DNA of 44,652 bases, taken from NCBI GenBank assembly GCA_029266495.1, contig JAQSWS010000080.1, forward strand, positions 1-44,652, written 5' to 3'. Under the pieces are notes generated by a model that saw nothing but the letters and a program-made list of their open reading frames with translations, searched no databases and was not told where the DNA came from. This stretch comes from Rariglobus sp. Lineage in GTDB: Bacteria > Verrucomicrobiota > Verrucomicrobiia > Opitutales > Opitutaceae. Every line of letters begins with the position of its first letter. The first letter of the stretch is position 1. This document shows positions 1 to 44,652 of the stretch, one piece after another. The position numbers and the translations under genes were made by a program.

Positions 1-2868
1 AGAGAAAGTGACCGAGGTGCTGGCGTTGTTTGCATCGGCAAACGTCACCACGCCCGGCCCACTGATCTTGGTCCAAGTATTAAAGACGGGGGCACTGTTC
101 GCCACAGTGGAACTCAAGACGAGATTCTGCCCGGATGGCATCGTTGCGCTGCCGAGCAGAGGGCGGAACAGGCTGATGACCGGAGCATGGGTGATTTCCA
201 GTTCAACCACGGGAGCGGCGGCGGGTGGGTTCTCGCGGCTGCACAGCGTCAAGCTGGAGATCGTATTGGAGCTGACAACCAAGCTCAGGATCTTGGACGG
301 ATCGCTGGACAACGTGGCGGCGCAGTGAGGGAAGATGTCCATGCTGACCCGGCCATTGGGTGAAAGTGTGCCCAAGAATGTGGAAGCTGCCACCGAAGTA
401 TTCAGAGCGGTCGGCCGGTTGGTGTAGGTCAGGGCGGAGCCTGTGCCGGCGCCTCCTGCTTGGAGCCCTTCGACCCAGGCATCGCCGGCATCGGCCAGCA
501 AGGCTGCGGTCAGCGTAGTCGTCGTAGTCGTCGTGATTCCACCGCTCAGCGTGAAACAAAGTCGGGCTGCTTCCACGCGTTCTCCCTCAGCGAGCGCGGG
601 CAAAACGAAACGCAAATATCCCAAGGCGTCTGTGTAGAGCGGCGCCGAATTCGCTGACTTGGTGACAAGCAGGCCGTTGCTGATTCCGAAGTTGTTGTCT
701 TTGTAACTGACCGAACTTCTCACGCTGGCGTCAGCATCGACCGGAACCGCGACAACGCGCCGCGTCGTAACGGCCAATTCATAGCCGAGCTGTGCCGTGG
801 CGCCGCGAAAATCACTGACCTTGAAAACGGGTTGCACGGTCACGCCTCCGCGGGTCGGCGTGCCGGAAAGGGTGCCATCGGCAGAAAGGGTCACGCCGGG
901 GGGGAGACTGCCTCCGACGAGCGACCACGTGTAGGGAGCGTTGCCGCCGGTGGCCTGAAGCGAAACGGTTCCCTTGGTTTTCCAAGCTGACGCGGACAGG
1001 GTGGTTGTTGCGATGGTCAGCGGGGCGGCGGCGGTCGCGGTTTGCACCGTGACGGTCGCTCCGAGACTGGGGTTCAGGTAGGTTCCGCAGGGCGTGGACT
1101 CCAGTTTGACTGCCCGGACCGAGTAGGTCCAATCGCCTGGCGCAGGCGGGGTATCGACGTAGGTAGCCCCTGAATACGGAGAGCCGGCGGTGGTAAGTTG
1201 CACCCACGGGCCGGTCGGGCTGGGGGAGCGATAAACGTGAACACCCGTTAAATTGGTGTCGTCGGAATTCGTCCACGACAGGGCGACCCCTGCGGAGCCC
1301 GACGCCGAGGCGGTGAGATTGGTGGGGGGGCGCACGGGAAAGAGACGAAGGGTCGGGTCGCCCATGTGGTTGATCCAGAGCCGTCCGTTTCTGTCGCCAA
1401 AGCTGACTGAGCTCGTTCCGTAGGAGTAGATACCGCTGGACCAGCTGCTGTTATTGAGGGTGGTGCGCAGCACGTCGCCCATGTCGCCACCGAGCCCGAG
1501 ACGATGGTAGAAATAGCGGACGCCATAGATGCTCCAGGTGACGCTGAGCGTAAAATTGTCGGTTCCGAGCCGGGCGACCATTTGACCGCTCCCGGTGGCT
1601 TCGGCCCACCAGCCCCAGTGACTTTGCATGCCGGTTAGAAAAACGGCACGACTGTCGTCGTCGCGCATGTCCAGGTAGCCGGTCCCTTTGAAATAAAAGA
1701 GGAAGGGGCCCTGCTGATTCTCCCGGGTGAAGAGCCCGTCCGTGTCGTAGCGGCCGGTGGGATTGGCCGGGAGATCGGCCGTGCTGGTGACCGCCACGAT
1801 TTTACCGGGGCCCAGCAGCGAAGACAGGTTCATCCATCCGGATTCATCCACATTATCAAAGCCTTTGCGGATAGCCCCCTTGCGGCCGGGTTGGAAATTG
1901 TCGGCTGCGCGCCGGTAACGGGCCAGCTTCTCCAAATACATCCGGGTGGTGGCGAGATGGCTGGCCTGACCGTAGGACGTGTCAATCCGTCCAAATCCCA
2001 AATCAATCATCTGCCCGGTTCCGAGAGTGGTGACCCGCACGGCGTCAAATTTCCCATCACCGGCGATATTGCCGACATCGCCCGTTTGGGTGTTCGCCCC
2101 GGTATCCGTCCAGTTGCCGTCCATTTCCGCATAATAGGAATCGGTGGCTTCGGCGTAGGAGGAGGCATGACCGTCAGGCCGGAGACCGTCAGAAATGCCG
2201 GATCGTGGCGCGGGCACCTTGCCGAGCAGAATGAGATTTTTAACTTCGCCGGGGTAGGTGGTATTCAGGGTTTGGATCTGCGTGCGAATTGCTTGGTGCA
2301 GGTTGCCCGCCCCGCTGTAGTCACCGGGCGCCACGGTGATCGTGTGCACCGTCCAGCCATCGGCACCCAAGTCGCGTTTGTAGGCGTCGAGTTCTGCCGG
2401 GAGTCCGGTGGCGATCGTGTCGGTGACTACGAGAACAACCCGCCCGCGGGGAGCGGTTTTATCCACCCGGATTCCGGCCATCAAATAGCCCGTGGGGACA
2501 ACGCCGTTAACAAGGGCGGCAACCCCGCTCATCACGACTTTGTATTCGTAGGTTTCACCCACGCTTATCGCGGTGTCGACGTAAGACGTGGACCCGGACG
2601 GCAGGTCGGCGAGGGCGGTTCCCCAGGATGTTCCGTCCCGTAGTTTACGGTAAATTTTGTAGGCTCCCGCGCGGTGGAGCGTCAGCGTGAGGGTGGGCGG
2701 TGATTCCTGGACCGTCGCGGTCACGGGCACATTGGCGTCGGATCCGCCGTTGTAGCTGCCCGCGAGGGGAGGCCAGCCACCATTCCACGTGCCGATGGCT
2801 GCGGGCAAGGGGGACGTGAACAATCCGATCAATGCCGCCAGAATGCCATAGTAGCGTGTCTTCAACAT
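1..2868 (-). CDS. Secreted C25-peptidase-like multidomain protein (3' end outside window)
   Basis: The frame is open from an ATG at 2868 to the left edge (956 residues), so the C-terminus is missing. It starts with a clear signal peptide (MLKTRYYGILAALIGLFTS...PAA). Residues about 140-510 resemble the gingipain-type C25 alpha/beta fold, with LILLGKVPAPRSG, ATDSYYAEMDGNW, DLGFGRID and the closing INHMGDPTLRLFPV. A fibronectin-III-like domain (about 512-605) follows, then a putative-Ig (He_PIG) domain ending GTLSGTPT (about 620-690), a DNRLRE-type beta-sandwich (about 700-893) and the start of a PKD/REJ-like domain (WTKISGPGVVTF). I see no cysteine in the C25-like region and no clear His of the catalytic dyad, so peptidase activity is doubtful. 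It lies 71 bp downstream of the deacetylase gene in the same direction and is probably cotranscribed. No Shine-Dalgarno is visible. The fold assignment is from memory of family motifs. Confidence 0.7.
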   Translation of the reverse strand, partial: MLKTRYYGILAALIGLFTSPLPAAIGTWNGGWPPLAGSYNGGSDANVPVTATVQESPPTLTLTLHRAGAYKIYRKLRDGTSWGTALADLPSGSTSYVDTAISVGETYEYKVVMSGVAALVNGVVPTGYLMAGIRVDKTAPRGRVVLVVTDTIATGLPAELDAYKRDLGADGWTVHTITVAPGDYSGAGNLHQAIRTQIQTLNTTYPGEVKNLILLGKVPAPRSGISDGLRPDGHASSYAEATDSYYAEMDGNWTDTGANTQTGDVGNIAGDGKFDAVRVTTLGTGQMIDLGFGRIDTSYGQASHLATTRMYLEKLARYRRAADNFQPGRKGAIRKGFDNVDESGWMNLSSLLGPGKIVAVTSTADLPANPTGRYDTDGLFTRENQQGPFLFYFKGTGYLDMRDDDSRAVFLTGMQSHWGWWAEATGSGQMVARLGTDNFTLSVTWSIYGVRYFYHRLGLGGDMGDVLRTTLNNSSWSSGIYSYGTSSVSFGDRNGRLWINHMGDPTLRLFPVRPPTNLTASASGSAGVALSWTNSDDTNLTGVHVYRSPSPTGPWVQLTTAGSPYSGATYVDTPPAPGDWTYSVRAVKLESTPCGTYLNPSLGATVTVQTATAAAPLTIATTTLSASAWKTKGTVSLQATGGNAPYTWSLVGGSLPPGVTLSADGTLSGTPTRGGVTVQPVFKVSDFRGATAQLGYELAVTTRRVVAVPVDADASVRSSVSYKDNNFGISNGLLVTKSANSAPLYTDALGYLRFVLPALAEGERVEAARLCFTLSGGITTTTTTTLTAALLADAGDAWVEGLQAGGAGTGSALTYTNRPTALNTSVAASTFLGTLSPNGRVSMDIFPHCAATLSSDPSKILSLVVSSNTISSLTLCSRENPPAAAPVVELEITHAPVISLFRPLLGSATMPSGQNLVLSSTVANSAPVFNTWTKISGPGVVTFADANNASTSVTFS

Positions 2869-2939
2869 ACACGAGCCGGGTAGAACTGAGCCGGACCGAC
2901 AAGGCATGGCGGCGAGAGGGACGGGCGCACGCAACTGCT

Positions 2940-3959
2940 TCACGGTGTCGTTGCCGGCCAGAGGCTGACGGGCGGACCGTTGGGGGAGACGTCGAAGACG
3001 AGCACGCCGTTTTTGGCGGTGGCGCGCGACTGCACGGAGCCTTGGGAGATGTTGCACTCGCGCCACTGGGCGGGGACCTCGGTGATGAGTGTCAGCGGGT
3101 GGTCGTAGAGCTTGGGATCGGCGGAAGACTTTACCTCGAGTTGAATGCCGTTGGGGATGACCTTGAGTGTCTTGACCGTGGCGCCGTCACGCTCCGTGGC
3201 GTATTGGTGCTGAGAAATGTGATCGGTGATCCAGAGGTCGCCGCGGTCGCTGCGCTCTTTGAGGGCATCGAGCAGCGGAAGGAAGATGGTCTGCTTGAGC
3301 GGCCACATGTCCTGATAGCCCCAGTCGGGCTTGATTCGTTCGACGCCGTGAGCGACGAGGTATTCGATGCCTTTTTTGGCGATCGCCTTGTCGGCGAGCG
3401 CGATCATTTCCTCGAACGTTTTCTGGTGGTAAACGGCGCCATGGCCTTCAAACGGAGGGCGGCTGACGAGGTGGTGTTTCTCCAGTAATTCCTTCAGTTG
3501 GGCGCCGTTGATGTTCCATTTTCCGGGTCCGACGCCGGGCATGCCAAAAGAGACCAGGCGGTTTTCTTTTCCGGGTTGCAGCTTGCGGATGATTGTCGCG
3601 CATTCGCCGATCTCGTATTCGGCATTGGCCATGTCTTTCACCCCTTGGTGAGTCATGGTGTGGTCGGCGAAAACCATTTTGGTGGCGGCAACCTTATCCC
3701 ACTCTTTTGACTGGGTTTTGAACTCACCTTTGGCGGGGCAGATGTAGAACGTGGCAATCATGCCGCGTTTTTCGAGTTCGGGGACGGCGACCTGAAAGTG
3801 GCTGGGCCAGCCGTCGTCAAACATCAGCATGAAGACGGCGGTGCGGTTGTCCTTCCATGTGGCGACGCGGGTATCGCCGACGGCGGCGTGCAGGTGCGTG
3901 GCGAGGGAGGCAAGGGCGGTGAGCGCGAAGACGCGGCTCAGGCGGAGGGGAGAGGTCAT
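2940..3959 (-). CDS. Secreted polysaccharide deacetylase-like protein (NodB/CE4 fold)
   Basis: 339 residues from the ATG at 3959. A longer frame reaches 4007, but the 3959 start gives a proper signal peptide (MTSPLRLSRVFALTALASLATHLHA). The NodB motifs are visible: FDDGW at residues 47-51 (catalytic and metal-binding aspartates) and the H-[ST]-x-x-H metal motif as HTMTH at 100-104. The family removes N- or O-acetyl groups from polysaccharides. Here the protein would act in the periplasm or outside the cell. The C-terminal 90 residues form an extra beta-rich region. It is probably the first gene of a two-gene unit with the C25-like gene. A near-palindrome (4042-4055) lies about 83 bp upstream of the start. 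Substrate unknown. Confidence 0.8.
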   Translation of the reverse strand: MTSPLRLSRVFALTALASLATHLHAAVGDTRVATWKDNRTAVFMLMFDDGWPSHFQVAVPELEKRGMIATFYICPAKGEFKTQSKEWDKVAATKMVFADHTMTHQGVKDMANAEYEIGECATIIRKLQPGKENRLVSFGMPGVGPGKWNINGAQLKELLEKHHLVSRPPFEGHGAVYHQKTFEEMIALADKAIAKKGIEYLVAHGVERIKPDWGYQDMWPLKQTIFLPLLDALKERSDRGDLWITDHISQHQYATERDGATVKTLKVIPNGIQLEVKSSADPKLYDHPLTLITEVPAQWRECNISQGSVQSRATAKNGVLVFDVSPNGPPVSLWPATTP

Positions 3960-4041
3960 GCGGGGCGGGGAGAGACGACAACCTAGGGAGTGAACAGCTG
4001 ATAGCACTCGTCCGCAGGCTCCGGGCGGTTTTTCTTAGACG

Positions 4042-4055
4042 TTTGTTTAAATAAA
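4042..4055. promoter_or_regulatory. Candidate operator TTTGTTTAAATAAA upstream of the deacetylase
   Basis: An AT-rich near-palindrome in GC-rich DNA, 83 bp upstream of the deacetylase start. It matches the inverted repeat TTTGTTCAAACAAA at 15324-15337 in 12 of 14 positions, which suggests one regulator binds both. It could also be an AT-rich promoter element, because it lies between a terminator and a gene start. Confidence 0.45.
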
Positions 4056-4058
4056 CAA

Positions 4059-4092
4059 AAAAGCCCGACGCCTGTGAAGGCGTCGGGCTTTT
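4059..4092 (-). terminator. Rho-independent terminator (minus strand, possibly bidirectional)
   Basis: A 14-bp stem with core AAGCCCGACGCC / GGCGTCGGGCTT and a TGTGAA loop. On the minus strand it ends in a run of Ts. It follows the vestigial GH74-like reading frame whose stop is at 4110-4112. The plus strand also ends in TTTT, but nothing is transcribed towards it from the left. Confidence 0.85.
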
Positions 4093-4109
4093 ACGATCCT
4101 TGGAAACGG

Positions 4110-4200
4110 TCAGTTTTTCCCGTGGAAGATACCGCGGCCGCCGGTGCCGATGTAGACGCGGCCGTATTCCTGGCGGTCGCCGCTGAGGGCGGGCTCACGC
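4110..4200 (-). pseudogene. Vestigial C-terminus of a second GH74-like gene
   Basis: On the minus strand this stretch reads ALSGDRQEYGRVYIGTGG then RGIFHGKN and a TGA stop. It closely parallels the end of the intact neighbour, LAGDPNTHNRVFLGTGGRGVWHLK. About 27 codons remain, directly before a strong terminator (4059-4092) and after the neighbour's own terminator hairpin (4209-4238). The simplest reading is that a tandem paralogue was deleted except for its last codons and terminator. No start codon or rest of the gene is present. Confidence 0.75.
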
Positions 4201-4208
4201 GGAGGAAA

Positions 4209-4238
4209 CCGGCCCGGGAAACAGGGTTCCCGGGCCGG
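4209..4238 (-). terminator. Strong hairpin after the GH74-like gene
   Basis: A perfect 12-bp inverted repeat, CCGGCCCGGGAA / TTCCCGGGCCGG, with a 6-nt loop. It begins 34 bp downstream of the minus-strand stop at 4272-4274 and is followed on that strand by TTT. It is very stable, but the T-tract is short. Confidence 0.65.
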
Positions 4239-4271
4239 GCTTGGAGGCGCGGGCCCAAGGGCGACGCGCAA

Positions 4272-7200
4272 TTATTTCAGGTGCCAGACGCCGCGCCCGC
4301 CGGTGCCGAGAAAGACGCGGTTATGCGTGTTGGGATCCCCGGCGAGGGATTCCGTGCCGATCAGGGACGGGAGTGCGGGCAGGGCATTCCAGTCGGTGCC
4401 ATAGTTGTCGGAACGGTAAACGCCGCGGAATCCGCCGTAGTTGCCGGAGAAATACACGGAGTAGGTTTCGGTGTTGCCCGGCTTGGGCGCGCCGAAGGCG
4501 ATCTGACGGACGCCGCGGATGCGGGTGGCGGATCCCGCCACGCCTCCCATGCGAGTCCAGGCTCCGCCGCCGTTGGTGGAGCGCCAGAGCCCGCCATGGT
4601 CCGCGTTGTCGACGCCATCATCGGAGAACCAGATTTCGCCAGCATTCGGGGAAGCGACGATCTGGCAGCGGTAGATGTTGTAGCTCGAGCTGTTGCCGGG
4701 GACGGTGCCGGCGATGCTCCAATTGGCGCCGCCGTCCTGGCTGCGATAGATCGTGTGCGAGCCGCTGCCGGTGCTCAGCTGGGCGATGTAGAAGTGTCCG
4801 TTCACCCGGTCGCCGGCGAGTTGGATAAGAAGATAGGAGGGAGACGATTTTCCGCCCAGACGGTTGATGCCGGCGGGGAGACCGGAGCACGTCTGCCACG
4901 TGATGCCGCCGTCCATGCTATAGCGAGGAACGGTGTCGGTGCCGAACGGCATCCAGACAAAGTTGTCCGGATTGGTTGCGGAGATAGCGACGCGGCCGCC
5001 GGAGAGATCGCGGGTGGCGTCGGTCACGGAGCCGTGGGAACGATAGGCGGGAACGGTGTTCGGCTGACCGATGGATCCGCCGCCGGAGTAGGTCCTGACC
5101 CGGTTGGCCCACGTAAGGGTGCTTTGGCTCCAATTTGAATCCGGGCAGGCATAGACGCCGATGGAGAAAGTGGCGCCTGTGGTGACGGGGTCGGTCCGAT
5201 AGAGGCGCAGTTTGGCGTCGGTGACGGACGATACTCCGGCGAGACTGAACCGGTAGTATACCTGCCGCTCGCCACTCGTTCCGTTATAGCCCCGCGAAAC
5301 GCCGGCGGTGGTGTCGGCACCATAGTTGGTGGTCTGCGCACCGTTGTGAACCATGGCGTCCTGAGAGGCGAGCTGAGTAAAGGAGCCGTTGAACAGAAGA
5401 TGGGGGCGGTTGGCAGGCGTGCCATATTCCAAGGCGGCAAAGCGGGCGATCGCGGTTTCGGCGGCGCTGAGCACGAGGGTGACGTTGGCCGCGCCGGCGG
5501 CTTTTTGTTTAGCGAGGAATGCGGTGAGATCCCACTCGACCCAGGCAGGGGCGCCGCTGGCGACCGATTGCCGGGCGATCTCGCCGAAGGCGAGCCATGT
5601 CAGACCACCATCGTAGGAGCGCGCCCCGGAGCCAAACAGCTTGAGGGAGGCGTCGCTCACGGTGTAGTTGGCGGTCTTCGTGTTGCCGGTGACCGTGCAT
5701 ACCCAGCGATCGGGGTGGGTGGAACTGTAGTCCAAGCTGGTGACATTGGCGCCATCGGCGGGGTTTCTAAATCTGTCCGTCTCGGACGGGCGTGTCGCCA
5801 GGTCATGGTAGACAAAACCGGTTAGATCGGCGGTGCCGACGACGAGCTTGGGGCGTCCGGTAGCGTAGGGAGGGACCTTCAAAGCTTCGATCACGGCTTC
5901 GTCCTGATCACGCTGGAGCCAGCGCCAGACGGCTTGGAAGCCGATGGTGGTGCCGCCAAGCTGCTGGGCGTTCTGGGTGCGAGCGACGCCGAAGAAGTCG
6001 GCGCACCAAAGTTCATTGGAGACTCCGGGCGGGACCAGCAGCGAAGAGATGCTGCCGAACGGATAACCGGTGACGGAGCGGGTGCCGTCCGGTTCGCCGC
6101 GGGGCACGGTCAGGTTGTCGTTGTAGTTGGCCGTATTGCCGACGGCGCCCTGTTTGAGCCAGTTGGAGCCGCCATCGGTCGATCGCCAGATGGGAGAATT
6201 CCTGTCTCCGATTTTTTCGGCGACGTAGACGATGTTCCCCGTGGCGTCGTTGGGATCTGCAGCGATGCCGCTGTAGTTGATGCCGGAGGTGTCAGGTGTG
6301 ATGTAGGAGAATGAGCCGCCGCGAGGAGCCTTGGCGACGACGGTGCGGCTGGTGACATAGAGCGTGCCATTCGCGGCCATGTGGGCGCGGAATGGATGGG
6401 CCACGGCGACGCCGCCCACCTTGTCCCAGTTGGAGCCGCCATCGGTGCTGTAATAGATGCCCCCGGTGGTTCCGACGTCGTCGAAGACGCCGGCGTAGAG
6501 GATGGTGTTTGCGCCGTTCTTGTCGCAGGCGACGAAAGTGACACCGCCCTTGTAGGCTGGATCGGAATTCTGGCCGTAGGGGACTTCCGTGGCGGGAATC
6601 GAGGTTGGAGTCCATGTGGAACCCGATTTCACCATTTTGATCAGGCCGTTTTGAATCGTGCCGACCCAGACGATACTGGCGTTGTTGGGATCGACGGCGA
6701 TGCGTTCGCCGCAATGTCTGAAGCTGCGGCTGTTGGGCGCAGTGGCGAACGTGCTGTTCAGTTGAGACCACGTGGCGCCGCGATCAACGGACGCGTAGAG
6801 TCCGCGGTAGGTGGCGTTGCCACCGACGGTGACGTAGAGCTTGTTGGCGTCACTTGGATCGACGGCGATCGATTCGACGCCCATGACGCCGCTAGCCGCG
6901 CGGTCGGGCGTGGTGGTGGGGATGATCGTGTCGGTGACCGAGGTCCAGCGACCGCTGGCCGGCATCCAGCGGAACGCTCCGCCGACGTCGGTGCGGATGT
7001 AGATGTCGGCGCCATTGGCGCTGCTCACGATGCCGGTGACGTAGCCCCCGCCGCCGAGGGGGACCTGAGTCCATTTCGGGTCGGAGTCGGCAAGGTCGTA
7101 GCTGAATGACGGCTTGTAGAAGCTTGAGGCCTCGGCGCTGTTGAGGTTGTAGCGCGTGAAATTGTTGAGGCCGGCGGCATCCGGATTGACGCGGACGAAG

Positions 7201-7733
7201 ACGTATTTCCCTGCGCCGGAGCCGCCGTCATAGGCGGCGTTGAGGTAGTCCGTGACTGCGGGGGAGGAGGCGATGGCGCCGCCGGTAGCCCGGGCGGGAG
7301 TGAGGAAGTTGTCCTCAAGGAGGATCGATCCGCCGTCGAGGGCGCCCGCGTAAAAATCGCCCGCGACGACGGCCGAGCTGGAGGAGATGCGCCCACCGTA
7401 GAGGTCGGCGTTGAAGGTCGGCGTGCCGGTTTTTCCGGCGTAGTAGAGGCGAAGGCTGGCGTTGGCGAACTCCTTGCCGACCGGAAGAAAGGGTAGTTGG
7501 AATACAAATACGCCCGAGGAGCCGGTGGTTCCGGAATAGCCGCTGGTCACCGGGTTGACGTCGCTCAGCGCGCCGGAGCTGCTCACCTGCCGGTCGGCGG
7601 CGAGCCCGTAGATGGTGGATGTCTGTGCCTGAAGCGCGGCGGCGGACAAAAGCCCGCAGAGCAGGCCGAGGGCGGGACGAGAACGCCGGGCGCGGCAGCG
7701 CTGCCCGGGTGGGGGGACGAGGTATGTGTTCAT
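4272..7733 (-). CDS. Secreted GH74-like beta-propeller glycosidase with DNRLRE domains
   Basis: 1153 residues from the ATG at 7733 (the frame continues to 7763); this start gives a signal peptide with a twin-Arg-rich n-region and LLCGLLSAAALQA. Residues about 30-205 form a DNRLRE-like beta-sandwich. A GH74/sortilin-type propeller follows, with YIRTDVGGAFRW near residue 246, which corresponds to the first catalytic Asp of xyloglucanases, and GTADLTGFVYHDL near 636, which corresponds to the second. Many Asp-box motifs (S-x-D-G-G-x-x-W) are present. A further DNRLRE region (about 714-907, ending near TLTWANRV) is inserted within the propeller, after which Asp-box blades resume to the C-terminus, GTGGRGVWHLK. 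GH74 enzymes cleave xyloglucan-type beta-glucans outside the cell. Retention of both Asp suggests activity, but the substrate is unproven. Confidence 0.8.
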   Translation of the reverse strand: MNTYLVPPPGQRCRARRSRPALGLLCGLLSAAALQAQTSTIYGLAADRQVSSSGALSDVNPVTSGYSGTTGSSGVFVFQLPFLPVGKEFANASLRLYYAGKTGTPTFNADLYGGRISSSSAVVAGDFYAGALDGGSILLEDNFLTPARATGGAIASSPAVTDYLNAAYDGGSGAGKYVFVRVNPDAAGLNNFTRYNLNSAEASSFYKPSFSYDLADSDPKWTQVPLGGGGYVTGIVSSANGADIYIRTDVGGAFRWMPASGRWTSVTDTIIPTTTPDRAASGVMGVESIAVDPSDANKLYVTVGGNATYRGLYASVDRGATWSQLNSTFATAPNSRSFRHCGERIAVDPNNASIVWVGTIQNGLIKMVKSGSTWTPTSIPATEVPYGQNSDPAYKGGVTFVACDKNGANTILYAGVFDDVGTTGGIYYSTDGGSNWDKVGGVAVAHPFRAHMAANGTLYVTSRTVVAKAPRGGSFSYITPDTSGINYSGIAADPNDATGNIVYVAEKIGDRNSPIWRSTDGGSNWLKQGAVGNTANYNDNLTVPRGEPDGTRSVTGYPFGSISSLLVPPGVSNELWCADFFGVARTQNAQQLGGTTIGFQAVWRWLQRDQDEAVIEALKVPPYATGRPKLVVGTADLTGFVYHDLATRPSETDRFRNPADGANVTSLDYSSTHPDRWVCTVTGNTKTANYTVSDASLKLFGSGARSYDGGLTWLAFGEIARQSVASGAPAWVEWDLTAFLAKQKAAGAANVTLVLSAAETAIARFAALEYGTPANRPHLLFNGSFTQLASQDAMVHNGAQTTNYGADTTAGVSRGYNGTSGERQVYYRFSLAGVSSVTDAKLRLYRTDPVTTGATFSIGVYACPDSNWSQSTLTWANRVRTYSGGGSIGQPNTVPAYRSHGSVTDATRDLSGGRVAISATNPDNFVWMPFGTDTVPRYSMDGGITWQTCSGLPAGINRLGGKSSPSYLLIQLAGDRVNGHFYIAQLSTGSGSHTIYRSQDGGANWSIAGTVPGNSSSYNIYRCQIVASPNAGEIWFSDDGVDNADHGGLWRSTNGGGAWTRMGGVAGSATRIRGVRQIAFGAPKPGNTETYSVYFSGNYGGFRGVYRSDNYGTDWNALPALPSLIGTESLAGDPNTHNRVFLGTGGRGVWHLK

Positions 7734-7837
7734 TGGGGGGAAGCAGGGCTGACGCGTGCTCACCGGGACGGGAGAGCGGGGGAATACGCGAGGGGAGGAA
7801 AGAACGGCTGGGTTTCGCTCGCCCAGCCAGGAGGCGT

Positions 7838-7849
7838 TTAAGCGCTTTT
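7838..7849. promoter_or_regulatory. Candidate LacI-type operator TTAAGCGCTTTT upstream of the GH74-like gene
   Basis: Centre AAGCGCTT is a perfect palindrome with the central CG typical of classical LacI/CcpA operators. It lies 105 bp upstream of the GH74-like start, a spacing similar to the other candidate operators here. Single occurrence; speculative. Confidence 0.3.
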
Positions 7850-7903
7850 CGAGCGTGGAGGAATACCCGCGACCAATCCTGGCGGACGAACGAAACGATG
7901 GGC

Positions 7904-7937
7904 GAAAAAAAGGCGCAGACTATGGGAGCTGCGCCTT
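7904..7937 (-). terminator. Rho-independent terminator of the first PEP-CTERM gene
   Basis: On the minus strand, stem AAGGCGCAG / CTGCGCCTT with a 10-nt loop is followed by seven Ts. It lies about 40 bp downstream of the stop at 7976 and is a textbook intrinsic terminator. Confidence 0.9.
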
Positions 7938-7975
7938 GTGCTGAGTGAAGAACGGCGTGCGTTCGATCGAGAAGA

Positions 7976-9463
7976 TCAACCGTGACGCGGGCGGGAGCGG
8001 CGGGTGACGGCGAGAGTCAATCCGGCGGCGCCGAGAAGGGCGGCGTAGGTGGATGGCTCGGAGATGGCGGACGTGGTGAGGATCACGTTGTTGCCTGCGA
8101 TGGAAACGAGGCCGCTGATGCCGCTGCCGCCGATGTCGTTAACGGTGAAGGAAACAAAGGTGCCGGTGATGCTGGAGCCCTCGAACAACGTGTAGATTTG
8201 TCCGTCGGTGAACCCGCTGCCGGCGCTGAAGCTGAAGTCGGCGGCGTCGATCACGTTGCTGCCGAGGAGAAGGGAGCTGGCGATGATTTTGTCGGAGGAA
8301 GTTCCCAGATCAAAAACGAAGGCGGCGGAGTCATTGGCGGCGGCCGCGACATCGAGGGTGCCGGAGAACGTGAGGGTGGCGGCGGAGTTGACGCCGGCGG
8401 AGAGCCTGGCGCTGGCGGCGAGGACGGTGGTGCCGCCGATGGTGCCGGAGCCGCCGAGCGTGCCGCCCGCGTTGACAGAAACGGCGGAGCCGGAAGCGAG
8501 GCTGCCGTCAACGATGAGCGAACCGCCATTGACGATGGTCGCGCCGGTGTAGGTGTTGGCGCCGGTGAGCGTGAGGGATGTGCCTGCGCCGGCTTTGGTG
8601 AGGGCGACCTTGGCGGTGGTTCCGTTTTTGATGATGCCGGCAAAGGTGGAGCTGACGGAGGTGCTTTCGACGGTGAGGGTCGCGGTGCCGGTGCCCGCGG
8701 CGTTGTTAGTGACGGAGCCTTTGAAGTCACCGGAGCCACCGGAAAGGCCGGCGACCTTTTGGTTGCGCGTGTTGAGGTCGAGCACGCCGCCGGCCGCGAC
8801 GCCGCCGTTGATCGTGAGGGTGGTGCCGGTGGCAAGGCGGTCGCCGCCGTTGACGAGCTGCACGACGCCGCCGGTGCCGTTGATGGTGGTGGCGCCGGTG
8901 TAGTTGTTGGCCGCACCGATACGAATGAGGCCGTTGTTGACGACGTTGAAGGTGATGCCAGTTCCTGCGACGCCGCTGCTGATCTGGCCGTTGAGGTTAT
9001 GGATGGCGCCGCCGCGATTCACGTTTACGAGAAGATTGTCGTTAAGCGTGAGGCCCGTGTTCACCGACATGGTGGCATTGGCAAAAATGTTGGCGAAGGT
9101 GAGGGTGGCGTTGCCGGAGGCGACGTCGAAGACCAGTCGCTGGGTGCCACTGGCGACGTTGTTCAGCTGATAATGCTGGGCGGCCGAGCCGCCGGTGCTT
9201 CCGATGCTGAAGGTGCCGACGGTAAACGAGGCGTCCGCGCCGGTGGCGTCGGCGAGCAGCAGGATCTGGTTCGCGGCGGTGCCGCTGGTCACCATGCGGG
9301 CGACCGTGTCGGCGCCGTTGGGTGGCGAGGCCAGCCAGTTGCCGGCGGTGCCCCACCATTGGGTGCCGGCCGCGTTGTTGTAGTCGACGGCGCGGAGCAC
9401 TTCAGGGGAGGCTAACAAGGTGAGAGCGAGGGCGGCGGGGAGGTGGGAGCGTTTGCAGAGCAT
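7976..9463 (-). CDS. PEP-CTERM surface protein with autotransporter-associated beta-strand repeats
   Basis: 495 residues from the ATG at 9463 (the frame runs to 9541, but this start gives the signal peptide MLCKRSHLPAALALTLLA). The body is Gly/Thr/Asn-rich, with repeated units such as NNYTGATTINGTGGVV and ANTYTGATIVNGGSLIVDG, the hallmark of the PATR family (PF12951-like). The C-terminus is a PEP-CTERM sorting signal: motif EPSTYAALLG, a hydrophobic helix (AAGLTLAV) and a basic tail (TRRSRPRHG). Such proteins are sorted by exosortase in species making exopolysaccharide. A likely structural surface protein. An intrinsic terminator follows. It is divergent from the LacI gene at 9629. Confidence 0.88.
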   Translation of the reverse strand: MLCKRSHLPAALALTLLASPEVLRAVDYNNAAGTQWWGTAGNWLASPPNGADTVARMVTSGTAANQILLLADATGADASFTVGTFSIGSTGGSAAQHYQLNNVASGTQRLVFDVASGNATLTFANIFANATMSVNTGLTLNDNLLVNVNRGGAIHNLNGQISSGVAGTGITFNVVNNGLIRIGAANNYTGATTINGTGGVVQLVNGGDRLATGTTLTINGGVAAGGVLDLNTRNQKVAGLSGGSGDFKGSVTNNAAGTGTATLTVESTSVSSTFAGIIKNGTTAKVALTKAGAGTSLTLTGANTYTGATIVNGGSLIVDGSLASGSAVSVNAGGTLGGSGTIGGTTVLAASARLSAGVNSAATLTFSGTLDVAAAANDSAAFVFDLGTSSDKIIASSLLLGSNVIDAADFSFSAGSGFTDGQIYTLFEGSSITGTFVSFTVNDIGGSGISGLVSIAGNNVILTTSAISEPSTYAALLGAAGLTLAVTRRSRPRHG

Positions 9464-9551
9464 AGATCGGGGGCAGGTGAACGGGACGGAAGCGCCGGTT
9501 CCCTTGACTAGCAGCCAGCCGCCAAAATTACGACGCGGCAAGCGCCTCGAA

Positions 9552-9569
9552 ACCTTAACAGTTAGGTTG
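9552..9569. promoter_or_regulatory. Imperfect palindrome AACCTTAACAGTTAGGTT between PEP-CTERM and lacI-type genes
   Basis: Inverted repeat centred on TAAC-A-GTTA, in the divergent intergenic region (about 90 bp from the PEP-CTERM start and 60 bp from the LacI start). The position suits an autoregulatory operator. Its half-sites face outward compared with the 16-bp palindrome class found elsewhere, so it is probably recognised by a different repressor. Confidence 0.35.
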
Positions 9570-9628
9570 CGTTCAGGCGTGGTGCCGGCACGCTCGTGCA
9601 GCCGTCTTCCTTCGCACTCAGTTTAAAA

Positions 9629-10663
9629 ATGCCCTCTGAAAAACACGTTCGCATCAAGGACATCGCCGACGCACTTGGGCTCTCGATGATGAGCGTGTCG
9701 GTGGCGTTGCGGGGCATGCCGGGCGTATCGGAAAAGACGCGGAAGGCGGTGAAGGCCTGTGCAAAAAAACTTGGTTATCGGCCGGACCCGGCGATGGCGG
9801 CGCTGGCGGATTACCGGAGACGGGTGCGGCCGGTGGCGTCGTTTGCGCAGCTGGCTTTTGTCACGGATTACGCGGTGAAGAAAGATCCGCTTTGGAGATA
9901 CACGGATGATTTTCTCCTCGGAGCGCAGAAGCGCGGGTTGGAATATGGATACGACGTGGTGCCCTTTTGGCTGCGGGAAGGCGGGATGACGCGGAAGCAG
10001 GCGAGCTCGGTCTTGTTCAATCGCGGCATCAAAGGACTCCTGATCGCGCCGCTGCCGGTGGAGGACGGCGCGCTTGATGATTTGACGTGGAAATATTTCG
10101 CGGCGGTGGCGATCGGGCCTTCGCTGGCGAGTCCGCAATTGGACCATGCGGTGTTCGACCATCACCACGCCACGCAGACGGTGTTGCGGGAGTTGCGCGA
10201 ACGCGGCTATCGGCGGATCGGCTTTGTGTTTATCATGCGCCGAAGCACGCGGCTGCACCATGCGCCGCTGGATGCGTATCTGGGCGACCAATACAGGCGC
10301 GACGGCGGACCGCTGCTTGCGCCCCATCTGCCCGAACAGCTCACCACGGACGGATTTTGGCGCTGGTTTTCCGAGGAGCGTCCGGACGTGATCGTCACGG
10401 ATGCGCCGCAGCAGGTTCCGGTGCTCCTGGCGGAACGCGGGTTGAAGGCTCCACGGGACATCGGGCTGGTTTGCGTGTGCAGCCAGTCGAACGAAAGTCC
10501 CGATGTTTCAGCGGTCATCCAGGATTTCCACGCAATCGGCGCGGCGGCGGTGGACCGGCTGCATACGAATCTGCTTCGCAACGCCTATGGCGTCCCTGCG
10601 CACGCCCACGGGTCACACATCCGGGGGCACTGGCGGGAGGGGCGGACGTTGAGGAAGGGCTAA
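9629..10663 (+). CDS. LacI-family transcriptional regulator
   Basis: 344 residues from the ATG at 9629; the upstream in-frame ATG at 9596 would add residues unlike the family. N-terminal helix-turn-helix (residues about 7-28: IKDIADALGLSMMSVSVAL), then the linker KKLGYRPDPAMAALADYRR, which replaces the usual LacI hinge, and a periplasmic-binding-protein-like effector domain with RRIGFVF, DVIVTDAP and a C-terminal WREGRTLRKG. It probably senses a sugar. It is divergent from the PEP-CTERM gene, and a palindrome lies between the two. It is 30% or so similar by eye to the regulator at 42008, so it is not a duplicate. Confidence 0.9.
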   Translation: MPSEKHVRIKDIADALGLSMMSVSVALRGMPGVSEKTRKAVKACAKKLGYRPDPAMAALADYRRRVRPVASFAQLAFVTDYAVKKDPLWRYTDDFLLGAQKRGLEYGYDVVPFWLREGGMTRKQASSVLFNRGIKGLLIAPLPVEDGALDDLTWKYFAAVAIGPSLASPQLDHAVFDHHHATQTVLRELRERGYRRIGFVFIMRRSTRLHHAPLDAYLGDQYRRDGGPLLAPHLPEQLTTDGFWRWFSEERPDVIVTDAPQQVPVLLAERGLKAPRDIGLVCVCSQSNESPDVSAVIQDFHAIGAAAVDRLHTNLLRNAYGVPAHAHGSHIRGHWREGRTLRKG

Positions 10664-10701
10664 TAAATAACCCCGGGGCATCGGTCGGAATCCTTTAACG
10701 C

Positions 10702-11430
10702 TTATTCCTTTTTCGGGGGCAGCAAGGGATCAATCATCTTGATCACGTTTATGCCATCCGGCTCCGGATCCATGGGACTTGGCTCACAGTCTGAAATTAT
10801 AATATTAACCCGACGGCCTTGTATAATGGATTGCGAGTTTGAAAATTGAAGTTTCCAGCCTTGATTTTCCATGCTGGCCACCTTGCAGCTGATACGAAGT
10901 TTATTTGTGGAATACGGAAATAAATGAATACCTGATGGCTGAATCTCGGCGACGGCGTTCTCAATCTGGGTCACTACTTTTCGTCGGGAGAAGTTCAATA
11001 CTCGCACGGTCTGCACGGGGAACGCCTCCCAAGAGTCATTTATAACCGAGCACGATACCTTGTTGTCCGCGCCGTTTGCATTCCAAACAAGCAGGCTGAG
11101 CGGAGCGCCGTTTAGATCCGCGGTTAAGACCGGCACGCGGGTTGGTTTTGTTTCAGGAGAAACAGGGGCAATCTCGCGGAAAAACTTAACGGGGCCAACG
11201 CCGGGCCTTTCGAAAGGAGCAGAGAGGCTGGCATCGGAAGGAGAGACCATTAGGGGCTTGCCGTTATGCTCGTATAAAAGCCCGGTGAGAGGCACGGTAT
11301 TCCCAATTGCCACCGCACGAAACAGGAGTGGCTTGGGCGCTTCATCCTGGCCCAAGCCGCAGCCCAGGCTCGTCACCAAGCCGATGGCTATAAGTCGGAC
11401 GAGCCTTAAATATCGCTTTGAGATAACCAT
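10702..11430 (-). CDS. Uncharacterised exported protein coupled to Verru_Chthon protein A
   Basis: 242 residues; I do not recognise the family. It has an N-terminal hydrophobic segment (LVRLIAIGLVTSLGCG) that fits a signal peptide. SLGC resembles a weak lipobox, so a lipoprotein is possible. The rest is beta-rich with no transmembrane segment. Its start overlaps the 3' end of the protein A gene by 25 bp, so translation is probably coupled and the two products likely work together. It is more AT-rich by eye than the flanking sugar genes. It ends close to the convergent LacI gene. Confidence 0.75.
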   Translation of the reverse strand: MVISKRYLRLVRLIAIGLVTSLGCGLGQDEAPKPLLFRAVAIGNTVPLTGLLYEHNGKPLMVSPSDASLSAPFERPGVGPVKFFREIAPVSPETKPTRVPVLTADLNGAPLSLLVWNANGADNKVSCSVINDSWEAFPVQTVRVLNFSRRKVVTQIENAVAEIQPSGIHLFPYSTNKLRISCKVASMENQGWKLQFSNSQSIIQGRRVNIIISDCEPSPMDPEPDGINVIKMIDPLLPPKKE

Positions 11431-14400
11431 CGAAATGAAATGATTTTGAATTTTCGTCCAAAGTTTTGATTGGTGGTCTTTGCGGCGGAAGGCGCCAGGG
11501 TGCGCAGATTGGACTCGGCGGGAATGGAGTCATCCACGTAGTCGGGGACTCTTTGCACGACGGCTTCACACCAAGCCCGGCCGAGCACCACTGGAGAGGT
11601 GCCTGAGTTAACCGGATCCAGCACATCGCCGTAAGTGCGGATTACGAATGTATCCGAGCGGGCGGTGAGCTGGCTACCCAACGATGTGAGCACATCTGCC
11701 TGGGTCAAAAACTGTGGGGCGCCGGCCCCGCTGGTTCCATAGGGGAGCGGCGGGTTGGCCGGAGTGCTGCTGCCAGTGCCAAAGGCGTCGATGCTGGCGA
11801 CGTTGTAGGATTGGATGATCTTGTATGAAGGCGTGGTGCTTGAGAAAAGAGACAGGGGGCCCGAGTCGGATCGATTGATAATGTCGTTGGTCGCGATTGG
11901 CGGGCTAGCCATCAACGCCTGCAGGTTTTGATTATCGATGGCGGCTTGGATCGTTCCTTTTAGCCTGGTGTCTTCGTATTGATATGCGGGGGACGACCCG
12001 GAGGCGGGAACCGTTTTCCTGGTGATTGAGGCGTCGCTTGTGTAGAGCCTGCGATTTATAAAATCGGCCAGTGAGATAAAAGGTCCTCGATTTCTAATTT
12101 CATCCACGATGTTTTTCGCGAATTGAGCGATTTGGTTTTCGGAGAGCTGCTTGTAACCATTCCATGCCGAGCTGGCATCGTTGGTGGTGGGCTTGGAAAA
12201 GCGCGAAAATACGGCTTTGCCCCATGCACTTCCCCCGATGTTGGCGTCCGTGGGATCGTAATTCAGCTGATTATTTCCTCCAAGCACAGCGCGCCACGCC
12301 TGTTCTGAGGTCGAGTTGATGTTAAAGCCTCCCGAGACAAGCAAGTGAGCTGCGGCTCGATCGGAATTCTTCAACGGGGAGGATGCGGCAGGTGAAATGC
12401 TGGGACTGCCATAACGGATATGGTTGGGGTTTGGCAGAATGTCAGGAATCGGCGTATTCACGCTCTCTCCGCTTTTTCCGGTTCCGGCATTTGGGATGGT
12501 GGAAACGAAGTAGCGATCCCATAGAGCGCGGTTAATAAGCCAGCTCGAATCGTAGTAGATTCGAACAATATCACCCGGAGAGTTGCCGTTATTCTGATAA
12601 AAACGAGCCAGGCGCTCCGGACGGGTCCCCGTAATTGAGGCTGTATTTAAGCGGGGTGGAAACTGTGAACCCAAGGCGTAATCGTATTGGATGAAGCCGG
12701 AGCCATTGCTATTGCCAATTCCAGAGCCGCCGCCGAGCCACCACAGGTTGGCGTGGCGTAACATGCCGATGTTAAGGAGTGGCATGCTGTCGGGCCGGAA
12801 TTCATACAGTGCAGTGTCGTTTCGGGGAGCCCTTAAATTAATTCCCGAAGCGACATGCAGGTCGTCCGCATCCACCGTTAAATCACACGGCCAGCTCGAT
12901 TGTGTCGGTTGTCCTGTATAGGTATTGCCCCCGCCCAGCATCATCAACGCCCTCATGTCTCCATACATCCAGCGACTTCGGCTGGCGGGGTCGCCGCCGG
13001 CTGGATTTCGTGGATTGGAGAATTGTGCTCTCATGACCATGCGAAATGCCGGGGCCAGCAAAGTCATATCGCTGATCAAGGTGGCCTCCGGCTGCAAGAG
13101 CCCGGTGGCCCCGGAAGAGGCCGCGTAACCTGCGGAGCCATTCCCATAAGGCGGAGTTCCGACGAAGGGGGTGCCCACCAGCGTGTATGACTGATACAAG
13201 CGCTGGCTTGTCATTCCAGTATATGGCAACGAGCCCCTTGGATAGCTGGTGCCCGTGGTGACGTCGCCCAAGTAAGCTTCCTGCCATCCATTGCCGGCGC
13301 CACCCCAATTGCCGTCGGTGGAGCCATAGTTCCACAGGGTGGCGGGCACGGAGACGCTGTTCACGGTTCTGGGCGCATTTGGATTGGTGCTGTTAGGTGA
13401 GGCGTTTGCGCCAACGCGATAATATGCGCCGGCACCCAATGCGGTGGGGATGGTTGCGGTGCCGGGATGCAGCACATAATAATTGTCGTTAAAACCTGGG
13501 TGCAGGACGTTGGTTTCGTTGTAATCGGCACCATTTGTTCTAAGGGTGAATACCAGACTTTCGCCAGGGCCTATGCCTCCCGGGGGGCTTTCGATTATAA
13601 ATCGATAGTAGGGGTTGGTGTTGGTCCGGCCAAAATCGATATTTTCAAGAACCGTGTCGGTTGAGCTCCATGTGTAGCTACCGACCGCACCGGAAGAAGC
13701 GGGGCGGCCTTGCAGTTGAAATTTGCTCGCGAACGCCTTTCTAAAGCCGACTTCATAACGAATTGGCGAACCGGAGTTGTCGGTTCCCCGCATGGTTGAC
13801 GTGTAGGGGTTCCACAGAACGACGATTGGGACCATCGCCAGCCTGATACGATTTCCGACTGCGTCGCCTTCCGGCGCGATAAACCGGAACCCGACCGCCA
13901 TGTAAGTCATCACGGGATTAATGCCCACTGAAACGCCTACCGGGGCCGTCATATGAGCCGGGTTTGTGGCCATCGCGGGAACCTGAGGAAGAATCCCCGC
14001 AGAAGTGGACACGGTTTGTGCGAACGAACGCATCTGGCCCCATGTGGGCATCCCCAAGTGATTCCAGTTATAGGGCGGGGAGGTGGTGGCATAGTCCGCC
14101 GGCGGGGTGCTGGTATTTGGGTCCGGCGGAACAATAAACTCGGTGTCCGCCGGGCTGGCGGCTCCAGTGGCAAGTAATGCGGAAAGGTCTTTTTTTAAGC
14201 CGCCGGCATAGCTGTCCGACAGGACCGAGGCTGAGGAAACCGTGAGATCATGATGGCGATAGCGGATCGCAGTGCGGAGCGCATTGGCATTCGCCGCCGA
14301 CGTCATCGGAATCTGATCAGGGGCGAGAAGCTTGGGCAGGAGCGGATCCGCGGGATTGTAGCGTGACGCTGCGTTTGCAGGGTCCAGCATGTCTACCGTG

Positions 14401-15053
14401 TTGCGGGTAACGGTGGCGGAGGGGTGGATGGCATCGACCAGTTCCACCGCCGGGCGTTGTGCGGAAACAAATGCGTTCTGCTTTTGGGCCGCATTTCCGG
14501 ATGCCGATAGCAGCGGGTTGGTGCCGGCCAGCGGAAGGTTCATACGGGCTTTGGCGCCTTCATCGCCGACCCACCAGGCATAGCGGCCGACGGGAACGGG
14601 AGTTGTTCCCATGCCCGGGGCTTCTGCGGTGATTTCGCGCACGGGAGCAACGACGTAATCGGCGATGGAGTTTCCGACCGTATTGGGGCCGACCAATAGG
14701 CGTGCGGGTTTGGCGGCGCTGGTCCGATCGGCGACAGTGATCGTGTCGGTCGCCGCATTGACGGAGGCCGAAAGGCCTGCAACGGCCCCATTGGGTGTAA
14801 ATTGAAACTGTGTCGGAGGCGTGGTGATGTTGCCTGAAGCTCCGACCTGGGTGGCGGGACTGAACGATGTGTTTTCATTTCCGCTGACAAGCCAGTTGAG
14901 GAGCTTGGCCTGGCTGCCTTTGGAGTCCGAGGCGGTAACCACTGCCGTGGAGATCGCCGAAGCCGCCATCGTGTAGTCGGCCGCGGCGCCGCTGCCGTAG
15001 GCACCGAGCCAGCGGCCGCTGGCGGTGGTGGTGTTGGCCAGGGTGGCGTCCAT
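11406..15053 (-). CDS. Verru_Chthon cassette protein A, body (leader out of frame)
   Basis: 1215 residues from the first in-frame ATG. Features of the Verru_Chthon cassette protein A family (TIGR02600-like) are RYAWWVGDEGAKARMNL, ASVLSDSYAGGLKKDLSALL and the C-terminal QIAQFAKNIVDEIRNRGPF...LADFINRRL. The family is found in Verrucomicrobiota alongside prepilin-like proteins and is thought to belong to a secretion or pilus-like machine; its function is unknown. The prepilin-like N-terminus expected for the family is encoded immediately upstream (15196 to about 15068) in another frame, so the ATG at 15053 is probably not the native start. In-frame sequence upstream of it (HARSDMDA) still looks coding. 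See the entry for 15054-15196. Confidence 0.88.
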   Translation of the reverse strand: MDATLANTTTASGRWLGAYGSGAAADYTMAASAISTAVVTASDSKGSQAKLLNWLVSGNENTSFSPATQVGASGNITTPPTQFQFTPNGAVAGLSASVNAATDTITVADRTSAAKPARLLVGPNTVGNSIADYVVAPVREITAEAPGMGTTPVPVGRYAWWVGDEGAKARMNLPLAGTNPLLSASGNAAQKQNAFVSAQRPAVELVDAIHPSATVTRNTVDMLDPANAASRYNPADPLLPKLLAPDQIPMTSAANANALRTAIRYRHHDLTVSSASVLSDSYAGGLKKDLSALLATGAASPADTEFIVPPDPNTSTPPADYATTSPPYNWNHLGMPTWGQMRSFAQTVSTSAGILPQVPAMATNPAHMTAPVGVSVGINPVMTYMAVGFRFIAPEGDAVGNRIRLAMVPIVVLWNPYTSTMRGTDNSGSPIRYEVGFRKAFASKFQLQGRPASSGAVGSYTWSSTDTVLENIDFGRTNTNPYYRFIIESPPGGIGPGESLVFTLRTNGADYNETNVLHPGFNDNYYVLHPGTATIPTALGAGAYYRVGANASPNSTNPNAPRTVNSVSVPATLWNYGSTDGNWGGAGNGWQEAYLGDVTTGTSYPRGSLPYTGMTSQRLYQSYTLVGTPFVGTPPYGNGSAGYAASSGATGLLQPEATLISDMTLLAPAFRMVMRAQFSNPRNPAGGDPASRSRWMYGDMRALMMLGGGNTYTGQPTQSSWPCDLTVDADDLHVASGINLRAPRNDTALYEFRPDSMPLLNIGMLRHANLWWLGGGSGIGNSNGSGFIQYDYALGSQFPPRLNTASITGTRPERLARFYQNNGNSPGDIVRIYYDSSWLINRALWDRYFVSTIPNAGTGKSGESVNTPIPDILPNPNHIRYGSPSISPAASSPLKNSDRAAAHLLVSGGFNINSTSEQAWRAVLGGNNQLNYDPTDANIGGSAWGKAVFSRFSKPTTNDASSAWNGYKQLSENQIAQFAKNIVDEIRNRGPFISLADFINRRLYTSDASITRKTVPASGSSPAYQYEDTRLKGTIQAAIDNQNLQALMASPPIATNDIINRSDSGPLSLFSSTTPSYKIIQSYNVASIDAFGTGSSTPANPPLPYGTSGAGAPQFLTQADVLTSLGSQLTARSDTFVIRTYGDVLDPVNSGTSPVVLGRAWCEAVVQRVPDYVDDSIPAESNLRTLAPSAAKTTNQNFGRKFKIISFRWLSQSDI

Positions 15054-15196
15054 GTCGGAGCGCGCGTGGCGACCTGGGTTTCGACGCGGGTGAGAGACGC
15101 AAGCGAAACCAAAAGCAGGACGAGGAACGCGAGCAGCGTCACGGTGATGAGCAACGCGAAACCTTTTCGGCGGGGGGATTTGATGGAAGCCTGCAT
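15054..15196 (-). pseudogene. Frameshifted prepilin-like leader of Verru_Chthon protein A
   Basis: From the ATG at 15196 the minus strand reads MQASIKSPRRKGFALLITV followed by a long hydrophobic helix and LTRVETQVA, the type-IV-pilin-like N-terminus expected for protein A. The frame then runs into an out-of-frame Pro/Thr-rich tail (stop near 14540), while the body continues from about 15065 in a different frame. From memory the family has about 30 residues between the leader and the DMDATLAN-like region (a conserved ALG-LQ...GPDQR segment). That segment is absent here, so a small deletion with frame loss, or an assembly error, is likely. Confidence 0.7.
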
Positions 15197-15809
15197 GCTC
15201 GGAACAATAAGGGGTCTACACCGCAAGAAGGGCGGCGGCACTGACGCGGGGTAATGCATAAACAGTAAGCAGGGCCGGCCAGGAGGAGAGCCGTTTTTTT
15301 TGCCGCGACATGTTTTTAATGTTTTTGTTCAAACAAATATTCGTTACTGGTTGCATGAAAATTGATGTGGCCCATCTTCTTCAAAAACTGGTTGTTGCGT
15401 GTGTGTTTGTGCCTTGATCGGCACCTGTTCCCGAAACTCAAGCAGGGGCTGCTGAGCGGTTGGATTGCAACGGGGATGGTTGTTCGTCGGGACGGCCTGT
15501 GACGGGCTGAAGGTTCACTTTCAGCGGGTGTCTACCCGGGGCGGCTCCAAGCGGTTCCGGGAGGCGGGCGGCTTTTATAAATGTATCTTTTATCCGAATA
15601 CCGGAAGGCGCGGTGGTGGTCTGGGCCGGGCGGCGGAATCGCTCATTTGAAGGATCTGTTGAAATGGGGAGGCATGGGATGAGTGTCGTGAAACGAACAC
15701 GGTTTTGCCTAGACACATTCCATCTCTTTCGGATTGTGCGCATCGCCCCCTTCGATCGCTGCGCACCAGGTGTTACTCTTCTGAACGCAGATTCGCATTC
15801 TTTTACTCC
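15197..15809. other. 613-bp intergenic region without a supported gene
   Basis: Lies between the divergent Verru_Chthon A leader and the DUF4380-like gene. The part next to the Verru_Chthon gene is AT-rich and holds the inverted repeat at 15324-15337. The rest (about 15430-15800) contains no convincing coding frame on either strand; open frames there are low-complexity extensions of shadows. It may hold promoters for both flanking genes. Confidence 0.6.
15324..15337. promoter_or_regulatory. Inverted repeat TTTGTTCAAACAAA upstream of Verru_Chthon protein A
   Basis: Perfect 6-bp arms (TTTGTT/AACAAA) around a 2-nt centre, 128 bp upstream of the leader ATG at 15196. It matches 12 of 14 positions of the site at 4042-4055, upstream of the deacetylase. 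A shared operator is likely, but the binding protein is unknown. Confidence 0.5.
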
Positions 15810-16799
15810 ATGAACATCCCGACTCTTCTCGCTTGTTTTGCATTGCTGGTGCCGGCCGTGCCGTTGGGCGCGGCGCTTCCTTTCATGCATCTTGGTCCGG
15901 TGGAGACGCTGGACAACGGGGTGGTCACCCTCGAGGTCGCGCTCAAGGTGGGCCGCATCGTCGCCTATCATCGCAAAGACGAGCCGAACTGGCTGCGGGT
16001 GGAAGACCGTGCCCCGCCCGCCGGCTGGAACTGGAATCCATGGGGAGGGGATCGGGTGTGGCCGACGGCGCAGGGCTTGTGCCCCCAGATTTACGGCAAC
16101 AACGGTTTCGACCCGGTGATTGATGGACAGCCGTGGGAGATGATTGCAAAGACGGAAACCACGTTGGAAATGCGCAGCGGGGTCAGCCGGCAACTCGGCC
16201 TTCGGATCACGCGGCGCATCGAGTTGCTGCCGCACTCCAGCACGGTCGAGCACACGTTTCTCCTGGAGCGGGTGGCGCCGAGCGTGTTCCCGGTGCATGC
16301 GTGGACGGTGACGGGTCTGCGGGCCGGTGATTATGTTTTGATGGAGTCGGACCCGCGGGTGCCTCATCCGGATTGGAAGCCGTTCAAGCGCTGGCGCGGC
16401 CTTTCGAAAGAAGATGCGCCTCCTTCGGCGGTGTTGCTGCCTGGCACGCGCAACCTTCATGTGTCGTGGCCGAAGTCGGCGACGATCAAGCTCGGCACCT
16501 TCGGGCGCTGGATTGCCCTGGTGAGCGGCGATTCGGCCCTGCGCCAGACGATCGTTTATGATCCCGCGCTGCTTTATCTGGAAGAAAGCAACCTCCAGGC
16601 TTTTCTCGCTCCAGAGACGTCCATCTACGAAATCGAAGTTCTCAGCCCGACGTGGACATTGCGCGAGGGTGAACAGCAACGCTGGCGCGTGCGCTGGCAG
16701 CTCATCGATTTCCCGGCCGACGTGAAGACGCCCGGACAGCGCGCCGCATTTCTTCTGGACGGGGTGAAGAAGGAGGCGGACGCCAGTCTCGTTCGTTGA
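15810..16799 (+). CDS. Secreted DUF4380-like protein (aldose-epimerase-type beta-sandwich)
   Basis: 329 residues from the ATG at 15810, chosen because it gives the signal peptide MNIPTLLACFALLVPAVPLGA; the frame extends upstream to 15705 without family features. The stretch VGRIVAYHR...WNWNPWGGDRVWPTAQG and FDPVIDGQPWEM fits the DUF4380 pattern (GRI..., GG-D-x-W-x-x-x-Q), a galactose-mutarotase-like beta-sandwich. DUF4380 proteins are common near polysaccharide-degradation genes, but their activity is unknown. It converges on the prepilin gene. No SD; the leader is pyrimidine-rich. Confidence 0.65.
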   Translation: MNIPTLLACFALLVPAVPLGAALPFMHLGPVETLDNGVVTLEVALKVGRIVAYHRKDEPNWLRVEDRAPPAGWNWNPWGGDRVWPTAQGLCPQIYGNNGFDPVIDGQPWEMIAKTETTLEMRSGVSRQLGLRITRRIELLPHSSTVEHTFLLERVAPSVFPVHAWTVTGLRAGDYVLMESDPRVPHPDWKPFKRWRGLSKEDAPPSAVLLPGTRNLHVSWPKSATIKLGTFGRWIALVSGDSALRQTIVYDPALLYLEESNLQAFLAPETSIYEIEVLSPTWTLREGEQQRWRVRWQLIDFPADVKTPGQRAAFLLDGVKKEADASLVR

Positions 16800-16859
16800 T
16801 TGGATGGCTCCGGCCGTCCGCCGCCGACCAGCACTGCCGTGAATGCCCGGCACGCGGGG

Positions 16860-17639
16860 TCAGTTCGCGGCGGCCTTGTTATTCAGGCGGGAATCACCGG
16901 GTTTTAGCGAAGCCACACTGCCGTCAAACATCAGGGTGAGCCAGCCGCCATCGTGAACGGGCTTGTCGGGAAGCGCGCCATACCAGCTCGCACTGGCGAG
17001 GGTGGCGTCAACCGTTGTCGGGGTGGTTTTATCAATCTCAATGGCCATCCAGCGTTTGGACGGATTAAAAAATGAACCGAGCTGCAGGTGCTTCATGCTG
17101 GGCGTGCCCGCCCTTTTACCAAACGGGTAGACCAGCGAGCCGTCGTCGGCCATGACTGTAGTGCCCAGCTCGATACTGGTGGGAAACACACCGGTCGGGC
17201 GCTGGCTTGCGAAGGCCGGACTCTCCAGCAACGCGCAGTAGAGCTTTCCGACCCCGTCAATGGTGACCGAGGAGCGTGTGATGTAGCGGCCGAGCTGATC
17301 GATGGACTGGATGTTGGCGCGAGGTTCGGTTCCGGTTCCGGAGTAAGTGGCGTATGCACTTTGTCCGGTGCCGAGGGCAAAGGAATCATTGAGACCACCC
17401 GCGTCGGTTCCGGACATATACATCCCAGGCATGCGTCCGCGGTTATCGGTGGCGAACAGACCCACGGAGATGCCAAGCTGGCGGAGATTCGAGGTCATGG
17501 TCGACTTGGAGGCGGCTACGCGGGCCCTGCCAACCACCGGTATGATGATAGCGGCCAGAATGCCGATGATCGCGACGACGGTGAGCAACTCGACAAGGGT
17601 GAACGCGGACTGGCGACGAAATGCGGGGTGGGTGGACAT
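16860..17639 (-). CDS. Type II secretion / type IV pilin-like prepilin with C-terminal DG motif
   Basis: 259 residues from the ATG at 17639. The leader MSTHPAFRRQSAFTLVELL followed by a hydrophobic helix (TVVAIIGILAAIIIPVV) is the classic class III prepilin signal, with cleavage before F and Glu at +5. The C-terminus HDGGWLTLMFDGSV matches the verrucomicrobial/planctomycete pseudopilin group (H-x9-DG type). It would be inserted in the inner membrane and processed by prepilin peptidase as part of a pseudopilus. The frame continues upstream to 17858, but that part overlaps the candidate operator at 17707-17722. Confidence 0.88.
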   Translation of the reverse strand: MSTHPAFRRQSAFTLVELLTVVAIIGILAAIIIPVVGRARVAASKSTMTSNLRQLGISVGLFATDNRGRMPGMYMSGTDAGGLNDSFALGTGQSAYATYSGTGTEPRANIQSIDQLGRYITRSSVTIDGVGKLYCALLESPAFASQRPTGVFPTSIELGTTVMADDGSLVYPFGKRAGTPSMKHLQLGSFFNPSKRWMAIEIDKTTPTTVDATLASASWYGALPDKPVHDGGWLTLMFDGSVASLKPGDSRLNNKAAAN

Positions 17640-17676
17640 GGGGCGATCGGGGTTGTCTGACTCAGGTAATATCGGC

Positions 17677-17694
17677 GAACCGGTCCACAGGTTC
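17677..17694. promoter_or_regulatory. Palindrome GAACC-N8-GGTTC upstream of the prepilin gene
   Basis: Perfect 5-bp arms separated by 8 nt, 38 bp upstream of the prepilin start and 13 bp from the 16-bp palindrome at 17707. It could be a second half-site pair or chance. Confidence 0.25.
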
Positions 17695-17706
17695 AAAAGA
17701 AACGCC

Positions 17707-17722
17707 GGTTCCATTGGAAACT
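17707..17722. promoter_or_regulatory. Candidate operator GGTTCCATTGGAAACT
   Basis: A 16-bp near-palindrome (GGTTCCA-TT-GGAAACT) of the class found at 28230, 30339, 35692 and 41967. It lies 68 bp upstream of the minus-strand prepilin start and 190 bp upstream of the plus-strand gene at 17913, so it could control either or both. Confidence 0.6.
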
Positions 17723-17912
17723 GCCGGGACTGGTTTGGGGACTGGCGGGCTTTCGTCCTGCTAATTGCAGAAAGTTGTGGATCGCTGGTGAGCAAGCGAG
17801 CCGACATAGCGTTAACAATGAAAGCAGGTGGTCGTTTGCTCCAGCCGGCCTGCGGCAAGAGCCTTTTGCATGCCCCGGGCAGGCGAATGAATCGCCCGCC
17901 GTCCTCTTCCCC

Positions 17913-20234
17913 ATGCGTATTTTTTTCCTGCTGATCAGCCTTCTATTCTCCGCTTATGCCGTGGGCGGCGGGGTGGTCGACTTCCTTGTTTTTGGCGACA
18001 CTGCCTCGGAGCGCGTTCACGCGCTGGAAAGCGATCACGCGGAGAGTCTCCCGGGACTTCTGGGTGAATCCGCCCGTCGATTGCTGCCGCTCGATACCGG
18101 CAATGAATGGCGTGGCGGAACGATCGCTTTCACGCTCAAGGTCGACCCGGTGGCCCCCAACTACTTCACGCTGCGCCTGTCGGGTGACGATGCGGCGTCC
18201 AGCCGCCTCTTCCTTGTCGTCGAGGGTCTGATGATTGGCTATTTGCACCTCGGTGACATCGACCTGCTGGAACCGGGGGCGACCGAGCCGCAGTCTCCCG
18301 GGCGTTTTTTCTACCGCACGACACCGCTGCCGGAATCGCTCACCCGGGGAAAAAAAGAAATCCGCTGCGAGGTCCGCTCCACCGGTCCGATCTGGGCCTA
18401 TGGCACCACACTCGAGCGCTTTCAGAAGCCAATGACCGAACCGACCCGGGGGCTTTATCGGGTCTACGCCCACACGGAACCGGCGTTTGTTCCTCCCGCC
18501 GGGGAAAAACAGGGTAGTGCTCCTGCGGATACGATCCGTTCATCGCCCGGCCCCGAGATTCTTGAGAACGCGCAGGAGCGGGTGAACCGCGAGATCGCCA
18601 CGCGTCTCAACGATCGTCGCCCGCTCAATCAGATGCAGATGATGTTTCTGGCCGAGGCGTGGCACGTCCAGTGGACCGGCGCCTATCACAACGACACGGT
18701 CATCCGTCGCGTCGTCGAGTCGCTCGATGCCTTCGGCCTTGCCTGGCGCAAGAATCCCAAGCTCGTGCAAAACGACCCCGCCACGCCGAACCCCGACTGG
18801 TTCGGCGCGGGACCGGTGGGCGCCACGCTCCACTGGCTGGCCAGGCCGCTCGCGGCGCACCTCGATGGCCGTGTCGCCGGGGCCGGCGATTCGATTACGC
18901 GACGCAAGCTTCTGGCCCAGCTGTTTGTGGCCAGCCGCGAGTGGAATTCGCGCAGCCGCCGGCTCTATACCAACCAGTCGATGATCAAGGATCTTTACGG
19001 GATCTACTACGCCAACCGCGGCCTGCAGGTTGTTGCGCCCGCGCAAGCCTGGTCCGAGGAGAAGGCCCGCCGTTACCTCTACGAAGCCGTCGGGCTCCAG
19101 CCGTGGCTCGGCAGCGATCTGCCCGGCGGAGGCTCTGCGAAGACGGTTGGCGAGCACTACCTGCAACTCACCGCCAAGGGGCTCACCAAGGAACTCGGCT
19201 ACGTCGGCAGCTACGGCGAGGTGGTCGACTGGGTGACGAAGATCTATGAGGCGACCCGGCCTGCGTTCGATGAGGCGGGCGATCCGCGTCTGCGCGATCA
19301 GTTGGTCCGGATCACGCTTGCCCGCGCGCCCTTCCGGCATGCCGCGCAGGACGCCGAGGGGTATCGGGCGATGCGCATGGAGACCTTTGTCGGCTGGCGC
19401 GACACCAAGTATCCGGGTCTTGTCACCTATGGCCAGAAGCCCGCGCGCGATGCGTCCGCGCTCGATGCCGCCTACGCGACGCGCGATCCGCGCCTCCTCG
19501 GTTACGCGCAGCAGATGATCGCCGACCACCAGTTCTTCGCGAGTCTCGCAGGCACGATGGCCGAGAATAACAGCCTCCGCATCACCCACGGGTTGTTATA
19601 CGCTCCCGAGGCTTATCGCACGATCATCGCGCTTCCTCCCTCGCCCCATCGCATGCCGATGAGTGCCGGCGCGCCGGATTTTGTTTTCACTGACGAGGAG
19701 AACGGCGTGATCGCGCTCAAGCACGGCGACGAGATTCTTTACGCCTCGCTCTACTGGCGGGCGCGCCATGCGGTGAATTTCCTCGCGGCGGTGCATCACC
19801 TTACGCCGGCGTTCGAGCGCCAGGCGATCGTGCGGGAGGAGATTCGTTACACGCCTTCCGGTCACACCTATCGCCGCCCGGGCGCAGTGGTGTTCGGCTT
19901 TGGCAACGGTGGCACGCACCTCAAGTATCCGGGCGGCTCCCTGCCGGTCTCCGCGCACGCCGGCGAAGCGTTGCCCATCGCGGCCATTCCCGAAGGCATT
20001 CCCTACAAGATCGGCCAGGAAAGCGTGTTCGCGGGCAAGGGGGATTTCTACGTTCTTCACTATGGCGACTACCTCATCGCAATGAACACCACGGCCGACC
20101 GCTCGTTTGATTTCGAGGTGCCTTCCGCGTTCGCCAGCGCCCGTGACCTGGTCCGTCCCGACTCCTCGCCCCCGGGGCCGGGAAAACGCGCAGTCGCCGC
20201 CCGCAGCACGATCATTCTCCGCCGCGCCGAATAA
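17913..20234 (+). CDS. Large secreted protein of unknown family, possible polysaccharide lyase/hydrolase
   Basis: 773 residues from the ATG at 17913; this start gives the signal peptide MRIFFLLISLLFSAYAVGG. I do not recognise the family. Residues about 25-170 look like a beta-sandwich. The middle (about 200-560) is helix-rich with regularly spaced aromatic and basic residues (NQMQMMFLAEAWHVQWTGAY, SREWNSRSRRLYTNQSMIKD, YEAVGLQPWLG, HQFFASLAGTMAENNSLR), as in an alpha/alpha toroid. The last 200 residues are beta-rich (FGFGNGGTHLKYPGG, GDYLIAMNTTADRSFDFEVP). Toroid plus beta-sandwich is the layout of several polysaccharide lyases, but I cannot name catalytic residues. It is followed 18 bp later by the LamG-like gene and then GH43, so it likely belongs to that glycan-degrading unit. 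Confidence 0.6.
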   Translation: MRIFFLLISLLFSAYAVGGGVVDFLVFGDTASERVHALESDHAESLPGLLGESARRLLPLDTGNEWRGGTIAFTLKVDPVAPNYFTLRLSGDDAASSRLFLVVEGLMIGYLHLGDIDLLEPGATEPQSPGRFFYRTTPLPESLTRGKKEIRCEVRSTGPIWAYGTTLERFQKPMTEPTRGLYRVYAHTEPAFVPPAGEKQGSAPADTIRSSPGPEILENAQERVNREIATRLNDRRPLNQMQMMFLAEAWHVQWTGAYHNDTVIRRVVESLDAFGLAWRKNPKLVQNDPATPNPDWFGAGPVGATLHWLARPLAAHLDGRVAGAGDSITRRKLLAQLFVASREWNSRSRRLYTNQSMIKDLYGIYYANRGLQVVAPAQAWSEEKARRYLYEAVGLQPWLGSDLPGGGSAKTVGEHYLQLTAKGLTKELGYVGSYGEVVDWVTKIYEATRPAFDEAGDPRLRDQLVRITLARAPFRHAAQDAEGYRAMRMETFVGWRDTKYPGLVTYGQKPARDASALDAAYATRDPRLLGYAQQMIADHQFFASLAGTMAENNSLRITHGLLYAPEAYRTIIALPPSPHRMPMSAGAPDFVFTDEENGVIALKHGDEILYASLYWRARHAVNFLAAVHHLTPAFERQAIVREEIRYTPSGHTYRRPGAVVFGFGNGGTHLKYPGGSLPVSAHAGEALPIAAIPEGIPYKIGQESVFAGKGDFYVLHYGDYLIAMNTTADRSFDFEVPSAFASARDLVRPDSSPPGPGKRAVAARSTIILRRAE

Positions 20235-20252
20235 ACCCCTGCCTCATCGCTT

Positions 20253-21017
20253 ATGAAAAACCGCCTTCTTCTCACTCTTTTTGCCACCACGGCGCTCTTG
20301 CATGCGCAGCCCGTGAAATTCCCCATTTTTGAGGCGAACTTCAATGGTCCGGGGAAAGGCATCGAGCTGGTCAATGGCGCCGTGTTGGGCGCGCCCGGCT
20401 CTGGCGTATCCGGCAAGTCCGATGACCGCGCCTATGTCGGCACTCCCGCGAGCACGGAGCAGGAGCGCAACGGCCCGGTCGCGGTTGCGCGCAAACCGAT
20501 CGCGCCGAATGCGCTCTCCGTCTTCACCTGCACGTTTTGGTATTACCTCGATGAAACCGGACCGGTCCTGCAGGTCCCGCTGAGCACCGCCGGTATTTTG
20601 TTTTTGATGCACGACAAGGGCTTTGAACTGCGCATCGAAAACCAGCCCGAGGTGCCGCGCGCCTACGTGTTCACGCCCGGGCTCAGCGGCCCGTGTGCCG
20701 GCTGGCGCGATCGCAAGCAGTGGATCTTCGCCGCATTCTCCTGGGAGCAAAAAACCAACACCCTGATCGTTTTTCAGGGCACGCCGAAACAGCCGGTTGC
20801 CTACATGCGCGACATGACGGGCCCGATGCCGGCCAATGCCAGCATGCCGCGCGAAGATCTCGGTCGCGATCCCGAGACCATCGGCAATACCTCCCGCACT
20901 CTCGACCGTCCGCTTGCCGGAAAAATGGATAACGTTCGTTTCTACGACCGGGTGCTGGAGCAGCGGGAACTCGAAATCATCCGCAAGGCCGACCTCGCCA
21001 ACCAGCCGGTGAAGTAA
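20253..21017 (+). CDS. Secreted LamG/concanavalin-like protein
   Basis: 254 residues with the signal peptide MKNRLLLTLFATTALLHAQ. The remainder resembles a LamG-type jelly-roll: FEANFNGPGKGIELVNGAV at the start, an aromatic core (FTCTFWYYLDE, KQWIFAAFSWE) and the closing KMDNVRFYDRVLEQRELEIIR, which is typical of LamG_3 domains. These usually bind glycans or mediate protein contacts. It lies 18 bp after the large unknown gene and 54 bp before GH43, so it is likely cotranscribed with both. Confidence 0.75.
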   Translation: MKNRLLLTLFATTALLHAQPVKFPIFEANFNGPGKGIELVNGAVLGAPGSGVSGKSDDRAYVGTPASTEQERNGPVAVARKPIAPNALSVFTCTFWYYLDETGPVLQVPLSTAGILFLMHDKGFELRIENQPEVPRAYVFTPGLSGPCAGWRDRKQWIFAAFSWEQKTNTLIVFQGTPKQPVAYMRDMTGPMPANASMPREDLGRDPETIGNTSRTLDRPLAGKMDNVRFYDRVLEQRELEIIRKADLANQPVK

Positions 21018-21052
21018 TCTTGAGCCTTGATCATTTACCCAATCACACGCCC

Positions 21053-21071
21053 GGCACGGGCGTGGCTACAT
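21053..21071 (+). repeat. Half REP abutting the GH43 start codon
   Basis: GGCACGGGCGTGGCTACAT differs at one base from the outer half of the REPs flanking the RAYT gene (22766-22790 and 23320-23344). No inverted partner is present. Its last base lies directly before the GH43 ATG at 21072, so a REP end forms the immediate 5' leader of that gene. Confidence 0.7.
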
Positions 21072-22706
21072 ATGCTTCGTAATCCTGTTCTTCCCGGTTT
21101 TCGTCCCGACCCGTCGCTCTGCCGGGTTGGTGACGACTACTATCTCGCCACATCCACCTTCGAGTGGTTTCCCGGTGTCGCGCTGCATCACTCGCGCGAT
21201 CTCGTGAACTGGCGCCCGGTCGGGCACGCGCTCACCTGCCGCTCGCAACTGGACCTGCGCGGCGTGGCCGACTCCGCCGGATCCTGGGCGCCTTCGCTCA
21301 GCCATGCGGACGGGAAGTTCTGGCTGATTTACACCAACATTGTCACCACCGGCATGGGCCGGCCCTTCAAGGATCCGCATGTCTATCTCGTCACGGCCGG
21401 GCACATCGAGGGCCCGTGGTCCGAACCGGTGCATCTGGATTCGATCGGTTTTGATCCGTCGCTCTTCCACGATGACGACGGAAAGAAATGGCTGTGCAAC
21501 ATGCAGTGGGATTTCCGCCCCGGCCGGAGCCGCTTTGCCGGCATCGTGGTGCAGGAACTCGATCCCCAAACGCTGCAGTTGACCGGTCCCGTGCACGAGG
21601 TGCTGCGCAAGACGGAGATTCTGTGCGAAGGTCCGAATGTGTATAAATGGAATGGATACTACTACGTGATGCTGGCCGAGGGCGGAACCGGTTGGAACCA
21701 CGGCATCGCGATGGCGCGCGCGCGCGCCATCATGGGCCCCTATGAACTGGATCCCGAGGAAGCGGTGCTGACGACGCGACATGCGCCGGATCATCCGTTG
21801 CAAAAGGCAGGTCATGGCGAACTCGTGCAGACTCCCGGCGGCGAATGGTGGCTGGCCCACCTGTGCAGCCGCCCCGTGCGCACGGGTGCGGGGGTGAATC
21901 CCGGCTCGCCGGACAAATCCGCTTCCGCGGCCGCCCATGCGGGCGATCGCTGCATTCTCGGGCGGGAGACCGCGCTGCAACGGGTCGTCTGGTCCGCCGA
22001 TGGCTGGCTGCGCCTTGCCCATGGCGGCGTGCTGCCCGCCGTCGAGCTGCCGGCGCCCGCCGGGCTTGCGCCGCACCCGTGGCCGGCCGCGCCTGCGCGC
22101 GACACGTTTGCCGGACTCACGACGCTTGGCGCGCGCTGGCAGACGCTGCGCGTGCCGGCTGATCCCTCATGGTTGTCGTTCACGGCGCGCCCCGGCTGGC
22201 TGCGCCTTGCGGGACGCGAGTCGCCGCATTCGTTGCACGACCAGAGCCTCGTTGCGCGCCGGCTGGAGTCGGTCCGGGTAACCGCCACGACACGGATGGA
22301 GTTTGCGCCCACGCGCTTCACGCAGTTTGCCGGGCTTGTTTGCTGGTATGATACCCGCACGAACTATGCGTTGCGGGTGACGCATGACGAGAAGCTTGGG
22401 CGCGTGGTGCGCGTGCAGTTGAGCGACGATTTTGTTTATGCCGAGCCCGAGGATGCAAAGTTGGCGATCGCCGACTGGCCGGCGGCGGTGTGGCTGCGGG
22501 CGGAGATCGACCGGGCCGAGTTGCGGTTTTTCGCCTCGCCGGATGGCAAGGCGTGGACGCAGGTCGGTGGTGTCTTTGATGCGGGCAAGTTATCGGATGA
22601 TTACGGCACGGCGCTGCATTTCACGGGGACGATGATCGGGTTGAGTTGCCACGACGTCGCCGGTCAGCGCGCGCACGCGGATTTTGAGTGGTTCGAGCTG
22701 GGGTGA
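21072..22706 (+). CDS. GH43-family glycosidase (beta-xylosidase / arabinofuranosidase type)
   Basis: 544 residues from the ATG at 21072. An upstream ATG at 21027 would extend into the half REP and lacks family features. The five-bladed propeller signatures are MLRNPVLPGFRPDPSLCRVG (general base Asp13), GFDPSLFHDDDG (pKa-modulating Asp128) and ILCEGPNVYKWNGYYY (general acid Glu186). The C-terminal 200 residues form the beta-sandwich seen in subfamily 11/12-like beta-xylosidases (RDTFAG, FAGLVCWYDTRTNYALRVTHDE). There is no signal peptide, so it is probably cytoplasmic, cleaving xylo- or arabino-oligosaccharides. A short Ala/Gly-rich insert lies near residue 280. The stop is 6 bp before the REPtron. 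Confidence 0.9.
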   Translation: MLRNPVLPGFRPDPSLCRVGDDYYLATSTFEWFPGVALHHSRDLVNWRPVGHALTCRSQLDLRGVADSAGSWAPSLSHADGKFWLIYTNIVTTGMGRPFKDPHVYLVTAGHIEGPWSEPVHLDSIGFDPSLFHDDDGKKWLCNMQWDFRPGRSRFAGIVVQELDPQTLQLTGPVHEVLRKTEILCEGPNVYKWNGYYYVMLAEGGTGWNHGIAMARARAIMGPYELDPEEAVLTTRHAPDHPLQKAGHGELVQTPGGEWWLAHLCSRPVRTGAGVNPGSPDKSASAAAHAGDRCILGRETALQRVVWSADGWLRLAHGGVLPAVELPAPAGLAPHPWPAAPARDTFAGLTTLGARWQTLRVPADPSWLSFTARPGWLRLAGRESPHSLHDQSLVARRLESVRVTATTRMEFAPTRFTQFAGLVCWYDTRTNYALRVTHDEKLGRVVRVQLSDDFVYAEPEDAKLAIADWPAAVWLRAEIDRAELRFFASPDGKAWTQVGGVFDAGKLSDDYGTALHFTGTMIGLSCHDVAGQRAHADFEWFELG

Positions 22707-22711
22707 GTGTA

Positions 22712-22736
22712 TGTAGCCACGGCCGTGCCGGCCGTG
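22712..22736 (+). repeat. REP, left arm of pair 1
   Basis: Begins TGTAGCCACGGCCGTGCCGG; perfect inverted repeat of 22766-22790. GC-rich and internally palindromic, so each arm can also fold alone. Confidence 0.9.
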
Positions 22737-22765
22737 GGTTTGGGGAGTGCGAAGGGTTTTCGGAG

Positions 22766-22790
22766 CACGGCCGGCACGGCCGTGGCTACA
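22766..22790 (-). repeat. REP, right arm of pair 1
   Basis: Ends GGCACGGCCGTGGCTACA. It abuts the RAYT stop codon (22791-22793). Confidence 0.9.
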
Positions 22791-23270
22791 TCAGAAGCGG
22801 AGGGGGACGATTTCGCCTTGGCAGGGCCAGTCTTCGGGACGCTGGCAGAGGCCGGCTCGCACGGGATTTTGGCGAACGTAGTCCCATTTTTGAGAATAGG
22901 AATCCGCGGTGCGCATGACGTGGTCGAAAAAGCCTTCCTGCCAGAAGGGGCGGGGAACTCCGGCTGCCCCCAATCCTACGCCAAGCTGGCGCTTGAGCTG
23001 GCCGACCCAATTGGTCAGCGAGGCGCCAGTGACGGGCAGGCAAACGAAGAGGTGCGCGTGGTCGGGCATAAGCACATAACGTCCGACGGCGATGGCGTGT
23101 CCGGCATAGGCACGCTGACAGAAGGTTAGAAATGCGGCATGCAGCGCGGGCGTGGCCAGCACCGGTCGGCGGCCATGCGTGTTGAAGGTGACAAAATAGA
23201 ACGGACGGACGTTCTGAAAAAGTTCGATGCGCGGTGGGCGGCGAGGGAACCGGGACTCAGCTTCGGGCAT
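22791..23270 (-). CDS. rayT: REP-associated tyrosine transposase (RAYT, Y1/TnpA_REP family)
   Basis: 159 residues from the ATG at 23270; a GTG at 23288 would lie inside the REP. It is a Y1-transposase (HUH endonuclease) relative of IS200/IS605 TnpA. YVLMPDHAHLFVC carries the HUH-type metal-binding His pair (HAH, 71-73). SYSQKWDYVRQNPVRAGL carries the conserved Tyr (Y131, or Y125) and the family signature RQNPVRAGL; FWQEGFFDHV is also typical. The enzyme would nick single-stranded REP hairpins and spread or maintain them. The gene looks intact, and both flanks carry inverted REPs, supporting a functional pairing. Its stop codon touches REP pair 1. Confidence 0.93.
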   Translation of the reverse strand: MPEAESRFPRRPPRIELFQNVRPFYFVTFNTHGRRPVLATPALHAAFLTFCQRAYAGHAIAVGRYVLMPDHAHLFVCLPVTGASLTNWVGQLKRQLGVGLGAAGVPRPFWQEGFFDHVMRTADSYSQKWDYVRQNPVRAGLCQRPEDWPCQGEIVPLRF

Positions 23271-23279
23271 GTCCGAGGG

Positions 23280-23304
23280 TGTAGCCACGGCTGTGCCAGC
23301 CGTG
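23280..23304 (+). repeat. REP, left arm of pair 2
   Basis: Begins TGTAGCCACGGCTGTGCCAG. It differs from pair 1 left arm at two positions and lies 9 bp upstream of the RAYT start. Confidence 0.9.
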
Positions 23305-23319
23305 GGATTATCGGGAAAG

Positions 23320-23344
23320 CACGGCCGACACGGCCGTGGCTACA
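23320..23344 (-). repeat. REP, right arm of pair 2
   Basis: Ends ACACGGCCGTGGCTACA. It overlaps the last codons of the convergent esterase-fusion gene, whose TAG stop (23340-23342) is part of the REP. Confidence 0.9.
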
Positions 23345-26300
23345 TGGAGACGCGGAGACGGAGGAAGCGGCGAGCGGATGTGGAGAGGAGCTGGGTGTCG
23401 GGAACCGTGACCAAGCCGGCGACGTTGTCCGCGCCGGTGCTGGTCCAGATGTCGGCCCAGGTGGTGGTGAGGTTGTCCGTCGCCTGGACCGTGTAGAGAA
23501 GCGCGGGGTCGGCGATGCGGTTAAACGTGAGTTGAAGGCGGGTTTCGGTCGCGGCGGCCGCGGGGTTAAGGTCGGCGTCGGGCTCGGTCGGATTTCCGCC
23601 GAGGGCGTATTCGAGGAGGTTGTTGAGGCCGTCGCCGTCGGGATCGGCGGTCGTGTCGGAGCTGCCGGCCGGTGTGACCGGCACGCCGTCGGCGTCGTAG
23701 GAACCGAACTGGTCGAACCTCCATTTTTGGAAGGCGTTTTGAAAGATCCAGAAAGTGCGGTAAACGGGGGTGGCAGACTGCAGGACACCGGGTTTTCCCC
23801 ATTGCCAGGCGCCGACGATGACGCGCAGCGGAAACTTTGAGCCGGCGGGGATCGTATCCGGAACCAGAATACCGCTGTCGATCTCGTCGTTACGGTAGGG
23901 GCCGGAGACCATCCAGTATTGCACGGGATATCCGGCACCGGCGCTGGACGTGGCGGCGAGGGAAAGGACGGGCAGCGCGTCAGGGGTTTGATTGGGGATC
24001 GACGTGAAGGTCAGGGTCTGGGTCGAGCCACCGCTGTAGCCGGTCAGGTTGACCGGCACGGAGGTGCTGAGCTGGATGGGGCGGTCGGCTTCGCGGTAGC
24101 TGGTGTCGCCGGGGTGCCAGGCGATGACGAAGGGCTCCCACGGCTGGCCGGTCTTGATGATGCTGCCGCGGTCGAACCAGACGCGGAAGGTATCCACACC
24201 GGTCTGCTTGAGGGCGCCGCTGCCGTTGACCTTGAGGAGGATCGAGCCGGAGGCGATGCCGACGGGGGCGCCGTGGAAGAGCTTGGGGATGGGCGACTGG
24301 TTGAGCGAGGCGGTGCGCAGTTGAAACGTGACGCCATCGGCCTGAAGGGTGGCCGAGTGGCTGATGGTGCCGGCGCTATTCGACTGGGTGGCGAGGTCGG
24401 GCAGGGTGGTGGCGTTGCTGAAGGCGGAGATGAGCTGGGGCTTTTTGGCGAAACCCGTGTTCATGACGTCGCAGGCGGCCCGGGCGGTCTCCTGGTCGAG
24501 AAACCAGTAGGCACGGAGCGGATCCTTGCCGGCGGCGATCCAGTCGGCATAGGCCACGGGCGTGGCGTTACCGGAACCAAGGCTCGTGACGTCGACGAGG
24601 TAGCCGGAGGAAGCCGAAAGGCTGTTGAGGGTGGGGGCGGCTGTCGTGGTCCAGTTGGTTGGGATGCGGTGATAGGCGGCGCGCCGGATGAAGGTCGCGA
24701 TGGGAGCGGACTGGGTTTCGGAGTATTGATAGTGTCCGGTGCCGGGCTGGACGAATTCGGAGACGAGGCGATCGGTGCCGCCTGAGCGCAGGCCGCGGGC
24801 GCTCGGGGCGTCGCCGACCTCCCAGGTGTTGCCCCACTGGCTGATCTCCTGCCATTCGGAGGCGACATGCAGGACGGGCAGTCCGTTGGGCACGGAACCC
24901 GCGAAGGTGCCTTTGTAGGGGAGGAGGGCGAACACGCGCGAACCGAGCGTCGTCGAGGTGTGGACGGCGCGGGTCCAGACGAACGGGCTGGCGGCGGAGT
25001 GTCCGGCGAGGAGAATCGGTGCGTATTGGAGTTCCGAATACCCGGACTCGACGCCGAGTCGGCGGAGAATCTCGGCGAGCTCGGCGGCGGCCTGCTCGGA
25101 GCCGCTGGTGAAGGCGACCCCCGTGGCGGGGTTGATCTCCAGGGGGGTGTAGTTGTGGGGGTCGAGGTCGAGGGCGGTGGTGTGCTGGCCGGAGGTGTAG
25201 TTGCCCACGCCGCTGGCGGTCCAGGTCTTGGCGTCGCCGGGTGAGATGAAGACAATGCCGAGGCCGGCGTCGGTGCAGGCCTGGCGGATGGTGGGGTCCT
25301 CGAACATCGGTTTTTCGAGCATGTTGTGGAGGCCGACGATCACGCCTTGCAGGCGGGTGGCCCCGGGAGGAACCCAGAGGTAGGCGCGGCGCATCGGATC
25401 GGCGGCGCGGCTCGAATAGATGGCGGTGACGGGGTTGGAGTATTGGTAGACCGAGCGCGCGGTGGCGGTGAAGCCGGGGGCGGCGGGCGTGGCGGTGGCG
25501 CCGGAAGAGACGGCGCTCTCGCCGATGGCGTTCACGGCGCTTACCGTGTAAGTGTAGGCGGTGCCGTTGACGACGGAGGTGTCGGCGTAGGAATAGACGG
25601 GAGCGGTGACGGCGGCGAGAAAGGTGCCGCCGCGATGGACACGATAGGAGGTGGCGGTGGCGGCGCGGGACCAGTTGAGGGCGACCTGGCGGTTGCCGCC
25701 GGAGGCGGTGAGCCCGGCGGGCGTGGCGGGTGCGGCGGTGGGTGACGGGTTGGCGTCGTTGCTGAGGATTTGAAAACCGGCGATCTTCAGGCGCTGGGTG
25801 GAGTCGCCCATGTTGGTGGCGGCGAGGGTGGCGGTGAGCGTGCCGCTGAGGCCGGTGAAGCGGACATAATTGCCCGGTTGCACGGAGGAGCCGGAGGTGT
25901 TTACCGAGTCGGTGGAACGGACGTAGCCGGTGCCGTCGGCGGCGGGATTGCCCGCGCCGCCGCGGAGGGCGAAAGTGGTGCCGTTGGCCGAGACGACGCC
26001 GCCACGCGCGGAGCCGCCGTCGTAGACGTAGACCACCAGGTCATAGGACGTGTAGGGAATTCCGGATACGTTCAGGGTGGAGGCGGTGCCGTTGTATTGG
26101 TCGAAAACCGAGGAGTAGAGATTGAGATCGTTGGATGCGGGGCCGACGGTGACGGCGTCGGAACCAAGCTTGAGGGTGCCGTTGCCGGTGCCGGCGGTGA
26201 AGGTGACGCCCAGGCCGGAGACGGGGTCGCCGAGGTGGTCGACGAGGGTGGCGAGGGTGACGCTTTCGCCGGTGGCGGCGGGGCCGACGAGGTTGTTCCA

Positions 26301-28130
26301 CCACGATTTGCGCACGATGCCGGCGAGGTCGGTCACGGGCAGGCCGTAGGTGTTATAGGCGCGGAGATTGATGCCGATGGCGGCACGCACGGTGGAGACG
26401 CCCGAGCCTTCGGCGCCGGGGGAGCTTTCGCCGTTTCCGTTCACGGCGAGCACGACATAGTAGTAGGTCACGCCGGGGGTGGCGGTGGTGTCGGTGTAGG
26501 ACGTGCCGGTGATGCCGGTGGCGATGGTCACGTAACCGGAGCCGGAAGTGGTGCTGCGTTTGATGGTGTAGGAACCGGCGCCGGAGACGGCATCCCAGGA
26601 GAGCGCGACCTGGTCGAAGCCGCTGGTGACAATGACGTTTTCCGGAGCGGCGGGGGGAGGGCCGGCGGGGACGACGAGGTTAAGAACGAGATTGTTGCCG
26701 ACGACCTGGAGGGTGGAGCCGGGGTAGTTGCCGAGTCCGGAGCCGATCGAGAGGCCGGCGGTTATGAAGCCGGAGCCGTCGAGCGTGAGGCCATTGAAGG
26801 CGCCGGAGGCGTCGGCGCTGACGAGCGTGTAGTGGCCGGAGGAGAGTCCGCCGGCGGTGAGGTCGGTGAAATGGACGACCGTGTTGTTGAAGAAAACCTC
26901 GTTGGTGGAGGCGCTGGTGAAGGCGACGCGGGAGGCGGAGTTGGCGGCACCCAGACGGATCGCCAGGGTGGCTCCGGTTTCGAAGGCGAAGGCGGACCGG
27001 GCGGAGTTGGCGGCGTTGACGGTGAAGGTGCCGATGCCGCTGTTGACGAGCGGATCGCCGGGCGAGAGGACGCCCGAGAGGGAGACGCCGGTGGTGCCGG
27101 CATTGGTGTCGGAGAGGATGACCGTGCCATGGCCGCCGAGGGTCGCACCGGACGTGACGAGGTAGCGTCCGGCGTTGGCGCCCGTGCCCTGGGTGTGGGT
27201 GCCGTTGACGAGCAGGGTGCCGCCGCTGACGGTGGTGACGCCGGTGTAGAGACTGGAGCCGTTGAGGCGTTGAAGGCCGGGACCGGATTTGGTGACGCTG
27301 AAGTTGGTGTTGGGCGAGCCGGTGCCGAACATGTCGCCACCCAAAGAGCCGGAGAATGCATAGGCGTCGGAGGAGAGGGCGGTGGCGCCGAGGGTGAGCG
27401 TGCCGGCGGCGGCGGGGTCGTTGGCGCTGTTTTCGGCGCCGGCGAGCGTGGTGGCGTCACCGCCGGAGAGACCGCGGATGCTTTGGCTGCCGAGGCCGCC
27501 GGTGTAGCCGCGCACGATCTGGAACCAGACGCCGGGACCGAGGATGATTTCGCTGTTCGGGGGAAGGGTGTTGCTGGCGGCTTCGACACGGAAGCGGCCG
27601 GTTTGAAGCGTGACGGGGCCGGAGAAGCCGGACCAGTTGCCGGCACTGAAACGGGCGCCGGCGCTGAGTCCGTTGTAGTTGGCACCATCGAGGTTGATGA
27701 TGAGTCCCTGCGTGCCGAGGAGGGTGGCGCCGTTGAAGCGGAGGGGAATGTCGTGATTGCCGCCCAAGGTGTCGGCGGTGACGGTGATCGAAGGCGTGCC
27801 GGAGGCGGCGGCGAAGGTGATGCTGCCGGAATTGAGCCAGAGGCCGCGGTCAGGATTGGCCGCACTCGTATCCGTAGCGCTGATACTGCCTATGGTGACC
27901 GGGGCGGGGAAGGTGAACTGGAGGTTGGCGGAGAAGTCCTGGTTGAAGGTGGCGACGGCACCCACTCCGTCGGCGACGGTGGAGGCTGACCAGTTGGCGG
28001 TGTCGTTCCAGGTGGCGGCGCCGCCGAGGACGGTGGTCCCCCAGGTGCCATCGGTCGCGCGCGCGGTGACCGTCAGGGCGAGCAGTGGGCCGACGAAGGA
28101 GGTGAAACGCAGGAAGAGGGGGAGGCGCAT
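23340..28130 (-). CDS. Giant secreted esterase fused to beta-strand repeats and FN3 domains
   Basis: 1596 residues from the ATG at 28130, which gives a signal peptide (MRLPLFLRFTSFVGPLLALTV). Domains: autotransporter-associated beta-strand repeats (about 30-490); fibronectin III (about 497-580, VTSGFDQVALSWDAVSGAGS); a jelly-roll-like domain (about 580-793); a second FN3 (about 798-883); an alpha/beta-hydrolase (about 887-1200) with nucleophile elbow LLAGHSAASPF (Ser1045) and a likely catalytic His in GTGHYQYSE; a beta-rich region; a Ca-binding-type linker DPDGDGLNNLLEYALGGNP (about 1490); and a beta-sandwich tail. The hydrolase region and the segment after it are paralogous to the stand-alone esterase at 32900-34552. 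The protein probably de-esterifies glycans at the cell surface. The TAG stop is inside a REP. A candidate operator lies 100 bp upstream. Confidence 0.85.
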   Translation of the reverse strand: MRLPLFLRFTSFVGPLLALTVTARATDGTWGTTVLGGAATWNDTANWSASTVADGVGAVATFNQDFSANLQFTFPAPVTIGSISATDTSAANPDRGLWLNSGSITFAAASGTPSITVTADTLGGNHDIPLRFNGATLLGTQGLIINLDGANYNGLSAGARFSAGNWSGFSGPVTLQTGRFRVEAASNTLPPNSEIILGPGVWFQIVRGYTGGLGSQSIRGLSGGDATTLAGAENSANDPAAAGTLTLGATALSSDAYAFSGSLGGDMFGTGSPNTNFSVTKSGPGLQRLNGSSLYTGVTTVSGGTLLVNGTHTQGTGANAGRYLVTSGATLGGHGTVILSDTNAGTTGVSLSGVLSPGDPLVNSGIGTFTVNAANSARSAFAFETGATLAIRLGAANSASRVAFTSASTNEVFFNNTVVHFTDLTAGGLSSGHYTLVSADASGAFNGLTLDGSGFITAGLSIGSGLGNYPGSTLQVVGNNLVLNLVVPAGPPPAAPENVIVTSGFDQVALSWDAVSGAGSYTIKRSTTSGSGYVTIATGITGTSYTDTTATPGVTYYYVVLAVNGNGESSPGAEGSGVSTVRAAIGINLRAYNTYGLPVTDLAGIVRKSWWNNLVGPAATGESVTLATLVDHLGDPVSGLGVTFTAGTGNGTLKLGSDAVTVGPASNDLNLYSSVFDQYNGTASTLNVSGIPYTSYDLVVYVYDGGSARGGVVSANGTTFALRGGAGNPAADGTGYVRSTDSVNTSGSSVQPGNYVRFTGLSGTLTATLAATNMGDSTQRLKIAGFQILSNDANPSPTAAPATPAGLTASGGNRQVALNWSRAATATSYRVHRGGTFLAAVTAPVYSYADTSVVNGTAYTYTVSAVNAIGESAVSSGATATPAAPGFTATARSVYQYSNPVTAIYSSRAADPMRRAYLWVPPGATRLQGVIVGLHNMLEKPMFEDPTIRQACTDAGLGIVFISPGDAKTWTASGVGNYTSGQHTTALDLDPHNYTPLEINPATGVAFTSGSEQAAAELAEILRRLGVESGYSELQYAPILLAGHSAASPFVWTRAVHTSTTLGSRVFALLPYKGTFAGSVPNGLPVLHVASEWQEISQWGNTWEVGDAPSARGLRSGGTDRLVSEFVQPGTGHYQYSETQSAPIATFIRRAAYHRIPTNWTTTAAPTLNSLSASSGYLVDVTSLGSGNATPVAYADWIAAGKDPLRAYWFLDQETARAACDVMNTGFAKKPQLISAFSNATTLPDLATQSNSAGTISHSATLQADGVTFQLRTASLNQSPIPKLFHGAPVGIASGSILLKVNGSGALKQTGVDTFRVWFDRGSIIKTGQPWEPFVIAWHPGDTSYREADRPIQLSTSVPVNLTGYSGGSTQTLTFTSIPNQTPDALPVLSLAATSSAGAGYPVQYWMVSGPYRNDEIDSGILVPDTIPAGSKFPLRVIVGAWQWGKPGVLQSATPVYRTFWIFQNAFQKWRFDQFGSYDADGVPVTPAGSSDTTADPDGDGLNNLLEYALGGNPTEPDADLNPAAAATETRLQLTFNRIADPALLYTVQATDNLTTTWADIWTSTGADNVAGLVTVPDTQLLSTSARRFLRLRVSM

Positions 28131-28229
28131 GACGGATAACGAAGAGGGGAAGAGATACGGCCCGGGGCCGTTATCGTTTGGGGTGAAGGCAGTCTGCGCG
28201 CGCGGGGCACCGGGCAAAAGAGGCGGATT

Positions 28230-28245
28230 GGTTAACGTGGTAACC
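28230..28245. promoter_or_regulatory. Candidate operator GGTTAACGTGGTAACC
   Basis: 16-bp palindrome (GGTTA...TAACC arms) 100 bp upstream of the esterase-fusion start, in the same class as the sites at 17707, 30339, 35692 and 41967. Confidence 0.65.
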
Positions 28246-28273
28246 GTGGCGGCGGACACACGTTTTCGGGCAC

Positions 28274-28301
28274 AAAAAAGCGGCGCGTTTCCGCGCCGCT
28301 T
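28274..28301 (-). terminator. Rho-independent terminator of the second PEP-CTERM gene
   Basis: 10-bp stem AAGCGGCGCG / CGCGCCGCTT with a 4-nt loop, followed on the minus strand by TTTTTT. It lies 24 bp downstream of the stop at 28325. Confidence 0.92.
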
Positions 28302-28324
28302 AGGGGGGGAGTGGCTTCGCCGGA

Positions 28325-30250
28325 TCAGATCGCGCGGCGGCGATAGACTGCGAAACCGAGGATGCCGAGGCCGGTGAGGACCGCGTAGGTGGAGGGCTCG
28401 GGGATGGCGGCCGCGGTGACATTGAGGTAAATGTCATTACCGACGAGGAATAGCTGCGTGCTCGTGTAGGCGGAGAGGCCGGTGCCGACCGTCAAGCCGG
28501 CGGTGATGGCCGTGCCGGTGATTGAAGCCCCCGAATAGCTGGAGCCGAGCGTGAGGCCGCTGTAGCCGGTGCTGGCGTCGCCGTCGAAGAGCAGGTAGTC
28601 GCCCGTGGTGAGCAACCCGGAGGAGAGGTCGGTGAAGTTGATGACGTTATTATTGAAGAACACGTCGTTCGTTGCGCTGCCACCGACGAGCGCGAGTTTG
28701 TCAGCGGTCACGCCGGCACCGACGTCGAAGGACAGCGTGCCGGTGCCCTCGAAGGCCCAGGCCGAACGGGCGGAACTGGCGGCATTGAGGGTAAAGGTGC
28801 CGATGCCACCGTCGCCGGGAGCGAAGTTGCCCGCCATCGATACGCCCGTGAGTGAACCATTGGTATCGGAGAGGGTCAGGGTGCCTGAGCCCGTGAGCGA
28901 ACCGCCATTGTTGATGACGATGCGCCCGGCGTTGGCACCGCTGCCTTGGGAAACGGTGTTGGTGATGCGGAGGGTGGCGGCCGAGGCGACGGTCGTGGCG
29001 CCCGTGGTGGCCAGGCTGAAACCGTCATAAACGACGGTGCCTGCATTGATGGAGACCGAACCGGTTCCGGCGATGGCTCCGGAAAACGTCTGGGTGCCGG
29101 TGCCCGATTTGACAATGTTCAGGGCGCCCGTGGCGGTTGCTCCGGTGAAGTCCCTTCCAATGACGCCGGCGTAGGTGCCGCTGCCGTTGGCGGCGCCCAC
29201 CGTCAGTGTGGCGGCGTTGGTGCCGGTGTAGATGCGGCCGAGGCTGTTGCCCACGAGTGCATCGACGGTGGCGGTTCTGCCGTTCATCGACAGGCCCGCA
29301 AGGGTGGCGTTGGTGATCGTCTGGTCGTTGCCGACGGTGAGTGTCTGGTTGGGCAGCTGGCCGTTGGCCTCGAGTTGAACCGCGCCGCGTTCGATTTGGA
29401 TACCGCCGCTGAAACCGGACCAGTCCACATTGACAAAGCGAGTCTGCTTGCTGGGGGCGGTCGAGGTTGCCGCCGTGCCCGAGCCGCTGATGGCTCCGCC
29501 GGTCATGGAGTTGATAATGAGCCCCTGGGTTCCCGCGATCTTAAGCGTGCCGGCAGTGCCTGCGGCGCCAAGAAACGTGAGGAAATTTCCGTTGTTCAAG
29601 GTCATCTTCGGAGTGGAGCTGTCGTTAGTGGAGAACGTCAGCGCATAGAGACCCGTGCCATTGGCGCCGCTGACCAGTGTCAGGTCGGTTCCGGAGGCGG
29701 TGTTGTTGTTGGTCAGTCCGTAGATGGTTGCATTCCCATTGACCACGACGGGCGCGTTGTTGCCGGCGCCGGTGGCGGATCCGGTGAAGACGGCGATCTG
29801 GTCGTTGCCATTCGGCGCGACGCCGCCGGTCCAGTTGGAGCCGGTGAACCAGTCCTGGGCTTGCTTGATGGTGGTGGCGGTCGTGGTGTTTGTCGCGTTG
29901 AGCGCGGTTCCTCCCGGCGTGGTGGAAACCTGAAGGGTGGAGCCCGAAACGGAAACGACGTAGTAGCGAGTCGCGGTTGTGCCGAATGGATTCGTGGTCG
30001 CGGTTGTGCCGTTAAATTGAATCACATCACCGACGGCCCAGGTGCCGGTGGGAACGACGATATCAGCACTGCCGCCGGTCGAGGTGACCGCGCTGCTGGT
30101 AACCACGGCGGGGGTGGCATAGGAAATGTTCGTCGCAGCCGAGACCGGGGAGACGAAGCCTGCGGGGACAAGCGGAAGAATCGCGACAAAGGTCGCGAGC
30201 GACAGAAGCCGGCGCGAGGCCGGCACAGGGGGGGTGAATGCGGATTTCAT
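28325..30250 (-). CDS. PEP-CTERM surface protein with beta-strand repeats
   Basis: 641 residues. The signal peptide is MKSAFTPPVPASRRLLSLAT followed by a hydrophobic stretch. It consists of autotransporter-associated beta-strand units (QDWFTGSNWTGGVAPNGNDQ, GTYAGVIGRDFTGATATGAL, NAGTVVYDGFSLATTGATTV). It closes with a canonical PEP-CTERM signal: IPEPSTYAVLTGLGILGFAV and the basic tail YRRRAI. The repeats are related to the N-terminal part of the esterase fusion next door (for example SARSAWAFEGTGTLSFDVGAG against SARSAFAFETGATLAIRLGAA, same spacing), so the fusion probably arose by joining such a repeat protein to an esterase. A candidate 16-bp operator lies 89 bp upstream, and an intrinsic terminator follows. 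Confidence 0.9.
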   Translation of the reverse strand: MKSAFTPPVPASRRLLSLATFVAILPLVPAGFVSPVSAATNISYATPAVVTSSAVTSTGGSADIVVPTGTWAVGDVIQFNGTTATTNPFGTTATRYYVVSVSGSTLQVSTTPGGTALNATNTTTATTIKQAQDWFTGSNWTGGVAPNGNDQIAVFTGSATGAGNNAPVVVNGNATIYGLTNNNTASGTDLTLVSGANGTGLYALTFSTNDSSTPKMTLNNGNFLTFLGAAGTAGTLKIAGTQGLIINSMTGGAISGSGTAATSTAPSKQTRFVNVDWSGFSGGIQIERGAVQLEANGQLPNQTLTVGNDQTITNATLAGLSMNGRTATVDALVGNSLGRIYTGTNAATLTVGAANGSGTYAGVIGRDFTGATATGALNIVKSGTGTQTFSGAIAGTGSVSINAGTVVYDGFSLATTGATTVASAATLRITNTVSQGSGANAGRIVINNGGSLTGSGTLTLSDTNGSLTGVSMAGNFAPGDGGIGTFTLNAASSARSAWAFEGTGTLSFDVGAGVTADKLALVGGSATNDVFFNNNVINFTDLSSGLLTTGDYLLFDGDASTGYSGLTLGSSYSGASITGTAITAGLTVGTGLSAYTSTQLFLVGNDIYLNVTAAAIPEPSTYAVLTGLGILGFAVYRRRAI

Positions 30251-30338
30251 GGAGGAAGAAAACGTAAGTTGAAGGGAACAGTCCGGGGGGTATGCTGGAG
30301 GTATGACTTGCGATGGCTGCCGAGGCTATTTTCCCGGT

Positions 30339-30354
30339 AGTTTCAGTGGAAACT
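30339..30354. promoter_or_regulatory. Candidate operator AGTTTCAGTGGAAACT
   Basis: Perfect 6-bp arms AGTTTC/GAAACT around AGTG, 89 bp upstream of the PEP-CTERM start. It shares the GTGG-W-AAC core with the 28230 site and belongs to the five-site class. Confidence 0.68.
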
Positions 30355-30457
30355 GCGGAGCGCCGGCGCAGCGCGATGGTGTTCTCAGGATGTCGATCGG
30401 ACGAATGGCCATGGCTGGCGTGTTCCTGAATTCGCTCCCGATTTCGAACCACGCGGA

Positions 30458-30478
30458 CGACACGGCCGCGGCTGCAAC
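30458..30478 (-). repeat. Degenerate half REP
   Basis: CGACACGGCCGCGGCTGCA matches the right arm of REP pair 2 except for two transitions. It lies between the PEP-CTERM promoter and the 3' end of the GH127 gene. No inverted partner. Confidence 0.45.
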
Positions 30479-30491
30479 TTATTCGAAATGT

Positions 30492-32219
30492 CTAGTGGCT
30501 TTTATGAACGATGCCCGGTTCGCCCGGGCTCGTTTCGATGGCTGCGGCGCGCATGACGCGGAGATCGTAGACCGTTCCGGCGATGTCGCCCTGGCGCGAT
30601 TGGAAACGGACGGAGAGGGTGGTGCGGCCGCGCGTGAGTCCGGGTGCGAGGCGATGGACCCGTTCAAAAAAATCGCCGGGCTTGTTGGTGAGCAGGCGTT
30701 CGGAGGCGACGACGGTATCGCCGGCGAACAGTTCGAAGATACGTTCATGCCAGACACCGCCCCAGTAGGTGACGACCAGCGCCATCGGTTCCACCGGATC
30801 GACGCGCAATTCGTAGGAGAACCAGCCGCCATCGCGGGCGAGGCGGCCTTTGCGTCCTCCGAAATCCTCGATCTCGCTGCGGTCGGCGCGGAGCGCATGC
30901 TCGACCTCCGGCTGCTGGTATCCGGGTGTGACCAGGTCGAGCGTGGCGGCGTCGAGCCGGCGGCGGGCCTCATGGGCCGTGCGCAATTCTCCTTCGCGGG
31001 CAGACCATTCGGCGGCGGTGAGGCGCGTGAAGTAGACGGCGTATTGCTCTTCGTAAATCCGGTAGAGCGGCACGAACGTGAGGTCCGCGGGACGCACTCC
31101 ATCGTGGCTGGAGAATTCCAGCGGGGCGCGTCCGGTTGGACGGAGCTCCGCGGGTAACACCTGGTTGGCGGGCGCGACGAAGACGGGGGGCAGCGCGTCA
31201 GTCTTGCCGCGTGCGGTGAGATGCTCGCTAAAGCGCTGCTTTGCGGGATTGGGCACACCGGGCTCGTCCGGCACGATGGCGGCGAGGAGCACGGGGCCGA
31301 ACAGCATGGCGGAGATTTTTCCCTCGGACCGCGGCAGCGGCTCGGCGCGGAGCGTCATGGGCAGGCGGAGCTCGAGTTCATCGCCATCGTGCCATTCACG
31401 TTCGAGCGTGAAATAGGAGGAGGGCAGGGAGTTCACGGGCACGGGCCGGCCGTTGAGGGTGAGCCCGGGGAGGGCGCACCACGCGGGGTGGCGGAGTTTA
31501 AGTGCAAAGGTCGCCGGGCGGTCGCAGGCGAGGCTGATGCGCACGGTGCCGGCTTCGGGGAAACGGGTCCGTTGCGTGACGCGCACGCCCTGTTCCGCCC
31601 AGTCGAGCGTGCAGGCGAAATACTGGTTCAGCCAGAGCGTATCCTCCGATTGGTGACAAATCAGCTCGCCGTAGCGGGCGGGGTTTTCGAGACCGGTGCC
31701 GACGCAGCACCACCAGGAGTCGAACGGCGTGGAGAACACTTTTACGCCGACGGAGCCGAGGCCGAGGAAGTAGCCGAGTTCGCCGGGGGCGCGGCCGATA
31801 TTGGCCGCGAGGTGGTTGAGGGTGGCGCGCTCGACGAAGTCCATGTGAGCGGCGTCCGGCTCCCAGGCGAAGAGATGGCCGGTGAGCTTGAGGAGGTTGT
31901 AGGTGTTGCAGGTTTCGCAGGTATTGGGCGTGAGTCGCAGCGGGAACTGGGCGGGCGGGAAGAAGTGTTCGCTCTCGCCATGACCGCCGGTCGCATAAGA
32001 GCGATGATTGACCACGTGGTTCCAGAAGGACGCGGCGGCGAGACGGCAGGAGCGATCGCCGGTGAGTTCGTATTCACGGGCGAGGCCGACGACCTTGGGG
32101 ATCTGGGTGTTGCCGTGGAGCCCGTCGAGCCGGTCTTCACCACGGACCATCGGCCCGAGCACGGACTCATGGTGGAAAAAGCGCGAGGCCATCGTGAGAT
32201 AGCGATCGTCGCCGGTGTC
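30492..32219 (-). CDS. GH127/DUF1680 glycosidase, C-terminal part of a frameshifted gene
   Basis: The frame is coherent from 32219 (DTGDDRYLT then MASRFFHH; first ATG at 32192) to the TAG at 30492-30494. It contains the core family motifs RLDGLHGNTQIPKVVGLAREYELTGD, GGHGESEHFFPP, the TCETCN motif (about 31895-31920) and WWCCVGTGLENPARYGE (about 31690-31715). In Bifidobacterium beta-L-arabinofuranosidase (GH127) equivalent Glu and Cys residues bind zinc and supply the nucleophilic cysteine; all appear here. It would release L-arabinofuranose from plant glycans. The N-terminal 193 codons (32222-32800) are in another frame, and a conserved segment between them is missing, so the product is probably inactive unless the lesion is a sequence error. 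It is the last gene of the operon. Confidence 0.8.
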   Translation of the reverse strand, partial: DTGDDRYLTMASRFFHHESVLGPMVRGEDRLDGLHGNTQIPKVVGLAREYELTGDRSCRLAAASFWNHVVNHRSYATGGHGESEHFFPPAQFPLRLTPNTCETCNTYNLLKLTGHLFAWEPDAAHMDFVERATLNHLAANIGRAPGELGYFLGLGSVGVKVFSTPFDSWWCCVGTGLENPARYGELICHQSEDTLWLNQYFACTLDWAEQGVRVTQRTRFPEAGTVRISLACDRPATFALKLRHPAWCALPGLTLNGRPVPVNSLPSSYFTLEREWHDGDELELRLPMTLRAEPLPRSEGKISAMLFGPVLLAAIVPDEPGVPNPAKQRFSEHLTARGKTDALPPVFVAPANQVLPAELRPTGRAPLEFSSHDGVRPADLTFVPLYRIYEEQYAVYFTRLTAAEWSAREGELRTAHEARRRLDAATLDLVTPGYQQPEVEHALRADRSEIEDFGGRKGRLARDGGWFSYELRVDPVEPMALVVTYWGGVWHERIFELFAGDTVVASERLLTNKPGDFFERVHRLAPGLTRGRTTLSVRFQSRQGDIAGTVYDLRVMRAAAIETSPGEPGIVHKSH

Positions 32220-32221
32220 GG

Positions 32222-32800
32222 CTCGAGCACCCCGGCGAGCCAGTCGGCGACATTGCGGGCGACGATGAGCGCGACCTCGGAGCCGGCGAGGCGGTGGGCG
32301 TCGCGCAGGCCGGCAAGGAGTTTGTGCAGCGTGTAGAAGGGAACCCAGACGCCGTTCAGGGAGAAAGGCGTGGCCTCGATGCGGCCTTCGTTCAACGCGA
32401 CGAAGGCGGCCTTGGAGACGGGAAGGACGTAGCCGTCACCATTGGCGGCCTGGCAGTCGGCGAGCCCCGCGACAAGGTGATCGATCCGCGGGAGAATCCA
32501 GGCGTCACCGGTGGCGGCGTGAAGGTGGCCGAGGGCGGAGAGATAGTGGCCGAGCGAGTGACCGCTGATGTCGCGCGACTCCCAGCCGCCATAGCGTTCG
32601 GCGATCGCCGGGAGGCCGGCCTGGGCGCGGAAAGGTGCGAGCAGGCGGTCGGGATCGATGGCTTCGAGGTGGCGCGCATGAATGTCCTGCCGCTCCTTGA
32701 GCGGGCCATCGAGCAGGCGCACGGCGGAGAGGGGCAGGGGATTCGCGACGCGGGCAACGCGACGGAACCGAGCGGAGTCGATGACGGTGAGCTGGGACAT
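32222..32800 (-). pseudogene. GH127/DUF1680 N-terminal part, separated by a frameshift
   Basis: From the ATG at 32800, 193 residues match the DUF1680 N-terminus: LSAVRLLDGPLKERQDIHAR, GGWESRDISGHSLGHYLSAL, LNGVWVPFYTLHKLLAGLRD and the final VADWLAGVLE. After 32222 the frame leaves the family and becomes low-complexity. The family then normally has about 25 residues including an E-[FH]-G-G-M-N-E motif before TGDxRYL. Here VLE is followed after only 2 nt by DTGDDRYL in another frame. This fits a small deletion plus frameshift, or an assembly collapse. Confidence 0.78.
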
Positions 32801-32899
32801 GGGAGGGAGGAATGGGACGGCTGGCGATCGGCTTGGGCGGGCTGGCGTTGACTCGTCCGGGTTCGTCGCCGGCCGCCGGGGAGGGCGGCCGGACTTTAT

Positions 32900-34552
32900 T
32901 TATTTCACGATCACGAAGGACTTCTCGACGGGCTCGGCAGTCTGGACCTTAGGATCGGTGGCACGGCCGAATTGCCAGGCGACGATGGTGACGGTGACCG
33001 GGTATTTTGTGCGGGGCGGCAACGAGGTGAACTTCACGGTGTCGCCGTCGATCTCGGCGGGACCTTCGCGGACGAAATAACGCACGGGCAGGCCGGAGTC
33101 TGATTTTGCCATGAGTCTCAACGCCGGCGTGCCGGCGCGCACGGTGGCGGGCACGACGAAGGTGATCTGCTGCGCCGCACCGTCCTTGTTGCGGCCGGGG
33201 ATGCGCAGGACGGATTGCTGCATTGCGCGTTTGAATATCTCGTCACTTGGCCAGACGGCGGCGAGCCAGGCTTCGTTGCCGCGACGGTCGCCGAGGAAGG
33301 AGGAGCGGTTGAAGGCGAGTTCCCAAGTGTCGGCGGAGACGGGGCGGATCGGACCGGTGATGCGGCGCAGTTCGATGGGTGGACCGCCGGCCGGTGGGGG
33401 AACGATGGGCTCGCCGGCCTTTTGCCCAGCCCAGCGTTCGGGACGGCCCTCGGGCACGGTGTCGAGGAAGGCGCCGCTGAGTTTGAAGGTGATGCCGTCG
33501 GCCTCGGGTCGGAAAGGAATCACGACCTGGGCGTGCTGGCCCTTTGTCTGCGGGAGGAGTTGTCCCTCTTGCATGTAGCCGAGCAGGGCGGGCTTGCCGC
33601 GATGCCTTTGCTGGAACGCCTCGACGGCCTGGGCGAGTTCCCGGTCGAAATACCAGAATGCCTGCGCGGGGTCGCCCTTGTAGTCGGCGACGGGCGCGGC
33701 GGCGGCGGACGGTGGCTGCCCTTTGCGATAGCGATCAACGAGCCAGCCCGTCCTGGTGACATCAACGGGGTTGAGCTTGACCGGGCCGAAAGCGGGAGGG
33801 TTTTTCGGTAGGCGAAAGGCGGCGGCTTTTTTGAGATAAAGGGCGAGGAACTCCACCTTCTCGTCGGTGGCGTAGAAGTGTCCGTCGGCCGGGCAACCGA
33901 GGCCGCTCAGGGGCATGCTGACATGGCTGGTTCTGATCTTGAGGCCGTCACGCATGCGATCGTCCGCCCACTCGTATTCGCCGATGGTGACGAGGCCGGG
34001 CACGGAATCGATGTTCATCCCGGCGGCCTGCGGGGCGTTTTTTTCGTCGGGAACGTAGGGCCATTGTCCGCTGAAGGAAATGCAGGCGAGGATGCGTTCC
34101 GGTTTCCACGCGGCCATATACCAGGGCAGCGAGGCGGCGGCGGAGTGACCGACGGGGACGATCGGCGCGGTGGCGAGTTCCGCATAACCGGACTGGGCGG
34201 CGAGTGCTTGCAGCATTGCGTCGAGGCGATCGCCTGCGCCCTGATCGAAGCGGAAATGTCCATCGAAGCCGGGGGCGACCCATACGGCGGCGAAGCCCAG
34301 TTCAGTGAGTGCACGGCGAAAGGCCGGGTGTTCGAGCACGCCCTCTTCCTCCATGTTGTGCTGGCCGAAGACAATGCCCCGCACGACGCGGCAATCCGCC
34401 GGTATCCAGAGGAACGCGCGCGGTTTTTCAGTGGGCTTGCCGGACAGTGCGGGGACGGGCGCCGACCATTGCCACTCGGCGGCGGAACCCGGGTTGGCGC
34501 CGAAGCAGGCGGCGATGAGAGCCAGCGGGAAAAGACGGGTGAGGTTGATCAT
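32900..34552 (-). CDS. Secreted alpha/beta-hydrolase (esterase) of the operon
   Basis: 550 residues from the ATG at 34552, giving the signal peptide MINLTRLFPLALIAACFGAN; the longer frame to 34681 overlaps the dehydrogenase and lacks family features. Nucleophile elbow PVGHSAAAS (Ser137), an oxyanion-side GQHNMEEEG like the GLHNMLEKP of the fusion protein, and a probable catalytic His225 in ADGHFYATD. Residues about 280-550 form a conserved C-terminal region (FWYFDRELAQAV, LPVRYFVREGPAEIDGD) also present after the hydrolase domain of the 1596-residue fusion, so the two are paralogues. Likely a periplasmic or extracellular glycan esterase. It lies 23 bp after the dehydrogenase gene in the same operon. 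Confidence 0.82.
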   Translation of the reverse strand: MINLTRLFPLALIAACFGANPGSAAEWQWSAPVPALSGKPTEKPRAFLWIPADCRVVRGIVFGQHNMEEEGVLEHPAFRRALTELGFAAVWVAPGFDGHFRFDQGAGDRLDAMLQALAAQSGYAELATAPIVPVGHSAAASLPWYMAAWKPERILACISFSGQWPYVPDEKNAPQAAGMNIDSVPGLVTIGEYEWADDRMRDGLKIRTSHVSMPLSGLGCPADGHFYATDEKVEFLALYLKKAAAFRLPKNPPAFGPVKLNPVDVTRTGWLVDRYRKGQPPSAAAAPVADYKGDPAQAFWYFDRELAQAVEAFQQRHRGKPALLGYMQEGQLLPQTKGQHAQVVIPFRPEADGITFKLSGAFLDTVPEGRPERWAGQKAGEPIVPPPAGGPPIELRRITGPIRPVSADTWELAFNRSSFLGDRRGNEAWLAAVWPSDEIFKRAMQQSVLRIPGRNKDGAAQQITFVVPATVRAGTPALRLMAKSDSGLPVRYFVREGPAEIDGDTVKFTSLPPRTKYPVTVTIVAWQFGRATDPKVQTAEPVEKSFVIVK

Positions 34553-34575
34553 GGGGAGGGGTCGCGCGGTGGCGT

Positions 34576-35622
34576 TCAGGCCATGCGATTGATCATCTCG
34601 TGGGTCACGCGCCAGCGCAGAGGCTGGCCGGCAAGAAAACGGCGGAGCTCGTCCACCATGTAACTGCCCATGCGCTGGCATTCGCGTCCGTGCGAGCCGG
34701 CGATGTGAGGGGTGACGATGACATTGGGCAGCGTAAACAGCGGGTCGTCGGCGGAAGGGGGCTCGGGATCGGTCACGTCAAGGACGGCGGTGAGATCGGG
34801 ACGGGCACGCAGCGCGGCGATGACCGTGGGTTGATCAAGGATACGGCCACGCGCGGTGTTGATGAGGGTGGCATCGGGTTTCATGAGCGAAACAAGTTCC
34901 CCGCCGACCAGGCCGAGCGTCTCAGGCAGGACCGGGGTATGAACCGAGACGACATCGGCGTTTTGGAAAACCTCCGCGATTGAGGCGAGTCGCACGCCGA
35001 GGCGGGCGGCTTCGCTTGGTTTCAGGTAGGGGCAATAGACGAGCACATCGACATCGTAGGCGCGCAGCAGCTCGGCGACCTTGCGCGCGATCATGCCGAA
35101 GGAAACCAGGCCGATGGTCGCCCGGAAGGCTCCGGGAATGGGCCGGGTGTGATCGCCCCAACCCTCGCCGCGGCGGGCGAGCGCGGACCGGCGCCAGAAT
35201 TGTTTCAAAGCGAGGATGCAGACGGACACGGTGTATTCCGCGACGGGCACCGCGTTGGCGGCGTAAGCGCTGGTGATGGGAATGTTTCTGGACCAGAACG
35301 CCTCGCTGGTGCAGTAGCGCACGGATCCGGCCGCATAAAAGATCGCGCGCAAGTTGGGCGTCGACGCGAGGAAGTCCGCATCAAAACAAGGCGCCTTCCA
35401 TCCGGAAAAGATGAACTCGGTTTCGCGCAGCGTATCGAGGTGATTGCGCCAGTTGCCGGGGGTCAGCACCAGGTCGCCGATGTCCACCAGGCCGGCCATG
35501 GCCTGCCGGTCATGAGGGCCATAGACGAGGTTCAACGCGTCGGGATCCATCGCGAACACGGCGCGCGGCGGTTGACGCACCGGAAGCGGGGAGGTGGAAA
35601 CGGAGGGGGAAAGCGAGATCAT
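34576..35622 (-). CDS. D-2-hydroxyacid dehydrogenase family protein (copy 1)
   Basis: 348 residues from the ATG at 35622; the frame reaches 35763, but that part contains the candidate operator at 35692 and overlaps the beta-helix gene. NAD-binding segment TIGLVSFGMIARKVAELL (a divergent G-x-x-x-x-G loop). Catalytic triad positions are Arg in INTARGRILD, Glu in DVTDPEPPS and His in VTPHIAGSHG. The family interconverts 2-oxoacids and D-2-hydroxyacids with NAD(P)H, in the cytoplasm. It is paralogous to the gene at 40897 in the same operon, so the two may act on successive or stereo-related sugar acids. It follows the beta-helix gene and can start independently if the operator marks a promoter. 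Confidence 0.88.
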   Translation of the reverse strand: MISLSPSVSTSPLPVRQPPRAVFAMDPDALNLVYGPHDRQAMAGLVDIGDLVLTPGNWRNHLDTLRETEFIFSGWKAPCFDADFLASTPNLRAIFYAAGSVRYCTSEAFWSRNIPITSAYAANAVPVAEYTVSVCILALKQFWRRSALARRGEGWGDHTRPIPGAFRATIGLVSFGMIARKVAELLRAYDVDVLVYCPYLKPSEAARLGVRLASIAEVFQNADVVSVHTPVLPETLGLVGGELVSLMKPDATLINTARGRILDQPTVIAALRARPDLTAVLDVTDPEPPSADDPLFTLPNVIVTPHIAGSHGRECQRMGSYMVDELRRFLAGQPLRWRVTHEMINRMA

Positions 35623-35691
35623 CGTGGGCGCGGGGGGAGCGCGTCGGGATGAACTCTGTCCGCCATGCGGCCCCCGGTAAAACGGGCCGTT

Positions 35692-35707
35692 GGTTTCATA
35701 GGTAACT
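35692..35707. promoter_or_regulatory. Candidate operator GGTTTCATAGGTAACT
   Basis: 16-bp near-palindrome of the five-site class, 70 bp upstream of the start of dehydrogenase copy 1 and just outside the beta-helix coding end (35730). It suggests an internal promoter within the operon. Confidence 0.6.
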
Positions 35708-35729
35708 AGAGCAGGGCAACCGGTGGCGG

Positions 35730-37163
35730 TCAGCGGGCGACGCCCGTTTTGGGGAGATTCCACGTGCCGGGGCTGGCGCGGAGGCCGGTGTCGGGAAGCT
35801 CGCGTCCGGCGGTCTCGATTTTCGAGCCCTCAAGCGTATCGCTGGTAATGACGGGCGAGGTGGTGATGGTGTTGATCAACGTGATGTTACGGGTGGGGGC
35901 GGGGCGGATGGGGGAGGCCATCTCGGCATGGTCGGGCATGCCGAAGCCGAACATGATCGGCAGGGCGATTGCGGGTTTTTCGTGGGCCTGCCGGGTGAGT
36001 TTCACGCGATGGTTCTGGCCGGCGATCGTCGCGAGTGCATGGACGGTGGCGCCGGGGGCGGGGCCGTCGCCGGTGAGCTCGAGCTCCACGTCGGAGCCGA
36101 GGCCGCCGCGGAGGTAGAGAAGGGGGCCGTGCGCGATGTCGCCGCGGCTGTCGCGCACGACCGTGTGGGAACCGATGAGGTAGCCGCGTTCGCAGCCGAG
36201 GGCGTTGCCACCGATGATTTCGGTTTTGACGGTCGCGTCGTCGCGGGCGCCGATTTCGAAACCGGCGCGGGTGTTGATCGCGGTGCAGTTGACCAGGGTG
36301 ACGCTGCCGGCACCGCCGTAGGTGCGGAAGCCGTCCTCGACGAGGCTCTTCATGTAGCCCGGCGTGATCACGTAGCGGCCATCGCGGTTTTCATAGACGG
36401 AGCGGAAGGCGAGGTCGAAGGCAGGACCGGAGGTGTCGCGGAGCATGTCGGAGGTCGAGCGCATGACGCCCTCGGCGTAGCAGTCCTCAAGGCGGATGCC
36501 GCCGCCGTTTTGGATATAGAAGCAGTGGCCGAAGGCACGGCTGATCACGCGGGTGCGGCGGACGAGGGTGTTGGCCCCGAGGATCTGGATGCCGCTTTGT
36601 TTTTGAATGCCCAGCAGATTGGGGCCGCCCTTGCCGAAGAGATCGCCGTAGCCGTAAGGGTGGGAGCCGTGGACGTGGACGGTGAAGTTTTCGAGCGTGT
36701 TACCGGTGCCGGCGACGGAGAGGGTGTTGCCGCCGCTGCCGCGCTGGGCGCCGACCTGACGGATCGTGAGGCCGTTGAAGGTGTTGTTGTCGCCGGCAAT
36801 GATGAGGCAACGGATGTAGCTTCGACCGGGGAGCCTGGAATAGAGGGCGGTGTCGATTTCGAAGACGACGCCGGTGAAGTCGAACCGGTTTCCGTTGCCG
36901 GTGAAGGTGAACATGGGCACGGGCGGACGGCTTTGCTTGCGGTCCACCCCGGCGGCAATGTCGGCGAGCACGGCGGGAGTGAGGTAGTCGGCGAGCGGAT
37001 ACACGCCCGGCGCCATGCGGACAGTCTGGTTGTCGGCAGCGGCGACGCGGGCGAGGTCGGCCAGGGAGGCAACGGTCACGGGGGCGGTGGTTTCCGGGGC
37101 CGTGGACGCTGCGAAGAGAGGGAGGCCGAGCAGGAAGGCGGCGATAAGAGGAAGAAGGCGCAT
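35730..37163 (-). CDS. Secreted parallel beta-helix protein (pectate-lyase-like fold)
   Basis: 477 residues from the ATG at 37163, which gives the signal peptide MRLLPLIAAFLLGLPLFAAS. The body has the stacked short-coil pattern of right-handed beta-helices: NNTFNGLTIRQVGAQRGSGG, GNTLENFTVHVHGSHPYGYG, NTLVRRTRVISRAFGHCFYI, GIRLEDCYAEGVMRST, SVTLVNCTAINTRAGFEIG. This fold is shared by polysaccharide lyases and GH28. I cannot identify a catalytic triad with confidence, and its closest family is not clear to me. It is likely a periplasmic or extracellular pectin- or uronate-active enzyme of the locus. Operon gene between GH36 (upstream, 58 bp) and the dehydrogenase. Confidence 0.75.
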   Translation of the reverse strand: MRLLPLIAAFLLGLPLFAASTAPETTAPVTVASLADLARVAAADNQTVRMAPGVYPLADYLTPAVLADIAAGVDRKQSRPPVPMFTFTGNGNRFDFTGVVFEIDTALYSRLPGRSYIRCLIIAGDNNTFNGLTIRQVGAQRGSGGNTLSVAGTGNTLENFTVHVHGSHPYGYGDLFGKGGPNLLGIQKQSGIQILGANTLVRRTRVISRAFGHCFYIQNGGGIRLEDCYAEGVMRSTSDMLRDTSGPAFDLAFRSVYENRDGRYVITPGYMKSLVEDGFRTYGGAGSVTLVNCTAINTRAGFEIGARDDATVKTEIIGGNALGCERGYLIGSHTVVRDSRGDIAHGPLLYLRGGLGSDVELELTGDGPAPGATVHALATIAGQNHRVKLTRQAHEKPAIALPIMFGFGMPDHAEMASPIRPAPTRNITLINTITTSPVITSDTLEGSKIETAGRELPDTGLRASPGTWNLPKTGVAR

Positions 37164-37221
37164 GATGGGGATGGACGGGGCGGTTGGATAAACGTGCGGC
37201 GGTGTCTCGGCCGGCACACGT

Positions 37222-39384
37222 TTATTGTTTTAGATGGACGATGCGGGCGGAGAAATCGCCGGGGAAGGAGAGGTGGAGCGAGTGATCTTTGATCTGGGAT
37301 GCGACTGGATGGGTTTCCGTGAACTCCTCGGCGATGCGCCAGTTGCCCGGGGGCAGGGGAATCGTGACAATCGCGGGCGCGCTGGCAAACCCGTGCACGA
37401 CCACCAGTGCTTCGCGGAGATTGACCGAGGTGCGCATGAGCGCCTGCCAGCCGTGCGGATGGCGCCAGCTTGCGCCGAGTTCGCGATGGAGGCGGCTGAT
37501 GCCATGTTTGATCACGGGGGCGACGCGACCGTAGAGGGCCTGCGCGTCGAGGGCGATCTGCCATTGAACGGGCGAGAGCGCGGCGACATCGCCGGACAGG
37601 CACATGCGACCGAGGAAGGTGGCGGCGAGGCTGTAGATAAGGCGGCGTTCGGTGTCCGTGGGTTTGAGCACGGCCCAGATCTGGCTCTGGCGCGGGAGCA
37701 TCAGGCGATGGAGGTTGGCGGCGATGACCGGGATTTCGACGAGTTCGTGCGCGTCGGAGAACGAGGCCATCGCGGTGCGTGCAAGCATCGACGGCTCGAG
37801 CCGGTGTCCGCCGGAGGCGCAGTTTTCGATGACGAGGCCGGGCAGGCGCTCGCGCAGCCGGTCCAGAAAACGATACGTGGCGAGCACCTGGCGGCGGAGG
37901 CCCTCGCCGAGTCCGTCCGGGTGGTCGGCGCCGAGGCCGAGGGTTTCGTTGTAGTCGATTTTTAAATACTCGAAGCCGCAGCGTTCGAGGCGATCGATGA
38001 CGTTTTTCTCCAGGTAGGAGAAGGCCCATGGGTCGTTGAGGTCCCAGAAACGACGGTGACGCACGGTGACGGGTAGGCCGTCGCGCTTCAGGAGGTGATC
38101 GGTGAGAGAGAAGGCGGTGGAGGTGTCGCCGACGGTTTCCATTTCGAACCAGAGGCCGGGGATGAGACCGCGCTCACGAATGGCGGCGGCGGTGGCTTCG
38201 ATGCCTTGGGGGAAGAGCTTCGGGCTGGGGATCCAATCGCCATGGCCGCGACCCCAATCGGAGGTCTCGGTTTTATACCAGCCGGCGTCGATCACGAGGG
38301 TGCTGGCGGGCGAGCCCTGCAGGCGGTCGGCGAGCGCGGTGACTTTGGAGTGGGACGGATCGCCCCAGGTGGTGCACCATTCATTGAAGATGATCGGCAG
38401 CGAGTGCTCGCGGGCCGGATGGGTGTCGGCGGCGCGGTGCTGGAGCGCGGTGAGGCGGTCGCAGGCGGCATCGAGATCGCCGGCGGCGACCGCGAGGTGG
38501 GCGGCGGGGGCATCGAGCCGTTCGCCGGGGGCGAGGGTTTTGGTCCAGTGGCCGAATTCGCGGTCGGCGAGACCGCCGGAGAGGCAGGCGTCGTCGTTCT
38601 GGCGGGTGACCTCCAGCTGCCAGGAACCGGCCCAGCACAGTTGTGCGGCCCAGGTGACGCCGGCCCCGGTGTCTTCCAAGGCGACAAACGGAAACCAGCG
38701 GCGGACGGGCATGGTGCCCACCTGGCCAAAGCGTTCGCTGAAGAGGCCGGCGCCGGACCAGGAACGTTCGAGGTGAAGCTCTTCAAGCGTGCGTGTTTCG
38801 AGGCGGCCCTCGGCGCTCCAGGCGGAGCGAAAGCGGTGGATGCGCATCCGGCCCGGTGCGTCGGCGCGGGCAAAAGGCGTGAGGCCGCCGAGAGAAAAAC
38901 TGGTGAGCAATTCCAAGGTGACAGGCGTGGCGCCGTCGTTGATGAAACTGGATTCGATGACGAAGGCGGCGTCGCCTTCGTGCCAGGAAAGGCGGTGCTC
39001 GAGACGATGGCCGGTGGCGCGGTCGAGCAGGCGGGTGAGGACCGAGTGGCGGCCGGCGACAAACCGGTGTTCCTGGCGTTCGATGCGGAAGGCGGCGTTG
39101 GCCGGGGCGGAGCGCAGAGTGTGGCCTTGGGCGAAGGCGCCGGGGTAGCTGTCCCCGATGCGTTTCACATGGACGAGCGGGTCGGGAACCGAGGCGGGCG
39201 GGGCGGAGGGCTCGGGGCCGGAATCGATGTAGAATTCGCCGGCGAGCGTGGCTCTTCGTTCGACGAGTTCGCCGAGCTTCGCGGTCGGGACGAGTTGAAG
39301 GGTGATCGCGCCGGTGGCGGGATCGTGGAGGTAGCGGACGGTCGTGTCGGCGACGGTCCAGGTGGAGAGAACGAGGAGAGGCAT
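37222..39384 (-). CDS. GH36 alpha-galactosidase
   Basis: 720 residues, the usual family length. N-terminal super-beta-sandwich, then a (beta/alpha)8 barrel with IIFNEWCTTWGDPSH, LVIDAGWYKT, GLWFEMETVGDTS, FEYLKIDYNETLG (nucleophile Asp477) and ENCASGGHRLEPSMLARTA followed by SFSDAHE (acid/base Asp544). No signal peptide, so it is cytoplasmic. It hydrolyses terminal alpha-galactosides such as raffinose-type or galactomannan side chains after import. It lies 15 bp downstream of the GPH transporter gene, consistent with import followed by hydrolysis. Confidence 0.93.
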   Translation of the reverse strand: MPLLVLSTWTVADTTVRYLHDPATGAITLQLVPTAKLGELVERRATLAGEFYIDSGPEPSAPPASVPDPLVHVKRIGDSYPGAFAQGHTLRSAPANAAFRIERQEHRFVAGRHSVLTRLLDRATGHRLEHRLSWHEGDAAFVIESSFINDGATPVTLELLTSFSLGGLTPFARADAPGRMRIHRFRSAWSAEGRLETRTLEELHLERSWSGAGLFSERFGQVGTMPVRRWFPFVALEDTGAGVTWAAQLCWAGSWQLEVTRQNDDACLSGGLADREFGHWTKTLAPGERLDAPAAHLAVAAGDLDAACDRLTALQHRAADTHPAREHSLPIIFNEWCTTWGDPSHSKVTALADRLQGSPASTLVIDAGWYKTETSDWGRGHGDWIPSPKLFPQGIEATAAAIRERGLIPGLWFEMETVGDTSTAFSLTDHLLKRDGLPVTVRHRRFWDLNDPWAFSYLEKNVIDRLERCGFEYLKIDYNETLGLGADHPDGLGEGLRRQVLATYRFLDRLRERLPGLVIENCASGGHRLEPSMLARTAMASFSDAHELVEIPVIAANLHRLMLPRQSQIWAVLKPTDTERRLIYSLAATFLGRMCLSGDVAALSPVQWQIALDAQALYGRVAPVIKHGISRLHRELGASWRHPHGWQALMRTSVNLREALVVVHGFASAPAIVTIPLPPGNWRIAEEFTETHPVASQIKDHSLHLSFPGDFSARIVHLKQ

Positions 39385-39399
39385 TCAGGCGTTTCTGTT

Positions 39400-40821
39400 T
39401 TACGTGGCGACGGGGATTTCCGGGGCGGTTTCGGGTTTCACCTGATGGCGCGCGTCGAGCCGGCGGCGGACCTCCATCATGGCCGCCTCGGTGAGCGGAA
39501 AACGCAGGGCGAGGATGAAATAGCCGGCCGTGAAAAAGATGTTGGGCAGCACGGCGAGCCAGAAGAGTTTTTTGAGCACCTGCCCGGGCTGGACGGCGAG
39601 GGTGGTATTGAGACCCGACCAGACGACGAGGTAGCCCACGAGCAGTGCGCACAGGGAAATCTCAATCTTCTGCATGAAGCCCATCACGGCGGTGAAAAGG
39701 CCTTCGCGCCGCTGTCCGCTCTCCAACTCGTCGACGTCGCAGATGTCGGGCATGATGGCGTTGGCGATGGTGTTGCTCAGGGCCAGCAGTGTCACGAGCA
39801 TCAGGGACGGAAAGAGCATCCAGTAGGGGTGACTCGGGGAGTAGGCGAAAGGTGTGATGAGGGCGGCGCCCAGGCTGGTGCTCGCGCCCAGAATGAGGCC
39901 GCCCTTCTTTCCCAGACAACGACTGACGGGCTTGATCAGCGGGACCATGGCAAAGCCCCACACGGTGCCCACCAGGCCGCCGATGCCGGTGATCTGCGTG
40001 GCCATGCTCTTGTCGCCGTTGCACACGTAGTAGATGCCGACGAAGAAGAGGAGACCGCCGGCGGCGCGCTCGCCCATGGTCTGGCAGAGCTTCATCAGCA
40101 TCAGGCTTAAAAAGGGCCGGTTGCGGATCGTGGCCTTGATCGCCGGAAGAATGCGGATGTGTTCCTTCCCCGGATTGGCATGGGTGAAACGTTCGCGGCA
40201 GACCCGTGTCGTCACCAGCGCGGAGGCGATCGCGATCACCCCGACGCCGGCGGCGATCCAGCGGATGCCGTTGATCTCGCCGCCAAAGAAGGGACGCAGC
40301 GCGAACCAGTAGACCCAACTGTTGCCGAGGAGCACGACCGAGAGAAAGAGGCTGCCGATGGCGGAGACTTTGGAGCGTTCGTGGTAGTCGTCGGTGAGCT
40401 CATAGCCGATCGCATTCCACGACATGGAATAGAGGCCCCACGAACAGTAGAAGAGCGTGCCCACCACGAGCAGGTAGGTGAGTTGGGCCGTTGAGCTCCA
40501 CGAACGGTCGGCCCACCAGAGGGCGGCGAGCGCGAAGGCGGCGAGAATCGAGCCGAGCACGAGGAACGGCTTGCGACGGCCCCAGCGCGTGTGGGTGTTG
40601 TCGGAAAGATGGCCGAGCAGGGGATCGGTGATGCCGTCGATCAATCGGGGCAGCATGATGGCCCAGCTCACCAACGCGGCGTTCAGCGAAAATCCGATGG
40701 TGAAAATGGCGGTCGCCTGTCCGTAGGTGCAGATCAGGATGTGATTGGCGATGCCGCCGGCGCCCCAAGCCCAGACTTGACGCGGGGGAGCCGAGTAGGG
40801 TTTGGAGGGATGGACACTCAT
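39400..40821 (-). CDS. GPH-family sugar:cation symporter (MelB-like MFS)
   Basis: 473 residues with about 12 predicted membrane helices. GPH signatures are present: RLIDGITDPLLGHLSDNTHTRWGRRKPFL in the N-terminal half (the Asp and cytoplasmic RWGRRRP-type loop of MelB relatives) and DICDVDELESGQRREGLFTAVMGF in the C-terminal half. It would import oligosaccharides or glycosides with Na+ or H+ across the inner membrane. Position directly before GH36 suggests a galactoside substrate. It follows dehydrogenase copy 2 by 75 bp, with no terminator between. Confidence 0.93.
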   Translation of the reverse strand: MSVHPSKPYSAPPRQVWAWGAGGIANHILICTYGQATAIFTIGFSLNAALVSWAIMLPRLIDGITDPLLGHLSDNTHTRWGRRKPFLVLGSILAAFALAALWWADRSWSSTAQLTYLLVVGTLFYCSWGLYSMSWNAIGYELTDDYHERSKVSAIGSLFLSVVLLGNSWVYWFALRPFFGGEINGIRWIAAGVGVIAIASALVTTRVCRERFTHANPGKEHIRILPAIKATIRNRPFLSLMLMKLCQTMGERAAGGLLFFVGIYYVCNGDKSMATQITGIGGLVGTVWGFAMVPLIKPVSRCLGKKGGLILGASTSLGAALITPFAYSPSHPYWMLFPSLMLVTLLALSNTIANAIMPDICDVDELESGQRREGLFTAVMGFMQKIEISLCALLVGYLVVWSGLNTTLAVQPGQVLKKLFWLAVLPNIFFTAGYFILALRFPLTEAAMMEVRRRLDARHQVKPETAPEIPVAT

Positions 40822-40896
40822 GGGGTCGGGGTGGGCATGAAGGGGAGCGGAGTGGAGCGGGCGGGTCGCGGAAGGAGGTGAAAGGAACCGGAGAGG

Positions 40897-41907
40897 TCAG
40901 GCTGGCTGGCGCGGGCTGGTCCCAAGGATTTCCCAATGGAGTGGATGTCCGGCGATAAAACGTTCGAACTCGTCGACCATCGCATCGCCCATGCGCAGGC
41001 ATTCGCCGCCGAGGGAGCCGGCGATGTGCGGGGTCAGCACGACATTGGGCAGGTCGTAGAGCAGGGAACGTTTCGCCGGAGGCTCGGGGGAGGTGACGTC
41101 GAGCACGGCCTGGAGGTCGGGGCGGGCGGCCAGGACGGCAATCATTTCCTCCTCGTTCACCAGTTCACCGCGGGCGGTGTTGATAAACGTGGACATGGGC
41201 CGCATGCGTTTGAACAAGGCGCCGTCGATGGATTCGTAGCTTTCCGGCAGCAGAGGCGCATGGAGGGAGACGACGTCGCATTCGGAAAAAAGTCCGGCAA
41301 GCGACACCGGTTGCACGCCTTCCCGAGCGGCCTCTTCCGCAGTCAGCGCCGGGTCGTGAACGAGCACCTGCAGATCGTAGGGTCGCAGACGCTCGCGAAC
41401 GATGCGGGCCACGGTGCCGTAGGAGACGAGCCCGACCTTGGCGCGATAGGCGCCGGTGACGGGGCGTTCGATGGGAAACGTGCGATGCTCCCGGACCAGG
41501 CGCGCATAGTGCCAGAAATGTTTCAGGCCGAAGAGCACCGCGGAGACGGTGTATTCGGCCACGGGAATGGCGTTGATGGCCCGGGCCGACATGACGCGGA
41601 CGCCGCGCCGCCACAAGGCGGGCGTGGTGAAATAGTCGACTGAACCGGAGGCGCAGAAAACCGCGCGCAGCCTGGGGGCTTTTTCGAGGAACGCCTCGTC
41701 CATCACCGGCGCGCCCCAGCTGGAAAATAAAAACTCGGTGTCGCGGAGCGAGCGGGTGTGGCGTTTCCACATCGACCCGGGAATCACCGTGTCCGCCAGG
41801 GCGGCGTGGCACCGGATGCGTGCGACCGCCTCGGCGCTGAAGATTTCGGGGAAGGCCTGGGGGGAAAGGGCAAAGACGGCTTTGGGGATGGCGTTGCGTC
41901 GGGTCAC
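40897..41907 (-). CDS. D-2-hydroxyacid dehydrogenase family protein (copy 2), operon head
   Basis: 336 residues. NAD-binding KVGLVSYGTVARIVRERL, catalytic Arg in INTARGELVN, Glu in DVTSPEPPA and His in LTPHIAGSLGGECLRMG. It shares long motifs with copy 1 (TEFLFSSWGAP against TEFIFSGWKAP; PVAEYTVSAVLFGLKHFW against PVAEYTVSVCILALKQFW), so the pair arose by duplication and then diverged. Cytoplasmic oxidoreductase, probably for sugar-derived 2-oxoacids. First gene of the catabolic operon, divergent from the LacI gene with a candidate operator in the 100-bp gap. Confidence 0.88.
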   Translation of the reverse strand: MTRRNAIPKAVFALSPQAFPEIFSAEAVARIRCHAALADTVIPGSMWKRHTRSLRDTEFLFSSWGAPVMDEAFLEKAPRLRAVFCASGSVDYFTTPALWRRGVRVMSARAINAIPVAEYTVSAVLFGLKHFWHYARLVREHRTFPIERPVTGAYRAKVGLVSYGTVARIVRERLRPYDLQVLVHDPALTAEEAAREGVQPVSLAGLFSECDVVSLHAPLLPESYESIDGALFKRMRPMSTFINTARGELVNEEEMIAVLAARPDLQAVLDVTSPEPPAKRSLLYDLPNVVLTPHIAGSLGGECLRMGDAMVDEFERFIAGHPLHWEILGTSPRQPA

Positions 41908-41966
41908 GATGCGGAGGGGTTGCGGGCACTTTGCGCGCGGAGCGGGCCACTCGGAACGTGTTTACT

Positions 41967-41982
41967 ACTTCCACTGGTAACT
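41967..41982. promoter_or_regulatory. Candidate operator ACTTCCACTGGTAACT between operon and lacI-type gene
   Basis: Member of the five-site class with a degenerate left arm. It lies 60 bp upstream of dehydrogenase copy 2 and 26 bp upstream of the LacI gene, the normal position for an operator controlling both divergent units. Confidence 0.6.
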
Positions 41983-42007
41983 GAATTGGGTAAGCCTGCC
42001 CCCCGAT

Positions 42008-43063
42008 ATGGACAACCCCTCTCCAAATCCCCGGCCCTCTTTGCGCGATATCGCCCTGGCGCTCGGCATTTCCCACGTGGCGGTTTCGCTCGCATTGCGG
42101 GATTCACCGCGGGTGTCCGTTGCACGCCGGGCCGAGGTGAAGGCGATGGCCGACAAGCTGGGTTACCGACCCGATCCGATGCTGGCGTCGCTGGTTGCCT
42201 ACCGGCAAAGCAAACGTCCGGCGGAGATCCGTTCGTGCCTGGGTTGGATCAACCAATGGGAGCAGCCGGAGGCGTTGCGCAGCTACAAGGAGTTCGATCA
42301 TTACTGGCTCGGGGCGAGCGAAGCGGCGGAAAAACTGGGATACCGCCTGGAGGAGTTTCGCTGGCCCAAGGGGAAGTCCGGCAAGCGCCTGCAAACGATC
42401 CTGCAGACGCGGGGCGTGCGGGGGTTGTTGATCCCGCCTCATCGCGACGGAATGGAGCTGGCTGATTTTGACTGGAATCAGTTTTCGCTGGTGCGTTTTG
42501 GCGCGTCGGTGGCGTTGCGGGCGCACACGGTCACGAGCGACCAGGCGCACTGCTCGCGCCTGGCTTACGAAAAAGCGCATGAACTGGGCTACCGGCGGAT
42601 CGGCTATGTGAGCGACGAACGTTTTGAGAAAAACACCCGCGGGCATTTTCGTGAAGGCTATCTGAACGCGCAGGAGGAACTGGCCCCGCGCCGCCAGCAC
42701 CTCGACACCTTGATGTTCGGCGCCAACCCGCGTGCGCAGCAGGCGGAATTGCTGACGTGGTTGCAGCGCCAGAAGCCGGACGCGCTGATCACCACGACGC
42801 CGCCGCTGCGCTCGCTGGTGATTGGCCTGGGACTGCGGATACCCGAGGACATCGCGGTGGCGACCACGAGCGTGCTGGACGGTAATTTCGATACGGGATC
42901 GGACCAGAATTCCCATGAAATCGGACGTGTCGCGGTCAGCACGCTGGCCAGCCTCATCCTGGAAAACCAGCGAGGCCTTCCTGTTTACCAGCGCAGGATT
43001 TTGGTCGAGGGACGCTGGGTGGACGGGGCCAGTATGCCCGGGCGCAGGGTGGCCGGCGTTTAG
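42008..43063 (+). CDS. LacI-family transcriptional regulator of the catabolic operon
   Basis: 351 residues. Helix-turn-helix at residues about 11-31 (SLRDIALALGISHVAVSLAL). The hinge region reads DKLGYRPDPMLASLVAYRQ in place of the canonical LacI hinge. A sugar-binding effector domain follows (WLGASEAAEKLGYRLEEF, GYRRIGYVSDE, RIPEDIAVAT, RRILVEGRWVDG). Divergence from the operon at 41907 and the operator at 41967 make it the best candidate regulator of the five 16-bp sites in this window. The start is preceded by CTGCCCCCCGAT with no Shine-Dalgarno. Confidence 0.92.
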   Translation: MDNPSPNPRPSLRDIALALGISHVAVSLALRDSPRVSVARRAEVKAMADKLGYRPDPMLASLVAYRQSKRPAEIRSCLGWINQWEQPEALRSYKEFDHYWLGASEAAEKLGYRLEEFRWPKGKSGKRLQTILQTRGVRGLLIPPHRDGMELADFDWNQFSLVRFGASVALRAHTVTSDQAHCSRLAYEKAHELGYRRIGYVSDERFEKNTRGHFREGYLNAQEELAPRRQHLDTLMFGANPRAQQAELLTWLQRQKPDALITTTPPLRSLVIGLGLRIPEDIAVATTSVLDGNFDTGSDQNSHEIGRVAVSTLASLILENQRGLPVYQRRILVEGRWVDGASMPGRRVAGV

Positions 43064-43210
43064 GCCGGATGATTGTGCCGGGCTTTTGGCCGGTCTCCGG
43101 CAGCACGCGCTTCGTGCGACAAAATCCCATGGGACCGTAGGGTCTCCTCTGATGGTTAAACGCGGTTGGTCGGGTATATCATGCTTTTTCCGACATCGGG
43201 AGATGCACGC

Positions 43211-43900
43211 ATGAAACTCTATCACAATCGATCGGACGCGGGCCGTGCGCTGGCCCGTGCGCTGGAAGGCCATGCGATCGTCAGCGGCACCCCCGTGCTT
43301 GCGCTGGCACGCGGCGGTGTGCCGGTGGGACTGGAGGTGGCGCGTGCCCTACAACTCCCGCTGGACGTTTTCATTGTGCGGAAGCTCGGTCTGCCCTGGC
43401 AGCCGGAGGTGGCGATGGGTGCAATCGCCTCGGGCGGGGTGCAGGTGCTGAATGAGGATATGGTGGCGGGCTGGCGCATCACTCCGGAAGAAATCGCCGA
43501 GGTCGCGGCACGAGAGGGTGCGGAGTTACACCGGCGTGAGGTCAGCTACCGTCGCGGCCGCGCGCCGGCCGATGTTTTCGGCCACGAGGTTCTCCTGGTT
43601 GACGACGGTGTGGCGACGGGTGCTTCGCTGCGAGCCGCGGTTGTCGCGGTCAAGCGGCTCGGCGCGACCCGGGTGGTGGTGGCCGTGCCGGTGGGCGCCC
43701 GGGACAGTTGCGCGGAACTGGCCCACGAGGTGGGGGAACTGGTGTGCCCGTTGCAACCGGACGATTTCACGGCCGTTGGCCAGTGGTATGAGGATTTTTC
43801 GGTGACGACCGATGCGGATGTGCGACGTTGCCTCGACGAGGCGGCCGCGCTGCCGGTGGCCGTCTCGACTGCGGAACGCCATGATTTTTTGTCGGAATAG
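43211..43900 (+). CDS. Phosphoribosyltransferase-family protein
   Basis: 229 residues from the ATG at 43211 (the in-frame ATG at 43166 is less likely; GGGAG at about 43198-43202 gives this gene one of the few SD-like sequences here). The PRPP-binding loop VLLVDDGVATGAS (residues 127-139) is typical of type I phosphoribosyltransferases. ALARGGVPVGLEVARALQLP and DVFIVRKLGLPWQPEVAMGA match the stand-alone PRT group common near stress or dienelactone-hydrolase genes. The substrate is unknown; cytoplasmic. It appears independent of the sugar operon. Confidence 0.9.
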   Translation: MKLYHNRSDAGRALARALEGHAIVSGTPVLALARGGVPVGLEVARALQLPLDVFIVRKLGLPWQPEVAMGAIASGGVQVLNEDMVAGWRITPEEIAEVAAREGAELHRREVSYRRGRAPADVFGHEVLLVDDGVATGASLRAAVVAVKRLGATRVVVAVPVGARDSCAELAHEVGELVCPLQPDDFTAVGQWYEDFSVTTDADVRRCLDEAAALPVAVSTAERHDFLSE

Positions 43901-43967
43901 ACCGCTGGGCGCTGGATCCGCGCATTACCGGTTGTCGCGCCGAAGGTGCGTTGACAGGAATGGATGA

Positions 43968-44246
43968 ATGAAGCCCGCCGATCTCAAAAACCTGACTGAT
44001 CCCTCGAACCTGAGCCTGCCCCTGCAGGCGTTGTGGCACGACGCACGCGGGGAATGGGAGCGAGCGCATGAGGCCTGCCAGCAGGCCAGGAGCCGGGAGG
44101 GAGATTGGGTGCATGCCTATTTGCATCGCAAGGAGGGAGACCTAGGGAATGCGGGTTACTGGTATGCGCGCGCCGGGCGACCGATGCCGGATCCGGCGGT
44201 GTTATTCGAGGCCGAGTGGGCGGATATCGTTCAGGGCTTGGCCTGA
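43968..44246 (+). CDS. Small conserved protein of unknown function
   Basis: 92 residues. Motifs LQALWHDARGEWERAHE and WVHAYLHRKEGDLGNAGYWYARAG recur in short bacterial proteins of unknown function that resemble a helical TPR-like pair. No signal peptide or membrane segment. It lies downstream of the phosphoribosyltransferase and may be cotranscribed (68-bp gap). Confidence 0.8.
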   Translation: MKPADLKNLTDPSNLSLPLQALWHDARGEWERAHEACQQARSREGDWVHAYLHRKEGDLGNAGYWYARAGRPMPDPAVLFEAEWADIVQGLA

Positions 44247-44263
44247 TCGACGGGCTTGAGGCA

Positions 44264-44298
44264 CAAAAAAACCGCAAAATCGGTGAGGATAATTGCGG
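44264..44298 (-). terminator. Terminator downstream of tRNA-Gln
   Basis: On the minus strand, CCGCAA and TTGCGG form a stem closed by a 15-nt loop and followed by seven or eight Ts. It begins about 10 bp past the CCA end of tRNA-Gln. Confidence 0.75.
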
Positions 44299-44307
44299 GA
44301 TTAAAAT

Positions 44308-44381
44308 TGGCTGCCCGACTAGGGATCGAACCTAGACTAAGCGAGTCAGAGTCGCTTGTGCTACCATTACACCATCGAGCA
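44308..44381 (-). tRNA. tRNA-Gln (anticodon CTG), CCA encoded
   Basis: Minus strand starts TGCTCGA and ends TCGGGCA-G-CCA, giving a 7-bp acceptor stem. Anticodon stem AGCGA/TCGCT holds the loop CTCTGAC (anticodon CTG). T-arm GGTTCGATCC is present. Confidence 0.95.
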
Positions 44382-44413
44382 GTGAAAATCGTGTATGTTG
44401 CGCTCACTGAAAG

Positions 44414-44488
44414 TGGAGCCGGCGATGGGATTCGAACCCGCAACCGCCTGTTTACAAAACAGGTGCTCTACCGTTGAGCTACGCCGGC
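44414..44488 (-). tRNA. tRNA-Thr (anticodon TGT), CCA encoded
   Basis: Minus strand starts GCCGGCG and ends CGCCGGC-T-CCA. Anticodon stem CCTGT/ACAGG holds the loop TTTGTAA (anticodon TGT). D-arm and T-arm (GGTTCGAATCC) are canonical. Confidence 0.95.
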
Positions 44489-44540
44489 AAATTAAAGCCG
44501 ACACGATAAGATGTGAGAAAAAGAACGATGCCAACCAACT

Positions 44541-44570
44541 AAAACCGCCCGCGGCACCGGCCTTGGGCGG
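44541..44570 (-). terminator. Hairpin between tRNA-Lys and tRNA-Thr
   Basis: On the minus strand, CCGCCC and GGGCGG form a stem with an internally pairing loop, followed by TTTT. It lies 6 bp after the tRNA-Lys CCA end and may terminate it or separate the tRNA units. Confidence 0.6.
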
Positions 44571-44576
44571 GAAATT

Positions 44577-44651
<75 letters not shown>

Positions 44652-44652
44652 A

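Follow-up and report, generated by a model that had tools for sequence, protein, structure and literature searches.

What does a 16-bp palindrome, repeated in front of several operons along one stretch of a Rariglobus genome (Opitutaceae, Verrucomicrobiota), do there, which protein would recognize it, and how far would the set of genes under its control reach? The whole stretch of DNA analysed is called the window (44,652 nucleotides; contig JAQSWS010000080.1). A preliminary description had picked out five copies of the 16-mer, with columns 3–4, 10–11, and 13–15 said to be invariant and all copies said to lie outside coding sequence, 60–100 bp before minus-strand starts. All five were found letter for letter in place and intergenic, the invariant columns held, and the gaps to the start codons, which were picked by rule, measured 59–99 bp (67, 99, 88, 69, and 59 bp in coordinate order). 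The five sites are imperfect palindromes, with 8, 12, 12, 10, and 8 of 16 positions self-complementary in the same order. A sixth site, absent from that list, was located on the plus strand before the operon starting at 17913. Also overlooked had been a -35 element at fixed distance and the position of the 17707 site within a divergent promoter region. The predicted operators are as follows, scored with a matrix of 37 sites from relatives, i.e., from outside the window:

17707–17722, minus strand: before the prepilin gene (24.4 bits); -35 TTGAAC at 17691–17696, -10-like GATATT at 17668–17673
17810–17825, plus strand: sixth operator, before the plus-strand operon from 17913 (20.8 bits); -35 TTGCTC at 17836–17841
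28230–28245, minus strand: before the repeat/fn3/esterase-like fusion gene (22.6 bits)
30339–30354, minus strand: before the gene of the PEP-CTERM-type repeat protein (22.6 bits); the -35 position reads TA, not TT
35692–35707, minus strand: before the second 2-hydroxyacid dehydrogenase, esterase-like, and GH127 genes (21.6 bits)
41967–41982, minus strand: in the region separating the catabolic operon from the divergent LacI-type gene (23.1 bits)

The 17810 site is the weakest of the six and scores close to the top candidate outside the window (20.2 bits); the divergent two-operator layout that it forms with the 17707 site is also present in a relative's locus (L111). Counterparts of the 41967 site were found in four loci (L051, L052, L033, and L053). 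The regulator and the genes of the proposed regulon are:

42008–43063, plus strand: LacI-type regulator, proposed operator binder (PF00356 helix-turn-helix and PF13377)
40897–41907, minus strand: D-2-hydroxyacid dehydrogenase that opens the catabolic operon; its orthologs carry the operator
39400–40821, minus strand: MFS_2-type sugar transporter
37222–39384, minus strand: GH36-type glycoside hydrolase (melibiase)
35730–37163, minus strand: beta-helix-like protein, probably secreted; no Pfam match, ortholog in L051 matches Beta_helix
34576–35622, minus strand: second, paralogous D-2-hydroxyacid dehydrogenase
32900–34556, minus strand: esterase-like protein, so named on visual resemblance to the esterase fusion of the preliminary description
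30492–32800, minus strand: GH127-type beta-L-arabinofuranosidase, split across two reading frames
28325–30250, minus strand: repeat protein with C-terminal PEP-CTERM-like signal (IPEPST...GFAVYRRRAI, by eye) and a match to an autotransporter-type repeat model
23340–28130, minus strand: repeat/fn3/esterase-like fusion protein
16860–17639, minus strand: prepilin/pseudopilin-like protein (TIGR02532, PF07963)
17913–20234, plus strand: 773-aa protein, unclassified, probably secreted
20253–21017, plus strand: LamG-domain protein
21027–22706, plus strand: GH43 glycoside hydrolase

The 42008 protein matched the PF00356 helix-turn-helix domain at residues 11–56 with 32.4 bits (cut-off 27) and the PF13377 sensor domain with 41.0 bits (cut-off 26.5), and reached 28.0–29.5 bits with the GntR and UriR equivalog models, far from their cut-offs of 400–550. 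The N-terminal cleavage/methylation motif of the prepilin-like protein scored 25.8 bits against a cut-off of 16.3 (TIGR02532) and 28.8 against 21.2 (PF07963). The C-terminus of the 28325–30250 protein shows, by eye, a PEP motif, a hydrophobic stretch, and a basic end; no NCBIfam PEP-CTERM model matched it at an E-value of 0.001. For the 32900–34556 protein, no match was obtained in Pfam or among PDB sequences, and orthologs are present in L051 and L052; the GH127 relative is intact in L051. Several of these genes are preceded by the operator in relatives as well: MFS_2-type transporter orthologs in three relatives have sites of their own (23.4, 18.1, and 18.0 bits), as do the ortholog of the beta-helix-like protein in L116, homologs of the 773-aa protein in two relatives (72% and 35% identity), homologs of the LamG-domain protein in two relatives (46–48%), and the GH43 ortholog in L122, where the operator lies 275 bp before the called start.

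The strength of the motif was assessed within the window and independently of it. In leave-one-out scoring, the five original sites ranked 4, 27, 4, 4, and 5 of 89,304 places, 28230 being the weakest. De novo, with the window left unused, GTTAC-N4-GTAAC was the top gapped inverted repeat in the intergenic DNA of four relatives' loci, whose gene limits were set by the analyst; its weighted score was 7, compared to 0.16 for the same repeat in shuffles. The best score of any repeat reached 7 in 36 of 200 shuffles, where the most frequent leaders have GC-only or AT-only arms; with mixed GC + AT arms it did so in 0 of 200. A matrix built from the de novo matches ranked the five sites of the window 4, 1, 2, 3, and 6 of 44,637 (coordinate order). 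By the relatives' matrix, a partly independent test as its 37 sites were mostly first found with window-seeded matrices, the six sites reached 20.8–24.4 bits and no other place in the window exceeded 11.5, while 300 shuffles of the window gave a mean of 0.057 matches at or above 17 bits. Among all 43 sites, the operator is strongly asymmetric and oriented toward the gene served, with A at position 8 in 41 and G at position 9 in 31, and hence no central CG. A 16-bp imperfect palindrome falls within the even-palindrome range of LacI-family operators (16–22 bp).

The motif co-occurs with orthologs of the 42008 regulator, and the conservation called for in the preliminary description was borne out: the five-site matrix gave 21 matches at or above 16 bits (one site counted twice in overlapping loci) in 277 kb of ortholog loci versus 1 in 217 kb of paralogous LacI loci, and the relatives' matrix gave none at or above 17 bits in those same 217 kb. 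A pattern of operator plus TTG occurred 107 times in 17 genomes with the ortholog versus 40 for the reversed pattern, and 48 versus 41 times in 16 genomes without it, i.e., with no clear excess. Target types recurring in relatives are the 2-hydroxyacid dehydrogenase, repeat/PEP-CTERM-type proteins, and the prepilin. Within the window's clade, the operator precedes a prepilin gene in three of four genomes; prepilin targets recur in the genomes G156 and G151, the latter with the same divergent pair of prepilin and 773-aa homolog and one operator per direction. The proposed control of the sugar operon, esterase fusion, PEP-CTERM protein, and prepilin by the 42008 regulator thus gains comparative support from ortholog-locus enrichment and recurring targets, with binding as the inferred step. 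Exceptions were encountered: no site of at least 13 bits was found in L077 and L086 (LacI gene at the contig edge), the best site in L089 reached only 14.2 bits, and a 17.6-bit site in G266 faces a cytidylyltransferase-like gene that is out of keeping with the regulon. Among 15 stretches fetched mostly by pattern match, L121 and L124 had no plausible target and L125 had no site.

In the remainder of the genome, the expected enrichment did not materialize, as pattern searches returned no convincing site outside the window. The loose palindrome occurred at 18 places (4 in the window) versus 20 for a reversed-pattern control; for the extended pattern, both places without mismatch and 5 of 15 with at most one mismatch lie in the window. 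Among 20 off-window stretches, the top scores (20.2 and 19.4 bits) both fall within long coding frames, and an 18.8-bit place coincides with the start of a short gene that shows no obvious link; all three were rejected as members, and so, within the reach of these pattern searches and stretches, was a genome-wide CAZyme/PEP-CTERM regulon. As far as the pattern searches go, the regulon looks local, because the rest of the genome yielded no convincing member.

The usual layout downstream of the palindrome comprises 10 bp, a TT(G) -35 element, a 17-bp spacer, and a weak -10 element. TT was present at position 27 in 32 of 43 sites; 24 added sites had been chosen from a longer match list after the -35 letters were visible. 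The stretches fetched mostly by pattern match came largely from a TTG-containing pattern and are no test of the -35. Left out of the 24-site set were duplicate loci (L074 12782, L076), palindromes in their lower-scoring orientation, and matches that were weak or inside genes (L075 11351 and 4383; L079 5571, 6325, and 19799; L080 12362; L089 938). In a selection-free set of 17 sites at or above 18 bits in later-fetched loci, TT stood at the fixed position in 11 and TTG in 8; five of the six sites without TT lie within 130 bp of the regulator start, a distance at which TT was nonetheless present in four of nine sites. NANNNT at position 50 was found in 12 of 43 sites; when the set was halved, this position came first of 42 in both halves. 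The -10 is weak, with a mean of 2.07 of 6 matches to TATAAT. Earlier readings, i.e., a -35 overlapping the operator or Bacteroidota-type, sigma-54, or ECF promoters for the downstream T's, were dropped once the larger site set showed TTG, 17 bp, and a weak -10. Fixed spacing as a family-wide LacI rule was likewise rejected: 48 non-orthologous LacI promoter regions showed no peak in operator-to-(-35) spacing (9 at distance 18.5). In L039, which has an operator similar to that of the window, TTGGCA occurs at the same spacing.

Our preferred reading, to which we assign a probability of about 0.7, is that the palindrome serves the 42008 regulator as its operator; this protein would bind the six copies as a dimer and activate a single local regulon. 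This regulon would take in most operons between 16860 and 41907, i.e., genes for sugar transport and breakdown, two 2-hydroxyacid dehydrogenases, and hydrolase-type, repeat, and pseudopilin-like proteins, and a glycan-derived sugar would serve as the effector. Activation, less certain than binding, would proceed from a position a single helical turn before the -35, which puts the operator centre near -53 provided that the -10 assignment is right. That the likeness arose by chance and was chosen by eye is a notion to which we give almost no credence: the five sites were selected for likeness, so that similarity statistics among them are circular, and the loose palindrome lacks a genome-wide excess, but a window-independent motif puts the same places first, and neither shuffles nor control DNA reach six such sites. 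It is also improbable that the 42008 protein is a bystander and that the motif serves a different regulator or a sigma factor. The asymmetry and the lack of the LacI-typical central CG would suit this, as would an AraC-like protein (L033, by eye) and a sigma-70 factor (L051) in relatives' loci and a second LacI-type gene in the window (9596–10663). Against it, loci found via the 42008 ortholog carry the motif and paralogous LacI loci do not, and the GTTAC-N4-GTAAC dyad fits a dimeric helix-turn-helix protein. The 9596 gene was rejected as the source of the binder: no full-length ortholog of its protein was found in the 20 relatives' loci searched, where 16 of the 20 loci gave matches that are the 42008 ortholog (25–32% identity) and L075 added an 86-aa stretch at 44%.

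Repression is the usual mode of the LacI family, and the same regulator and regulon could operate as a classical repressor system, bound without sugar and released on induction, with the -35 spacing arising from the way in which the operator affects polymerase docking; we consider this rather unlikely, although well ahead of the two preceding alternatives. It draws on the weak -10 assignment, on the family majority that binds DNA without ligand, with nearly 90% of studied members being local sugar regulators (PMC4052901, as excerpted), and on an upstream cre site that represses the Bacillus subtilis lev operon (excerpts of PMC3463425). Whereas a repressor operator of the family would be expected to overlap the promoter or start site, the operator here is clear of the deduced -35 and -10, ending 10 bp upstream of the former, with spacing and orientation unchanged in most sites. 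An activator is favoured because LacI-family sites upstream of the -35 go with activation; in the excerpts of PMC3463425, cre boxes of CcpA so placed activate depending on helix face, and the layout deduced here matches this, by sequence and in most sites, in its fixed helical phase.

A local LacI-family regulon is a known kind, and the architecture and content of the one predicted here appear unusual. Local sugar-responsive regulons in the consulted portions of PMC4052901 (Ravcheev et al. 2014) are alike in the regulator-adjacent 16-bp even palindrome, the sugar-use genes, and sites mostly 30–140 bp upstream of starts; there, a central CG is given for 1173 transcription factors and an even motif for 1251 of 1303, unlike the asymmetric operator of the window without central CG, whose targets include a pseudopilin and PEP-CTERM-type proteins. 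The string 'verrucomicrobi' has no occurrence in that text as available, and none of the titles and abstract openings retrieved from open-licence PMC articles describes an operator for this LacI-type clade. CcpA-activated Bacillus promoters (ackA, pta, and ilvB) share the LacI-family site upstream of the -35, but CcpA is global and uses a protein corepressor (excerpts of PMC3463425), whereas the 42008 protein would be a local regulator whose activating role is read from sequence alone. The E. coli gluconate regulator GntR is among the nearest NCBIfam models in the helix-turn-helix region (28.0–28.7 bits), far under the equivalog cut-offs (400–433 bits) and with different targets; its operator half-site resembles TTACC. 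In Verruconatronum alginivorum, a pseudopilin is over-expressed on alginate along with polysaccharide-use genes, and the genome holds 67 homologs of a cluster pseudopilin; family and substrate differ from those of the window, and the portions of PMC13274419 consulted describe no shared operator and contain no occurrence of 'laci'.

Outside the window's clade, TonB-dependent receptors are preceded by the operator in 11 of 15 genomes. The slot that these receptors hold in relatives suggests that glycans are captured or taken up, more than the surface remodelling proposed in the preliminary description. Tentatively, the place behind the operator that receptors occupy in sister lineages may, in the pseudopilin-rich and receptor-poor clade of the window, have passed to the pseudopilin and giant repeat/PEP-CTERM-type proteins, which might form a TonB-independent apparatus for glycan capture or import, switched on by a LacI-family activator. 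In the two genomes of the genus that were counted fully, the LacI-type sensor domain occurs in 49 and 36 genes, and prepilin-type genes number 39 and 35. Through the shared operator, a defined sugar pathway would be linked with one prepilin and two large repeat proteins, which would give a testable reason for the many pseudopilins and repeat proteins, namely a part in glycan use. The operator would also be a predicted binding motif for one LacI-type clade of Verrucomicrobiota; its fixed -35 spacing predicts activation, against the default view of LacI proteins as repressors.

The preliminary description had reported a 16-bp palindrome shared by five promoters, and these five 16-mers were confirmed at their coordinates together with the invariant columns named there (TT at 3–4, GG at 10–11, AAC at 13–15); as had also been stated, all of them are intergenic. 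They are imperfect palindromes, self-complementary at 8–12 of 16 positions. The sites and the genes that follow them in the window are listed below, with start codons picked by rule and with shared transcripts for the genes farther downstream assumed from gene order and spacing.

Predicted operator sites in the window (position, strand, distance to the start codon, following genes)
17707, −, 67 bp; prepilin-type protein (TIGR02532 above cut-off)
17810–17825, +, new; consecutive divergent genes: 773-aa protein, LamG protein, GH43
28230, −, 99 bp; repeat/fn3/esterase-like fusion
30339, −, 88 bp; repeat protein with a PEP-CTERM-like C-terminus, matched by no NCBIfam PEP-CTERM model
35692, −, 69 bp; second, paralogous dehydrogenase, esterase-like protein, GH127
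41967, −, 59 bp; 2-hydroxyacid dehydrogenase, MFS_2 transporter, GH36-type hydrolase, beta-helix-like protein

The two D-2-hydroxyacid dehydrogenases (34576–35622 and 40897–41907) are paralogs with 49% identity and an operator copy before each; the latter, the only one of the two scanned, reached no equivalog cut-off. The GH127 gene (30492–32800, −) is split into two overlapping reading frames, compared with a single intact 790-aa frame in the relative's locus L051, and reflects either gene decay or misassembly. A second LacI-type gene (9596–10663, +) has a different recognition helix; its promoter region held no matrix match, and no full-length ortholog of its protein was found in the 20 relatives' loci searched. 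At 22706–23345, gtagccacggccgtgccggccgtgg-type GC-rich repeats lie on both sides of a Y1-transposase-like frame (22791–23288; 20.9 bits, under the cut-off of 23) in a REP/RAYT-like arrangement.

As the five sites had been picked for likeness, tests independent of them were sought. Scanning one-genome-per-species contigs yielded three orthologs of the LacI-type regulator at 42008, L051, L052, and L053 (76, 76, and 58% identity, all titled Opitutaceae); L033 (47–48%) holds a more distant one. In the intergenic DNA of these four loci, with the window excluded, GTTAC-N4-GTAAC was the top gapped inverted repeat, with a weighted score (perfect repeat = 2, one-mismatch repeat = 1) of 7 versus 0.16 in shuffles. 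Some repeat scored 7 in 36 of 200 shuffles, the most frequent leaders having GC-only or AT-only arms, and repeats with both GC and AT in their arms did so in 0/200. A matrix built solely from the 14 intergenic matches to this repeat in the four relatives' loci ranked the window's five sites 1, 2, 3, 4, and 6 of 44,637 positions.

Further ortholog loci were obtained from a family-wide search of 252 genomes, 19 of which had matches at an E-value of 1e-80 or better; the assemblies used include drafts with contig breaks. With a matrix of 37 sites, all outside the window and mostly found with window-seeded matrices, the window's top six places (24.4, 23.1, 22.6, 22.6, 21.6, and 20.8 bits) were the original five plus 17810–17825, and the seventh reached 11.5 bits; matches of at least 17 bits averaged 0.057 (maximum 2) over 300 shuffled windows, and the paralogous LacI loci (217 kb in total) yielded none. 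The matrix from the original five sites gave, at 16 bits or more, 21 matches among the ortholog loci (277 kb; one match counted twice due to overlapping loci) and a single match among the paralogous LacI loci (217 kb); conservation at orthologous loci, a comparison proposed in the preliminary description, was thus found. In 17 ortholog-bearing genomes, an operator-plus-TTG pattern outnumbered its reversed form 107 to 40; in 16 genomes without the ortholog, the respective counts were 48 and 41.

The genome-wide enrichment envisaged earlier did not emerge, as pattern searches of the window's genome returned no convincing member beyond the window. The best of the rejected off-window candidates (20.2 bits, near the sixth site's score) sits in a coding frame. 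Since no ortholog of the 42008 regulator was detected at 1e-80 in the 12 other genomes of the genus, the cassette was probably acquired as a unit, the alternative being its loss elsewhere.

With the first 18 sites oriented by target gene, position 27 was T in 17 of them and position 28 in 14. Among the full set of 17 sites of ≥ 18 bits from later loci (chosen irrespective of the −35), TT was present at these positions in 11, with about 0.6 expected by base composition, and TTG in eight; nine of the 17 sites are within 130 bp of the start of the regulator itself, and these comprise five of the six lacking TT and four that have it. Of 43 sites, 32 had TT starting at position 27; the −10 pattern NANNNT peaked at position 50 in both halves of the set (12/43 overall, next best 7). 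The predicted layout has the −35 element 10 bp past the operator, a 17-bp spacer, and the operator centre near −53. An identical variant, AATTACCAGTGTAAAC, without TT at the −35 position, occurs in four genomes (L080 4736, L082 4687, L084 3941, L085 4899) at most about 80 bp from the regulator's aligned start and is perhaps an autoregulatory site. Bacillus cre boxes upstream of −35 are described as accompanying helix-face-dependent activation by the LacI-family protein CcpA (PMC3463425); given this precedent and the operator's position upstream of −35, activation by the 42008 regulator is favoured. According to PMC4052901, most known LacI-family motifs are even palindromes centred on CG; the window motif is likewise even, but without the CG.

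The four regulators of the window's clade (genomes G000, the window's own, G151, G153, and G156) group together with full support (100/100). Dehydrogenases follow the motif in L051 (two), L052, L075, L080, L082, L084, L085, L033, and L116, and PEP-CTERM/autotransporter-repeat-type repeat proteins in L075 and L074/L052; it also precedes relatives of the LamG, GH43, and MFS_2 genes, two of the three MFS_2 sites being weak (18 bits). Prepilins follow it in L052 (34% identical over 248 aa) and, in G151, in L111 (54% over 74 aa), so that the arrangement is found in three of the four clade genomes, the fourth (G153) being a draft of which two contigs were read. In G151, the prepilin and the 773-aa-protein homolog are encoded divergently, with one operator per direction, like in the window, and an alginate-lyase-type-domain protein also carries the motif. 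A weaker copy (18.6 bits) precedes a second LacI-type gene there (L075, ~4383–4926), a possible regulatory cascade.

In the fetched DNA, no receptor was recognised among the clade's motif targets, and no prepilin among those of the 15 other ortholog-bearing genomes examined. In 11 of these 15 (G020, G094, G112, G119, G125, G139, G144, G167, G181, G251, G265), TonB-dependent receptors follow the motif, at 362 bp from operator to start in G020; calls were above the Pfam cut-off in L033, L081, L084, and L085, just under it in L079, L083, and L116, and based only on likeness to these seven in L078, L080, L117, and L082 (the last at 22–28%). Other targets there include SSF symporters, GH88, GH43, a sulfatase, and a heparinase-like gene; a site in G266 (17.6 bits) faces a cytidylyltransferase-like gene, a poor fit to the regulon. 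Counts for G000, G151, G153, and G156 were 16, 9, 5, and 16 for PF00593 receptors versus 15 to at least 52 in 12 other ortholog-bearing genomes, and 39, 46, 36, and 33 for the PF07963 prepilin motif versus 13 to 34, with slightly overlapping ranges and with the other genomes mostly larger and several being incomplete drafts. The boldest reading, judged less likely than not, would have pseudopilins replace receptors.

Prepilin-type genes cluster near LacI-type sensor-domain genes: 10 of the 39 in the window's genome are no more than 3 kb from one (random expectation 2.3 at most), as are 12 of 35 in genome G010 (1.8 expected). For G010's contig C1 the figure is 10 of 23, reached in 2 of 2000 circular shifts. 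For another member of the Verrucomicrobiota grown on alginate, PMC13274419 describes a pseudopilin over-expressed along with alginate clusters. Both this over-expression and the LacI proximity are consistent with a role for pseudopilins in glycan use.
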